A program made the translations under genes and the position numbers. The notes beneath the pieces were generated by a model, which saw only the letters and a list, made by a program, of their open reading frames with translations, made no database searches and was not told the origin of the DNA. 64,000 nucleotides of DNA from contig JAJEKV010000040.1 of NCBI GenBank assembly GCA_021234155.1, forward strand, positions 11,367,072 through 11,431,071, read 5' to 3'. This DNA comes from Isoetes taiwanensis. Its lineage: Eukaryota; Streptophyta; Lycopodiopsida; Isoetales; Isoetaceae. This document shows, piece by piece, positions 1 to 64,000 of this stretch. Within the stretch, counting starts at the first letter, position 1. Each line of letters begins with the position of its first letter.

Positions 1-61
1 GGAAAAGCTCGATGGAAAACCCTGTGGAAAAGCTCGATGTGGAAAGCCTGTGGAAAACCTA
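1..61. repeat. short imperfect tandem repeat at window edge
   Basis: The phrase TGTGGAAAAGCTCGATG and close variants recur two to three times in the first 60 bases. The array is cut by the window start, so its full extent is unknown. No coding function is visible. From here to about 500 the sequence is purine-rich and holds nothing I can name. Confidence 0.5.
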
Positions 62-503
62 CCCGATATGGTAAAAGAGGCGTGGACCTCTTTGTTGAGA
101 AACGAAGAAACACAAAATAAAAAACTGAAGGCGGAGCAACTAAAAGCGAGGAGGGAGTAAAAGAAAAGGGACGGGCGGGAATTTAGAGGAGGGAAAAAAA
201 TAAGGAGAGGGAGCAAAAGAATAGGAGACGAAAAAAAGGGGGGAAAACGGACGGGCGGGAATCTGAAAATTGAAAATTGAAAACGAAAACAAGAAAGGCG
301 GATGGAGAGAAAAAACAAAAAAATGGCGGACGGGGAATAAAAAACAAAAAAAACGCGGACGGAAAAAAGTACCAAAATTAAGACATATTCTCAATTTTTT
401 TGAATGATGGTTCTTAGCTCCTGAAGTTCAGCATGGCGGCGAGGGCATGCTATTTTTGTCTCATCATCGCATGTATAAGTTCAGCGAGATCATTCTAATA
501 TAA

Positions 504-1284
504 ATGTTCTTCTGCCTTATGAATTACGCTTGTATTCTTTGTGGTATTAGAGCAGGTCGATCAAAAGGGATAAACAGACAAGCTATGGGAATTGAGAAGC
601 TCACGCATGCAAATGCATTTTACTGGTTCATAAAGGTTAGAGAAAAGCTTTCAGAAAAGGGCTTGTGGCACATTGTTTCTGGAGATGAGCCACGTCCAGA
701 AGCTGTCGTTCTAAAAGATGAACCTCTAACAACTGCTCGGATTGTGAATGGGACTATCCAAACTGACAGCAAAGGGGAACTAAGTGATAGGCAGGCTTCG
801 CTGAAGTGGTTGTAGAGAGATTGGGAAGCACAAAATCGGTTGATGAGATATCTGGATGATACTCTCATTGCTCAAGTAGAGGTCACAGAGAGTGCCAAGG
901 CTGCATGGGACCAGTTGTATGCCACATAAAAAGAGAAACACTTTTCTCAGCAAGCTAGTCTACTTAATGATTTTCACCACCATGCTTCAAGAATGTACAT
1001 CTGTAGATGAGTTTATCTCCAAGATCAAAGCAGCTGCTTTAGGATTGCCTGGATCCTATAACAACGTAAAGAATCTGATAGGATCTGTAGAACACGTGGA
1101 GTTTGAGTGGGCTTGTCAACAAATTTTGATGGAAGAGAAAAATCAAATGAGTGGGAAGAATTGTTGGAAGAATATAGGAAATGACACAAGAAAATGCTAT
1201 AATTGCAATAAGTTCGGGCATATTGCTAGGGATTGTCCTGAACCTGACAGAAGAAAGAGAAAGCAGATGAGAGCATGCTAGGGT
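504..1284 (+). pseudogene. Copia gag polyprotein, broken
   Basis: The fragment at 504-815 resembles the N-terminal half of UBN2/retrotran_gag domains. A stop at 813-815 and a further frame change interrupt it. The reading resumes at about 892-1281 and contains a retroviral-type zinc knuckle (C-x2-C-x4-H-x4-C, residues CYNCNKFGHIARDC) close to 1195-1236, followed by a basic segment. Gag would form the nucleocapsid and bind element RNA. The frame is then cut by the MITE at about 1273 and continues after it from about 1530 in a Lys-rich tail. It is not expressible as one protein. Confidence 0.8.
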
Positions 1285-1526
1285 GTGCCAAAAAAAGTAT
1301 CTAAAAGGTAGTTTTAAAGTACTTCTTTCTGCAGGTACTTGATTGATATTAAAAGTACCTAAATGAAAGCTAATAGTCAATATTTTTGCTTCATGATTGA
1401 GAGCAATAGAAGAATGAGCACTTTTCATATCACTCATTATCATGAGCATGAAGCAATATCGCCATATGTGAGTACCCAGTGGATATTTTAGGTAGGTTCC
1501 AAAAGTGGTACACCCTAGCATGCTTT
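1273..1526. mobile_element. about 250-bp MITE inserted in Copia gag
   Basis: The segment is bounded by inverted repeats. The left end reads GCATGCTAGGGTGTGCCA (from 1273) and the right end, read in reverse complement, reads GCATGCTAGGGTGTACCA (ending about 1524). The interior is AT-rich and non-coding. The GCATGC at each border is itself palindromic, so it may be either part of the TIR or a 6-bp target duplication. Gag-like coding is present on both sides, so the MITE is younger than the Copia copy. Confidence 0.75.
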
Positions 1527-1712
1527 AACCCAAGCAAAAAAGGCCAGACAAGGAGGATAATAAGAAACCCAAGCAGCAGGCACAAGGGCACAAGGCCTCT
1601 AAAGTGGTCACGAGTGATTCTCATGATAGTGATGGTAGTGCAAATAGTGACTACCTGATCTCAGTGGCAAGAGCATTCATTTGCTAGCTCTGTCAATGAT
1701 CAGCAGAGTACC

Positions 1713-3124
1713 TTGGTATGGATCATCAAAGTAATATGCATATTCTTTCACATATGCCTTGGATGGATTCTAAACATTGTCGAAGTACTCAAAGAGAAGC
1801 TAGAAACACTAATGCATGAAGAAAGTACATGGATAGACTCACATCATGGTATGATTGCAGAACTGTCACAGGGAGTATGGGTTCTGAATTCTGGAGCTAG
1901 CGACCATATGACAGAGAAAAAGGACTTCTTTCAAGGCCCTATAGAGAATGAGGGAGGGGCAAGCTTACAATTAAGGGAGTAGGAGCAGTTACATTGCATT
2001 TGCCAACAGGGAATATTCAACTCAAGAATACTCTCTATGTTCCTGATTTAGAAGCTAATTTGCTATCTATTTCTAAGATTGATGATGCTGGTGTGTTTGA
2101 CACATTTGGTAATAGAAAATGTCTCATTCGAGACAAGAACCATTTGATTCTAGCACGAGGAGTGCGTGAAGTCAGTCTGTATAGGCTTAGCTGGTGCAAG
2201 GAGCAGCCAATAGCCCTGAATGCCACATCCTCCAACGTCAACCAAATCTGGCATGAGAGATTAAGGCATGCAAACTTCCCTGCTTTCCGAGACAAAAGCT
2301 CCTGCAGGTATATATGAAGGTTGTGCCTTGGGAAAATTAAGCAGAAAGTCTTATGGCAAGTATAAAGGTACACATGCAACAAAGCCTTTGGATTTGATCC
2401 ACATGGAGGTTTGGGTGCCTGCACGCGTTGTCTTTGTGGGAGTTTCAGATATTTTCTTCTCGTCATTGATGATTTTACTAGAAAGAGCTGGGTCTTTTTC
2501 ATAGCATACAAGTCTGATGCATTTCACAACTTTAAACAATGGAGAGCTCAAGTTGAAATCTTTATGGAAAAGAAAGTCAAGGTTGTTAGAACTGACCAAG
2601 GTGGCGAATTTGTGAGTAGTGAGTTTGCAGCCTTCCTTGCGGATCAGGGTATTCAACATGAGACTTCTGTGGCATTTGAACACCAACAAAATGGTGTCAT
2701 GGAGCAGAAGAATAGGACTGTTCTTGAGTGCGCACGGTCCATGCTTCTCTCCCAAGGTATTGAGTCACGGTTTTGGGCAGAAGCTGTCAATATCGCTGTG
2801 TATATCATCAATAGGGTCCCTACAAAGGCAGTTCTAGGATGTATACCAGAAGAAGCATGGTCTGGTAAGAAGCCTAATGTTGAAGGTTTCAAAGTGTTCC
2901 GTCGCACAGTTTATGCACATCTCTCCAAGGACGAAAGGAAGTCTGGTAAACTGTCTACACGCGCTACGCCATGTATGTTTGTTGGATATAGAGACAATAT
3001 TAAAGCTTATAAATTGTATATGCCTGCCACCGGCAAAATGATCTTTCGCAAAAGTGTTATCTTTCAGGAACATGATTTCAGCCTTGGCAGTAGCGCGACT
3101 GCTCAGATTATAGATTCTTTGTAA
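1713..3124 (+). pseudogene. Copia protease, GAG-pre-integrase and integrase, broken
   Basis: Near 1880-1915 the protease signature reads WVLNSGASDHMT. The usual catalytic Asp of the D-S-G-A-S motif is Asn here. After a stop at about 1980, 1994-2317 gives the GAG-pre-integrase region with WHERLRHAN. From 2411 to 3124 lies an integrase core: VIDDFT, RTDQGGEF and NGVMEQKNRT supply the D, D and E positions of the DDE triad at family-like spacing. The C-terminal part (CMFVGY and following) is also Copia-like. Integrase would insert cDNA into the host genome. Protease loss and frame breaks make the copy inactive. Confidence 0.85.
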
Positions 3125-3129
3125 ACGCT

Positions 3130-3660
3130 TGAGGATACAGCTGATACAGACTCAGATTTTAATCACAATGATCTCCTTGCAACTGATACTCCTTTTTGTG
3201 ATATGGATATCTCCTCTGAACCAGATTCCTGTGCTCCTCCAGATGTGCAAGAAGATTCTGCCCCAAGACGATCTGCTCGAGCTGTGAAACATACTGAGAA
3301 GATGCTGGAATACATTGAAAGCACAAAGCCCAGAAGCTCAACCTATCTTGCCTTGCTTAGCAGTGCCTCGACAGAGGAGTCACATACATATGAAGCAGCA
3401 CTCCAAGCCCCCAGCGGTCCCATTGGAAATCAGCTATGGATGAGGAGTATTCCGCACTGATGGAAAATCACACATGGAACTTGTGCACCTTACCTTCTTG
3501 GAGGAAGGCCATCTCATATAAATGGGTTTTTTTAGCTCAAATATGATGAACATAACAAGGTTTCTAGGTACAAAGCATGGCTGATGGCACGCGGATGCTC
3601 ACTAAAGGCGGTATAGACTACCATGAAACCTTTGCTCACGTTGCTCGACTTTAATCTGAT
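3130..3660 (+). pseudogene. Copia IN-RT linker and N-terminal RT remnant
   Basis: 3203-3460 encodes the Ser/Pro-rich linker with RRSARAVK, typical of Copia polyproteins just before RT. Further on, in another frame, the stretch at about 3440-3650 reads as MENHTWNL, YKWVF and then ARGCSLKGGIDYHETFAHVARL-like pieces, which match the first RT block of Copia. A stop and a frameshift separate them. A short repeat of AGGATCTGAT (three times, about 3655-3685) marks the truncation point. Confidence 0.7.
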
Positions 3661-4350
3661 AGGATCTGATAGGATCTCTTCAAACAATAAGCATTCTCTA
3701 CTTGTACAAAATGTTCAGATTTTAACTTCATGTTCTTGTATGGTCTTGCAGGCTATTTATAGATAACAAGATAATTTCCCTCATGGCATAGAAGACCAGA
3801 ACTTCCCTCTTTATCCATAGTTGCCAAATTGCTAGATATTGTTGTTGCAAGCGAGGCTATATGCAACATGCAACAACAGGCATGTATATTCTTTTTAATG
3901 GCCCTTTGGACTAGCCTAGGTTCGGTTCCTGGGTGGCCCTCAACCTATCATATATCCAACTTTCTTTATCTTTTTGCTAGATATCCTTACGAGGGAGGCT
4001 TGTTCTCATTCTATTTCTATCTACACATAATGTGTTTTGCCAAGGTATTTTCCTCATAGTTGCAGAATAAAAAATACTCACTTTATATTCAGATTTTCAT
4101 GTTCTATTATAGTGCTAGATATTACTGGAGGTGTGATAGGCTAGAATATGAATGCCCATGTACATATATACGTTTAATGGCTACTTGGAGTAGTCCAGAT
4201 TGGATTCCTAGAAGGTCTGCAACCATTAAATTTTTTGGTAGATATTCTACTAGATATTTTTCTCTAATGATATATACAACACCCTTCCTAAGGTCCCAAA
4301 GGGAGTGCAAAAAAAAAAGCACAACAAAAAACATTACTTCTTGCAATTTA
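3661..4350. other. no gene seen; diverged direct repeat
   Basis: No coding similarity is recognised. The blocks at about 3825-4010 and 4105-4260 resemble each other loosely (CTAGATATT..., TTAATGGC, then TTGGA...GGTTCCT/GGATTCCT), which suggests an old, strongly diverged direct duplication. Short open frames here look like chance. Confidence 0.3.
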
Positions 4351-4680
4351 AATTAAATTCTGCCCAACATCCCCTTTTGTTTAGGTGCATATTCACACGA
4401 GGGGTGACGTAGGGCAGCGATAGCCTCAATTGTACAATACACATATTAAATTAACACTAATAAGTATATTTGCTCAAATCTTATAGTATAATACTAATCA
4501 TGTTATACAATATGCTCCAACTTCTGGGGCATACCCCACAAACGAGAATCACTATCTATGGCCCAAAATGAGGCATAACTCGTGAATATGCTCATCCGAC
4601 CACTCTTGCTGTCCAAAGTCACCCTTCATGTGAATGTGCATCCAAACAAAAGGGATTTTATGAGGAATTTAATTAAGATT
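4350..4680. mobile_element. long-TIR MITE (family M1), copy 1
   Basis: The two ends of this roughly 0.3-kb segment are inverted copies of each other over about 50-70 bp. The left end includes CCCCTTTTGTTTAGGTGCAT and GGGTGACGTAGGGCAGC. The right end, read in reverse complement, gives CCCTTTTGTTTGGATGCACA and GGGTGACTTTGGACAGC. The interior is AT-rich and non-coding and contains CATACCCCACAAACGAG. A partial second copy is near 62,995-63,230. The target duplication is unclear because the borders are AT-rich and low in complexity. Confidence 0.75.
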
Positions 4681-4689
4681 GTAAGAATA

Positions 4690-5520
4690 GAATAGAATAG
4701 TTTTTTTAACGTCCACGGAGACCAATAGATCATGGGACCCATACAATGGGCTAGTACAATCATTACTACTAGAATTAAAAAACCCCTGCCTCAAAAAGTT
4801 TTCAAGGGAAAAACCTTTGCAGTAATGATGATACTAGACAAGCAGAGATAATGACTACTGAGGGCTCAGTAATTGCAGACGTTTATCTAGAACCTCAAGT
4901 ATGTATAATGCCAAGTCATGCACAGATGGTGCTCTGAGAAGTTGTGGAAGCGTGGAATGGAATGCTAAGGTCAAAAAATGATTCCGGACTATCTTAAAAG
5001 CAGGGCAACTCAGAAGAGTATGGCTTTCATCTTCAATAACCTGTAACTGGCAACAGGCACATAGTCTCGCTTCTCGCGGCAATTGCGGCCGCTCCCATCT
5101 ACCTGTCTCAATCCGTAGCCTGTGGGACCCCGTGCGAATTGATGCAATAGCTACAAGCTTGTTCCTGGACAATGAAGCAAGCAAATAAGCTTGGAGCCCT
5201 GGTGCCAAGGTGGGATTTATGTGTGCATGATAATGACCAGTTTTCACTTCCAAAGTAACCGCGTCCCATATCTTTTGAGAAAAACGACCATTGAGATATT
5301 GTTGCAAAAGCTCAGGATCAGAACTGGCAAGCATCAAACAGTGCTCTGGTTGCACAGCCCAACGGGCAAACCATGTAGTGCAATGCTCTTTCCAACATCG
5401 TTTCAAACGCTGAGGAGATTCAGCCATGGCAAGTGCAGTGCAAGATATGTAAGAAGTAACGGTTCTTTTTCACCATCATCCACAACAACATGGAATAAAA
5501 GATGGAAAACCTGAAAATCA
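4690..5520 (-). mobile_element. 5'-truncated LINE fragment (ORF2 C-terminus)
   Basis: On the minus strand 5427-4855 encodes about 190 residues ending in a LINE ORF2 C-terminal region. It has IASIRTGSHRLRIETGRW, then a Cys/His cluster CACCQLQVIEDESHTLLSC. The same layout (ISRMRLSSHHLGIEEGRW, CRVC...HTLLLC) is seen in the LINE at 41.9-46.3 kb. Downstream on the minus strand, 4690-4720 resembles the 3' end of that LINE (TTTTTAACGTCCACGGAGACC on the plus strand against TTTTTATTACGTCTACTGAGACC). The copy lacks endonuclease and RT, as expected from abortive reverse transcription. It is a dead fragment of a related LINE subfamily. Confidence 0.75.
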
Positions 5521-6088
5521 TTGGAAAATAAATGCAACAAATGGCAAACCATGGAGGAGCAAAGTACATTTAAAATTTACGCATGGGAAACTAGGAAATA
5601 GAATAGAAAATCTGCATAGTCAGTGTGGCTCGAGATCCTGGGATTATGAATCGAATCATGGTTAACTATGCAGTCACTTTAGTTAATTTGAGTCTTGATC
5701 CACTACTGATTCGGTTCCATTCAAAGGATCGATCCCTGGTTTGAATTAGCAGAAACTAATTGTTGATTAATTAGACAGTTTAAGCGTGATTCGGGTGTCA
5801 GAATTTATTGGGTCATGATGATTCGGGGTCCCAGGATATTTTTGGCAGATTCGAGGTCTTACACTATATTTTATGACAGGGCATGTACCGACTGTGAAAA
5901 GTCTGCTATGTTTTGAAGAGATAGGACCTGAGGCTGTGCTGGAACCAGCTGGAAGAAACAGAGGATCAGTTCTAGAACGTACTTTCATCAACGCGGGTGT
6001 TTAGCTGTCAAACAAAACGTACTGCAGTGGAACCTTCGCCTGCCCATTTAAACGACCGCACATCCCAACTCTGTTATCTAACTAAGAA
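5521..6088. other. upstream region of the GASA gene; nothing definite
   Basis: No coding or repeat signature is recognised. The last hundred bases should hold the promoter and 5' leader of the GASA gene at 6089, but I cannot point to a convincing TATA box. Confidence 0.3.
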
Positions 6089-6572
6089 ATGGAGGCTGGC
6101 TATGGACGTTTTTCGCTCCTCACATTTGCAGCTTTTGCTCTGTTTTTCCTTCTTCTTCAACACCAGGTAACGTTTCTTTCAATCTAATCTGTTTTCCAAT
6201 CTAAATCCATTTTCTGAATCCATTGTATGAATCTATATCAGGTAGCTGCAACTTCATCCCCTGCTCCCCAGCCTTCTTCCCATACCATTGGTATCCAATT
6301 GCTTTCCTTTCTCTTTCTATTTTAAGTGTAAAATTATTAAGCATGGTTTAGTAATGGTTATTAGGCTAATGCTTATGTATGTTGTCCCAGACTGTCCCAC
6401 AAGATGTGAAGATCGATGTGCTCCATCTGGTGCCCATGTCAGATGTGTTTCATATTGTAGCATGTGTTGCAACACATGCAAATGTGTTCCCCCTAGGGGT
6501 TCTAAAGGCAAGGATGAATGCCCCTGCTACAGAGATTGGAAGAACTCTAAGGGTGGTGCCAAATGCCCTTGA
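6089..6572 (+). CDS. GASA/snakin cysteine-rich secreted peptide, three exons
   Basis: Coding exons are 6089-6166, 6242-6290 and 6391-6572. Both introns start with GT and end with AG, and the joined frame is 102 residues. The N-terminus (MEAGYGRFSLLTFAAFALFF...) is a hydrophobic signal peptide ending about residue 30. A short Ser/Pro linker follows, then a GASA domain with exactly 12 cysteines: CPTRC, RC, C-x3-C-x2-CC-x2-C-x-C, CPCY and a terminal KCP. This domain, at the very C-terminus, is the family hallmark. GASA/snakin peptides are exported, disulfide-bonded and known for gibberellin-linked growth roles and antimicrobial activity; which applies here cannot be told. The start was chosen because it opens the signal peptide. 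All splice sites and cysteines are intact, so the gene looks functional. Two broken paralogues lie downstream. Confidence 0.93.
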
Positions 6573-8650
6573 TCATATGTTTTTTCTTTCATTGTCAATA
6601 AATTTTTTTGCCTTAAGCTTCGCATATTTTGTTTAAAAGTAGCAATGTTACTGTTCTTTGCGCATCTCATGGACATTAAAAGTCTTCCTCCACATCCTCC
6701 TCTTTACAAGAACAACGTTAACCAATCAATGAAACATTCATCCCCTCCATTACAAGGTTTGGAAGCCAAATTGCATTATTTAATAGATAATTTTAACTTG
6801 TGCGAAAACTGAAAATAGCCACGAGATGATACAAATCATGAGCAAGAAGAAGCGTGTTTATTTTCAAAGACCTTTTTATGACAAGAATATAGATCAAGTG
6901 GTGCGAAGTAGAACCAGTTCCATTTTGAATCCATACGAGTATAGGATGCAAATGCATATAAGAGAACAAGAGAGTCCTAGTGGCAAAGCCAACTCAAACA
7001 TAATTTCTCAGGGATACTACAAAGAACAAAAAGAATGATGGAAGAATAAGAAGATATCAAAGAGAGTGCATTATCTTTTGGACCTACTAATAGTAAGAAA
7101 TCATTCCTTTGCTCAATCAAAAGGGTTCTTCTATACCTTGGCTCATGGAAGAGGTAGACATATCTAGTCAAACTTGAAGATGAGTACTCAGTCACACTTG
7201 AAGATAAGTACTCGTAGAGCAAAACACACTTGCACCTGTAGGAACATTTTGTTGTATTGGCAATGGTTTGTAGAGCACATTTGCTTATGATTATGCTAGA
7301 TGGGAATATATCATCAGCATAAATATTATTGCATTGTGTCATGCTAACATAGTGGTGCAGATAAGTTGTCATTTTCTCATTCATCAAAGCACTTTTTATT
7401 GTCGTTTACCACCACTTCATCTTTGCATATTATCATAACAAGCCATCAACCTTTTCCAATTTTAAAATTACATGGAAAGCTATTCTTGTTATTGCACCTC
7501 ATAGCACAATTTGGGTACTCTACGTTATGAACGATTACAACTAGCAAGAAAAAAATATGATACTCTAAAGTATGATGACTATATTTTGTTTTTGTGGAGC
7601 TTCCCCTTTCATAGCTATTCTTCTTATTGCACCTTATGAAGCTATAATTGTCAAAAATCAATGCCATTTACTTAGTTAGGTTACCTGACGGTTAGGCTTT
7701 CTTGCTTGTTATACCCCTTTGGTCTTTCCTCTTCTTCATCAGCGCATCTTCATCTCCATGTTTCTAGCTTTGATCCCCTGTTTCCCATCCACCTACCCAC
7801 CCTCACTACTTACTGCTAATTTGTGGATTTGTGAGAGACCCTCGTGTCTTGGGCACCATGCCGATTAGATAGTGCATCAGCTTTTATTACGGTTGTTGCT
7901 GTTTGTACTGCTTTTCTTATCTATCATCCTCACTGCTGCAATGGGTCTTGCTTCTTATTCTAGTGGCATCACGGCAATGGTTAATATGTTGAGGCGCAAT
8001 GCAAAGGCCCTTGTGGTTTTTTGGCCTGCATCCTTGAATGGTGCAGTAGACCCCTCTAATCTTTTCCTTCTCCACATTTGCATTCATCGGCTCGTGCCCT
8101 CTTCCTTAGAATATCAAGATCAATTGACAGATGGTTGGCCTTGGCTTTTGACTGTCCTGCTTCTATTTCTTGCTGCTTTGCAACACTCTATGCAATTAAT
8201 AAGGATGGCCTAAAATTTAAGACAATCCTTGGATACGTTGAAATAAGTTGGACGGAATAAATGCTAACTAGGACGAAATAGAGCATTTGGAATGGACATA
8301 CATTGGTCTTGCTATTCGAGCCACAAATACGTAATACACCATGGGGATAAGGGGGGTGGATTGATTGGCATGGGCCATCTAGGATATCTATGGATCAATC
8401 GATGGATGGGCATGTGTTGTCCGGGATAACCCAGGGGGCATGACATGGGTCTATGGATGTGTAGCCATGGAGGGTACGTGATAACCGCGGCAAACGGTCC
8501 GTGACAAAAGGTATGCGAAGACTAAAAATGGCTACGAGATGATACAAATCACGAGCAAGAAGAAGTGTGCTTTTCATCATAGATCTTTTCATGTTAAGTA
8601 TATAGATCAAGTTGTACTAAGTAGAACTAGTTCCATGTTGAATCCGTACT
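6573..8650 (+). repeat. GASA-locus duplication unit 1 (flanking segments S, T, U, V, S)
   Basis: The 3' flank of the GASA gene is repeated elsewhere in the window in pieces. Segment S (about 6816-6941) recurs at 8527-8650, 15812-15937 and 51062-51190. Segment T (about 6957-7374) recurs at 15955-16374. Segment U (7380-7753) recurs at 21280-21637. Segment V (7750-8520) recurs at 50291-51060. Collinearity shows an ancestral tandem duplication of about 2.5 kb whose second unit was later split by insertions. No gene is recognised in the unit; short open frames such as 7872-8213 are not conserved as coding in the second copy. Confidence 0.85.
6597..6602 (+). promoter_or_regulatory. poly(A) signal AATAAA of the GASA gene
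   Basis: A canonical AATAAA lies 25 bases after the GASA stop codon and is followed by a T-rich tract. The same motif and context are retained behind the third GASA copy at 51412-51417. Confidence 0.6.
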
Positions 8651-8765
8651 ACTGCACATACCATTGGTATTACATTTCTTCACATACCATTGGTATTACA
8701 TTGCTTTATCTACTCTTTCTACTTTATAGTATAAAACTATTAAGCATGGTTTAATAATGGTTATG
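8651..8765 (+). pseudogene. GASA pseudogene 2, 5' part (exon 2 end and intron 2)
   Basis: The exon-2/intron-2 junction of the GASA gene (CATACCATTG followed by GTAT) appears here twice in tandem, then the start of intron 2 up to AAGCATGGTTTAATAATGG. Exon 1 and most of exon 2 are missing, and their place is taken by segment S. The pseudogene is interrupted at 8765 by a LINE, and its third exon resumes after 15408. Confidence 0.8.
8753..8765 (+). repeat. 13-bp target-site duplication, left copy
   Basis: AATAATGGTTATG here is repeated exactly at 15407-15419, directly after the poly(A) tail of the LINE. The unbroken GASA intron at 6350 has TAGTAATGGTTAT, confirming that only one copy belongs to the host sequence. 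Confidence 0.85.
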
Positions 8766-8794
8766 AGATTCTGCTGGAGTTCTAGGGAGAGAAC

Positions 8795-11347
8795 ATGAAC
8801 GCTGACGTGGCAATCTTGGCGCAGGCGCAGGGACGGGCGGCCGAAGTTGCTGCTCGGCAAGCTGCCGCAGATGCAGACCGAGGGGGCCCAGTTAAAGCCT
8901 CCAAGAATCGCCCAGCTCTGATACAACCTGTATGCATGCAAATGTGGAAAAAGCCCCATCTTCCGGAGAAAGATTGGATGGAATCGAAGTTAGTAATGAG
9001 CTCCAGACAACAAAAAGTTATGAGACAGAAAGGAACAATAGTGGAGGAAGAGGGAAGAATTGGGGCCCTTCACAACAAGCTGGCTGAGCTCAGGCGACAA
9101 TCTGCAGCACAAGTTGAAGCAATAGTAGCTGGGAGACAAACTGATTGCCAAGATTTTGGAGCAGTGAATATGGTGCAGGTCGAAGATGCAGTAGAAGCGA
9201 CAGCCCTGGCGGCTATAGGGAACCGACCTGGATTCGATCCAGATGAGCACAACGGGGCCCCATGGCCTCCAATTCGCTCTGCCAGCTTTAGTTCAGGCTG
9301 GGCAATAGCCAAATGGCCGGATTCAAGGGCCGGTAAATCGTCCCCAGAAGATGGGGCTTCCATCAATTCTGATCCAGTAATAGGGGCTTCCACCCTGCAC
9401 AAGGTAAATCCTCTCTCTAAACCGTCTGATATAAATCTAGGCCCTTTTGCTGCCGCTCCTGCTTCACAGGGTATAGACCATTCCCCAAAGGGAGCACAAT
9501 ACAATGGAGTAGATAAAGCAACTGCAGGGGGTGATCTGGCTGCCAAGGCAAGCGTTTGCGCTAGCGGAGCTATCCAGAAAGTGAAAGATGCAATGTTAGG
9601 GGCAGGGACAGGAGGCAGAGCATGTGGACAGGGAATACCCATACAATCTAGCAGGTCAGAATCATCCATGGAAGCTTCACCTATGGAAGAAGTAGAAACC
9701 GAAGTAAACAAGAAAGAAACCAAAGTGGATTATTCATCTCTAGAAAGCAAGGCAGTAAACAGGGGGAAGAATATTGGATCAGAGCATCATAATGATGGGA
9801 GTGATGCTAGCCAAGGGAATTTTACACAAAACAGGGTGAATCATCCAAAGGGTTCAGCTTGGAAAGGACAGGATTCAGTGAGAATAGTGAACAAGCCGAG
9901 ATTCTCGGAGTGGATTCAAAAGCAAACCCATGCTACTAACAGAAGCACAAGAGTCACGGAGACTCTCCAAGCCGTTCAGAACCCTGGGGTAGTAACTACA
10001 AATATTGAGCCTGGATTGGTCAATGGCATTAATGTGGAGACAGAAGGTAATTTCCCAGTGGCTGAGATTGATCACGAGATGCACAAAAGGTATCTGGAAA
10101 GTTTGATCTCGCGCTCAGTAGTGGGCTTCTTTACTGGGGGCTTTCTGGACTTGCGCAGGTTAAACTTATGGCTATCAGCTCACCTGAAGAGGTTAGGTTT
10201 GCCCCAACACCAATCGCTAAAGGCACTTGGTAACAACTTTTTTCTCATCATGTTTGACAGTGAAGCAGTTGTGGATAGATTAGTTGCCCGTGCAGCAGAC
10301 CCATTTGCAGGAGGCTTCATTTTGTACCAGTTTTACACGCCAGGCTTTCTCCCTAATAAGCTTTCCGCTATCAAAATCCCTTGTTGGTTTGAAATAGAGT
10401 ATCTTCCACCAGACCTATTAGTCCCGGAGTTCCTAAAGTCTATTGCCAACACGTTAGGCTCATATGTATCTCACTCTATTGCCAAAGGGCCTAGAATCTG
10501 TGTTGCTATCATAGCCAACATGCAGATCCCCAAAGGAGTGACTGTGAAAAGTGGAATGTGTTGCTTTAAGTTTCTACTCAAGCTATTAAATGGATGGGAA
10601 ATAAGGAGGATGTTCCTCAATGTGGAACTAGAAGAAGTGATCAAACCAAGCCATGCAAATGTCAACGATCAAAATGCCTCCGAGGGCAATGACAGAGAGC
10701 ATGTGCATGTGACTGAAGATGACACACAGAGAGAAGCCCCTCAAGGGACACATGTTCCCCTCCAGGTTGCGGTCACTCCCCCATTTACTCCCGCTCCCGA
10801 ACCAGCTTTCGCTACCCCTTCTTCATCCGGTGTGCCTGGAAACGCGACCCCGAGTGTGCCAAGTTCTAAAGTGGACACCTTGGGTGGGGAGACTCAATGG
10901 CAAGTGGTGGCCTCCAAACATGGTATAAGAGCTAGAAATCTGGCCAGGAAATCTAGAGGCTCCCATGACATGGTGAACTCAAAATGTGCAGACTCTCCAC
11001 AACCAATGTCAGCTCTGTCTAAGTATATCTCAGAGGTATCTTCTATTGAGAAGGGGGTTCTCGCAGGTATGATAACCAAGAATACACGAGGAGCAAGGCT
11101 CCTTGAATCGGCTCTGGGGAATCATAAAGGCAACTCCAATTGGGCAGATACTGATACAGATACAGTAGATGACGTGGAGATGCTAGAGAACCCATTTGCT
11201 CTAATAGGTAAGAAAAATAAGCTGGATGCAAATATGAATCCAGATAACTTAGGTGAGATGAAAAGGAAGAAAGCTTCGACCTCTTCCTTTAGCAACTCCG
11301 CTGATGACAATGGTATAGTTGGCCGTCCCACAACTTTCAACTTATGA
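8795..11347 (+). CDS. LINE ORF1 protein, 850 aa, DUF4283-like
   Basis: This single open frame runs almost from the element's 5' end. Its N-terminal part (about residues 1-130) is Ala/Gln/Glu-rich and likely helical. Residues about 130-430 are low-complexity and hydrophilic. Residues about 430-610 (SVVGFFTGGFLDLRRLNLWL ... GFILYQFYTPGF ... IPCWFEIEYLPPDLL) resemble DUF4283, the conserved nucleic-acid-binding region of plant L1 ORF1 proteins. I see no CCHC knuckle after it, which is unusual for plant L1 ORF1. The C-terminal 200 residues are again polar. The protein would bind the element's RNA in the RNP. The stop overlaps the ORF2 start (ATGA). That ORF1 is open while ORF2 is broken suggests recent insertion, or damage that is only consensus error. 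Confidence 0.88.
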   Translation: MNADVAILAQAQGRAAEVAARQAAADADRGGPVKASKNRPALIQPVCMQMWKKPHLPEKDWMESKLVMSSRQQKVMRQKGTIVEEEGRIGALHNKLAELRRQSAAQVEAIVAGRQTDCQDFGAVNMVQVEDAVEATALAAIGNRPGFDPDEHNGAPWPPIRSASFSSGWAIAKWPDSRAGKSSPEDGASINSDPVIGASTLHKVNPLSKPSDINLGPFAAAPASQGIDHSPKGAQYNGVDKATAGGDLAAKASVCASGAIQKVKDAMLGAGTGGRACGQGIPIQSSRSESSMEASPMEEVETEVNKKETKVDYSSLESKAVNRGKNIGSEHHNDGSDASQGNFTQNRVNHPKGSAWKGQDSVRIVNKPRFSEWIQKQTHATNRSTRVTETLQAVQNPGVVTTNIEPGLVNGINVETEGNFPVAEIDHEMHKRYLESLISRSVVGFFTGGFLDLRRLNLWLSAHLKRLGLPQHQSLKALGNNFFLIMFDSEAVVDRLVARAADPFAGGFILYQFYTPGFLPNKLSAIKIPCWFEIEYLPPDLLVPEFLKSIANTLGSYVSHSIAKGPRICVAIIANMQIPKGVTVKSGMCCFKFLLKLLNGWEIRRMFLNVELEEVIKPSHANVNDQNASEGNDREHVHVTEDDTQREAPQGTHVPLQVAVTPPFTPAPEPAFATPSSSGVPGNATPSVPSSKVDTLGGETQWQVVASKHGIRARNLARKSRGSHDMVNSKCADSPQPMSALSKYISEVSSIEKGVLAGMITKNTRGARLLESALGNHKGNSNWADTDTDTVDDVEMLENPFALIGKKNKLDANMNPDNLGEMKRKKASTSSFSNSADDNGIVGRPTTFNL

Positions 11348-14300
11348 TTATTGTCTCATGGAATTTGCGTGGCATCAAGGGTGTTCTTAAGCGTGGGCGA
11401 GTGTTAGCAGCTATCAGGTCTATGAAGGCGGATGTCATCCTTCTACAGGAGCATAGACTTCCAGACTTTGAGGCCAGGTCTATTGGCAGTTGGATTGGAG
11501 GTAATTACTCCTCCTTTAGTTGTGCGGCTGAAGGAACTAAAGGAGGCACTTGTATCTTATGGAAGGGACAAGTCCAAAAGTATCAAATTGCAGGGGGAAG
11601 TGGTAGATGGCAGGTTGTAATTTTTGAAACAAATAATTGTATATGGGGGCTCGTCAACATTTATGCCTCTAATATACCTACAGAGAGGGCAGCTATGTGG
11701 AGAGAGATTGAGCTCTGGATAACTCATCAAGGTTTGGGAGTTGAAAATTGGATCCTTGGAGGGGATCTGAATATGACAGATGTATGGGATCAAAAAATTG
11801 GGCTGCACAGGAATTTGCTACAAGAGGAAGAAGTTTCGTGGAACTCTCTTTTAAACAGCGTTGGCTTCTCCCTAATTCCTCCATCTAACGCTGCATTTTC
11901 CTGGTCTAATAAACAGAAGGGGCATGACAGAGTATACTGCTTACTAGACAGGTTCTACATGGCTAATAGGACAGCCTCCTTCATGGACAGATGTTATGTT
12001 GAAGGAGAGCTTGCTTTCTCAAGATTCGAGACCATGTGCCACAAAAGCTAGTGTTGGAGAGTATCCCTACTAAAAGAAGAGGAGGGAATGTGCCTTTCAA
12101 GTTTAATACCTCCCTACTAGGGAAGGAGGCATTCTGCAGACCCTTTAGGACTTTCCTGGCTTCTCTAACTAATACAGAATGCCTCCCTTCCATGAAGGCT
12201 TGGGTTAAAAAGATTAGCCTTATGAAAATGTGGATCAAGAAATGGGGCAAGGAGAAGTGCTTGAAATTCAAGAAAGAAAAAAATGCCGTGTATAAGCTTC
12301 TAAGGGCAGTCAAGCAGGATCTGTTACTTGATCCCCATAACAGAGACAAGCAATCCTTAGAGGAGGAACTGGAAACAAAAGCCAAAGCTATTGAGGAGGA
12401 GGAAGCTAGGGGGGCTGCGGTTCGTTCCAAAACAAAGTGGTACGCAGAGTCAGACCATGAAAACTCTAAGTGCTTCTTTAGAATGGCAGGGGCCAGATTA
12501 GCAGAGAAAAGTATCACTTCAATTAAGGATAACTGTCAAAATATACTTACTGATCCCGGGGGTATCAAGGCATTTATTCGGGACAGCTTTCAGGCTCAAT
12601 TCAAAGCAGACAATCTCCCATCCTCTTATCAATCCCAAATCTCTCTTTGGTTGGCCCAGATTGATTGGGCACATAAGATTACTGTGGATGACAACCAAAC
12701 TTTATTACGTCAGCCGGGCGAAGAGGAGATATTTAAAGTACTATGCTCTCTGGCCTCTAGTAAGTCCCCAGGCCCTGATGGCTTTCCTCTTGAATTCTTT
12801 GTGGAGTTCTGGGACGCTCTTGGACCAGACTTTGTGAAGGCTGTTTGGGGGGCTTGGTCCTCTTGCTCATTACATCCAACTCTAGCACAGGATTCATCAC
12901 CTTGGTCCCAAAAGTTTCTAGACCTCTATCACTTGGGGAGTGGCGTCCCATTGCACTAACAAATGTGTTATATAAGGTAATCATGAAAGGCATCGCCAAC
13001 CGTCTTAAGCCTATCTTAAACAGGGTTATTGGAAGGGAGCAATCAGCTTTTCTGCCAGGTAGATATATTTTGGACAATTATCTAGCGGCTAGAGAAGGAA
13101 TGCATTGGTGCAGATCTACACAGCAAAACTGTGTACTTATTAAGATGGATTTTAGAAAGGCCTATGACTCTCTTAGGTGGGATGGCCTGCGAGAAGTGAT
13201 GAGCCACATGGGATTCAATAAACAGTTCATCGACATCTCAATGGGAATGAACAAATTTGCCTCTGCATCTGTCTTGGTTAATGGTGAACCCTCTGGTCTC
13301 TTTGATCTCAGGAAGAGTATTAGGCAGGGCTGCCCGCTTGCCCCATACCTTTTTTTAATTATGGCCAACCTTCTCACAAGGATGGTTAATCTCAAAGTCT
13401 TGGAAGGGGGCATCAGTGGTCTGGTTTTTTTACCGAGTCAAGCCGAAAAACTCACAATCATGCAATATGCGGATGACACTTTTATGTTCCTCAGGTATGA
13501 CGATGGCAGCTTTCATTCCTTTCGTGAGATATTGATTGTGTTTGAGTTTATATCAGGCATAGGGCTAAATGCCACCAAATGTACCGTTTTATGGGCTTTA
13601 GAGGGAGATATTGACCCTCATGCTAATGGATTGGGCTTCCGGTCGTGGGCGCGGGGAAGTAGGATTAAGCTATTGGGTTTGCCCCTTTCTGTCTCAGATA
13701 ATATGAAGGCTCTCTGGGCTCCTATTTTAGACAAACTTAGAAAAAAGGTTGGGTTATGGTCTTCTAAAGGATTATCTGTAGCAGGAAGAGTAACAGTTGC
13801 TAATGTTGTTCTGGCCAGCTCTCACATATATTCCTCATCAGTGATGGTAGCCCAGAAAGGAATATATAATCAAATACAGGTTATCATTAGAAAGTTCATC
13901 TGGGGGGGTATGGCTAACGTTGCTTGGTCCGAGCTATGTAGAGATAAAAGGGATGGAGGGATTGGATGTAAGGACCCTTTCACATGTGCTCAAGCTCGGG
14001 CGCCGATTTGTCCGGGCGAAGTTTTACAAGGGGTACATCTCCTGCTTTGGCATTTGTTAAGCACTGGTTTGATTTGTGCAAGATTCAAGGTTAACCATCT
14101 CTTCCTAGGGATGAACTAGGAGCCTCTTTTTGTAACTTTACGGTGGCCCCTGGCACTTCCCCAGTCATGAGGCGTATTCTTCATGCTTGGAGGGAGGTGC
14201 AAACAGTTTGCTCCCCCTTGACTATACCTCAAGAAGCTGGGAAAGCCAGTATATTCTGGAACATTCATGTATGGGAAGAGAATGGACGTCCCTTGGCATT

Positions 14301-15177
14301 AGTTCATCCTCGCATCTTTAAGAAATGGCGAGACCATAGGATCTTAAAATTGCAGCATCTTTGGGAAAATGATAGATGGATCTCTTGGATGGAATTTAGA
14401 CTCAAAGTGCAAAGAGCAGGGGAGGGAGATAGAAAGATACTATGAAAAATTCTATATAATGTTAAGCTTCTCTCAGGGGCTACTGGTCCCGAGGAAAAGT
14501 GGTCCTGTGCAGATAAGGAGACATACAATGTTGCAAGTATCTATCGGGCCCTTTGTGATGACTCTCCTCTTAAAGCAGAGGCTAGGCTTCAAGTGAATAG
14601 ATCAGCGGCTAAGCTCCTCTTAGCAAACTCCTGGAAAACCTTATGCTCTAGGAGAATACAATTTTTTAGATGGGAGGCTCTCCAAGGAGGTCTCAACACG
14701 AAAGTGAAGCTGGTCCATAGAGGAATTGTGTCTACAGACCAATGTCCTCTTGGGTGCCAGGCTAGCGAATCTCTTTCACATCTCTTCTTCTGTCCAAAAA
14801 TTATTGAATTCTGGTATTGGGTATGCCCTATTATGAGACTACATATACACCAACTTGGGTGGCCGAACGCTGTAATGATCTTGGACAGGGATTGTATTGA
14901 TGCTTCCCTGGTTAGCATGGCTCTCTGGATTATATGGAGACATCGGTGCGATGTCACTTTGGGGGGGCAATCCATCTCTATTGAGAAACTTAAGAGTCTT
15001 TTCAATAAGGAAGTTGCTTTAATGGCATTGTCCCACCATAGGAAGATGGGGATGAGTTACAATAAGGGATTGGACAGAATTGGTAAGATTGAAGGATTTT
15101 ATAACTACTTTAAGTGCCATTGGATGAGCTCTGAGGACCTAGACTTTCATGATAGATCTAATGGTAGAACAATCTGA
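11344..15177 (+). pseudogene. LINE ORF2: endonuclease, reverse transcriptase, zf-RVT; frameshifted
   Basis: The frame opens with MIIVSWNLRG and LLQEHRL, the N- and E-bearing motifs of an APE-type endonuclease. GGDLNM and LLDRFYM follow. The first frame ends at 12051, and the shift falls inside the expected D-H motif: DHVP is readable one base off near 12027. The frame at 12036-12959 leads into RT with SPGPDGFP. A second shift at about 12885 moves to 12845-14119, which holds FRKAYDSLRW, QGCPLAPYLF and the catalytic YADD (near 13468). Further shifts occur at about 14119 and 14445. The last part (14593-15177) is the zf-RVT domain with FFRWEALQGGLNT and CPLGC...SLSHLFFC. Endonuclease nicks the target and RT copies RNA onto it. 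The breaks make this copy unable to move itself. Confidence 0.9.
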
Positions 15178-15384
15178 GCTTAGTGGAGAAAGCAATCTGA
15201 GTAACTGACCAGATGGAGTCTCTCTACCATTATGTTGTTGTGGAAATAGGACTTCCCTTAGTACACACATCATTGATGCATAGAGAACCCGTATAATAGC
15301 CCTAATGCTTCCTATTTGTCCCACTGGGGACTCTCTGTATCTTTATTATTATTATTAATAACAAAAAAACACACTCTTACCCTT

Positions 15385-15408
15385 AAAAAAAAAAAAAAAA
15401 AAAAAAAA
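15385..15408 (+). other. LINE poly(A) tail
   Basis: An uninterrupted run of 24 A closes the LINE and is followed at once by the right target-site duplication. This fixes the 3' end of the element and its plus orientation. Confidence 0.9.
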
Positions 15409-15419
15409 TAATGGTTATG
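15407..15419 (+). repeat. 13-bp target-site duplication, right copy
   Basis: AATAATGGTTATG matches 8753-8765 exactly. The first two A residues are ambiguous with the poly(A) tail. Confidence 0.85.
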
Positions 15420-15602
15420 TATGTTGTTCCAGAATGTCCAACAAGATGTGAAGATTGAAGTGCTCCATCTGGTGCCCATGTCAGATGGTGTTGCAATGCA
15501 TGCAAATGTATTCCCTCTAGGGGTTCTAAAGGCAAGGATGAATGTCCCTGCTACAGAGATTGGAGAACTCTAAGGGTGGTGCCAAATGCCCTTGATCATA
15601 AC
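15409..15602 (+). pseudogene. GASA pseudogene 2, 3' part (exon 3)
   Basis: After the LINE, the end of GASA intron 2 (GTTGTTCCAG) and exon 3 resume at 15433. The CGA codon of the functional copy is TGA here (15456-15458), a premature stop in the GASA domain. A deletion then removes the middle cysteines, and a one-base loss near 15563 shifts the frame in the last segment. Remaining pieces such as GSKGKDECPCYRDW confirm identity. With exon 1 missing and a stop, the copy cannot make the peptide. Confidence 0.9.
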
Positions 15603-16374
15603 ATGCTTTTTCTTTCATTGTCAAAATTTTTTTGTAGCAATGTTGCTATTCTTTGTGCATTTCATGGACATTAAAAGTCTTCCTCCACATCCTCCTCTTT
15701 ACAATAATAACGTTAATCAATCAATGAAACATTCATCCCCTCCATTACAAGGTTTGGAAGCCAAATTGCATTAGTTAATAGATGATTTTAACATATGCAC
15801 CGACTGAAAATAGCCAGGAGATGATAAAAATCATAAGCAAGAAGAAGCATGTTTATTTTCAAAGATCTTTTCATGACAAGAATATAGATCAAGTGATGCG
15901 AAGTAGAACTAGTTCCGTTTTGAATCCATACTAGTGCAGGATGCAAATGCATATAAGAGAACAAGAGAGTCCTAGTGGCAAAGCCAATTCAAACATAATT
16001 TCTCAGGGATACCACAAAGAACAAAAGGAATGATGGAAGAATAAGAAGATATCAAAGAGAGTGCATTATCTTTTGGACCTACTAATAGTAAGAAATCATT
16101 CCTTTGCTCAATCAAAAGGGTTCTTCTATACCTTGGCTCATGGAGGAGGTAGACAAACCTAGTCATACTTGAAGATAAGTACTCAGTCACACTTGAAGAT
16201 AAGTACTCATAGAGCAAAACACACTTGCACCTGTAGGAACATTTTGTTGTATTGGCAAAGCTAGTAGGGCATATTTGCTTATGATTATGCTAGATGACAA
16301 TATATTATCAGTATACTATTGCACTATAGTGGTGCAGATAAGTTGTCATTTTCTCATTCATTAAAGCACTTTTT
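15603..16374 (+). repeat. GASA-locus duplication unit 2, segments 3'-UTR, S and T
   Basis: This stretch runs parallel to 6573-7374, including the 3' UTR, segment S and segment T, with small indels. It stops at GCACTTTTT, where a 4.9-kb foreign segment begins; unit 1 continues there with ATTGTCG. No gene is seen. Confidence 0.85.
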
Positions 16375-19300
16375 GGGTTGCCCCTAGGGGGGCAAACCCT
16401 CGTTTATGTGGGTTTGTGGGATATACTGAGTATATGCTGGAATATACTCAGTATATGTTGATGACTGCTAAAAACCCTTTGTTCCCTGTAAATGCACGGT
16501 CAGTTGCGTTGTGGATCAAGGATGTTCTTGACCGGGTAACTGGCAAGGCAGATCGAAGCTCGAATCTGATGCTGGCCGGGCAGATTGAAGCTCGAATCCG
16601 ATGCTGGGCCCTGTGCTCTCTGCCAGTAACTCCAAGAACAACTTTTTCAAATTCATCGTCTGGGTGCTTTACAGGCAGCACTTTTAATTGCTTCTGGGAG
16701 CCAAATCTTCTTCGTTTACTAGAATCCCCAGAAACATTCATAACGGGCTATGAACAGACCCCCGTTCCTTACCATTTTGCAGTTGTTGAAAGATATCGAC
16801 ATGAACACGGATGCATATAACTCTCCGCACCTCTGCAGATAACAGCCCCATAGTGTCCATTGCATGTCTGCCATACCTGTTGGCGCATCTTCCATCCCTG
16901 CGTTTACTTAAATCTTGGTTGAAGATTGAGACGGTCTTTGTTTCACTTTACATTTGCAGCAGAACAACCTTTGAGCAGACATTGGAGCAAATCAAGTATG
17001 GAGCATACATCAGATTTTTGGAAATCAGGTACCTTCTGGCTTTAAGAAATTCAATCAACATCATCATTTTTGGGTTTTACCATGCATTCCATGCTCTTCA
17101 CGAACGTCCTAAACGTTGAAGGCTGATGTAATAGGACACTTCTTCTTGCTGAACCTCTCTTTATATATCTGTTGCCTTAACTAGGCCAGAGCTAAGGGGC
17201 TCTCATGCTTTGCATATCCTGAAGTCCTCAAGTAGATTTGAATTTGAACATCCATTTTTTATTCTTACCTGTGTTCTATGGCAGATTAGATCTGGCGTAA
17301 GACCATTTACGAAGTGCAGTAAGCATGCAGATAGTAAATTTAGCAACGATTTGAAGCTCCATGGGCAAATAGAGCTAGTTTAAAAAATGCACGACAAGCT
17401 TTATTTTCTAGATCTAATGAGAGGGAATGTTTTTGCCACTATGATTGAGCTAGACGAGTCATCATAGATTTAAATCGTAATCACCGTTTTGAAAAAAATC
17501 TACATTGCAGCATGTGAAAATTATATAGGTGAAAAGATCCTGAGCTCTATTATATCTGGGATCTCTTGCTGCAATGGTTTTTGGAATTAGTGATTTTTCG
17601 GAATGACTTTCTCGACCAGTCTCAGGCTGAACCTAGCCGCAGCACTTCCTTCTTTACAATTTCGCATGCTGCCGACGTTGGAACATAGGATTAGAAGCTT
17701 ACTGGACGTAGCGATGGCTGTTGGGGCAACAATAGATAAAACAAGTATTTGTTTTTTATGCTTCCATTTGCTTCCGCCTCTTTTTGGATCAAAGCTATGA
17801 TTCCTGTACATTTGATCTTGCCTAGAAAGAGCCTGAAATTGGAGCAGATGGGTTCGAAAAAAAAAACCATCATTGGTGAAGGGGAAAGTGAGTCATCCTA
17901 TGGAGGATTATTATGTAGCAGAGTATAGGCATGCTAAAAACCATGAGCTAGGATTGTTTGCTGTTTTTGATGGGGAGTTGGGACATTGATGTCCCTGCTT
18001 ATTTGCAGAAAAACCTGTTTGACAAGATTTTGAAGGAGGTGAGTTTTTGTGATTTAGAAGCATGTACATGTTTGATATGAAGAAACTAATTATATTGCCA
18101 CTTTCAAGCCGTGTTTTGGTCAAATCCAATAAGTATTAAGAAGGCATATAGCAGTACAGATCAAACCATTTTGGATAAGTCGCAAGTTCTTGGATCAGGT
18201 GGCTCTACAGCTGTGACAAAAATTATTATTAATGGGGAGCAGCCTTTTGTTGCTAAAATTGGGGACTTCAGAGCAGTCTTATCTTTGGGCGAGGACAAGG
18301 CTGGCAAACTATCAGTTGATCATGAACCAGGAAAACCTTCAGAGAGAGCAAGCATTCAAAACAGAGGAGGATTTGTACTCAACGTGCCAGATACTAAGAT
18401 ATGATGCAATTTCCTTTAGGGAGTTGGAACCTTAGAGTACCTTGGTTTCTTGGTTTAACATGTACAAGAATGTTAATTAGAGCATTTTGTGTTGCAGGAT
18501 ATGTTCCTCGTGTAGATGGGCAGCTGGCTGTTGCTAGGGCATTAAGGAGCACTTGAGCGTTGAGCTCGACATTAAGCAGGAAAGGGTTGATTCAAGAACA
18601 GAGTTCTTATACTTGCAAGCGATGGGCTAAATGAAACTGGAGAGCTTTTAAAGGTTTTGTTTATATAATCTTCATAGTTAGCTTCAATGGGAATATAGTT
18701 GCCAGGCATGGATTCAACAGATTCAAATTATTCAGTCAATTGGAACTGCCAGGAGTTGAATTTGTCAAGTGGGGTTTGTAAAACTGCGAAGACAATTTCG
18801 TTACAGCATTATCTTTTCTAGATGGCAACTTTATTTGCTTCCATTTGCTTCATAGAAGTCAATTTGTTTTATTTGCAACTTCATTTGCACGTTCTTATCT
18901 AAGATCACAGTGTTTGCTCTTCATGCAGGTATATGGATCAATGTGTAGCTATGTCTCTATAGAAGGTGCTCTCTCATTTGGAGAGGCTTCAATCAAAGAG
19001 AAGAGTTGTGTTGCTATTAGTGGAGCCAGCTATTGCATGCTAGTAGACATTCATGCATTCATATGAGGACATGATTTTGGCAAAGTAACATATCGTCATT
19101 AGTGTTTGTTGCACCGGAGTTTTGAAGGTCTTTCGAACTAAGCTGCAAGCACAGAAAATGCCATTTGTAGAGTTCTGAATCTTCAATTGTCCTGTCTATT
19201 GTATCATAAGGAGGAAAATCTTGCAAGAGTATTAGAGTTCAAAGAAAATCTTTCGAGAAGGTTCAAGGCCAGCAGAGAACTTTATTCTACTTTGGTGCTG

Positions 19301-21279
19301 ATTTGCTATCACAACTAGGAGATGATTTAACTGACTCTCGCACAATAAAATAATGTAACTGATTCCAAGCAACAATGAATCAACTTCTGATTAATTTTAA
19401 GGATCTCACAGGAGAAACCTTGCGCAAGAAATGATCTCCAGGCAGTAATATTATCAATTTCGTCAAGTCATCTTGGAAAGGAAGCCACGTAGAGAAAGCC
19501 AAATGTGCAACCAAGACCAAATGCACACAAAATCACATTACAAAATCACTTTTAATCTTCAATCAGATGTACACTATATAAATATAGAAGTAATTATGTT
19601 GGCTATTTGAGCTCCTCCTGGCTCTTGTAATTGAGCAACACAAAAGTTGTGTTGTAGGCTCTTTGTGGTGTAGCATTAAACACATTGAGATTACTCAAGA
19701 AATGCATGTTGAATCCCTCTGATTTTAGCCAATTGAAGGATGCCTAGAGGTAATAATAATGCAATGCATACTTTTCAGATGGGCAGACCTTTAAGCCAGA
19801 AAGCTCTAGAGCAAGAAAAAATGGTTCATCTGGCATGGGAATTATGAGGAAACATTGGTAGAGTAGGCTGGTTTGAAATTTGAAGTGAACAGTAATGAAA
19901 ATTATAAATGGTATTTAACTGAATTTCATACTATAGCAGCAGAGGCTAGCTTTTGAAAGCAAAACTTGTATTATGATGTAAAATTGTATTGTGCTGGTCA
20001 TACTAATACACAGAATATGATTGAAACAAAGCTAAAATAATAATATAACTAATCTCAATGTTTTTAAAGTGAAACGATAAGGGCTAAAAAGCAATTAAGG
20101 GAAAAATAGATTTGGCATACACAAGCGTAAACGGATTTTCTTTATTCAATATGAGGAAGACAAGGAACAATAGGAGTTGAGAATGAGTCCAATCACTCGA
20201 CCATGGAACTAGCACTTCTAAAACAAAGAAGTAATCCGTTAGGAGCCTCCAAGATCCACCACTAATTCCTATGATGCAATCCTTCACAGAACTAATTTTT
20301 ATGAGACAACCAATGATGATCATTGTTCCTACAACATGTCCTTATAAATCACCTCTCCTCCAATCGTAGATAACCAATAATAGAGTAGCTAACTCTATGG
20401 TGCACTATGATTGGCATGACAATTAGAATAGTTAATTCTAATGCCATGGTTGTATAAAAGTCTGAACTTTCTTATAACATTCTAACTTTTAGAATGTATT
20501 CGTAACATTATGATAGCGTTAGTCATATAAAGCAAAGAAATAGTACCTCTAGTTGTCATAAAAAACCATATGCTATGACCCAGGCTTTGACAACATAAAT
20601 TGTGCGGGTATACAACTATTACATGCCCTTTTTAGTATTCAAAATAAATTGGCTATGCATTTTTTTTCCCTACTTCCTTCCCGACTTCTTCGTATGTTGC
20701 GACTCACTTAATGATGTCATAGATGAAGACTTATAGCTTAAAATATTATGAGTACTGCTAGATGCTGACAATGTATCTGGAAGACATCAAACACGTTCAG
20801 ACATTTCTACAATACTCAACTACTCAATTACATACACAATTTGATCGAGGAGCACTTGTGGACGGGCTAGTAGATCGATGGAGGCAAGGATTCTTCTACG
20901 GTATGTAGCATGTATTGTGCCTCTACAAAACTTGCACCTCAGATGTTTGAAGCCTCCCTATGATAAAAATTCGAGCAGAGGTCTTCAAGGAATACTCTTG
21001 TTTCTCTTCTAAGAGAATACATATTTTTATTTTCTACTCTATTACAGTTGTCTTTACGTTTTTGCAATCCTTGTTCCATGATGAGGACTAGATATTTCTT
21101 CAGGCTGATCTCACTTGGGGGATGGTTACAGGTATTTTACCTCTTTACCTCCACTTTACCTCCAGGGCACCAGAGGGCAATCTTTGTGCGCACTTTAAGC
21201 CACTTTACCTCAAGGGCACCACTTTAAGCAACTTTACCTCCAGGGCACCAGAGGGCAACCCTCTGTGCGCAGCACCTTG
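16375..21279. mobile_element. 4.9-kb inserted segment of unknown class carrying a PP2C fragment
   Basis: Comparison with unit 1 (7374-7384) shows that everything between GCACTTTTT and TTATTGTCG is extra here. The left end starts GGGTTGCCCCTAGGGGGGCA. The right end holds short direct repeats of ACTTTACCTCCAGGGCACC (about 21145-21260) and AGAGGGCAACCCTC. I find no convincing TIR, LTR or poly(A), so the mechanism is open; a gene-capturing element is plausible. Apart from the PP2C remnant at 17.9-18.65 kb, the interior (16.4-17.85 and 18.7-21.1 kb) shows no coding sequence I recognise. Confidence 0.6.
17867..18653 (+). pseudogene. protein phosphatase 2C (PP2C) fragment, three broken exons
   Basis: Exon-like piece 1 (17867-18038) encodes VKGKVSHPMEDYYVAEY and LFAVFDG, the first metal-binding region of plant PP2Cs. 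The expected DGH reads DGE, and one extra base near 17977 creates a stop. Piece 2 (about 18105-18391) encodes YSSTDQTIL, GSGGSTAVT, VAKIGDFRAVLS and DHEPGKPSERASIQNRGG, the central core. Its donor reads AT instead of GT. Piece 3 (18498-18653) encodes VPRVDGQLAVARA and, after shifts, FLILASDGL. PP2Cs are Mn/Mg-dependent Ser/Thr phosphatases. The start codon, the C-terminal third and a consistent frame are absent. Intron remnants show DNA-level capture, not retroposition. Confidence 0.85.
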
Positions 21280-21637
21280 TTATTGTCGTTTACCACCACT
21301 TAATCTTTGCATATTATCATAAGAAACCACCAACCTTTTCCAATTTTAAAATTACATGGAGAGCTATTCTTGTTATTGCACCTCATAGCACAATTTGGGT
21401 ACTCTACGTTATGGACGATTACAACTAGCAAGAAAAAAATATGATACTCTAAAGTATGATGACTATATTTCGTTTTTGTGGAGCTTCCCCTCTCATAGCT
21501 ATTCTTGTTATTGCACCTCATGAAGCTATAACTGTAAAAAACCGATGCCATTTAGTTAGTTAGTTCACCTGACGGTTAGGCTTTCTTGCTTTTTATACCC
21601 CTTTAGTCTTTCCTCTTCTTCATCAGCGCATCTTCAT
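21280..21637 (+). repeat. GASA-locus duplication unit 2, segment U
   Basis: This segment is collinear with 7384-7753, ending in CAGCGCATCTTCAT. Here the 28.65-kb element begins, whereas unit 1 continues with CTCCATG. It contains no gene. Confidence 0.9.
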
Positions 21638-21665
21638 GGGCAAAAGTATGCTGGTGGGTAGCAAA
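21638..21665 (+). repeat. left terminal inverted repeat
   Basis: The 28 bp starting GGGCAAAAGTATGCTGGTGG pair with the right end at 50263-50290 with mismatches at positions 4, 19 and 24. Just inside lies ACCAGCACCCAAA (about 21690), which recurs in the same orientation near the right end (about 50184). Confidence 0.85.
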
Positions 21666-22037
21666 TAAACGCGAGCCCAGCACCAGTACCAGCACCCAAA
21701 ATACATTTTTTTCCACCCTTCATACATTTTTTTCCCACCCTTCACCTATATAGTACCACCTATTTTCTGCCCGTCTCTTCGTCTAGCCCATACCCGTTTA
21801 TACAATCATTACCTGTTTGCCGCCCGCAGTAATGAATGCGACCCGCTGCAATCTGGAACCAGTAGACAAACTAACTTTCGAATTTGTGTTTTCCAAATCT
21901 CTCTTCCCCAACTTTCTCTACTCCGGCAAAGCAACCCGCGAATTTGTGTTCTCGGATTTCCACATTAAACAAACAGATCAACCATAGTAAAGAAGGTGAT
22001 TGATCCGCCCGCTCAAGCAGTAATTCCAACGGAGGCC

Positions 22038-22562
22038 ATGCGCCGGGTAAGCAAAAAGCAACTAAACAAAATTTCTATGGGTTTAGGGTCCCCTGTTAAT
22101 TCGATTTTCTTGCATTCTTCCAGGCCAGAAGAAATGTTCCCTTAAGACCGGACCTGGCTGATTGCCGAATCGAAGAAGACTTCCATGCGTATGCAGGTCT
22201 GCCAAACGAGGGCGTTCATCCCTCTCAATTTCGAACAGATCTCATATCTGCAGCAGAGTACAATGAAGTTTGGGATACCAACGGGGTCATTCCTGGCAAA
22301 ACTTCTATTGACAAGGTAAAGCCAGAGCACGAAGAAGCTCTAATTGAACTTCTGAGCAAAATATACCCGGACGGATTGAAGAACAGAGAAGTTAGAAAGA
22401 CAGTATCATACCTATTTGCATTCAATAACTGCCAGAGAGCAAAGTAGGATCCAGAGAAGTTCAAGGTTAATTGGGCAGCAGTTGCAGCAAAGAGTAGAGC
22501 CTACAGCAGCAAGGTTAAAAGTGAACCCATCAGCAGTGCTCCAGCAAGCAGAGCAGAGACCA
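22038..22562 (+). pseudogene. N-terminal exons of the element's RING/FCP1-like gene (single copy)
   Basis: A short first exon (ATGCGCCGG, 22038-22046) is followed by a GT-AG intron (22047-22123) and a long exon from 22124. The upstream frame has no other Met after a TAA, so 22038 is the likely start. The exon encodes about 107 residues (including FHAYAGLPNEGVHPSQF and IELLSKIYPDGLKNREVRK) up to an in-frame TAG at 22445-22447. The same frame stays open after the TAG (DPEKFKVNWAAVAAKSRAYS) until a MITE at about 22564. TAG could come from CAG. The domain is unknown to me. Only this left-most copy exists, so units B and C lack both this part and its promoter. Confidence 0.65.
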
Positions 22563-22563
22563 G

Positions 22564-23166
22564 CATTAGGGCGGATTTGGGGTCTGAAAATGGCCTTGTA
22601 AGAAAAATTCCATGTCATATTTTCTCTTGCTTATTAATTGTACTTTCCTTCTCTTTAATCGCAATAAATACTCAAAAAGTAACTTCATCAATTAGTTTTT
22701 CGGCCATAACTTTTGATTCATAGCTTCAAATCGCATGATTTTTGTTTCATTAGATGCGGAATCAAAAGATCTATCCAACAGTATGGGGATTGAATATATT
22801 TTAATCTAATTTAGATGACCAAAAGTTAAAAAAAAACGAGAAAAAAACTGGTTTTTTGCATTTTTTTTAGTCTTTCCTTTTATCAAAAGCATATCAAGGC
22901 TATACTCATTGGAAAGATCTCACCATGGGCTATCCAACGGAACAAACGGCGTGCAATTTGGACATCACAATCACAAGTTATAGCCAAAAAACGATTGCAT
23001 TTGAGTTAAAAAGTGCAATTATTACAGTACTATTTATTGCAAAAGTGCCACGTAATACTGATTTTCATTTTGAATTCCTCTCTTTCATTGGCTTGAAGGT
23101 ACTATGACATGGATATTAAAACTTAAAGATAAGGGCCATTTTGAGACCCCAAATCCGCCCTAATGC
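22564..23166. mobile_element. about 600-bp MITE inside the RING/FCP1-like gene
   Basis: The left end reads GCATTAGGGCGGATTTGGGG and the right end is its inverse, with about 32 bp matching at one mismatch. The interior is AT-rich and non-coding. The borders allow several readings: TA flanking GGGCGG, or a GCA duplication. The coding frame before the MITE (RAETS) and after it (KSQQTTAPES) is the same once the insert is set aside. In units B and C only the right half of this MITE is present, because their junctions lie inside it (30227 and 38111). Confidence 0.8.
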
Positions 23167-24189
23167 AAATCTCAGCAAACCACAGCACCTGAAAGCATAG
23201 CAGAAAGGCAAGTTTCAGGAGGCACTGGTATTAAATTAGAAGGGAGGCCGTCCATTAGGAGCGTTGCAATGTGCCCAATAGCTTACACAGCTTATGGGGA
23301 GAACATATCACGCCTGGAAGTCATGTGCAAAGCTTTGCAGGAAACCCTAAACACGAAGCAGGCTGATTTAGTCTCCAAGAAGGAGCTAGTTGTCCAGTCC
23401 CAGGATAAGGGAACTTTCTTCTCGGCTTCACAAGAGAAATTGCAGACAATAAAAGACAACATCTCACGTCTTCAAGCCCTGACAGGTCCTGATGCTGGTG
23501 CCTCTGCTGAGCTACTGCGCTTAGAGAGAGAGAAAGACATGGCAGAGTACATGCTTAAAGCCCTTATTGAAATGGGGGGTGGTCCAGTAGATGACGGGAT
23601 AGTTCAACAGGTGGCCACTGTAGCTGCTGAGGTTGCAAACAATAAAGTGCAGCTTGCAAAAGCCCAGCAGCATTTACAGAATGTCAACAGGCTTAGGGAA
23701 CTTACAAAGAGAGCTGGCCAGCTTGTGAGCATCTATCCTGTGCCATTCGGGTTGCCAATTGGAGATGAGGAGAGATGCTCCACATGCGGGCTCGCATTCC
23801 AGGATGATTACACCCTCAGTCTGAAGCTGAAATGTGGCCACGTGTATCATGTCAGCTGCCTGAGTTTGCTTATGGAGAAGACACACTGCCTCGAATGCTC
23901 AGAAACAGCTCCAGCAGGCTTAGTGGAGGAATTGGGGAAGACAGTCAAGCAGGAACCCTTATATGCTGGGGCAGCAAACAAACACATAGTTGAGACAATT
24001 GACTTAGATGAGGTGGTAGCTACAACCCGCACAAAGAACAGGAAAAGGAAGCATGTTAAAACACCTCTTAGTAAAAGGACCCCCGGACACAAGTCTACAA
24101 GGACTCGAACTCCACAAGCAAGAACAGTAAAAAAAGGTACACGCTTGTTTTCTGAATTGGGAACATTAGAAGCGCCTATAAACGATTAA
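23164..24189 (+). CDS. coiled-coil and RING-H2 domain, unit A (partial gene)
   Basis: The frame is open from the MITE edge and runs past the Met at 23269. Numbered from that Met, residues about 10-145 are heptad-rich and likely coiled-coil. A RING-H2 finger follows: C170, C173, C189, H191, H194, C197, C207 and C210, spaced x2, x15, x1, x2, x2, x9, x2. RING-H2 fingers bind two zinc ions and usually recruit E2 ubiquitin enzymes. A basic Lys/Arg/Thr region after residue 255 (NRKRKHVKTPLSKRTPGH) could be a nuclear localisation signal. The frame stops at 24187-24189, whereas unit C continues for another 120 residues, so unit A is broken there. The unit C copy of the finger lacks its last CxxC, so this is the only intact RING of the three. 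Confidence 0.8.
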   Translation, partial: CKSQQTTAPESIAERQVSGGTGIKLEGRPSIRSVAMCPIAYTAYGENISRLEVMCKALQETLNTKQADLVSKKELVVQSQDKGTFFSASQEKLQTIKDNISRLQALTGPDAGASAELLRLEREKDMAEYMLKALIEMGGGPVDDGIVQQVATVAAEVANNKVQLAKAQQHLQNVNRLRELTKRAGQLVSIYPVPFGLPIGDEERCSTCGLAFQDDYTLSLKLKCGHVYHVSCLSLLMEKTHCLECSETAPAGLVEELGKTVKQEPLYAGAANKHIVETIDLDEVVATTRTKNRKRKHVKTPLSKRTPGHKSTRTRTPQARTVKKGTRLFSELGTLEAPIND

Positions 24190-26050
24190 CAAAGAAGATT
24201 CAAGCGTCGGCAACACAATGCAAAGACTGAAAGCACAAGTGCTAAAGACACCAACACGGTCCAAAGCGATTCCAAGTAGTTCTAACGATGTTGACAATTA
24301 CCATATAGTTCCAAATTCTGCAGAAGCCTCTACAAAGGCCTCCTCTAACACCTGCTTGTTGATGCGAGGCGGCACAAGGATGTTGAAGATGTGGAGAAGC
24401 AGGTCAACAAGGTTGTGACCGAATCACTAGGCTCACAAGGTCAAGGACCAAAAATGTTCTGAGAACGAGAGAGTGAGGGTGAGTCAGATGATTCGGTTGA
24501 TGAGGACGTGCCTATAGACGTCGCACTAGGGAAAAAACCCCAGTCTAATGTAATTTTCCCATACTTGTTTCAGGCCCAATTTTAATTGCACAAGACTTGC
24601 CAAAACGAAAGCGGTTAAAGGTTTTTTTGTTTAATACCATAATATATTTATTTTCCCCATTGTGTCCTTGTAAAATTTGTTTGGAGTTTCAACCTAGGGA
24701 TCAATATGCATTTGCCTGCAGAAGGAGAAGGCATCCACAAGTGGTACTTAGTGAATCTGAAGATGAGGATAGTGAGAGAACCCAGACAGATAATGAAGAA
24801 ACCAAAGTGCCAAAACAACCTATTACATATAAAAGGTGCAATCCTGTTATATTTCAGAATGTGTATTCTCTACAAGTTTCAGTTGGTAATTGGAGCACAT
24901 CCTTGCATGCAGGAGAACAAGGCGGTCGCGGAATGAGGAAACGGAGGATAAAGCACGGAGGGCCACCGCGAACGAGCATCGATAGCCGTGAAACACCCAT
25001 ACATTGGGGGCAGGGAGATACTAATATAGATGTATCTAACTATGGCTATCAGCACTCTCCATCATCTGGTAACAAAGCTAAAGCAGAGTCCAGCAGATCG
25101 CAGCAACGTCCAGCACATCTCGATAGCACTTCCCAGCAGAGTCCAACACATCTCGATAGCACTTTCCAGCAGAGTCCAGCACATGTCGCAGCACAGTCAA
25201 GCACAATGCAGCAGACATCGACAGTGGTTGCAAACGTTGAGGGATGGGCACCCAGACGGAAATTGATGGTGCTTGACATAAATGGTGTACTGGCACAGAC
25301 ACAACAGAGGAGAACGGGCCAAAAATTCTTGCCTCCATCTCAAACGAACCATGTTGTAAAAGAAACTGCAAGTAAGTACCTCATTTGCGCACGGGGGTAT
25401 CATGAGTTTGTGGAGGGCACGCGCAGAGGTTTGATATTGTGATCAGGAGTGCTTCTCTACTTCGGGAAACACGGGATATGGTGGAGGCATTGTTCGTGAT
25501 TTGCGGACCAAATTCTTGAAGGTATATAGTCAAGAGCAGTGCTATGCATGCGAGCATCCAACCAGCACAGCAAAGCAACTTTTTTTCAAGGAATTGAAGG
25601 TTGTACTTGAGGATTTTCCTGAATATCATGGTATGATTTTCTTGGTAGATGACAGCCTACACAAAGGGTTTCTAAACCATGCACACACAACCGTTCCTAT
25701 TATGCCTTTCAAGGGGCGGGGAAGAGGACAACTTTTTGCAGAAGTTTGTGTGTCCAGCATTGGATTACTTGTCTTCTCATGCAGTAGAAGAAACAATCTC
25801 ACAGCTAGACATCACTGATGCATGGTTGGAAAAGGAAACAGTTGCAGTGCTGGATTACTGTCTCAACAACTATCTTGTCTCGGCCTATTATATCCTCAAT
25901 GCTCCAGAAGAGGTAACGAAGGCGCTTGTTGGGCACCATTCACGAGGACTCTAACCACGGTGAAAACTTCAATGACTCATGGAATAACCATTGTACACTA
26001 CCCTTTTGTAATATATGTATGATTGCTTTGTGTAATCTTGAGTATTGAGT
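24190..26050 (+). pseudogene. FCP1-like C-terminal region, unit A, broken
   Basis: Exons parallel to unit C are present: the acidic segment (SESEDEDSERTQTDNEE, about 24745-24800), the QQSP-HLDST repeats and the phosphatase fold start LMVLDINGVLAQ (about 25263-25300). Frame breaks occur at about 24,190-24,480, 24,930-25,000 and 25,390-25,500. Most coincide with CAG or CTG positions in unit C. Part of the C-terminus is readable in two other frames to about 25,950. Donor and acceptor sites match unit C. As written the copy cannot encode a full protein, but the breaks may be sequencing consensus errors. Confidence 0.75.
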
Positions 26051-26276
26051 AATCTTGAGTGATGTCTCTAATACAACATAAAAAATCCAGATAAAGGTCT
26101 TCAAAATTTAAGACAAAGGTAATTGTAGCACCACTTTTGATTTTGCAGGAGAACAAGGAAAGTAGTTTCTGGGGACAGGGTTGATAACCACCTAGTCCCC
26201 GTGCAAAGGCTGCGGATAGCCAGGAGACACCACTTTTTTGGGGGCAGGGAGATCATGGGGCAGGTGCATCTCAGCG

Positions 26277-26590
26277 GAGAGAGAGAGAGGAGAGCAGAGA
26301 GGGGAGAGAACAGAGAGGAGAGAGAAGAGAGAGAAGAGAGAGGGAAGAGAGAGGGGGAGAGAGAGAGAGAGGGGAAAGAAGAGAGAGAAGAGAGAGATGG
26401 GAAAGAAGAGAGATGAGAGAGAGAGGAGAGAGAAGAGAGAGAGAGAGAGAGATAGGGAGAGAGAGATAGGAGAGAGAGAAGGAAAAGAGGGGAGAGAGAG
26501 AGAGGAGAGAGGAGAGAGAGGAGAGAAGGAAGAGAGACAGACGAGAGGAGGGAGGAGAAAGAGAGAGAGGAGAGAGGAGAGAGAAGAGAC

Positions 26591-26638
<48 letters not shown>

Positions 26639-26642
26639 CTTC

Positions 26643-26694
<52 letters not shown>

Positions 26695-27085
26695 GAAGAG
26701 AGAGGAGAGATAAGAGAGAGAGAGAGAGAGAGACAAAGAGAGATTGGATGTCAATTTGGGGCTTCTCATCTCGATCGTTGAAGATGAAGTTCAAGCTTAG
26801 GGGACAAGGAACGAGGAGTGAAAGTTTCGTGGTATTTGCTGTGCATTGTTCCTCCTCAGTATTCTGAGCACTCTGTGTTCCTAGAGAGAGGGAAAAGAGA
26901 GGATAGAGAGAGAGGGGGGAAATAAGAGAGAGAGAAAGAAAAGAGAGAGAGAGAGAGAGAAGAGAAAAAGAAGAGATGGGGGAAGAGAGAAAGGATAGAC
27001 AGAGAGAAAGAAGGAGATAGAAGAGAGAGGGAGAAGAGAGAGAGGGAGAAGAGAGAGAAGGGGAAGAGAAGAGAGGGGAGAGAGG
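26277..27085. repeat. (GA)n-rich array, unit A
   Basis: Two blocks of GAGA with GGA and GAAGA variants (about 26277-26750 and 26881-27085) lie between the convergent gene ends. A unique 130-bp spacer separates them. Long open frames here (Ser/Leu-rich or Glu/Arg-rich) are products of the repeat and not genes. Confidence 0.95.
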
Positions 27086-27128
27086 GTGCAAAAAGGAGGG
27101 CCCGGCGCCGGGCCCTTTTCTTTTGCAC
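27086..27128. other. 43-bp GC-rich palindrome, unit A
   Basis: GTGCAAAAAGGAGGGCCCGG and its near-perfect inverse meet at a CGCCG centre. The inner 18 bp GGGCCCGGCGCCGGGCCC is perfect. It borders the GA array and precedes short direct repeats of CAAGCATTGTCTC. The same palindrome is kept at 34481-34523 and 46935-46977. It could fold as a strong hairpin on either strand. Confidence 0.85.
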
Positions 27129-27292
27129 AAGCATTGTCTCTAATACTACAAGCATTGTCTCCAATACTAAAATACTCCAATACAGTAGTCCAATACTACA
27201 AACATTGTCTCACAAGCATTGTCTCCAATACAATCATCAAAATTTGAGACAAGTAAACAAGTAACTACAGACCTGTTAAAATGATAAAACAA

Positions 27293-30115
27293 CTAGGTCA
27301 AAGCATATTCAACCTTCATATGGTAGATCCAAGGATCATCTCGGTGAGTAGCCCTGCTCAAGGGAAAACTGCTGGTGCCGTGAATCCGATTCATCTCAAA
27401 CTTGATTGCCGACAATACGCGATGATCAGATCGGAAGGTGCTCCCAACTACCATCGGCTGGACAAAGATAGTACAAACCAGCCAATACATGTTCATCGAC
27501 ATTGAAGGTTCGACTCAGCCTATCCTTGACAATTTCCCCAAGGATATGCCTCGGCTTAACACATTTCACCACATAGAAATCTGCATTCTCCTAATTTCCC
27601 TCCTCGGCTACAACAAAGAAAGTTATCACCTTCCTCTATGTTTCCACTAAGCCATTCTCCATCACCTTCAAAAAAATGCCTCATCGATTTCGTCTTCAAT
27701 ACCTTCACCAAGAGACTTATCCGGGCTTTAGTGTAACATATTTCCAATTCTTCAGCCCGTGCTTGTTCACACAAGATGACGGTTTCCTTTCAATCCTTAC
27801 CCACGTAAAACAACTTAAACCTCTATGAGCCACCCTTGTGCTTGATTTGGCCAAGTATGTTGGATGTGTGTATTTGCTTGGTCCCTTCCACTCGCACAGC
27901 CCAAATCCGGTGAATCCGTCCTATCAATATCATCCTTTCTAATTACCCGAAGTACCGCAAGGAGACAACAAGTATTGCAGCTCACAAAAGAGATAATATA
28001 GCACTACTCATCACATTACGCCAGTTCAGACGACAACACTTAAAGCGGATGAAAGCACTATTCAAAGACAAGACAACAAGTTTATGCAAAAGATTACTCA
28101 ACGTAATATAGCAGATGAAAGCATAATACCTTTTGATGTCCCCATTATTGGTACCTTCATTCCAACGAAGGAATTCCACAGCATCAAGAAGCACCCTAAA
28201 TCTCACCCCATCATACTTGAGTCGCTTCTCTAGTGAATGCCCCTTTAAGGACTCGGCTTTCTTGCCCATCGTGCTCTCCCCTTACCATGGGCTGTCCTAA
28301 AGAAATTCCATATTATTTCCTTCCCTAGTTCATGGTGATATCTTGGTAGGAAATAGAATGGCTGGGCAGATTTGAATTGGCTAGAACAACCATCTGACCA
28401 AACTATATGCCTGGAGAATTCTACACCATTTGATATAAGCCATGAATTGTGCTTTCTAAGACAGTGCTGCACAAAAAGAGTGTCATGAATCTTCTCATCA
28501 CTTAAGTAAAAATGGGTTTCCTTCAATAGCTTTCTGATCCCAGAACTGATGTCCATCCTATACGTGATGTGGACGAGAATTGTTATCTGGTCATTATGCC
28601 AATGCTGGCTTTGAACCTCCCTTTGTATTTTTATGTTGTAATTCTCTGCAAAATCAATTACAGAAACAATGGTGCCATCTTGGATATTGTCCAGGCAACT
28701 CCTGAATTGCATGGCCTGCCATCTAGCCCTGTAATTATGTGGCACGAATATCTTCAATGTGGAACACAGATATGAAATGAAATCCTTCACTGTCGTTCTC
28801 TTGTAAGACAATCTAAGGACTGACTTTGGTCCTTTCTTTTTTTTCCCCTTGCCATTTGAGGTCTCGTCTTGTGCTGCAGCTTCAGACTGTGTCCCACCAG
28901 CTACCTTGGATTTCTTACTTTTGTTTCCCTTCTTCTCGGCTTTCAGGCCGCAGCCTTCAGTCAGTCAGGTCCCACCAGACTACCTTGGATTTCTTACTTT
29001 TGTTTCCCTTCTTGGTAGCACCTGGATCTTTTCTTTCTCACGCCACCTGGCACTTCTTTTTGGTAACGCTAGTGATCGCAACTCCACCGCCTTCTTCTCA
29101 TCTCCACCGGAATCAGAACAAGGTCTCAGAGCATAAAACAGAATATTAGCGCAAAGTTGAAAGCAAAAACAAGATTCACGGATGACAAAGATATAGCAAA
29201 GATGTTTCAAAGATGCAATAAAGAGAGTATTACCTTTTCAAACGTTTTCCATTCAAGCAAGAACTCATGATTCTCTCTTTCTCTTGGACATATAGGAAGA
29301 CTTTTTATGCCACACTTCTGATATTTCTGCTTCAAGCAGTCATGTTTATACCATTCTTCACCCTCGCTCTTGTTGCAAACCACAGCCCTCCAGAGCTCGC
29401 TGGTTGAGTCATATGTATGTTGGCTGGCCAGACACTTCTCACCAGGTCCACAGACCTCGCAACAGCACTTGCACTCTTCACCATGAAATCGGCGGGCCTG
29501 ACCTTAATGCATTCAGGGCTACCCTGGCATACTCCAACTTCATATAGTATATGCAACAGCAGGTTTTCCTTTCTGATACTTTCTTTACATAAATAGGCTT
29601 CAACTTCTTGAATGTGCCTTCAACTTCAGGATGTGCCTTTTTGTATTGTTGAAATAGCTGCAGCTGAATGGTGGCCTTTGGTTAGAAATATTTATGCAAT
29701 AATAGCAAGGAGCTTTTGTATGGAAACTTATACCTGTGTGACCTCCATAAGGTGCAAGGGATAAGAAATTGAAGCCTGACTCTCCAACAGTATTCACAAC
29801 ATCTTTCTTGCAAGGAGAGACTCTGCTATTTTGTTTTCAGAATTCTGTTATGCTTTGCTTGCAAGCAGGGGTGAGAGAATCGCACCTCAACCTCCTTTGG
29901 AAGCAAGACCACAGACCATTTCCAAGGATGGCTTCCGATTTTCTTAATGCAGAAGTTGAATTGTTGACCTCATGCAACCTATCATAAGTAATATTGCACA
30001 TTAATCAATGAACATATCCCAGCCAGCATCACTCAGCAGATACAAGCACTTAAAAGCATAAAGAAGAACAGGCATGAAAGCAATAATTAGATGTACCTAA
30101 CAGCCCTGCCATAGT
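27293..30115 (-). pseudogene. DDE-transposase-like gene, unit A, broken
   Basis: The exons correspond to unit B. The core (28811-28245) keeps VIDFAENY, SDGCSSQFKS and NFFRTAHGKG, but the frame is lost just after HGKG and again through 27,300-28,240, where many CTG/CAG sites of unit B are altered. The Lys-rich segment before the core carries a second copy of a KKGNKSKKSK-coding block (about 28,900-29,020) that unit B lacks. The Cys-rich upstream exon (about 29,350-29,640) is also damaged. The 5' end runs into the unit A/B junction, so the promoter is missing. Confidence 0.75.
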
Positions 30116-30485
30116 GGAATTGCATCTGGATTTTGTGGAAGAAGCCATCACCAGTGTCGAGGTTCTGGCTCTCCAAATATCATGGTTCCTTTGCCTCTTT
30201 GTGGCTGCCATTGTCTTTGTGGCTGCCTCATTGGAAAGATCTCGCCATGGGCTATCCAACGGAACAAACGGCGTGCAATTTGGACATCACAATCACAAGT
30301 TATAGCCAAAAAACGATTGCATTTGAGTTAAAAAGTGCAATTATTACAGTACTATTTATTGCAAAAGTGCCACGTAATACTGATTTTCATTTTGAATTCC
30401 TCTCTTTCATTGGCTTGAAGGTACTATGACATGGATATTAAAACTTAAAGATAAGGGCCATTTTGAGACCCCAACCGCCCCTAAT

Positions 30486-33375
30486 GCAAATCTCAAGAAA
30501 CCACAAAAGACGGAAAAGCATAGCAGAAAGGCAAGTTTCAGGAGGCACTGGTATTAAATTAGAAGGGAGGCCGTCCATTAGGAGCGTTGCAATGTGCCCA
30601 ATAGCTTACACAGCTTATGGGGAGAACATATCACGCCTGGAAGTCATGTGCAAAGCTTTGCAGGAAACCCTAAACACGAAGCAGGCTGATTTAGTCTCCA
30701 AGAAGGAGCTAGTTGTCCAGTCCCAGGATAAGGGAACTTTCTTCTCGGCTTCACAAGAGAAATTGCAGACAATAAAAGACAACATCTCACGTCTTCAAGC
30801 CCTGACAGGTCCTGATGCTGGTGCCTCTGCTGAGCTACTGCGCTTAGAGAGAGAGAAAGACATGGCAGAGTACATGCTTAAAGCCCTTATTGAAATGGGG
30901 GTGGTCAAAGGTAGATGACGGGATAGTTCAACGGTGGCCATCAGAGCCGCCGAGGTTGCAAACAATAAAGTGCAGCTTTGCAAAAGCCCAGCAAATTTTA
31001 CGTAACGTCAACGTGCTTAGGGAACTTACAAAGAGAGCCGGCTTGTGAGCATCTATCCCGCGCCATTCGGGTTGCCAATTGGAGATGAGGAGAGATGCTC
31101 CACATGCGGGCTCGCATTCCGGGATGATTACACCCTCACCGGAAGCTGAAATGTGGCCACGCGGTATCATGTCACCGCCTCGAAGTTTGCTTATGGAGAA
31201 GAAGACACACCTCGAATGCTCGCTTGACTCCAGAAGTTTAGTGGAGGAATTGGGAAAGACAGTCAAGCAGAACCCTTATATGCCGGGCAAACAAACAAAC
31301 ACATAGTTGAGACAATTGACTTAGATGAGGTGGTAGCTACAACTCCGCACAAACAACAGGAAAAGGAAGCATGTTAAAACACCTCTTAGTAAAAGGACCC
31401 CAGGACACAAGTCTACAAGGACTCGAACTCCACAAGCAAGAGAACAAAAAAAAGGTACACGCTTTGTTTTCTCAATTGGGAACATTAGAAGCCTATAAAC
31501 AAGGTAATGCTAGCAAGATTCAAGCGGCCAACAACACAATGCAAAGACTCGAAAGCACAATTGCTAAAGACACCAACACGGGCCCAAAGCAGATTCCAAG
31601 AGGTTCTAACGATGTTGACAATTACCATATAGTTCCAAATTCTCGCGGCAGCCTCTACAAAGGCCTCCTCTAACACCGTTGATGCAGGGGCGCACAAGGA
31701 TGTTGAAGATGTGGAGAAGCAGGTCAACAAGGTTGTGACCGAATCACTAGGCTCACAAGGTCAAGGATCAAAAATGTTACGTAACCCGAGAGTGAGGGGT
31801 GTGAGTCGATGATTCGTTGATGAGGACGTGCCTATAGACGCCGCGACTAGGGAAAAACCCCCCCGCCTAATGTAATTTTTCCATACTTGTTTCAGGCCCA
31901 ATTTTAATTGCACAAGACTTGCCAAAACGAAAGCGCTAAAAGGTTTTTGTTTAATACCATAATATATTTATTTTCCCCCATTGTGTCCTTTTGTAAAATT
32001 TGTTTGGAGTTTCAACCTAGGGATCAATATGCATTTGCCCGCAGAAGGAGAAGGCATCCACAAGTGGTACTTAGTGAATCAAGATGAGGATAGTGAGAGA
32101 ACCCTGCATGATAATGAAGAAACCAAAGTGCCAAAACAACCTATTACATATAAAAAGGTGCAATCTGTTATATTTCGAATGTGTATTCTCTACAAGTTTG
32201 GGTTGGTAATTGGAGCACATCCTTGCATGCGGAGAACAAGGCAGTCGTGAATGAGGAAACGGAGGATAAAGCACCGGAGGGCCCCGCAATCCTGCCATCG
32301 ATAGCCGTGAAACACCCATACATTGGGTGTGGAGATACTAATACGATGTATCTAACTATGGCTATCAAAGACTCTCCATCATCTGGTAACAAAGCTAAAG
32401 CAGAGTCCGCCAGATCGCAAAGAACGCCCAAAGACATCTCGATAGCACTTCCCGCCAGAGTCCAACACATCTCGATAGCACTTTCCAGCAGAGTCCAAAG
32501 ACATGTCGCAAAGACGTACCAAGCACAATGCGCCAGACATACGGCTGGTTGCAAACGCTGAGGGATGGGCACCCGTGACGGAAATTGATGGTGCTTGACA
32601 TAAATGGTGTAATCGGCATGCATAATAACAGAGGAGAACGGGCCAAAAATTTTGCCTCCATCTCAAACGAACCATGTTTAAAAGAAAACGCGCAAGTAAG
32701 TACCTCATTTGCGCACTGTGGTATCATGAGTTTGTGGAGGGCACCGCAGAGGTTTGATATTGTGATCCGGAGTGCTTCTCTACGGAATACACACCGGATA
32801 TGGTGGAGGCATTGTTCCCCATTTGCGGACCAAATTCTTGAAGGTATATAGTCAAGAGCGATTGCTATGCATGCGAGCATCCAACCAAAGACAAAGAAAG
32901 CAACTTTTTTTTCAAGGAATTGAAGGTTGTACTTGAGGATTTTCACGAATATCATGGTATGATTTTCTTGGTAGATGACAAACCTACACAAAGGGTTTCT
33001 AAACCATGCACACACAACCGTTCCTATTATGCCTTTCAAGGGGCGGGAAGAGGACAACTTTTTTGTAGAAGTTTGTGTGTCCAAAGATTGGATTACTTGT
33101 CTTCTCATGCAGTAGAAGAAACAATCTCACAGCTAGACATCACTGATGCATGGTTGGAAAAGGAAACAGTTGCAGTGCTGGATTACTGTCTCAACAACTA
33201 TCTTGTCTCGGCCTATTATATCCTCAATGCTCCAGAAGAGGTACGAAGGCAGTTGTTGGGCACCATTCCTGAGGACTCTAACCACGGTGAAAACTTCAAT
33301 GACTCATGGAATAACCATTGTACACTACCCTTTTGTAATATATGTATGATTGCTTTGTGTAATCTTGAGTATTGA
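30486..33375 (+). pseudogene. RING/FCP1-like gene, unit B, heavily broken
   Basis: The coiled-coil part is open at 30463-30918, then frames break at almost every CAG/CTG site up to about 32,900. The RING cysteines, acidic segment and QQSP repeats are recognisable but out of frame. The catalytic-loop start LMVLDINGV (about 32,590) survives. The last 150 residues (32920-33375) are again open and match unit C, including LVDD and the C-terminal helix region. No promoter or N-terminal exons precede it. As written it is a pseudogene. Confidence 0.8.
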
Positions 33376-33601
33376 GTAATCTTGAGTGATGTCTCTAATA
33401 CAACATAAAAAATCCAGATAAAGGTCTTCAAAATTTAAGACAAAGGTAATTGTAGCACCACTTTTGATTTTGCAGGAGAACAAGGAAAGTAGTTTCTGGG
33501 GACAGGGTTGATAACCACCTAGTCCCCGTGCAAAAGGTCATGGATAAATGGGAGACACCACTTTTTGGGGGCGGGGGAGATCATGGGGCAGGTGCATCTC
33601 A

Positions 33602-33903
33602 AATGGGAGAGAGAGAGGAGAGCAGAGGGGAGAGAACAGAGAGGAGAGAGAAGAGAGAGAAGAGAGAGGGAGAGAGAGGGGGGGAGAGAGAGAGGGGAGA
33701 GATGGGAAAGAAGAGAGATGAGAGAGAGAGGAGAGAGAAGAGAGAGAGAGAGAGAGATAGGGAGAGAGAGATAGGAGAGAGAGAAGGAAAAGAGGGGAGA
33801 GAGAGAGAGAGAGAGAGAGGAGAGAGGAGAGAAGGAAGAGAGACAGACGAGAGGAGGGAGGAGAAAGAGAGAGAGGAGAGAGGAGAGAGAAGAGACCGGG
33901 GGT

Positions 33904-33993
<90 letters not shown>

Positions 33994-33997
33994 CTTC

Positions 33998-34088
<91 letters not shown>

Positions 34089-34480
34089 AGAGAGAGAGGA
34101 GAGATAAGAGAGAGAGAGAGAGAGAGAGACAAAGAGAGATTGGATGTCAATTTGGGGCTTCTCATCTCGATCGTTGAAGATGAAGTTCAAGCTTAGGGGA
34201 CAAGGAACGAGGAGTGAAAGTTTGGGTGGTATTTGTCAGGCATTGTTCCTCCCTCAAGATTCTCGAGCACTGTGGTTCCTAGAGAGAGGGAAAAGAGAGG
34301 ATAGAGAGAGAGGGGGAAATAAGAGAGAGAAAGAAAGAGAGAGAGAAGAGAGAGAAGAGAAAAAGGAGAGATGGGGGAAGAGAGAAAGGATAGACAGAGA
34401 GAAAGAAAGAGAGAGGAGAGAGAGGGAGAAGAGAGAGAGGGAGAAGAGAGAGAAGGGGAAGAGAAGAGAGGGGAGAGAGG
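33602..34480. repeat. (GA)n-rich array, unit B
   Basis: Blocks at about 33602-34138 and 34278-34480 flank the same unique spacer as in unit A. The pure (GA) run near 33905-34083 is longer than in unit A, showing length instability between copies. Confidence 0.95.
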
Positions 34481-34523
34481 GTGCAAAAAGGAGGGCCCGG
34501 CGCCGGGCCCTTTTCTTTTGCAC
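34481..34523. other. 43-bp GC-rich palindrome, unit B
   Basis: Identical in sequence and position (edge of GA array) to the copy at 27086-27128. Confidence 0.85.
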
Positions 34524-34703
34524 AAGCATTGTCTCTAATACTACAAGCATTGTCTCCAATACTAAAATACTCCAATACAGTAGTCCAATACTACAAACAT
34601 TGTCTCACAAGCATTGTCTCCAATACAATCATCAAAATTTGAGACAAGTAAACAAGTAACTACAGACCTGTTAAAATGATAAAACAACTAGGTCAAAGCA
34701 TAT

Positions 34704-37700
34704 TCAACCTTCATATGGTAGACTGTCAAGGATCATCTGGTGAGTAGCCTGTTCAAGGGAAAATCTGTTGGTGCCAGGAATCTGATTCATCTCAAACTTG
34801 ATTGCTGATACGTGATGACTGTACTGGAAGGTGCTCCCAACTACCATCGGGCTGGACAGCATAGTACAAACCAGCCAATACATGTTCATCGACATTGAAG
34901 GTCTGACCCCAGCTATCCTTGACAATTCTGTCAAGGATATGCCTCGGCTTAACACATTTCACCACATAGAAATCTGCATTCTCCTAATTTCCCTCCTCGG
35001 CTACAACAGCAAAGTTATCACCTTCCTCTATGTTTCCACTAAGCCATTCTCCATCACCTTCAAAAAATGCCTCATCGATTTCGTCTTCAGTACCTTCACC
35101 AGTAGACTTATCTGGCTTTAGTGTAACATATTTCCAATTCTTCAGCCTGTGCTTGTTCACACAAGATGACCAGTTTCCTTTCAAACAGTTACCACAGAAA
35201 CAACTTAAACCTCTATGAGCCACCCTTGTGCTTGATTTGGCCAAGTATGTTCGGATGCTGTGTATTTGCTTGGTCCCTTCCACCCTGGCACAGTCCAGCC
35301 GGTCTGTCCTATCAATATCATCCTTTCTAATTACCCAGAAGTACCTGCAAGGAGACAACAAGTATTGCAGCTCACAGGCAGCATAATATAGCACTACTCA
35401 TCACATTACAGCAGTTCACAGACAACACTTAAAGCAGATGAAAGCACTATTCAGCACAGTACAACAGTCTACAGGCAGCATTACTCAACAGAATATAGCA
35501 GATGAAAGCATAATACCTTTTGATGTCCCCATTATTGGTACCTTCATTCCAACGAGTTGCGAATTCACAGGCATCAGCAGCACCCCTAAATCTCACCCCA
35601 TCATACTTGAGCTGCTCTCTAGTGAATGCCCCTTTAAGGACTGCCCCTTGCCCATCGTGCTCTCCCTTACCATGGGCTGTCCTAAAGAAATTCCATATTA
35701 TTTCCTTCCCTAGTTCATGGTGATATCTTGGTAGGAAATAGAATGGCTGGGCAGATTTGAATTGGCTAGAACAACCATCTGACCAAACTATATGCCTGGA
35801 GAATTCTACACCATTTGATATAAGCCATGAATTGTGCTTTCTAAGACAGTGCTGCACAAAAAGAGTGTCATGAATCTTCTCATCACTTAAGTAAAAATGG
35901 GTTTCCTTCAATAGCTTTCTGATCCCAGAACTGATGTCCATCCTATACGTGATGTGGACGAGAATTGTTATCTGGTCATTATGCCAATGCTGGCTTTGAA
36001 CCTCCCTTTGTATTTTTATGTTGTAATTCTCTGCAAAATCAATTACAGAAACAATGGTGCCATCTTGGATATTGTCCAGGCAACTCCTGAATTGCATGGC
36101 CTGCCATCTAGCCCTGTAATTGTGTGGCACGAATATCTTCAATGTGGAACACAGATATGAAATGAAATCCTTCACTGTCGTTCTCTTGTAAGACAATCTA
36201 AGGACTGACTTTGGTCCTTTCTTTTTTTTCCCCTTGCCATTTGAGGTCTCGTCTTGTGCTGCAGCTTCAGACTGTGTCCCACCAGCTACCTTGGATTTCT
36301 TACTTTTGTTTCCCTTCTTGGTAGCACTGGATCTTTTCTTTCTGCTGCCACCTGGCACTTCCTTGGTAACGCAGTCTGCAACTCCATCAGCTTCTTCTGT
36401 CTCCACTGGAATCTGTAACAAGGTCTGTAGCATAAAACAGAAGATTAGTGCAAAGTTGAAAGCAAAAAAACAGTATTCAGCGGATGACAGCATATAGCAG
36501 CATGTTTCAGCATGCAATAAAGAGAGTATTACCTTTTCAAACGTTTTCCATTCAAGCAAGAACTCATGATTCTCTCTTTCTCTTGGACATATAGGAAGAC
36601 TTTTTATGCCACACTTCTGATATTTCTGCTTCAAGCAGTCATGTTTATCAGGGAAAAAAATAGCGGCTAATATTAGCCAAATGGCGATTTTTTGGACATT
36701 TTTGGAAAAAGTACGGCTAAACTATAAAGGAGGAAATTTTTGGAAAAAAGAAAAAAATCGCCAAATATTTTCAAAGTTGACCTCCCTTACACCAAGGTTT
36801 AGCCAAACATAAGAAAGAAGGAGAGGAAAAATTCTTCCACTTTAGCCAAACGTTCGAAAGTTTTCCTATGCATTTAGGGATAGATTAGCCATACTTTTTA
36901 ATAGCTAATGTAAATATGAGATTATTCATGAGATTATGGAATAGAGGTTGCTAATACTATATTAGATGGACAGTTTTTTGTTTTCCAACTAGTAGATTTC
37001 TATTATTAATATGTTCATACAATAAAAAGTTTGGCATAGCATAAATGTTTGGCTAAAGTTTATATAAAGGTTCAAACAAAAAATAGCCAAACATTTAAAA
37101 CTAGTAAAGGAAAATTATTCAACTTTAGCCAAACATTCGAAAGTTTTCCTATGTATTTTGGGTTAAATTAGCCAAAGTTGTTCTAGCTAATCTAAAATAT
37201 GACTTTAGTAATTTTTTCCCTGATGTTTATACCATTCTTCACCCTCGCTCTTGTTGCAAACTACAGCCCTCCAGAGCTCGCTGGTTGAGTCATATGTATG
37301 TTGGCTGGCCAGACACTTCTCACCAGGTCCACAGACCTCGCAACAGCACTTGCACTCTTCACCATGAAATCCAGTTTTCGCTGACCTTAATGCATTCAGG
37401 GCTACCCTGGCATACTCCAACTTCATATAGTATATGCAACAGCAGGTTTTCCTTTCTGATACTTTCTTTACATAAATAGGCTTCAACTTCTTGAATGTGC
37501 CTTCAACTTCAGGATGTGCCTTTTTGTATTGTTGAAATAAATTTTGAATGAATGGTGGCCTTTGGTTAGAAATATTTATGCAATAATAGCAAGGAGCTTT
37601 TGTATGGAAACTTATACCTGTGTGACCTCCATAAGGTGCAAGGGATAAGAAATTGAAGCCTGACTCTCCAACAGTATTCACAACATCTTTCTTGCAAGGA

Positions 37701-38050
37701 GAGACTCTGCTATTTTGTTTTCAGAATTCTGTTATGCTTTGCTTGCAAGCAGGGGTGAGAGAATCGCACCTCAACCTCCTTTGGAAGCAAGACCACAGAC
37801 CATTTCCAAGGATGGCTTCCGATTTTCTTAATGCAGAAGTTGAATTGTTGACCTCATGCAACCTATCATAAGTAATATTGCACATTAATCAATGAACATA
37901 TCCCAGCCAGCATCACTCAGCAGATACAAGCACTTAAAAGCATAAAGAAGAACAGGCATGAAAGCAATAATTAGATGTACCTAACAGCCCTGCCATAGTG
38001 GAATTGCATCTGGATTTTGTGGAAGAAGCCATCACCAGTGTCGAGGTTCT
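34704..38050 (-). pseudogene. DDE-transposase-like gene, unit B (best-preserved copy)
   Basis: Inferred minus-strand exons: a short one near 38010; about 37705-37620 (DVVNTVGESGFNFLSLAPYG); a Cys-rich exon from about 37535 (GEECKCCCEVCGPGEKC) cut by a MITE at 37222-36649 and resuming to a donor near 36531; and a long exon (about 36412-35510). The long exon has a Lys-rich NLS-like stretch, then VIDFAENY, HWHNDQITILVH, DGCSSQFKS and NFFRTAHGKGEHDGQG. These give candidate catalytic Asp residues of an RNase-H fold. The next exon (about 35345-34985) has SCFCGNCLKGNW and an acidic tail to an in-frame TAG conserved in all three units. The same frame continues with FYVVKCVKPRHIL, and one more shift leads to NRFSLEQATHQMILDSL and a stop at 34704. 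I cannot name the superfamily. Insertion, stop and shift make it inactive as written. Confidence 0.75.
36649..37222. mobile_element. 574-bp hAT-type MITE in unit B
   Basis: Ends are CAGGGAAAAAAAT and, inverted, CAGGGAAAAAAT. ATGTTTAT occurs directly on both sides (36641-36648 and 37223-37230) and once at the uninterrupted site in unit A (29342-29349). An 8-bp duplication with CAGGG termini is the hAT signature. The interior has repeated TTAGCCAAA motifs in both orientations and no coding. It splits the Cys-rich exon of the transposase-like gene and is absent from units A and C. Confidence 0.92.
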
Positions 38051-38590
38051 GGCTCTCCAAATATCATGGTTCCTTTGCCTCTTTGTGGCTGCCATTGTCT
38101 TTGTGGCTGCCTCATTGGAAAGATCTCGCCATGGGCTATCCAACGGAACAAACGGCGTGCAATTTGGACATCACAATCACAAGTTATAGCCAAAAAACGA
38201 TTGCATTTGAGTTAAAAAGTGCAATTATTACAGTACTATTTATTGCAAAAGTGCCACGTAATACTGATTTTCATTTTGAATTCCTCTCTTTCATTGGCTT
38301 GAAGGTACTATGACATGGATATTAAAACTTAAAGATAAGGGCCATTTTGAGACCCCAAATCCGCCCTAATGCAAATCTCAGCAAACCACAGCACCTGAAA
38401 GCATAGCAGAAAGGCAAGTTTCAGGAGGCACTGGTATTAAATTAGAAGGGAGGCCGTCCATTAGGAGCGTTGCAATGTGCCCAATAGCTTACACAGCTTA
38501 TGGGGAGAACATATCACGCCTGGAAGTCATGTGCAAAGCTTTGCAGAAACCCTAAACACGGCGGTGATTTAGTCTCCAAGAAGGAGCTAG

Positions 38591-39743
38591 TTGTCCGGTC
38601 CCCAGGATAAGGGAACTTTCTTCTCGGCTTCACAAGAGAAATTGCAGACAATAAAAGACAACATCTCACGTCTTCAAGCCCTGACAGGTCCTGATGCTGG
38701 TGCCTCTGCTGAGCTACTGCGCTTAGAGAGAGAGAAAGACATGGCAGAGTACATGCTTAAAGCCCTTATTGAAATGGGGGGTGGTCCAGTAGATGACGGG
38801 ATAGTTCAACAGGTGGCCACTGTAGCTGCTGAGGTTGCAAACAATAAAGTGCAGCTTGCAAAAGCCCAGCAGCATTTACAGAATGTCAACAGGCTTAGGG
38901 AACTTACAAAGAGAGCTGGCCAGCTTGTGAGCATCTATCCCGTGCCATTCGGGTTGCCAATTGGAGATGAGGAGAGATGCTCCACATGCGGGCTCGCATT
39001 CCAGGATGATTACACCCTCAGTCTGAAGCTGAAATGTGGCCACGTGTATCATGTCAGCTGCCTGAGTTTGCTTATGGAGGACGCACTGCCTCGAATGCTC
39101 AGAAACAGCTCCAGCAGGCTTAGTGGAGGAATTGGGAAAGACAGTCAAGCAGGAACCCTTATATGCTGGGGCAGCAAACAAACACATAGTTGAGACAATT
39201 GACTTAGATGAGGTGGTAGCTACAACTCCAGACAGCAACAGGAAAAGGAAGCATGTTAAAACACCTCTTAGTAAAAGGACCCCCGGACACAAGTCTACAA
39301 GGACTCGAACTCCACAAGCAAGAACAGTAAAAAAAGGTACACGCTTGTTTTCTGAATTGGGAACATTAGAAGCGCCTATAAACAGTGCACAACAAGATTC
39401 AAGCAGTCAGCAACACAATGCAGCACCTGAAAGCACAGTGCTAAAGACACCAACACGGTCCAAAGCAGATTCCAGTAGTTCTAACGATGTTGACAATTAC
39501 CATATAGTTCCAAATTCTGCAGCAGCCTCTACAAAGGCCTCCTCTAACACTGTTGATGCAGGGGCAGACAAGGATGTTGAAGATGTGGAGAAGCAGGTCA
39601 ACAAGGTTGTGACCCGAATCACTAGGCTCACAAGGTCAAGGATCAAAAATGTTACAGAACCCGAGAGTGAGGGTGAGTCAGATGATTCGGTTGATGAGGA
39701 CGTGCCTATAGACGTCGCACTAGGGAAAAAACCCCCAGTCTAA
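38591..39743 (+). pseudogene. coiled-coil/RING and linker region, unit C, frameshifted
   Basis: 38591-39193 encodes the coiled-coil region and the first six zinc ligands of the RING-H2 finger. At about 39079 GAGAAGACACAC of unit A is GAGGACGCAC, which shifts the frame and removes the last CxxC pair. The linker continues in another frame from 39123 to 39743: IDLDEVVATTP, a basic KRKHVKTPLSKRT stretch, and an acidic ESEGESDDSVDEDVP segment. A frame change also exists near 38548-38590. The missing ligands would disable the finger unless the 2-base loss is a consensus error. Confidence 0.8.
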
Positions 39744-39920
39744 TGTAATTTTTCCATACTTGTTTCAGGCCCAATTTTAATTGCACAAGACTTGCCAAAA
39801 CGAGCAGTTAAAAGGTTTTTGTTTAATACCATAATATATTTATTTTCCCCCATTGTGTCCTTGTAAAATTTGTTTGGAGTTTCAACCTAGGGATCAATAT
39901 GCATTTGCCTGCAGAAGGAG

Positions 39921-41240
39921 AAGGCATCCACAAGTGGTACTTAGTGAATCTGAAGATGAGGATAGTGAGAGAACCCAGACAGATAATGAAGAAACCAAAG
40001 TGCCAAAACAACCTATTACATATAAAAGGTGCAATCCTGTTATATTTCAGAATGTGTATTCTCTACAAGTTTCAGTTGGTAATTGGAGCACATCCTTGCA
40101 TGCAGGAGAACAAGGCAGGTCGTGAATGAGGAAACGGAGGATAAAGCACGGAGGGCCACTGCAACGGTTACTGATAGCCAGGAAACACCCATACATTGGG
40201 GGCAGGGAGATACTAATACAGATGTATCTAACTATGGCTATCAGCACTCTCCATCATCTGGTAACAAAGCTAAAGCAGAGTCCAGCAGATCGCAGCAACG
40301 TCCAGCACATCTCGATAGCACTTCCCAGCAGAGTCCAACACATCTCGATAGCACTTTCCAGCAGAGTCCAGCACATGTCGCAGCACAGTCAAGCACAATG
40401 CAGCAGACATCGACAGTGGTTGCAAACGTTGAGGGATGGGCACCCAGACGGAAATTGATGGTGCTTGACATAAATGGTGTACTGGCACAGACACAACAGA
40501 GGAGAACGGGCCAAAAATTCTTGCCTCCATCTCAAACGAACCATGTTGTAAAAGAAACTGCAAGTAAGTACCTCATTTGCAGACCAGGGTATCATGAGTT
40601 TGTGGAGTGGGCACTGCAGAGGTTTGATATTGTGATCTGGAGTGCTTCTCTACTTCGGGAAACACGGGATATGGTGGAGGCATTGTTCCCAGATTTGCGG
40701 ACCAAATTCTTGAAGGTATATAGTCAAGAGCAGTGCTATGCATGCGAGCATCCAACCAGCACAGCAAAGCAACTTTTTTTCAAGGAATTGAAGGTTGTAC
40801 TTGAGGATTTTCCTGAATATCATGGTATGATTTTCTTGGTAGATGACAGCCTACACAAAGGGTTTCTAAACCATGCACACACAACCGTTCCTATTATGCC
40901 TTTCAAGGGGCAGGAAGAGGACAACTTTTTGCAGAAGTTTGTGTGTCCAGCATTGGATTACTTGTCTTCTCATGCAGTAGAAGAAACAATCTCACAGCTA
41001 GACATCACTGATGCATGGTTGGAAAAGGAAACAGTTGCAGTGCTGGATTACTGTCTCAACAACTATCTTGTCTCGGCCTATTATATCCTCAATGCTCCAG
41101 AAGAGGTACGAAGGCAGTTGTTGGGCACCATTCCTGAGGACTCTAACCACGGTGAAAACTTCAATGACTCATGGAATAACCATTGTACACTACCCTTTTG
41201 TAATATATGTATGATTGCTTTGTGTAATCTTGAGTATTGA
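39921..41240 (+). CDS. FCP1/SCP-like phosphatase-fold protein region, unit C (intact fold)
   Basis: After an intron ending CCTGCAG at about 39914, an acidic exon (SESEDEDSERTQTDNEE) and a short exon follow. The long frame 40083-41240 carries QQSP/HLDST repeats (its residues 70-98) and an FCP1-homology domain from about residue 124. Motif I is KLMVLDINGVL: D129 is kept (40467-40469), but the second Asp of D-x-D is N131. IWSAS, a Lys-rich middle region and FLVDDS supply motifs II-IV. FCP1/SCP enzymes dephosphorylate the RNA polymerase II C-terminal domain and other phosphoproteins. D-x-N variants occur in plant FCP1-like proteins and may be inactive or altered. The same gene begins with the RING domain, so a RING plus phosphatase-like fusion is likely. 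The C-terminus ends 50 bp before TGATGTCTCTAATAC. Confidence 0.85.
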
Positions 41241-41465
41241 GTAATCTTGAGTGATGTCTCTAATACAACATAAAAAATCCAGATAAAGGTCTTCAAAATT
41301 TAAGACAAAGGTAATTGTAGCACCACTTTTGATTTTGCAGGAGAACAAGGAAAGTAGTTTCTGGGGACAGGGTTGATAACCACCTAGTCCCCGTGCAAAG
41401 GCTGCGGATAGCCAGGAGACACCACTTTTTTGGGGGCAGGGAGATCATGGGGCAGGTGCATCTCA

Positions 41466-41775
41466 GCGGAGAGAGAGAGAGGAGAGCAGAGAGGGGAGAG
41501 AACAGAGAGGAGAGAGAAGAGAGAGAAGAGAGAGGGAAGAGAGAGGGGAGAGAGAGAGAGTGGGGGGGAGAGAGAGAGGGAGAGATGGGAAAAAGAAGAG
41601 AGATGAGAGAGAGAGGAGAGAGAAGAGAGAGAGAGAGAGATAGGGAGAGAGATAGGAGAGAGAGAAGGAAAAGAGGGGAGAGAGAGAGGAGAGAGAGGAG
41701 AGAGAGGAGAGAAGGAAGAGAGAGAGAGGAGGGAGGAGAAAGAGAGAGAGGAGAGAGGAGAGAGAAGAGACTGGG

Positions 41776-41859
<84 letters not shown>
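41466..41859. repeat. (GA)n-rich array, unit C, left of LINE
   Basis: It matches the array of units A and B and ends in a pure (GA) run of about 80 bp, where the LINE's 3' end is joined. Confidence 0.95.
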
Positions 41860-41862
<3 letters not shown>

Positions 41863-41918
41863 GAAATGTTTTTATTACGTCTACTGAGACCAGCAGGTCT
41901 ATCAGACGACAATACACT

Positions 41919-44003
41919 TTAGTCATCAATCCAATCATTTGATGAACTTCCACTATCAGAAGTATCATCGCTCATAACTTCTACATCTCTCTCATCATTC
42001 CGCAAGAGGGTGTCTATGCTAGAGATATATGATGTCCTGACCTTCATAACCTCAATGATGAAGTTCCCCATAGCTGATGGATGCAAATTGAATAGGTCCT
42101 CTAAGGACCCGTGTACTCCATATCTATCCCTCAGTGTTTCATATGCCGGACACAACAAAAGTGTGTGCCTCTCGTCTTCTACCTCGTCTGTGCCACACAC
42201 CCTGCATGTTCGTCTTTCCCTCGGAATCTTTTTCCATCTCCCCTCTTCTATGCCTAGATGATGTGAGCTCAGCCGCATGCGTGATATTTCTACTCTTTTC
42301 TTCCTCGACACATCTGTTTTTAGATAACCTGCCTCAGCCAACAAAGGGTTCATAACTCTTTGGTAATCTACCATTTTCTTCCCTGGGTTTTTCCACATTG
42401 TCTTTGTCATCCCTTCTTTCACCCAACTTCTGATTTCTTTTTCTTTCTTAGGACAATCATCTAACTTCATATCCCATTTCGTTAACCAGTCTAAGATATT
42501 CCTGTACCAGCCATTTGTTCCACTTTCAACCATGGCTAGGTGTGGCAACCTATCATCATCCAATTTCTGTATCTTATTTACATATACTAGTGTCTGGGCA
42601 AGGGCTTCCCCTTCTAAAGGTATCATTCCACATTCAATCAACATCATCTGGTATGGTGTTTGAGTTTTCACTCCCAATTCCGTGCAAAGAAATCTTTTTT
42701 GAATCTTTTCTACCTGACCCCATAAACAATTTGGCAGTCCTGGACCCCAAACTTCACAACCGTACAAGACTACTGACTGTACTAAACATTTGTATAGCAT
42801 TCTTTTCAAGTTCATGTTCAAAATATATGCCTTTCCACAGCTTCTTTGCATAGCATACAGTGCCCTTAGACCAGCGTTTGTTCTTTGTTCGATACACCTG
42901 TTCCACCTGAAATTTTTATCCAAAACTAAACCCAAGTACTTGTATGTATCAGTGGAATCTATCTTTTCTCCCTTATAGAAAAAGTCAACATTCTTTTTTG
43001 AGCCAACTACCATCGAGTTTGTTTTTGAGAGATTGACCTTCATTCCCATGGTGTCGCAGAAATCAGCAAGCACATCAAGATGCTTTTGTAACCCTGCCTT
43101 CTCCTTTGAGAGAAGTACTACATCATCAGCATACAGGAGGAGGGCCAGCGTACATCCAGCTATATTAACCCCTGAGCCCCCTAAATTCAAAATCCATTCT
43201 TCCAGTTCGTCTATGAATAGGCCAAATAAAGTGGGAGATAGTGGGCAGCCTTGCTTTACACCAACATTGCTTAGCACTTTCTCGTTACATTCAGTGTTTA
43301 GGGGAGAGGACAACTGCACTACCACCTTTTCATAGATCCTCCTGGTTGCATCCCTGTACTCTACTGGAATATTTAGTTTTCTCATTCTTTCCAACAGGCA
43401 CTCCCTAGGGACCATGTCAAACGCTTTACTAAAGTCAATGAAAACAGCATACAAAGGCTTCTTCTTCCCTCTCACTGAGTCCATGATTACTTTGAAGGTG
43501 ACTAAATGGTCAATTGTAGATCTATGGCGTCTAAAACCAGCCTGCCCTTTGGCTCTCACATCATGCTCTTCTGCCCAATTTGCTACTTTGTTTTCCAAAA
43601 TGGATGCAAAAAGCTTGGAGAAGATGTTACTCACCAGAATTGTTCGATAGTTAGTGGCCTCGGCTTTATCCCCTCCCTTAAAGATGGGCACAACCCCATT
43701 AATTTGCCATGACTCCGGGAAACTCTCCCTTACTGCTGCATTAAACATTCTTGTAATAGGTTCTACCAGTTTCTCCCCTGCCCATTTCAGCATCTCTGCT
43801 ACTACTCCACCTGGATCAGCCGCTTTACCGTTTGCAAGCTTACTTAGTCCTATAGTAACATCCTCCTCCGATATCATAGGCCCAAACACTTGCTGTTCCA
43901 TCACCATATTCGACTCTACCCCTGTTTGCTGGTAGAGGTTTCGCACATGCTGCCACAGTTCCGAGACACTGATTCCCAGCGTATCAGGTGATCCCTTCTT
44001 CAT
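41919..44003 (-). CDS. LINE ORF2, reverse transcriptase and C-terminal zinc motif
   Basis: This part of 694 residues begins artificially at a Met; the true frame continues from upstream of 44083. RT motifs in order: MLKWAGEKL, FKGGDKAEATNYR, AVFIDFSKAFDMVPREC, GVKQGCPLSPTLF, LLLYADDVVLLS (catalytic YADD), and VNLSKTNSMV. The palm, fingers and thumb are all there. At the C-terminus is C-x2-C...H-x4-C (CRVCGTDEVEDERHTLLLC), a nucleic-acid-binding cluster usual in LINE ORF2. The RT copies element RNA at the nicked target. Apart from the single frameshift and the UAG after ORF1, the element looks intact and therefore young. Confidence 0.92.
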   Translation of the reverse strand: MKKGSPDTLGISVSELWQHVRNLYQQTGVESNMVMEQQVFGPMISEEDVTIGLSKLANGKAADPGGVVAEMLKWAGEKLVEPITRMFNAAVRESFPESWQINGVVPIFKGGDKAEATNYRTILVSNIFSKLFASILENKVANWAEEHDVRAKGQAGFRRHRSTIDHLVTFKVIMDSVRGKKKPLYAVFIDFSKAFDMVPRECLLERMRKLNIPVEYRDATRRIYEKVVVQLSSPLNTECNEKVLSNVGVKQGCPLSPTLFGLFIDELEEWILNLGGSGVNIAGCTLALLLYADDVVLLSKEKAGLQKHLDVLADFCDTMGMKVNLSKTNSMVVGSKKNVDFFYKGEKIDSTDTYKYLGLVLDKNFRWNRCIEQRTNAGLRALYAMQRSCGKAYILNMNLKRMLYKCLVQSVVLYGCEVWGPGLPNCLWGQVEKIQKRFLCTELGVKTQTPYQMMLIECGMIPLEGEALAQTLVYVNKIQKLDDDRLPHLAMVESGTNGWYRNILDWLTKWDMKLDDCPKKEKEIRSWVKEGMTKTMWKNPGKKMVDYQRVMNPLLAEAGYLKTDVSRKKRVEISRMRLSSHHLGIEEGRWKKIPRERRTCRVCGTDEVEDERHTLLLCPAYETLRDRYGVHGSLEDLFNLHPSAMGNFIIEVMKVRTSYISSIDTLLRNDERDVEVMSDDTSDSGSSSNDWIDD

Positions 44004-44037
44004 CCTTCTCCAAAAGGTCTTTGGTTCTGTAAGGAGC

Positions 44038-45231
44038 TCATGAACATACTTCTCTTGCCTTTCCTTTAGGAATTTCCTTTTCTTTTTTTCTGATTAGGGT
44101 TGTGTATTCCCTCTGCCTCATCTTCTTGTCCTCTTTCCTTGCCATCTGATATGCTCTTCGTGCTGCTTTACAATCTGCATCAAACCAACTATTACAAGGT
44201 AGCCCCTTAGCTTTTCTATTGTAGGCAAAACATTTTTTTGTTGCATCCATGATGATGTCCGTAATATGCTGGCTCAATTCTTTTGCATTTTCCAAGTCGC
44301 TTAGCTCTGATATTCTGTCTTCACAAAGTTTTTGGAAGATGCTTGACCTTTTCCTATCCATCATAATGCGGTTGCTGGTTTTCTTTTCTTGTGCTATTAT
44401 TTTTGTGCTGCTGATCTCCAAATGAATGACAATAGGGACATGATCAGATTCTGGTTGCTGCTCCATCACTTGGAGTTTTGTGATTTTCTCTGATACTTCT
44501 TCATTCCCAATGACATAGTCAACCACACTTTTACCTCTGCACGTGCATCTACATGAGTCTGGGTATCTATTTATTCCATTAAGGATCCTCAGATTTACTC
44601 CATTACACAAATCCAATAACCATCTTCCCATTTGTGTTATATATGCTTTATCATCTGAATGTCTTTTCCACATTGCTACTTCAGGTTCATCTGCATCCAT
44701 TTCTTCCATCCATAAGGGATCCCCATCCTGCCTCCATATCATTGCTTGTCTATTTGCAATCCTTCCGTTAAAGTCTCCCATTAGAATTATGTCCCCTTGT
44801 TTAGATAACTGGACTATATCTTGCTCTAGCTGAAACAACGGATCTGTTCTATCTATATCAGAATTGTTGTATGCCGTTTTATGAAGTGGTGCATAATAGC
44901 AGCCTGCCACATACACATTTTTCTGCCCTGATAGCTCCACCCATATGTACTGCTTTGATGTGCTGATATTAATCTCTCTAACCCTGTGTTTGAATACATC
45001 TCTTACATAGCATGCAATGCCACCATTCCCCCTGTAACTTGTACCTATTGCATTCCAGACTGACGAAACTTTACAAAAATTGGGTATTGGAGGTAGTTCA
45101 TACTGTTCGTGTTCCCAAGTCTCTACAAAAAATATGACATCTAATTGATGGAGAATATCAGACATGCTACTTACCTTTGAGTCTGTAAGCATGTTAATAT
45201 TCCACGTCCCGATCCTGATGATCTCGCTTTC
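44038..45231 (-). CDS. LINE ORF2, endonuclease part
   Basis: The frame follows the ORF1 stop directly. IRIGTWNINML lies right after the UAG, and its first Met (45192) comes after the conserved TWNI motif, so the endonuclease must begin upstream of that Met. VIFFVETWE, GDFNGRIANRQ, VDYVIGNEE and PESDHVPIVIHLE are the E, D/N, and D-H motifs of APE-type endonucleases. After about 380 residues the frame ends at 44038 because of a one-base change at the A7 run 44083-44089; one base over, the frame reads KRKFLKERQEKYVHELL and joins the RT part. The endonuclease would nick target DNA for priming. Confidence 0.88.
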   Translation of the reverse strand, partial: ESEIIRIGTWNINMLTDSKVSSMSDILHQLDVIFFVETWEHEQYELPPIPNFCKVSSVWNAIGTSYRGNGGIACYVRDVFKHRVREINISTSKQYIWVELSGQKNVYVAGCYYAPLHKTAYNNSDIDRTDPLFQLEQDIVQLSKQGDIILMGDFNGRIANRQAMIWRQDGDPLWMEEMDADEPEVAMWKRHSDDKAYITQMGRWLLDLCNGVNLRILNGINRYPDSCRCTCRGKSVVDYVIGNEEVSEKITKLQVMEQQPESDHVPIVIHLEISSTKIIAQEKKTSNRIMMDRKRSSIFQKLCEDRISELSDLENAKELSQHITDIIMDATKKCFAYNRKAKGLPCNSWFDADCKAARRAYQMARKEDKKMRQREYTTLIRKKEKEIPKGKAREVCS

Positions 45232-46278
45232 CTATTTACCTACAACAACCTTTCCCTTCCTCCAAGAAACTGCTTTGTTCTGGCTCTTCGCTTCCTTGAA
45301 TTTTTTCACTTCTTCTTTTCTCTCCACGAGCTGCTCCTTTGTTAAGTCTTCATTGATCCAAATGTTCAGTCCCTTGAGAGCAGTCCTTTTCTTAAGTATA
45401 TTAAACCGATCTTCTTTCTCACGGAATTTTAGTATCACATGTCTATTCCATTCCGCTTTTCTGCCAACTCTATACGCATCTACAATTCCAGTGTGCTCGA
45501 TCTGCATTTTATCCTTAAGCAATTCATCAACAACAATCTTTACTTTCTCGTTTTCTTCTTCTGGCAAACCTATCAGTCTGAGATTCAGTGCTCTGTTTCT
45601 TCTGTCCTGTTCCTCCATAAAGCAGGATAGTTGTTGCTTCAGCTCTGTTAATCCGTCTTCATCCCTAGTTTCCTCCCTTTTTGCACTTGATTCTGCAGTT
45701 GGATGCCCATTGATGTTATTCTTTACCAAATCCAGGTCCTCTTTTAGCTTTTGTATTGCCTCAAGATTTTCCTGTTTGATCCTGTTCATCTCTCTCTGAA
45801 AATCTGTTGCCAGTGTTTGCTTCACTTCCCTTATCATTTCTTGCATAACATTGCCCATAAACTCCCGCATAAATTCTGTTTTAAAATCATTCAACATCAT
45901 TTTCATACTCTGTTTCATCAAAACAAACATTTCCTGTGCAGATACTGGACCTCCATCTGTATTTTCTTCTCCTTTCTCACTTTCATCAGAGTGTTCTTCC
46001 TCAGATTCGTCAGTAGCAGAGCTGGCTTCAATGATAGGTGCTGCATCAGAGTCGGCAGCCGTCACAGAAGTCCCTTTTTTTGCCTTCTTTTTGTTATTTT
46101 TGGGAGCCACAGAGGTGGCCCCCAGATTCGGCTGGCGGCATCCGGAACTCCCCGCCCAATCAAACCGGCAAAGATCGGGGAGGCGCCTTCGGAGCCAGCT
46201 CCCTTTTCCTGTATTCTCACCTTTTGATGTATTCTCCCCTTTGTTTTTCTCCGTTCTAGACCTAACTTTTTGTGCCAT
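45232..46278 (-). CDS. LINE ORF1 protein, 348 aa
   Basis: The N-terminus is basic, followed by an acidic low-complexity part (DESEEEHSDESEKGEE, residues about 90-110). A long coiled coil follows (about 115-220: MLNDFKTEFMREFMGNVMQ through LKQQLSCFMEEQDRR). It ends in an RRM-like segment beginning NLRLIGLPEEENE and a basic C-terminal domain. This is the order of L1-type ORF1 trimers, which bind RNA and act as nucleic-acid chaperones. The frame ends with a UAG (45234-45232) and continues without any frame change into the endonuclease. The ATG at 46278 is the first in frame, about 35 bp from the element's 5' end. Confidence 0.88.
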   Translation of the reverse strand: MAQKVRSRTEKNKGENTSKGENTGKGSWLRRRLPDLCRFDWAGSSGCRQPNLGATSVAPKNNKKKAKKGTSVTAADSDAAPIIEASSATDESEEEHSDESEKGEENTDGGPVSAQEMFVLMKQSMKMMLNDFKTEFMREFMGNVMQEMIREVKQTLATDFQREMNRIKQENLEAIQKLKEDLDLVKNNINGHPTAESSAKREETRDEDGLTELKQQLSCFMEEQDRRNRALNLRLIGLPEEENEKVKIVVDELLKDKMQIEHTGIVDAYRVGRKAEWNRHVILKFREKEDRFNILKKRTALKGLNIWINEDLTKEQLVERKEEVKKFKEAKSQNKAVSWRKGKVVVGK

Positions 46279-46316
46279 GATAACGCCCCAATCGTAGCCC
46301 CACCAGATATATATAC

Positions 46317-46317
46317 C

Positions 46318-46363
<46 letters not shown>

Positions 46364-46396
46364 TATATATATATATAGAGAGAGATATATATATAT

Positions 46397-46429
<33 letters not shown>

Positions 46430-46454
46430 TATATATATATATATAGAGAGAGAG

Positions 46455-46545
<91 letters not shown>

Positions 46546-46934
46546 AAGAAGAGAGAGGAGAGATAAGAGAGAGAGAGAGAGACAAAGAGAGATTGGATGT
46601 CAATTTGGGGCTTCTCATCTCGATCGTTGAAGATGAAGTTCAAGCTTAGGGGACAAGGAACGAGGAGTGAAAGTTTCGTGGTATTTGCTGTGCATTGTTC
46701 CTCCTCAGTATTCTGAGCACTCTGTGTTCCTAGAGAGAGGGAAAAGAGAGGATAGAGAGAGAGGGGGGAAATAAGAGAGAGAGAAAGAAAGAGAGAGAGA
46801 AGAGAGAGAAGAGAAAAAGGAGAGATGGGGGAAGAGAGAAAGGATAGACAGAGAGAAAGAAAGAGAGAGGAGAGAGAGGGAGAAGAGAGAGAGGGAGAAG
46901 AGAGAGAAGGGGAAGAGAAGAGAGGGGAGAGAGG
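46317..46934. repeat. (GA)n/(TA)n mosaic and GA array, unit C, right of LINE
   Basis: Next to the LINE's 5' end, blocks of GAGAGA alternate with ATATATAT four or five times (46317-46470), followed by pure (GA)n and the spacer and second GA block seen in units A and B. The (TA) blocks occur only here. Confidence 0.93.
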
Positions 46935-46977
46935 GTGCAAAAAGGAGGGCCCGGCGCCGGGCCCTTTTCTTTTGCAC
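46935..46977. other. 43-bp GC-rich palindrome, unit C
   Basis: Identical to the copies at 27086-27128 and 34481-34523. Confidence 0.85.
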
Positions 46978-47157
46978 AAGCATTGTCTCTAATACTACAA
47001 GCATTGTCTCCAATACTAAAATACTCCAATACAGTAGTCCAATACTACAAACATTGTCTCACAAGCATTGTCTCCAATACAATCATCAAAATTTGAGACA
47101 AGTAAACAAGTAACTACAGACCTGTTAAAATGAAAAAACAACTAGGTCAAAGCATAT

Positions 47158-50035
47158 TCAACCTTCATATGGTAGACTGTCAAGGATCATCTGGTGAGTA
47201 GCCTGTTCAAGGGAAAATCTGTTGGTGCCAGGAATCTGATTCATCTCAAACTTGATTGCTGATACGTGATGACTGTACTGGAAGGTGCTCCCAACTACCA
47301 TCGGGCTGGACAGCATAGTACAAACCAGCCAATACATGTTCATCGACATTGAAGGTCTGACCCCAGCTATCCTTGACAATTCTGTCAAGGATATGCCTCG
47401 GCTTAACACATTTCACCACATAGAAATCTGCATTCTCCTAATTTCCCTCCTCGGCTACAACAGCAAAGTTATCACCTTCCTCTATGTTTCCACTAAGCCA
47501 TTCTCCATCACCTTCAAAAAATGCCTCATCGATTTCGTCTTCAGTACCTTCACCAGTAGACTTATCTGGCTTTAGTGTAACATATTTCCAATTCTTCAGC
47601 CTGTGCTTGTTCACACAAGATGACCAGTTTCCTTTCAAACAGTTACCACAGAAACAACTTAAACCTCTATGAGCCACCCTTGTGCTTGATTTGGCCAAGT
47701 ATGTTCGGATGCTGTGTATTTGCTTGGTCCCTTCCACCCTGGCACAGTCCAGCCGGTCTGTCCTATCAATATCATCCTTTCTAATTACCCAGAAGTACCT
47801 GCAAGGAGACAACAAGTATTGCAGCTCACAGGCAGCATAATATAGCACTACTCATCACATTACAGCAGTTCACAGACAACACTTAAAGCAGATGAAAGCA
47901 CTATTCAGCACAGTACAACAGTTTACAGGCAGCATTACTCAACAGAATATAGCAGATGAAAGCATAATACCTTTTGATGTCCCCATTATTGGTACCTTCA
48001 TTCCAACGAGTTGCGAATTCACAGGCATCAGCAGCACCCCTAAATCTCACCCCATCATACTTGAGCTGCTCTCTAGTGAATGCCCCTTTAAGGACTGCCC
48101 CTTGCCCATCGTGCTCTCCCTTACCATGGGCTGTCCTAAAGAAATTCCATATTATTTCCTTCCCTAGTTCATGGTGATATCTTGGTAGGAAATAGAATGG
48201 TCAAGGCGATTTGAATTGGCTAGAACAACCATCGACCAAACTATATGCCCCGGAGAATTCTACACCATTTGATATAAGCCATGAATTGTGCTTTCTAAAG
48301 GCAGTCTTTGCACAAAAGAGTGTCATGAATCTTCTCATCACTTAAGTAAAAAATGGGTTTCCTTCAATAGCTTTCGATCCCAACCGATGTCCATCCTATC
48401 GTGATGTGGACGAGAATTGTTATCGGTCATTATGCCAATCTTTGGCTTTGAACCTCCCTTTGTATTTTTATGTTGTAATTCTCGCAAAATCAATTACTGA
48501 AACAATGGTGCCATCTTGGATATTGTCCGGGCAACTCTCGAATTGCATGGCACGCCATCTAGCCCGTCAGAATTGTGTGGTACGAATATCTTCAATGTGG
48601 AACACGGATATGAAATGAAATCCTTCAGCGTCGTTCTCTTGTAAGACAATCTAAGGGTGACTTTGGTCCTTTCTTTTTTTTCCCCTTGCCATTTGAGGTC
48701 TCGTCTTGTGCTGCAGCTTCAGACTGTGTCCCACCAGCTACCTTGGATTTCTTACTTTTGTTTCCCTTCTTCTCGGCTTGTCTTTGCGGCTTGTTTGTGT
48801 CCCACCGGACTACCTTGGATTTCTTACTTTTGTTTCCCTTCTTGGTAGCCTTTGGATCTTTTCTTTCTGCGCCACACGGCACTTCCTTGGTAACGATCTG
48901 CAACTCCACCCGACTTCTTCGTCTCTCCTTTGGAATGCGTAACAAAGGTGCAGAGCATAAAGCGGAAGATTAGTGCAAAGTTGAAAGCAAAAAGCGAAGA
49001 TTGACGGATGACAAAGATATAGCGGCATGTTTCAAAGATGCAATAAAGAGAGTATTACCTTTTCAAACGTTTTCCATTCAAGCAAAAACTCATGATTCTC
49101 TCTTTCTCTTGGACATATAGGAAGACTTTTTTTATGCCACACGCCGATATTTACGCTTCAAGCGGTCATGTTTATACCATTCTTCACCCTCGCTCTTGTT
49201 GCAAACCACTGACCCTCCAGCTCATTTGGTTGAGTCATATGTATGTTGGTGGCGGACACTTCTCACCAGGTCCACGGACCTCAAGAACAAACACTTGCAC
49301 TCTTCACCATGAAATCCGGTTTTAGGTGACCTTAATGCATTGGGGCTACCCCGGCATACTCCAACTTCATATAGTATATGCAATGTTGAGGTTTTCCTTT
49401 TCGATACTTTCTTTACATAAATAGGCTTCAACTTCTTGAATGTGCCTTCAACCGGGATGTGCCTTTTGTATTGTTGAAATAGCTGCAGCTGAATGGTGGC
49501 CTTTGGTTAGAAATATTTATGCAATAATAGCAAGGAGCTTTTGTATGGAAACTTATACCTGTGTGACCTCCATAAGGTGCAAGGGATAAGAAATTGAAGC
49601 CTGACTCTCCAACAGTATTCACAACATCTTTCTTGCAAGGAGAGACTCTGCTATTTTGTTTTCAGAATTCTGTTATGCTTTGCTTGCAAGCAGGGGTGAG
49701 AGAATCGCACCTCAACCTCCTTTGGAAGCAAGACCACAGACCATTTCCAAGGATGGCTTCCGATTTTCTTAATGCAGAAGTTGAATTGTTGACCTCATGC
49801 AACCTATCATAAGTAATATTGCACATTAATCAATGAACATATCCCAGCCAGCATCACTCAGCAGATACAAGCACTTAAAAGCATAAAGAAGCACAGGCAT
49901 GAAAGCAATAATTAGATGTACCTAACAGCCCTGCCATAGTGGAATTGCATCTGGATTTTGTGGAAGAAGCCATCACCAGTGTCGAGGTTCTGGCTCTCCA
50001 AATATCATGGTTCCTTTGCCTCTTTGTGGCTGCCA
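47158..50035 (-). pseudogene. DDE-transposase-like gene, unit C
   Basis: The downstream exons (47848-47438 and the C-terminal NRFSLEQATHQ piece to 47158) match unit B almost base for base, including the in-frame TAG. Between about 48,195 and 49,460 the core exon is riddled with small changes at CTG/CAG sites, and SDGCSSQFKS is no longer in frame. The Lys-rich block is duplicated (KKGNKSKKSK twice, about 48,740-48,850). The 5' exons (49,600-50,035) are clean, and this is the only copy joined to the right terminal region, hence the only one with its natural promoter. Confidence 0.75.
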
Positions 50036-50040
50036 TTGTC

Positions 50041-50262
50041 TGTTTCAAGTTGTTGAGCAGAACGTACTACCACTCGCACGAAAATCCAGCCAAAATCCCA
50101 CAATCATTTTTCTAACGGTTCGTTGGTGAGGTGGACGTGCGAGTACATGAAGGGCGTCAAAAAAATGACGGGCAGTTACGCCCACCAGCACCCAAATTAA
50201 GCAAAAGCAGGTCCTTTAAGCGGGCTAAAACTCTGCTATAAGCATGCGTCCGGACACATGCT
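50041..50262 (-). promoter_or_regulatory. right terminal region, probable promoter side of the transposase-like gene
   Basis: This 220-bp unique stretch between unit C and the TIR occurs once. It holds an inverted GGGCGT...ACGCCC (about 50153-50183) and ACCAGCACCCAAA shared with the left subterminal region. Its place upstream of the minus-strand gene makes a promoter likely, but no clear TATA box is evident. Confidence 0.35.
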
Positions 50263-50290
50263 TTTGATACCTACCAGCATACTTTTACCC
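50263..50290 (-). repeat. right terminal inverted repeat
   Basis: Read on the minus strand this begins GGGTAAAAGTATGCTGGTAG and matches the left end. TCAT follows immediately at 50291-50294. Confidence 0.85.
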
Positions 50291-51190
50291 TCATCTCCAC
50301 GCTTCTGGCTTTGATCCCCTACTTCCCATCCACCTACCCACCCTCACTACTTACTGCCAGGGCTTACTGCTAATTTGTGGATTTGTGAGAGATCCTGGTG
50401 TCTTGTGCACCATGTCGATTAGATAGTGCGTCAGCTTTTATTACGGTTGTTGCTGTTTGTGCTGCTTTTCTTACCTGTCAGCCTCACTGCTATGATGTGG
50501 CATCACGGCAATGGTTAATATGTTGAGGTGAGGTGCAATGCAAATGCCCTTGTGGTTTTTTGGCCTTGTCCTTGAATGGTGCAGTAGAACCCTCTAATCT
50601 TTTCCTTCTCCATACTTGCATTCATCGCTCGTGCCCTCTTCCTTAGAATATCAAGATCAACTGACCGATGGTTGGCCTTGGCTTTTGACTGTCCTGCTGT
50701 TGTTTCTTGCTGCTTTGCAACACTCAAGGATGGTCTAAAATTTAAGACAATCCTTGGAATGAATGTAGGATACGTTGAAATAAGCTGGACAGAATAAATG
50801 CTAACTAGGACGAGATAGCGCATTTGGAATGGACGTCCATTGGTTTCGCTGTTCGAGCCACAAATACATAATACACTATGGGGATACAAGGGGATGGATT
50901 GATTGGCATGTGCCTCTATGGATCAATCGATGGATGGGCATGTGTTGTCCTGAATAACCCTGGGGGCATGACATGGGTCTATGGATGTGTAGCCATGGAG
51001 GGTACATGATAACTGCGGCAAAAGGTCCGTGCTAATCGTGGCAAAAGGTATGTGAAGACTAAAAATGGCACGAGATGATACAAATCACGAGCAAGAAGAA
51101 GTGTGCTTTTCATCATAGATCTTTTCATGACAAGAATATAGAAGTTGTACTAAGTAGAACTAGTTCCATTTTGAAACCGTATTAGTGCAC
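50291..51190 (+). repeat. GASA-locus duplication unit 2, segments V and S
   Basis: Collinear with 7750-8650 of unit 1 (TCATCTCCACGCTTCTGGCTTTGATCC onward, ending with segment S), with scattered indels. Segment V holds no gene. Confidence 0.9.
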
Positions 51191-51417
51191 ATACCATTGA
51201 TAGTACATTTCTTCACATACCATTGGTATTACATTGCTTTCTCTTTCTACTTTATCGTGTACAACTACTAAGCATGGTTTAATAATGGTTATGTATGTTG
51301 TTCCAGACAGTCCAACAAGGTGTGGAGTGCTTCATGTGGTGCCCATGTCAGATGTATTTTATAGCATGTGTTGAAATGCATGCGAATGTACAAGTTTTTT
51401 CTTTCAGTGTCAATAAA
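51191..51417 (+). pseudogene. GASA pseudogene 3
   Basis: As in pseudogene 2, the exon-2 end CATACCATTG is doubled and exon 1 is missing. Exon 3 starts after TTCCAG at 51307. The first Cys codon is AGT (Ser), and a deletion within 51320-51335 shifts the frame. Only AGATGTATTTTATAGCATGTG-like pieces remain, and the distal half of the GASA domain is lost. The AATAAA at 51412-51417 is retained. Confidence 0.88.
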
Positions 51418-51519
51418 TTTTTTTGCCTTAAGCTTCACACATTCTGTTTAAAAGTAGTAATGTTAATGTTCTTTGCGCATCTCATGGACATTAAAAGTCT
51501 TCCTCCACATAGATCTAGA

Positions 51520-54500
51520 TTGGTATAAACTTTACAAAAACAATAGTATTGGTGAAGAATTGAATCTTCCTTTGCAGTTGAAATCTAAACCATTTTTATA
51601 CATAAATCTTAGAGGAATTATAATATCCACAATACATGTACAATATAATATAGCAACTCAGCCCAGAATCTTCTAGCTCAACCATGCTCTCCAGCTCCAC
51701 TCTCTCCGTTATCTTGACCACTGCTTGCTAATTCATTGCACATGCACTCTTGGGGGTTAATCCTCGTGCATAACTGGGGATCTTTGGCCGCCACTATGTG
51801 CATAGAAATATCTTGGAAATCTCAGATAACAAGGACATAAGCACAAGCAAAGACACGAAATCCTATGTGAGTACAATGCTAGACAATGATAGTACATGAT
51901 GAGATGAAATACAATGCATGATCATCAGAAGGAAAGAACAAAGCTAAGATACCAAATCATCGTAAACACAGGTCCGGGACAATGGGAAGCTCAGCCAGGT
52001 CCTCCTAGCAGAAACATGCCCAGCCAGCACACATTCCGAGCTCTGTAGTGGGAGTGGTGGCATGAACCTCGTATGCACATACCCTTCCCCAGCCCATATC
52101 TGGCGCTGGAGGACCTCTTACCATGGATTCCAAGAGTTGACATAGCATCCTCGCCAGGAGAACTACGCCTAGTGTCTCAGAGCACAAGGATACCACAAAG
52201 AAACACAGATGAACATGACCATGCCGGAGCTACCCAGGCCAACGAACCTAGGAGCTTGACCCCGGAGGATCCAAGAACATATACAAAGACAACAGTCGTG
52301 CAATGACACGGACCATAACATGTCTCATTACAATATCTACTATACATGTGCCTGCTGCCATGCTATGGCAGCATGGAAAAGCAAGGCACATTTCACATAC
52401 TTATGCCCACACTTTGATTTGAATTTAGAGACACAAGGAGAATTCATACTTGCACACTTTGAAGACTTGAAGAGCAAGGTGAGGACATTTGACTAAAGTC
52501 ACACAAGCAAGGCATGAAGGAGAATCGAGCAAAGTTTGAAGAATTGAAGACCCCTTGAAGAGTTCTTGGTATGTGATGCTATCATTCGCGTTCTTGGCAT
52601 GATTACACCCTTTGATTCCCATTCTACATCATCCACACCCTTTGCCATGAGGAAATGCCCATGAGATCTCTAGTTCCATGCCTACATTTCATCTCCCAAG
52701 TCAAATTTGGCCTTGAAGATTTTTTCTAGTCAAACCTTCCCCTTTACATGTCATTCACATTCCACACACTTGCATGCCATTACCATATCATTCAAAGCAC
52801 AAAAATTCCACTTGACTTGGTCATACATATGGTCAAAGGTCAACTTCCTCTACCTATCAGTCAAAGAAGGAGAGAGAATGTAAAAAATCCTAAGGGAAAC
52901 ACCCAAAGTCAAAATTTGCCTAGAAAATGCAAATTTCATGCATTTATGCCTAAATTGACCTATGACAACACCCCAAAAGAGGCCAAGTCACCATACATGT
53001 CACCCACATTGCCATGTCATACCATGCACGTGTCACCACATTGAAATTCTATTTCTTGCAAAAGTTCTTCAAATCACATGGTTGAATCTATAAGAGAGAC
53101 ACATCATCATGCCACATCATCACCAACACCTCCACATCATCATCCACATGTCATACACATCATGTCCACCTCATCCAAAGTTTTGACTAGAAAAAAATAT
53201 TCTTAGCCAAGTTATTTGACACCTCACCACCCTTGTTTGCCATGTCACCACTACATTGCCAACTCATCATGCTCTCTTGCCCATCACCCTCCATACACAC
53301 CATTTTAAGGCCAAATTTCGAAAATGCTCATTTGCAAAAAGATTCCAGCATCTCTAGAGCATAAAAAAAGATTCCTTTTGAAAAAAAGAAAATAAAAAAA
53401 ATCATTCATCTTGGCCTTCAAATTTAGTTTGTTGGGAATCGTGCCTTGGCCTTCGGAGCTTGATTCCGCCTTCCACACTTGATATTCAGCTTGAATTACT
53501 GACAAATTCATGCGAATTCTTTGATTGTATACCTATTTGATCCTGTGCCCAAGACTTACAGCTTGGGATTGATATTGTTTGCCTGTGTGAACCTGATTCA
53601 AATGAAAATCCGAGCCTTGTTATCAAGATTATGAGTGTTCCTTATTAATCTAGTGACAGAATTCATTATGCTTGCATTGTTATCCCTTCACACATCATTC
53701 TGAAGAACAGAGCGGTTTAAGCATTGCATTAAGACACCTAGAATACAAGCATTTGATGGCTATAATATTTGCTTGATTGATCATCATAGATCTGAGTCTG
53801 TACTTAGGGTCATTGAAGCATAAATCTGCAATTTGATCAAACAACAATTATCAAAACTTCTTAGAGTCATTAGTTGGTCATGGCATGCATGGATGTTGCA
53901 TAAAAAAAAAAAAAAAAAAGCAAAAGGTGCATTTATTCTCCCAAGCAAAACCATATTTTTGCTTCTGTTCATATCTTGTGATAGTCAGCCATTCCAACAA
54001 TCAAAAACTCAAAAACGTAGATCTCCTCTTGCAAAGGCCATCAAGGAACATTGTGTGCAAACATTTTGGGAGAAGGCAAAAGCATTAGATCCCAAAAAGA
54101 AAGCACCAGCATCGAGTTTTGAAATCTAGCTCTCCGCTAGGGTCATTGAGCAAAAATTGACCTGGTCAGGAGTGCTTGTTTGGCATACCTGCCCTTATCA
54201 AAGTCTTTCTGACTTTTGTCCCAAGATACTTCAAGGTCTTGTGCAACTATGGAAACAAGAATCATGATCAAAATCCCTTTGGTTTGCATTTGATATACTT
54301 TCTTGTAAGGCAGACTTTTCATCCTTCAGGGAAATCAATTGTTTGGGCATTTTTTTTTGGATTTTTCTCACTCAGAGTGGTTGCCTCAAGCAACCTAGAG
54401 GTTCTAAACCACTGAGGTTGAAGGTTTTGCCAGGAACACCTTAAACAGTGGCTAGAAGATCAAGTCTCCATGATGCCCTGATCTCAATCGCAATCAAGCA

Positions 54501-56933
54501 TGTCGCAGTATCCATGTGCAGAAAGAAAATAATCAACTATCTAGATGATCTTGTGGATTCCATCATGTCAGTAAAAGAAATGGCATTTAACAATATAATC
54601 ATCATGGTAAACTATTTGATAGCTTGGTAGTAAACATTTTGGGTGTGCTTGGTGTGTTGGCTTGCTTGGCTTGCAATATTTACATGTTTGTACATGCGTG
54701 ATTCTAAGGTTCCACGAAGATATTATAAATAAACTAGTTATAGTGCCCATCGTTGACGAGCTGGGTTGTTAAATTTATGGCTATCTGGAACTTGCTTGTT
54801 AGTAGGCTTCCTCGACTCAAATGGATCAAATCTCAGGAAGTAGAGGTAGGGGTGATCTCCTACTTGCTACTGGTCGAGTTCTTTAGGACCGTGCTCAAAA
54901 TAAAAACTTGTCAAAACAAATGTCGAAAAGCTCTTGAGACTGTGGCTGGAACCCCACCTCCATAGGGGTTTGTCACAACATAGGAGTTTGTTTTCAAGAA
55001 GTTGCTTCATTCTCCACTATCAATTTATAATGGTTGTAAGGGTTACTAAATGTTGAGATGAAATTAAATTTGTATGCTACATCTACAACTTGAAACCAAC
55101 ACAAATTATTGTAAATTGTTATGTTGGGTTTCTAGTGTCATATATTAAAGATGGACTTGAAACCATTTAAGGTGATATGTTAGAGTTACCTATATCTATG
55201 TGGAACAGGATATAGTAGTTTTTTGTTTATGAAAATGAAACACGAAAGAAAGTTTGAATTAGCATTCTTAACAAATAGAAACAGTTGTCTAGCATGTTGC
55301 TGCTATTACATATGCAAGTGCCCTTGCGCATCAAATTAACATACCCTTCAGTTTCATGTAAGGCTCCAACTGTACAATGAACATCATATATCTTGGATAT
55401 GGTTTTTAATATATCCATAAGTCGTGTTTCTTAGCGAAGTCTGAACCATCTGTCAATATAATTGAAAATCTCATGATTATTAGAAGCAGCAGAGATGAAA
55501 GCAGTGGCTCTCTCTAAAAATAGCCATTGGGACTTTCACAAAGAAACATTTCTGTGAGAGGCATGTGGTTGAAAAAACTAAAGAAGCTTCCACTCTATAG
55601 CTTGCAAAAATATACGAAATAATAAGAAAAAAGAAAGAGACCCATCATATCTCCATGGTCTCGATGCTCAGTCCTTGAGCTTATGCTTCAAAAAATGTTG
55701 CAGCTTTAGGAAGTAGAGCGGTGATTCATAACTCTCCACATCCCTTAAAAGAAAGTTATACATGTTTTCAGCAGTTTCTTTAATCTGATTCATTTGCATA
55801 TTTAATCAACATTACAAAAGTCAGACCCACTTGCGTGAACCTTCACACGCTGTCAATAGAAGCGCTATAGTTAAAGAACTGCCAAAGTAGGATAAAGGGA
55901 CTTTGGCACCAGATATTTTATAGCTCCCATTGATGGAGCATGCAAGAACCAACAAATAATAAGACAAAAGAAAGATATCAATCAGATTTCCTTGGTCTGA
56001 TCACGCTACTAAATAAATAATCGTGCTACCAATAAATGCAGAATCGAGTCTTACTATTGTAACCTCTATACAACCGAGCTCCTGAACTTAAATCTGCACG
56101 TTTTTGCTAGGCTATAGGGAGGGTCAAACCATTCCAATAAAAAACCCACTTTGATCCTACCTGGAAAGTCATATTCAAAATCTAGTAGAACTCCATGCAA
56201 CAATTTTAGAAACACAAAGCAATCAAAATACTAAACTTTTCCTATTACATAACCGGATCATCATGTGCAAGCAATTGGAAATTTGTTCGGGAATTTGAGT
56301 CGCTGCATCCATATAAAAAGGGGTTTATTCAGCTTATCCAACTATCTTTAGCTTATTTCGTCTCCCATGTTGTCTTCCAGCGTGCCCGCTCTTCTATATA
56401 CAGGGCCCTTTTTTTGCAGCTGAAGCATTTGATAGCTGTAGCAAAAGATGTTGTAGCCGAAGAGAACACATATGATTTTCAAATAATTAGGTTTACATGT
56501 ACCATTTTCTATCTAATTAAATAAATAAAGATCAAATGCTTATTGCCAATCCGAAACTCATTGAGGAAGCTCCAAACAAAGAGAACATAACATACCTTGT
56601 TAGTAGCAGATGCAGAAGAGATGGCCATGCAAAGCAATAGCCTGTTGGTCGATGGTGCTGTATGAGACATAACATAGATGCAGGAGCGATGGTTATGCAA
56701 GGCATGAGGAAATTGAGAAGCAGCTGAAAAGAACTGTGATAACCCTGAGCAAAACCTAAACCATCATGCATTGAATCTGCCGCCATGGGTCGGGACTCAT
56801 CAACAGAAGAATCATCTGTTCTCTGTTCACTCATTCTCTCCTCAGCTACTATGAGCTTCGGTAGGGCAATGAATCATTGCCCTTTTTGTATCGGATCTCC
56901 ATCGTCCAATCAGGTCCGTAGATCCTCGTTATC
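51520..56933. other. 5.4-kb region without a recognised gene
   Basis: The short frames (for example 52073-52306, 53833-54129, 54176-54415, 56834-56532 on the minus strand) show no family signature. 52,390-53,300 is rich in CATCATCCACATGTCA-like phrases, suggesting an old non-coding repeat. A run of 17-18 A is at about 53902-53919. A candidate short exon is listed separately at 55678-55802. Confidence 0.4.
55678..55802 (-). other. possible small 3'-terminal exon, function unknown
   Basis: On the minus strand a 43-residue frame reads MQMNQIKETAENMYNFLLRD, then VESYESPLYFLKLQHFLKHK and LKD before a stop. The amphipathic, non-repetitive composition looks like real protein, and AATCAG before ATTAAAG could be a splice acceptor. 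I do not recognise the family, and no convincing upstream exon is joined. It could be chance. Confidence 0.25.
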
Positions 56934-58567
56934 TGTGACGTTCCACATATTTATATGCCTTTTTGAGTATAAATACATGACACGTCATTATGAATAATTA
57001 ATGGCACATTAATTATTCATAAGCTAAGGTTAGCTATGTTAATAATTCATTATTAAAGTGGAAACCTAACCTAAAACCCTAATTCGAATTTAAATATTAA
57101 AAAGGGCTAAAATACCAAATTAGCTAATATTAACCAACCTAAAGTCGCCACTTGGCCCAAATCGATTGGGCAAGGCAGAGTTTCCAATTTGGAACACCCA
57201 AATTGGGGGTTGCACCCCAATTTGCCCCAATTCGATTTGGGGCAATTGGAGATGGAGGAGGAGATGTTGCCCAACCCTGAGATGTTGTTTGACCCTGTTC
57301 TAGCCAGAAGGATGGCGACCCAGAGGGATAGTGGAGCTAGCTATGGTTCCAGTTAGTACATAGTTAGCTTAGTTGTGATTCTAGTAGGTTAGCGCCTCTG
57401 TTAGGCTTCTTTGTTGATCTATAGCATAGCGCCTCTCTGTGGTGTGTTCTCTCTCTGGTTTTCTCTGTGGTTTACCTGCTAGGCTAACCCTTGTTTGATA
57501 TGGTGAGTATTCTTATCTCTAGTCTCTGTGTGTGCTTTGGTTGATGGTTTAGCAGTTCTTTGCTTAGTTAGCACTCCGGAGATGGGGGATTAAGGGGGGT
57601 AGAGACCTCTGAGCCCATGTATTGTAGCATGCTCCTAGATAGAGCCCTGTATTATTTCCATTAGATGCGGCCTGTGTACAAGATCCCACCGAGCTGTGGA
57701 ATCTATGGCATCATTGAAGCACCAGATAAGGGGCCATAGTGATGAAGTGTGGGGTGGGGTCTCACTTGAGCATAAAAGGTTACAGGGACTCCTTCAGTGA
57801 GCTAGGCCTAATAGTCGGTCACGTAGAGGGCCGGGTATGGGTCTGACACTCCCTAGGTACAGTGGTGTGATCATCCTGTACTTTGAAGATAAAGTTAGGG
57901 GAGTAGGTCGGGTACGGATGCCGGGGTCGCTGATGCGGCACGTATTCTCTAGCTCATCCATGGATTCACTGCGACTCTGGAAAGGGACACTTCTCTGACC
58001 TGCCTCATTGGACCGGGAAGATGTAACCCGGAGTAGTCCCGAAGGGTGATGCCTTGGGATTGCGTCTCCGGAAGGCTACAATGGCGCCATAGCTTGATTC
58101 AACTCATCTGCAAAGTGTGCACAGGAGGGACTGATGGAGTGGACAACCCTAGCCACTGTTCTATGCCAGCCAACACCAGGTTATACCTCTGTCTGTTGAT
58201 CTCTTGAGACCGAGCCGTCAGTCCATCCTCACAGGAGTCTGAGCCGGGGTAGAACCTGGGGTTTGGGGTTTGGGGTGTTTTCCTTAGGATTAGATGCATC
58301 TTCTTTGCCATTAGTACTTGGATGGATGTGCCGGTTATTTATATATGACTTATGATGTATGCTAACATGTATTCACGCTTCCGCGACTTAGGAGTCCCAT
58401 TGAAGGCGTGGACCGAATGACACCTCCGTGTCCTTCACCCGGGCATCTTTCTATGGATGGTCCGAGTTAGACGGAGGGCCCTGCTCATGGTGAGCTGATT
58501 GCCATGGGAGGGGGAAGTCCCTGTATGTATACGTTCAGAGCGCCGTATATATTCAGGGAGCGTCACA
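56934..58567 (+). repeat. 5' LTR
   Basis: It starts TGTGACG and ends CGTCACA, a perfect 7-bp inverted terminus with the TG...CA rule. It aligns with 62279-62992. A 13-bp stretch after CGAATTTA present in the 3' LTR is missing here, and scattered substitutions separate the two. Confidence 0.9.
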
Positions 58568-58568
58568 G

Positions 58569-58581
58569 TGGTATCAGAGCC
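58569..58581 (+). promoter_or_regulatory. primer binding site (initiator tRNA-Met)
   Basis: TGGTATCAGAGCC one base after the LTR end is the classic plant PBS complementary to the 3' end of initiator methionine tRNA. It primes minus-strand synthesis. Confidence 0.92.
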
Positions 58582-60215
58582 ATGATTTTGGTTGACCGAA
58601 ATCATAGCACTGACCAAATCTCTAACCCGTTAGTTCGGTAGTTGAGCAGGAGTTTAAACTAGTTGGACTGTCTAACTTTTCGGTGATTTAGTCTTGTGCT
58701 AGGTTGATGTAACAAATTGTTTGAGATTTAGGAATTTTAGGGTGATTTTGGAAGGAAAAAGGTGTAGTTGGAGGACCCAGGTTTAGATGGGCTATAACTT
58801 TTAATAGGTAGCTTGGATGAAGGCAAAAATGGCGCCAACGGCTCGGGCACATCTCAAATACCCTAGGGGGCATGTTTCCCGAGGTCAAAATGGTGACCCC
58901 AAGGCTAGAATCCAAAAGGTGCGCTGCCTGCGGATTGGGTGTTTAGAATCGAAAGTTAGGAGCGTATTTTGCAGTCAGCGCACTTATACGGTCCGCCGTA
59001 TAAAATATGCGTGGGGCAAAGTCTTTCCAACTATTATTTTAGTGCCTAAACGTCATTAAGTTTCGCAAATGAACTTACATATTCCAAGGGATTATGTGAA
59101 GATCCGAGGGGATCGTACCACCCAAAGACCCCTCAAGATAGGCCTCCTCTATTACGAGATCTTGTTGTCCTAGGACATGGAAGTCTTCTTCCCTAAGCCA
59201 TCCACCAAATCTTTAAAGAGTTTTTCAGCTCTTGCTGCCTTTCAAGCCTCAAGTCTACATTTGCATGTTAGCAAAGACCACCCTTTATGTTAGCTAATAA
59301 CCTTCCTATCCAGATTGCTAAATATCATTAATAAGGGTCCTTCATTCCTTCTCTTCTTCAATATGTTTTCTACGTCTATGGCCGATTTTCAGTATCCTGG
59401 CCCTTACGTCTGCCACAGTGACAAATCACCCTTCTGTTGTGACCTTTATTCAGTAGAGTCGCCAATCCAATTACTCCTTTACGTATCCGTTAATCGTCTT
59501 GTGGCTTTTAAGCCGCTATTATATGCTCCTTCTGTTGTTAACCCACCTATCATTGGGGGTTATGATTCAACATTGTCCTACATCCTGGAAATGTTAGTCA
59601 TTACATTTCTCTGTCATGATACTATAACGTTGTTCTGGCATTCCAAATGACTTGGCATCCTCATTTAAGCCATAGTCATGGCCTAAGAGCGGGTGAGCCT
59701 TCGTAAATTACCTGGATTCATCAAGGTGCCTGCCTGGTATTTTGTGAGTCTCCCTACAATTACCTACGTTTGGCCTGCACCTTTGGCCTGCTACGTTTAC
59801 ATCTATCGGTGCTGGTTGTCAAGTGAGTCTTGATTCTGATAGAATTTAGGAACTTTCTTTGGTGTCCGTTTGAAGAAATGTTAGCGGTTTTAGACTCTAA
59901 ACTGGGCGCAACAAATGGCTATGCAACATTGGGATGGACGTGAAGGGAGGCTGGAAAGTAAGAAGCCATGCTCCTATAGTACTTCCTAGAGCGGGAAGAG
60001 CGAGGCGGTTATCTTCAGTACTACACAGGAACGAGGTAGGAGCCCCCTAGTACTAGGCTTTGGGAGGGAAGAGGTTGAGCGGGAATTCAAACGGAGTACT
60101 AATCCTCTCTTATGTCTACCTAAAGTTGTCATAGTTGTTTGATTTGAAAAATGCAAATATTTCCTATCTAGCCTACTGGGAGGCTTATAATAATAAAATC
60201 TAAATATCTTGCCTT

Positions 60216-60260
<45 letters not shown>

Positions 60261-62265
60261 ATAGAAACCATAGACCATATCCTTAATTACCTGAAACCAT
60301 AGACCATAAAAACAATTCAATGGGTTATTTAAAAAAAACATAGAAAAAAAAAAAAATTACGAGTTATTTTGATATGACCCGGACTTGTATCAATCTTCGA
60401 GTCCTGTATATTCTAGCTCGACCTCTGCCTGATCCGGGTATGGATCATGTGGGAAAGCTAGTCTTTGGTGTCTATGCAAGACACATTCGAACATTTAGCA
60501 GGTAACTGCTATTCGCTACCTATTCTGGATTGTACTATTGTACTATTCAACCCCTCATCTTAAGCCTCATTCTAGTGGCCGTTGACATTTATTTCAAGTG
60601 CCAACTATGACATCATACCTTAGCCTACAACAGATTGAATGTTGTTTATACATTCCGAATATACTCTAAACCCTTCATCGGTAACTTTGGGGTACACTCG
60701 TCTTTCTCTCCTATCGTATGTGTACATGCTATGTACATAATAAACATATATCCTCATCCCACAATGCTAGAGCTCTGCTCTAACTTAGCTAAAGTGTAAG
60801 CTTGGTAGTTCCTTGAAACAAAACCTATTACCTATGTACCTTTGTAATGTGGCTGAGCCACCGACTTCCCAACTAGGATCCCCAGCTACTTCAACCATCC
60901 CTTTAGTGCCTTATGGTATTCTAGTCGTATACATACACTATGATACCACCCATGGGATTATGCCATAATTCCGAAGGTTTACTACCCCAGATGAGGAGCT
61001 TTTCTAAAGGCTTCTTTCGCTAAGGATCCTTTGTGTATTCAAATGCTGCCGTCTTTGGCTCCCTCATAATGAAGTGGAGGCACTAAAACCTCCTGGTCTT
61101 CTAATAGGAAAACCCAATGTTTCAATCTTCGTTAGTAACCGCCATATGATTATCCAATTCCTTACCCTCTTAAGAGTTTCAAAGTCATAATCTCTAACGG
61201 GTCTATGCCTCAAAGGCAACGGATCCTCCACCTTCTACTTCAGTACCTATAATTGTTCCCCGCGAGTAGGGTAACTCTTAGGATATATAGACTACTGGTC
61301 TATATAATCTCACTCCTTGTAATCTATACACCTCGTCTTGATTTTTATCAGGACTTGGAATTGTTATGTATTGCCCTCTTCTCGGTTATCCCTAAAGGTA
61401 TAATCACCAAAGTCCTCGTACTCCTTCTTTCTTCCATCAGGGGGATGCGATATTTTACACATTTTCTTATTCCCAAAACCAAATAAATGCTTTCAGATTA
61501 TAATGCTGAAGTAATTTATTGGTATCTAGAACCTTTGAGTAGTTAAGCTCTCGTTATCGGTTATTCCAACACCATTCCAACCATCCTTGGAATGTTTTTG
61601 AATGTAACATCACCGCATATGCTAGACTTACTCAGGCTATTTTCACTACTTTAAACTCTTTCCATATTCCTTAGTACGATGAACCTGAGATAGGCAACTC
61701 CAACCATTGGGGTAACTTGCATGCTTATCTCTCCTGGATCATACTTAATCCAATATCTTTGAGTATACGCATATCATTATGCTTATTCCTTAAACCTTCC
61801 TAAGTAATATTTCACTCGTGTGTACGAACATTCTACTATCTTCCAATATGACCTACATCTGAATATCACAATCGACATCCTCGATGTTCTCACGAGTGTA
61901 GTATTTAATACTACTAACTCGTTCCGACATCCAAGATCACTACGTTGTTATTATGTGATATACTAACATGCGTGCACCAACCCTACGTCTAGACTCATAT
62001 GTAACTCGTTGACATAGCCCCCTAGCTATGTTCATATATCCCGCGATTGTATTTCCTCAACTTGCCTTGATCCTCAAGCTCTAGTCACAAATTCCACAGG
62101 GGCAGATGCCATCCTAAGTTCCTAGTGCACATGTTTAACGTCTAGTATAAGAACTCTTATTTTCATTACTTCTGTATCCATATGGAATGTTTCAGGGAGC
62201 GTCCAATGTACGATGTGTTGCCCTGCAACAAGAGTAGTCTTGATGCTGAGGACAGCATCATTTTT
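58582..62265 (+). other. LTR-element interior, non-coding
   Basis: No gag zinc knuckle, protease, RT, RNase H or integrase motif is visible in any frame, and the longest frames are about 80-110 codons. A poly(A) run (60217-60254) with AATAAA upstream lies in the middle. The rest is unremarkable. Confidence 0.6.
60192..60254 (+). other. AATAAA and 38-bp poly(A) run inside the LTR element
   Basis: AATAAA at 60192-60197 is followed 20 bases on by 38 A residues. This is the 3'-end pattern of a retroposed RNA (LINE, SINE or processed transcript) inserted in the interior. No flanking duplication or parent could be identified. Confidence 0.5.
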
Positions 62266-62278
62266 AAGGTGGGGAGAA
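62266..62278 (+). promoter_or_regulatory. polypurine tract
   Basis: AAGGTGGGGAGAA immediately precedes TGTGACG of the 3' LTR, the expected plus-strand primer position. Confidence 0.85.
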
Positions 62279-62992
62279 TGTGACGTTCCACATATTTATA
62301 CGCCTTTTGAGTATAAATACATGACACATCATTATGAATAATTAATGGCACATTAATTATTCATAAGCTAAGGTTAGCTATGTTAATAATTCATTATTAA
62401 AGTGGAAACCTAACCTAAAACCCTAATTCGAATTTAGGGCTTAACCTAATATTAAAAAGGGCTAAAATACCAAATTAGCTAATATTAACCAACCTAAAGT
62501 CGCCACCTGGCCCAAATCGATTGGGCAAGGCAGAATTTCCAATTTGGGACACCCAAATTGGGGGTTGCACCCCAATTTGCCCCAATTCGATTTGGGGCAA
62601 TTGGAGATGGAGGAGGAGATGCTGCCCAACCCTGAGATGTTGTTCGACCCTGTTCCAGCCAGAAGGATGGTGACCCAGAGGGATAGTGGAGCTAGCTATG
62701 GTTCCGGTTAGTACATAGTTAGCTTAGTTGTGGTTCTAGTAGGTTAACGCCTCTGTTAGGCTTCTTTGTTGATCTATAGCTTAGCGCATCTCTGTGGTGT
62801 GTTCTCTCTCTGTTTTTCTCTGTGGTTTACCTGCTAGGCTAACCCTTGTTTGATATGGTGAGTATTCTTATCTCTAGTCTCTGTGTGTGCTTTGGTTGAT
62901 GGTTTAGCAGTTCTTTGCTTAGTTAGCACTCCGGAGATGGGGGATTACGGGGGGTAGAGACCTCGCCCATGTATTGTAGCATGCTTCTAGAA
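62279..62992 (+). repeat. 3' LTR, truncated
   Basis: Matches the first 700 bp of the 5' LTR at high identity up to GTAGCATGCTTCTAGA, then ends abruptly. About 900 bp, including the CGTCACA end, are missing. Confidence 0.88.
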
Positions 62993-63230
62993 TCAACACC
63001 ATATAGTATTCCGCTTGAAATCTTATAGTATTTTGTGAATGTTGTTATACAGTATAGCAAATCTTGTACTTGCATACCCCACAAACGAGGAACTTTACGT
63101 ACGGTGTAGATTAAGGAATAAGGGGTGAATATGCCTATCCAACAGCTCTCGTTGCCCTACGTCACCCCCCGTGTGAATATGCACCCAAACCAAAGGGGGT
63201 TTAAGGGGGATTTTAATTTAAATGTGTTGG
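62993..63230. mobile_element. long-TIR MITE (family M1), copy 2, left end missing
   Basis: CATACCCCACAAACGAG and the right terminal region (GCCCTACGTCACCCCCCGTG, then GCACCCAAACCAAAGGGGG) match the copy at 4350-4680. The expected left inverted repeat is absent, having been lost together with the end of the LTR. Confidence 0.65.
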
Positions 63231-63880
63231 ATTCAATGGTCTCAATGGTAGTTATGTGTTGGTTATTATACTAAAAAAAATTTTGGGCCCTTCGGGCCCT
63301 AAAAAAAACAAGCAGACGTAAGAATATTAATTAATGTTAATGGTTGTTATGTGTTGGTTGTTATGTGTTGGTTATGACATAAGAATATATCAATGTTGTA
63401 CTATAATTACATTTCTAAGGTTTCCAATTGCATCAACTTAGGAAAGGATGGTGGTTGGGCCATATTTAAAACCTCATAAAACTTGGATAACCACCATATT
63501 CAATACCATATTGCAACGTATGAACATCAGAATTTCAAGTGCAACTATTGTGTAACAAAAGTACCAAGATGATTGCATCATTCCACACTAAGAATACTAT
63601 CCCCAATATGAAGTAATATCGCAAGATATTTGCAATGAGAAACAAATTCTATAATCCACATTCCACGTTAGCAAAATGTTAGGTATGGAGTTGGAGTTGT
63701 TCATATGGAGTCATCTTGAAAAGGATAGGACATGGACATGACATCCGGATAAAGGACTTCGACATCGGTTTCACCACTTTGGTACAAATCCAAGGTTAAT
63801 GCTAGGCTACATCTTTTTTTATTAAGAGGAGGGTTATGTGGAGTTCTTTCCTCTACATCTGCATCTGCATAAAAGATTTA
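63231..63880. other. no gene; short repeats and a GC hairpin
   Basis: GTTATGTGTTGGTT recurs about four times (63250-63375). Between, GGGCCCTTCGGGCCC flanked by TTTT and AAAA (63281-63308) can form a hairpin. Nothing else is recognised. Confidence 0.45.
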
Positions 63881-64000
63881 AAAGCTCACCACAAGTTGAA
63901 GCATATGCATATATAACTAGCAAAAGTATTCCCACGGATTTTAAAGCTCACCACAAGTTGAAGCATATGCATATATAACTAGCAAAAGTATTCCCACGGG
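63881..64000. repeat. 62-bp tandem repeat, cut by the window end
   Basis: AAAGCTCACCACAAGTTGAA at 63881 starts again at 63943. The two copies are nearly identical through GTATTCCCACGG. The second copy reaches the last base, so the number of repeats is unknown. Confidence 0.85.

Follow-up and report, generated by a model that had tools for sequence, protein, structure and literature searches.

Among described transposons, those of the Sola type invite comparison with the element studied here. According to the passages on Sola in PMC10741241, elements of this kind (Sola1, Sola2 and Sola3) generate 4-bp target duplications, encode a transposase with a DDD triad and have ends of 11-1124 bp; most are 2-9 kb long, some exceed 15 kb, and they have been reported from the moss Physcomitrella. 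Larger forms exist. Sola1-1_Ec32 of Ectocarpus, a Sola-1 element of 21.5 kb in the excerpted text of PMC12477816, resembles the Isoetes element in being large and in carrying an accessory gene that runs opposite to the transposase gene, but its accessory protein combines a ParB-like part with a DNA methyltransferase, whereas the Isoetes protein has RING and NIF parts. Amplification within transposons has precedents as well: in transposon-derived tandem repeats, as outlined in PMC6947457 and PMC9659126, part of a transposon is amplified head to tail. The Isoetes case differs in that a unit of 7-8 kb is present three times inside a single element that has kept its ends and its target duplication.

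Results

The segment 21638-50290 of the window (the whole stretch of 64,000 nucleotides of Isoetes taiwanensis DNA that was analysed) is confirmed as a real, exactly bounded copy of a plant DNA transposon (Table 1). Its terminal inverted repeats agree at 25 of 28 bases, a match that has a binomial probability of 1.3e-12 by chance between two given random 28-mers. With TCAT on both sides as a 4-bp duplication, the definition of the element to the base, which an earlier note on this DNA had proposed, stands. So does the proposed empty site: self-alignment of the window pairs the left flank (21271-21637) with 7388-7753 at 94.3% and the right flank (50291-51293) with 7750-8765 at 85.3%, the two alignments overlap exactly on the single TCAT, and the flanks joined without the element align through the empty site with one TCAT only.

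Table 1. Positions of the element, its internal units, its genes and its nested insertions in the window.
Feature	Positions	Strand	Remarks
Uninterrupted target TCAT	7750-7753	.	in paralogous copy of flanks (7388-8765)
Left target duplication TCAT	21634-21637	.	
Whole TIR element copy	21638-50290	.	28,653 bp
Left terminal inverted repeat	21638-21665	+	28 bp, GGGCAAAAGTATGCTGGTGGGTAGCAAA
Inserted element	22565-23164	.	600 bp, inverted ends ATTAGGGCGGATTTGGGGTCT, GC duplication
Tandem unit 1	22906-30216	+	left edge inside 600-bp inserted element
Accessory gene, unit 1	23269-25818	+	
Putative transposase core, unit 1	28245-28964	-	open piece; departs from family frame after HGKG
Unit 1/unit 2 junction	30217-30227	+	11-bp insert TTGTGGCTGCC
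Tandem unit 2	30228-38100	+	
Accessory gene, unit 2	30463-33375	+	frame-broken
Putative transposase, unit 2	35447-36721	-	longest open stretch, with catalytic DDD core
hAT-like insertion, unit 2	36649-37222	.	574 bp, CAGGG...CCCTG, duplication ATGTTTAT
Tandem unit 3	38112-50041	+	interrupted by LINE
Accessory gene, unit 3	38370-41240	+	
Coiled-coil-like/RING-like part, unit 3	38591-39193	+	
NIF/FCP1-type phosphatase domain, unit 3	40083-41240	+	
Nested non-LTR retrotransposon (LINE)	41866-46304	-	lies in the (GA)n tract of unit 3; approximate outer boundaries
LINE reverse transcriptase	41919-44003	-	
LINE endonuclease	44038-45192	-	
LINE ORF	45232-46278	-	
Putative transposase core, unit 3	47901-48718	-	broken pieces
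Right terminal inverted repeat	50263-50290	-	28 bp, reverse complement GGGTAAAAGTATGCTGGTAGGTATCAAA
Right target duplication TCAT	50291-50294	.	

Almost all of the interior (about 22906-50041) consists of three head-to-tail copies of one unit of 7-8 kb, a structure that the earlier note did not mention. Unit 1 aligns with unit 2 at 91.4% (22905-28934 with 30227-36319) and with unit 3 at 96.6% and 91.0% (22905-26694 with 38111-41865, and 26444-30216 with 46305-50041). The insert at the first junction repeats sequence 18 bp upstream (30199-30209), and the junction between units 2 and 3 is identical to that between units 1 and 2. In the genome of I. taiwanensis, the whole junction was found twice at this locus and at no other locus among the 40 scored of 487 candidates. 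The break of the triplication falls within the 600-bp inserted element, which is missing in the C1061 copy of the family. The LINE, about 4.4 kb long, is present in unit 3 only and the hAT-like insertion in unit 2 only.

Ten copies of the family were examined in the 1.66-Gb genome. By the earlier note's own criterion, its element would be refuted by copies with a shared interior but different ends, or by ends lacking a 4-bp duplication in their flanks. This was not the outcome: both ends were recovered in nine of the ten, and all nine have perfect 4-bp duplications, in nine different sequences. The duplication has no fixed sequence. Six of the nine two-ended copies measure 6.5-8.0 kb, a copy of 25.4 kb owes its length to stretches foreign to the compact copies, and one further copy measures 36.0 kb end to end. 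A typical element measures about 7-8 kb and has 28-bp inverted ends and one inward-pointing gene per strand. The description "very long for a TIR element" is not supported as a property of the element, given the size of most two-ended copies and a triplication found, among the 40 candidates scored, at this locus only. The window copy is long because of its tandem triplication and the LINE, and is a locally rearranged copy of a 7-8 kb family, not a giant transposon. Close to its right end it is also missing 505 bp in which compact copies have the transposase 5' exon. Together with the broken frames, this makes the copy probably non-autonomous, as judged from its sequence; its intact ends might permit mobilisation in trans.

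The minus-strand gene encodes a putative DDD transposase. The core of the unit 2 protein, modelled alone (35510-36217), has a predicted RNase H-type fold according to the structure model and structure comparison, which agrees with the previous description of the protein as DDE-like. The third aspartate is kept in 40/40 aligned rows having letters there, and a neighbouring glutamate in 31/39. A protein profile search gave 317 relatives at E 0.001, and among the 120 that were listed by profile none is named as a transposon. Relatives occur in moss, liverwort, conifer and Klebsormidium. No Pfam family covers the transposase in any of 36 relatives searched; the matches are weak and scattered, and the best of them (E 2.4e-4) falls below its cut-off. 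As regards Ginger, which has a Gypsy-like integrase core, none of the 36 gave an integrase-core family at E 1, while the predicted fold is integrase-like. The one match in a sequence search of solved structures (E 0.16) is not meaningful. A likeness to NurA was dropped, since the best Foldseek rows for the whole transposase had E 3.9e-4 but a TM-score of 0.1. None of 21 pattern matches in viral contigs and none of 57 in bacterial and archaeal genomes was confirmed as a relative.

The plus-strand gene encodes a protein with a weak RING match and a clear match to the NIF family (PF03031, 68 bits against a cut-off of 21.8). NIF/FCP1-type phosphatases have the catalytic motif DxDx. The accessory protein departs from it: it reads LDINGV, with the second Asp replaced by Asn, in 8/8 sequences (the three window units and the copies C1061, C1035, C1078, C1045 and C985). 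Its single solved-structure match at E 0.001 is UBLCP1 (3shq). The opposite-strand gene pair, here a putative DDD transposase and a RING/NIF-phosphatase-like protein, is supported, the companion gene being unusual.

Discussion

Together, our data suggest, with a probability of roughly 0.85, that the locus holds a single member of a multi-copy family of 7-8 kb cut-and-paste elements, a member that was triplicated inside and then hit by insertions. In such a family, a transposase with an RNase H/integrase-type core, encoded by a gene starting near the right end, would pair both ends and excise the element, with the RING/NIF-phosphatase-like gene starting near the left end. The excised element would be joined to a target cut with a 4-bp stagger, and gap repair would create the duplication. 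The window copy would have inserted at TCAT in a sequence that has an uninterrupted paralogue at 7750. Most simply after insertion, end-joining or template switching with a short templated filler may have duplicated the interior in tandem. As the two junctions are identical, we infer that unequal exchange or re-replication produced the third unit; the LINE would then have entered unit 3 and the hAT-like element unit 2.

An ordinary element can thus come to look like a giant transposon by triplication within its own ends and by becoming a landing site for others. The ends, the target duplication and the empty site still look perfect after these events, and therefore boundary evidence alone is insufficient to establish the mobile length.

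It is conceivable, though somewhat doubtful, that the plus-strand gene is a piece of host sequence that was captured and plays no part in transposition. This would fit with the lack of any relative of the RING/NIF protein at E 0.001 among 1,639 candidates from the protein collection, with accessory frames that are broken in several copies, and with the share of silent changes among single changes in the RING/C part (29/110, 26%). The conservation of the NIF motif in all eight sequences speaks against it, as do the silent changes in the NIF part (42/100) and the N-terminal exon (42/114), these being raw counts without a neutral expectation.

We regard the family as a new one within a known kind of transposon, best placed, as a putative member, with the Sola type on duplication length, DDD triad and size. 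All nine two-ended copies have 4-bp duplications, the DDD triad lies in a predicted RNase H-type fold, and both the 28-bp ends and the predominant size agree with the printed Sola ranges. The features tested (duplication length and DDD) agree with the earlier guess at a Sola relationship. The RING/NIF companion gene sets the family apart, as none is mentioned in the Sola passages of PMC10741241; judged by titles and abstract openings, no description was found of the family or of a Sola element with a RING/NIF gene. piggyBac and Kolobok, which require TTAA, were rejected (0/9 duplications), as was Tc1/mariner, which requires a 2-bp TA duplication (mariner duplicates TA; PMC10741241). The predicted catalytic fold is shared with Tc1/mariner (Mos1) and IstA transposases and with retroviral integrases, but neither the solved-structure search nor the Pfam search gave a meaningful match in sequence.

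That the transposase is not Sola, but belongs to a superfamily as yet undescribed that has a DDD core and makes 4-bp duplications, seems unlikely to us. The absence of a covering Pfam family and of transposon names among the listed relatives would favour it; the agreement with Sola in duplication length, triad, end length and size, and the reported occurrence of Sola in a moss (PMC10741241), argue against it. Slightly less likely still is a separate non-Sola DDD lineage, possibly a superfamily, of streptophytes and other eukaryotes, with a conserved companion of RING and inactive phosphatase and with copies that can lengthen in place as the sequence between their intact ends is amplified in tandem. 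Either way, a plant DDD transposase group of this extent with an unusual companion gene is worth placing against Sola.

As for the length, the triplication is improbable as an assembly artefact in which reads from a single family copy, or from several, were strung together. The use of nanopore and Illumina reads with an optical map for the matching assembly, as outlined in PMC8566536, and the patchy differences between units, some of which match other family copies, could be cited for it. However, the window contains no N, the junctions are identical, have a templated filler and were as a whole not found elsewhere among the candidates scored, a separate insertion marks each of units 2 and 3, and the longest stretches of unbroken identity reach 382-788 bp from unit to unit, compared with 101-207 bp when the C1061 copy is the partner. 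A true giant TIR transposon of about 28 kb, its triplicated interior being copied as a mobile unit, is very improbable: although the ends, duplication and empty site bound all 28.65 kb and giant Sola-1 elements occur in Ectocarpus (one family of 21.5 kb in the excerpts of PMC12477816), we set it aside because the 40 candidates scored of 487 show the full junction at no other locus and most two-ended copies are of compact size, the LINE and the hAT-like insert each being moreover confined to one unit.

As a possible recurrence of internal duplication, contigs C1090 and C1044 each contain two transposase matches on the same strand, 6-7 kb apart. Between the two matches on C1090, a piece of 1.6 kb comprises the right part of one element only, plus 1 kb without a match.

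A precisely bounded element with an internal triplication

The transposon is real and precisely bounded, and its ends, its TCAT duplication and the uninterrupted paralogue lie exactly where the earlier note had seen them in the sequence. The inverted ends are identical at 25 of 28 bases. In a self-comparison of the window, the element flanks continue into the paralogous stretch, where the two alignments meet at TCAT 7750-7753; once the flanks are joined, the alignment with the paralogue runs through a single TCAT. Beside the right inverted repeat lies a near-palindrome, AAGCATGCGTCCGGACACATGCTT. Five other copies retain it, slightly altered, at their right ends, and it is possibly a binding site for the transposase.

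The most notable feature of the element, not noticed in the earlier note, is an internal triplication that is found only in this copy: the stretch from about 22906 to 50041 consists of three direct copies of one unit. The two junctions between units are identical, each with an 11-bp filler whose sequence also occurs 18 bp upstream. On the left the break falls within an inserted element of 600 bp; on the right it falls about 20 bp from the point where the window copy departs from the compact copy on contig C1061.

Features in the window, with positions and identifying characteristics
Feature	Position	Characteristics
TIR transposon	21638-50290	28.65 kb; flanked by TCAT
Empty-site paralogue	7388-8765	
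Unit 1	22906-30216	window self-comparison
Unit 2	30228-38100	window self-comparison
Unit 3	38112-50041	window self-comparison; interrupted by LINE
LINE in unit 3	~41866-46304	reverse transcriptase PF00078 (E 1.7e-32) and endonuclease
574-bp insertion in unit 2		CAGGG/CCCTG ends; 8-bp duplication ATGTTTAT
600-bp element	22565-23164	inverted ends ATTAGGGCGGATTTGGGGTCT; 2-bp GC duplication; absent from C1061 copy
Near-palindrome	50240-50263	
LINE-like retrotransposon	8795-15177	between paralogue and element; endonuclease 11344-12051, reverse transcriptase 12845-14119
Direct repeats, 0.7 kb	56934-57639, 62279-62991	95.5% identical; ~6 kb outer to outer; possibly retrotransposon LTRs
Fragment	2411-3124	integrase core and retroviral SH3-like domains, as occur in LTR retrotransposons

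A 111-bp query spanning the unit junction was matched in full only at the window locus, twice and at 100%, among the best 40 of 487 first-look candidates. The other 38 scored matches, one of them the element's own right side, end at query base 60 or 62 and thus cover the right-hand subterminal part alone. Because the full junction was matched only here, the triplication is, as far as searched, private to the window copy. Most simply it arose in place; alternatively, a triplicated donor, since lost, may have existed.

Where the two copies part, C1061 has 505 bp more than the window copy. Three further compact copies were compared and have this stretch at 90-92%; in the window only 15-bp chance matches were found. 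The minus-strand DDD transposase gene has its first coding segment here; the segment is without counterpart in the window copy and is open in C1061 (7155-7775) and C1045 (6904-7776). The 574-bp insertion in unit 2 is one that we take to be hAT-like.

Substitutions between units (2.3-7.2%) are unevenly spread: in all six comparisons the longest identical runs (382-788 bp) exceed what random placement would give at its 99% point (108-331 bp). The control comparisons with C1061 have longest runs of 101-207 bp, slightly above their own 99% point in five of six, and are as overdispersed as those between units; patchiness as such therefore does not set the units apart. Of the changes confined to a single unit, 17/44, 55/175 and 25/26 in the first half and 55/126, 11/19 and 44/91 in the second are shared with one or more of five other copies, where 4-5% would be expected by chance. 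This recurrence could come from gene conversion by dispersed copies, from older variants that are shared, from polishing of a nanopore assembly with reads that belong to other copies, or from several of these together. The window contains no N bases.

Family copies and classification

The genome searched, which contains the window, comprised 1,658,258,908 bases in 1110 contigs; for the Isoetes taiwanensis assembly the published figures are 1658.30 Mb in 204 scaffolds and 909 unplaced contigs, 1113 in total (PMC8566536). Ten copies, including that of the window, were chosen by eye from the best 40 matches listed per search; each had, on one contig, both a left end and a match to the right side. 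Both ends were recovered in nine, all with a perfect 4-bp duplication (TCAT, CCGT, CACA, TCGT, GCCA, ATCA, ACCA, ATTG, TATC); for the tenth, on C998, the right end was not found within the 1,001 bases looked at. Since six of these nine copies span only 6,538-7,956 bp, the emphasis that the earlier note had placed on great length is not warranted. Four compact copies are mutually 92-95% identical. The C985 copy (25,404 bp) includes an insert of 13.4 kb flanked by direct repeats of 1.7 kb, a pattern seen in LTR retrotransposons, as well as other stretches that do not match C1061. Another, with the ATTG duplication (C1034:31790784-31826761; 35,978 bp), contains at least one transposase match. Elsewhere, two same-strand transposase matches lie 6-7 kb apart at C1090:399670-407634 and at C1044:3868909-3875979, which may be adjacent elements or further internal duplications.

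The duplications, being 4-bp sequences other than TTAA, exclude the TTAA superfamilies, and they also exclude Tc1/mariner. Sola elements, according to an excerpt of one paper, have DDD transposases, 4-bp duplications and ends of 11-1124 bp, measure mostly 2-9 kb with some above 15 kb, and are present in Physcomitrella (PMC10741241); in Ectocarpus, as another paper reports, a 21.5-kb Sola-1 element carries an accessory gene that runs opposite to its transposase (PMC12477816). The window element fits Sola in the features tested, the comparison being one of features rather than reference sequences. Its way of working resembles that of Sola elements, and it probably is one (roughly 0.6); its family is new but of a known kind.

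Companion gene and silent codon changes

The product of the plus-strand companion gene comprises an NIF/FCP1-type domain (E 1e-18) and a RING-like part whose match (E 1.6e-4) falls short of the family cut-off. The NIF domain was detected again in copies C1035 and C1045; the RING-like part was scanned for in one other copy, C1035, and gave a weak match there (E 0.0017). NIF/FCP1-type phosphatases carry a DxDx motif. All eight sequences examined, the three window units and five copies, read LDINGV, with Asn for the second Asp, so that phosphatase activity of the predicted protein is doubtful. Our guess is that, most likely, it serves as a regulator or adaptor, either for the transposase or for the chromatin of the host.

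Of the single-base codon changes between four copies, the silent ones, as raw counts rather than ratios to a neutral expectation, give a weak and uneven signal: 42/114 in the N-terminal exon, 29/110 in the RING/C part and 42/100 in the NIF part of the companion gene; 28/89 in the catalytic part, 28/75 in the C-terminal part and 21/42 in the first exon of the transposase; and 2/22 in a non-coding stretch taken as codons.
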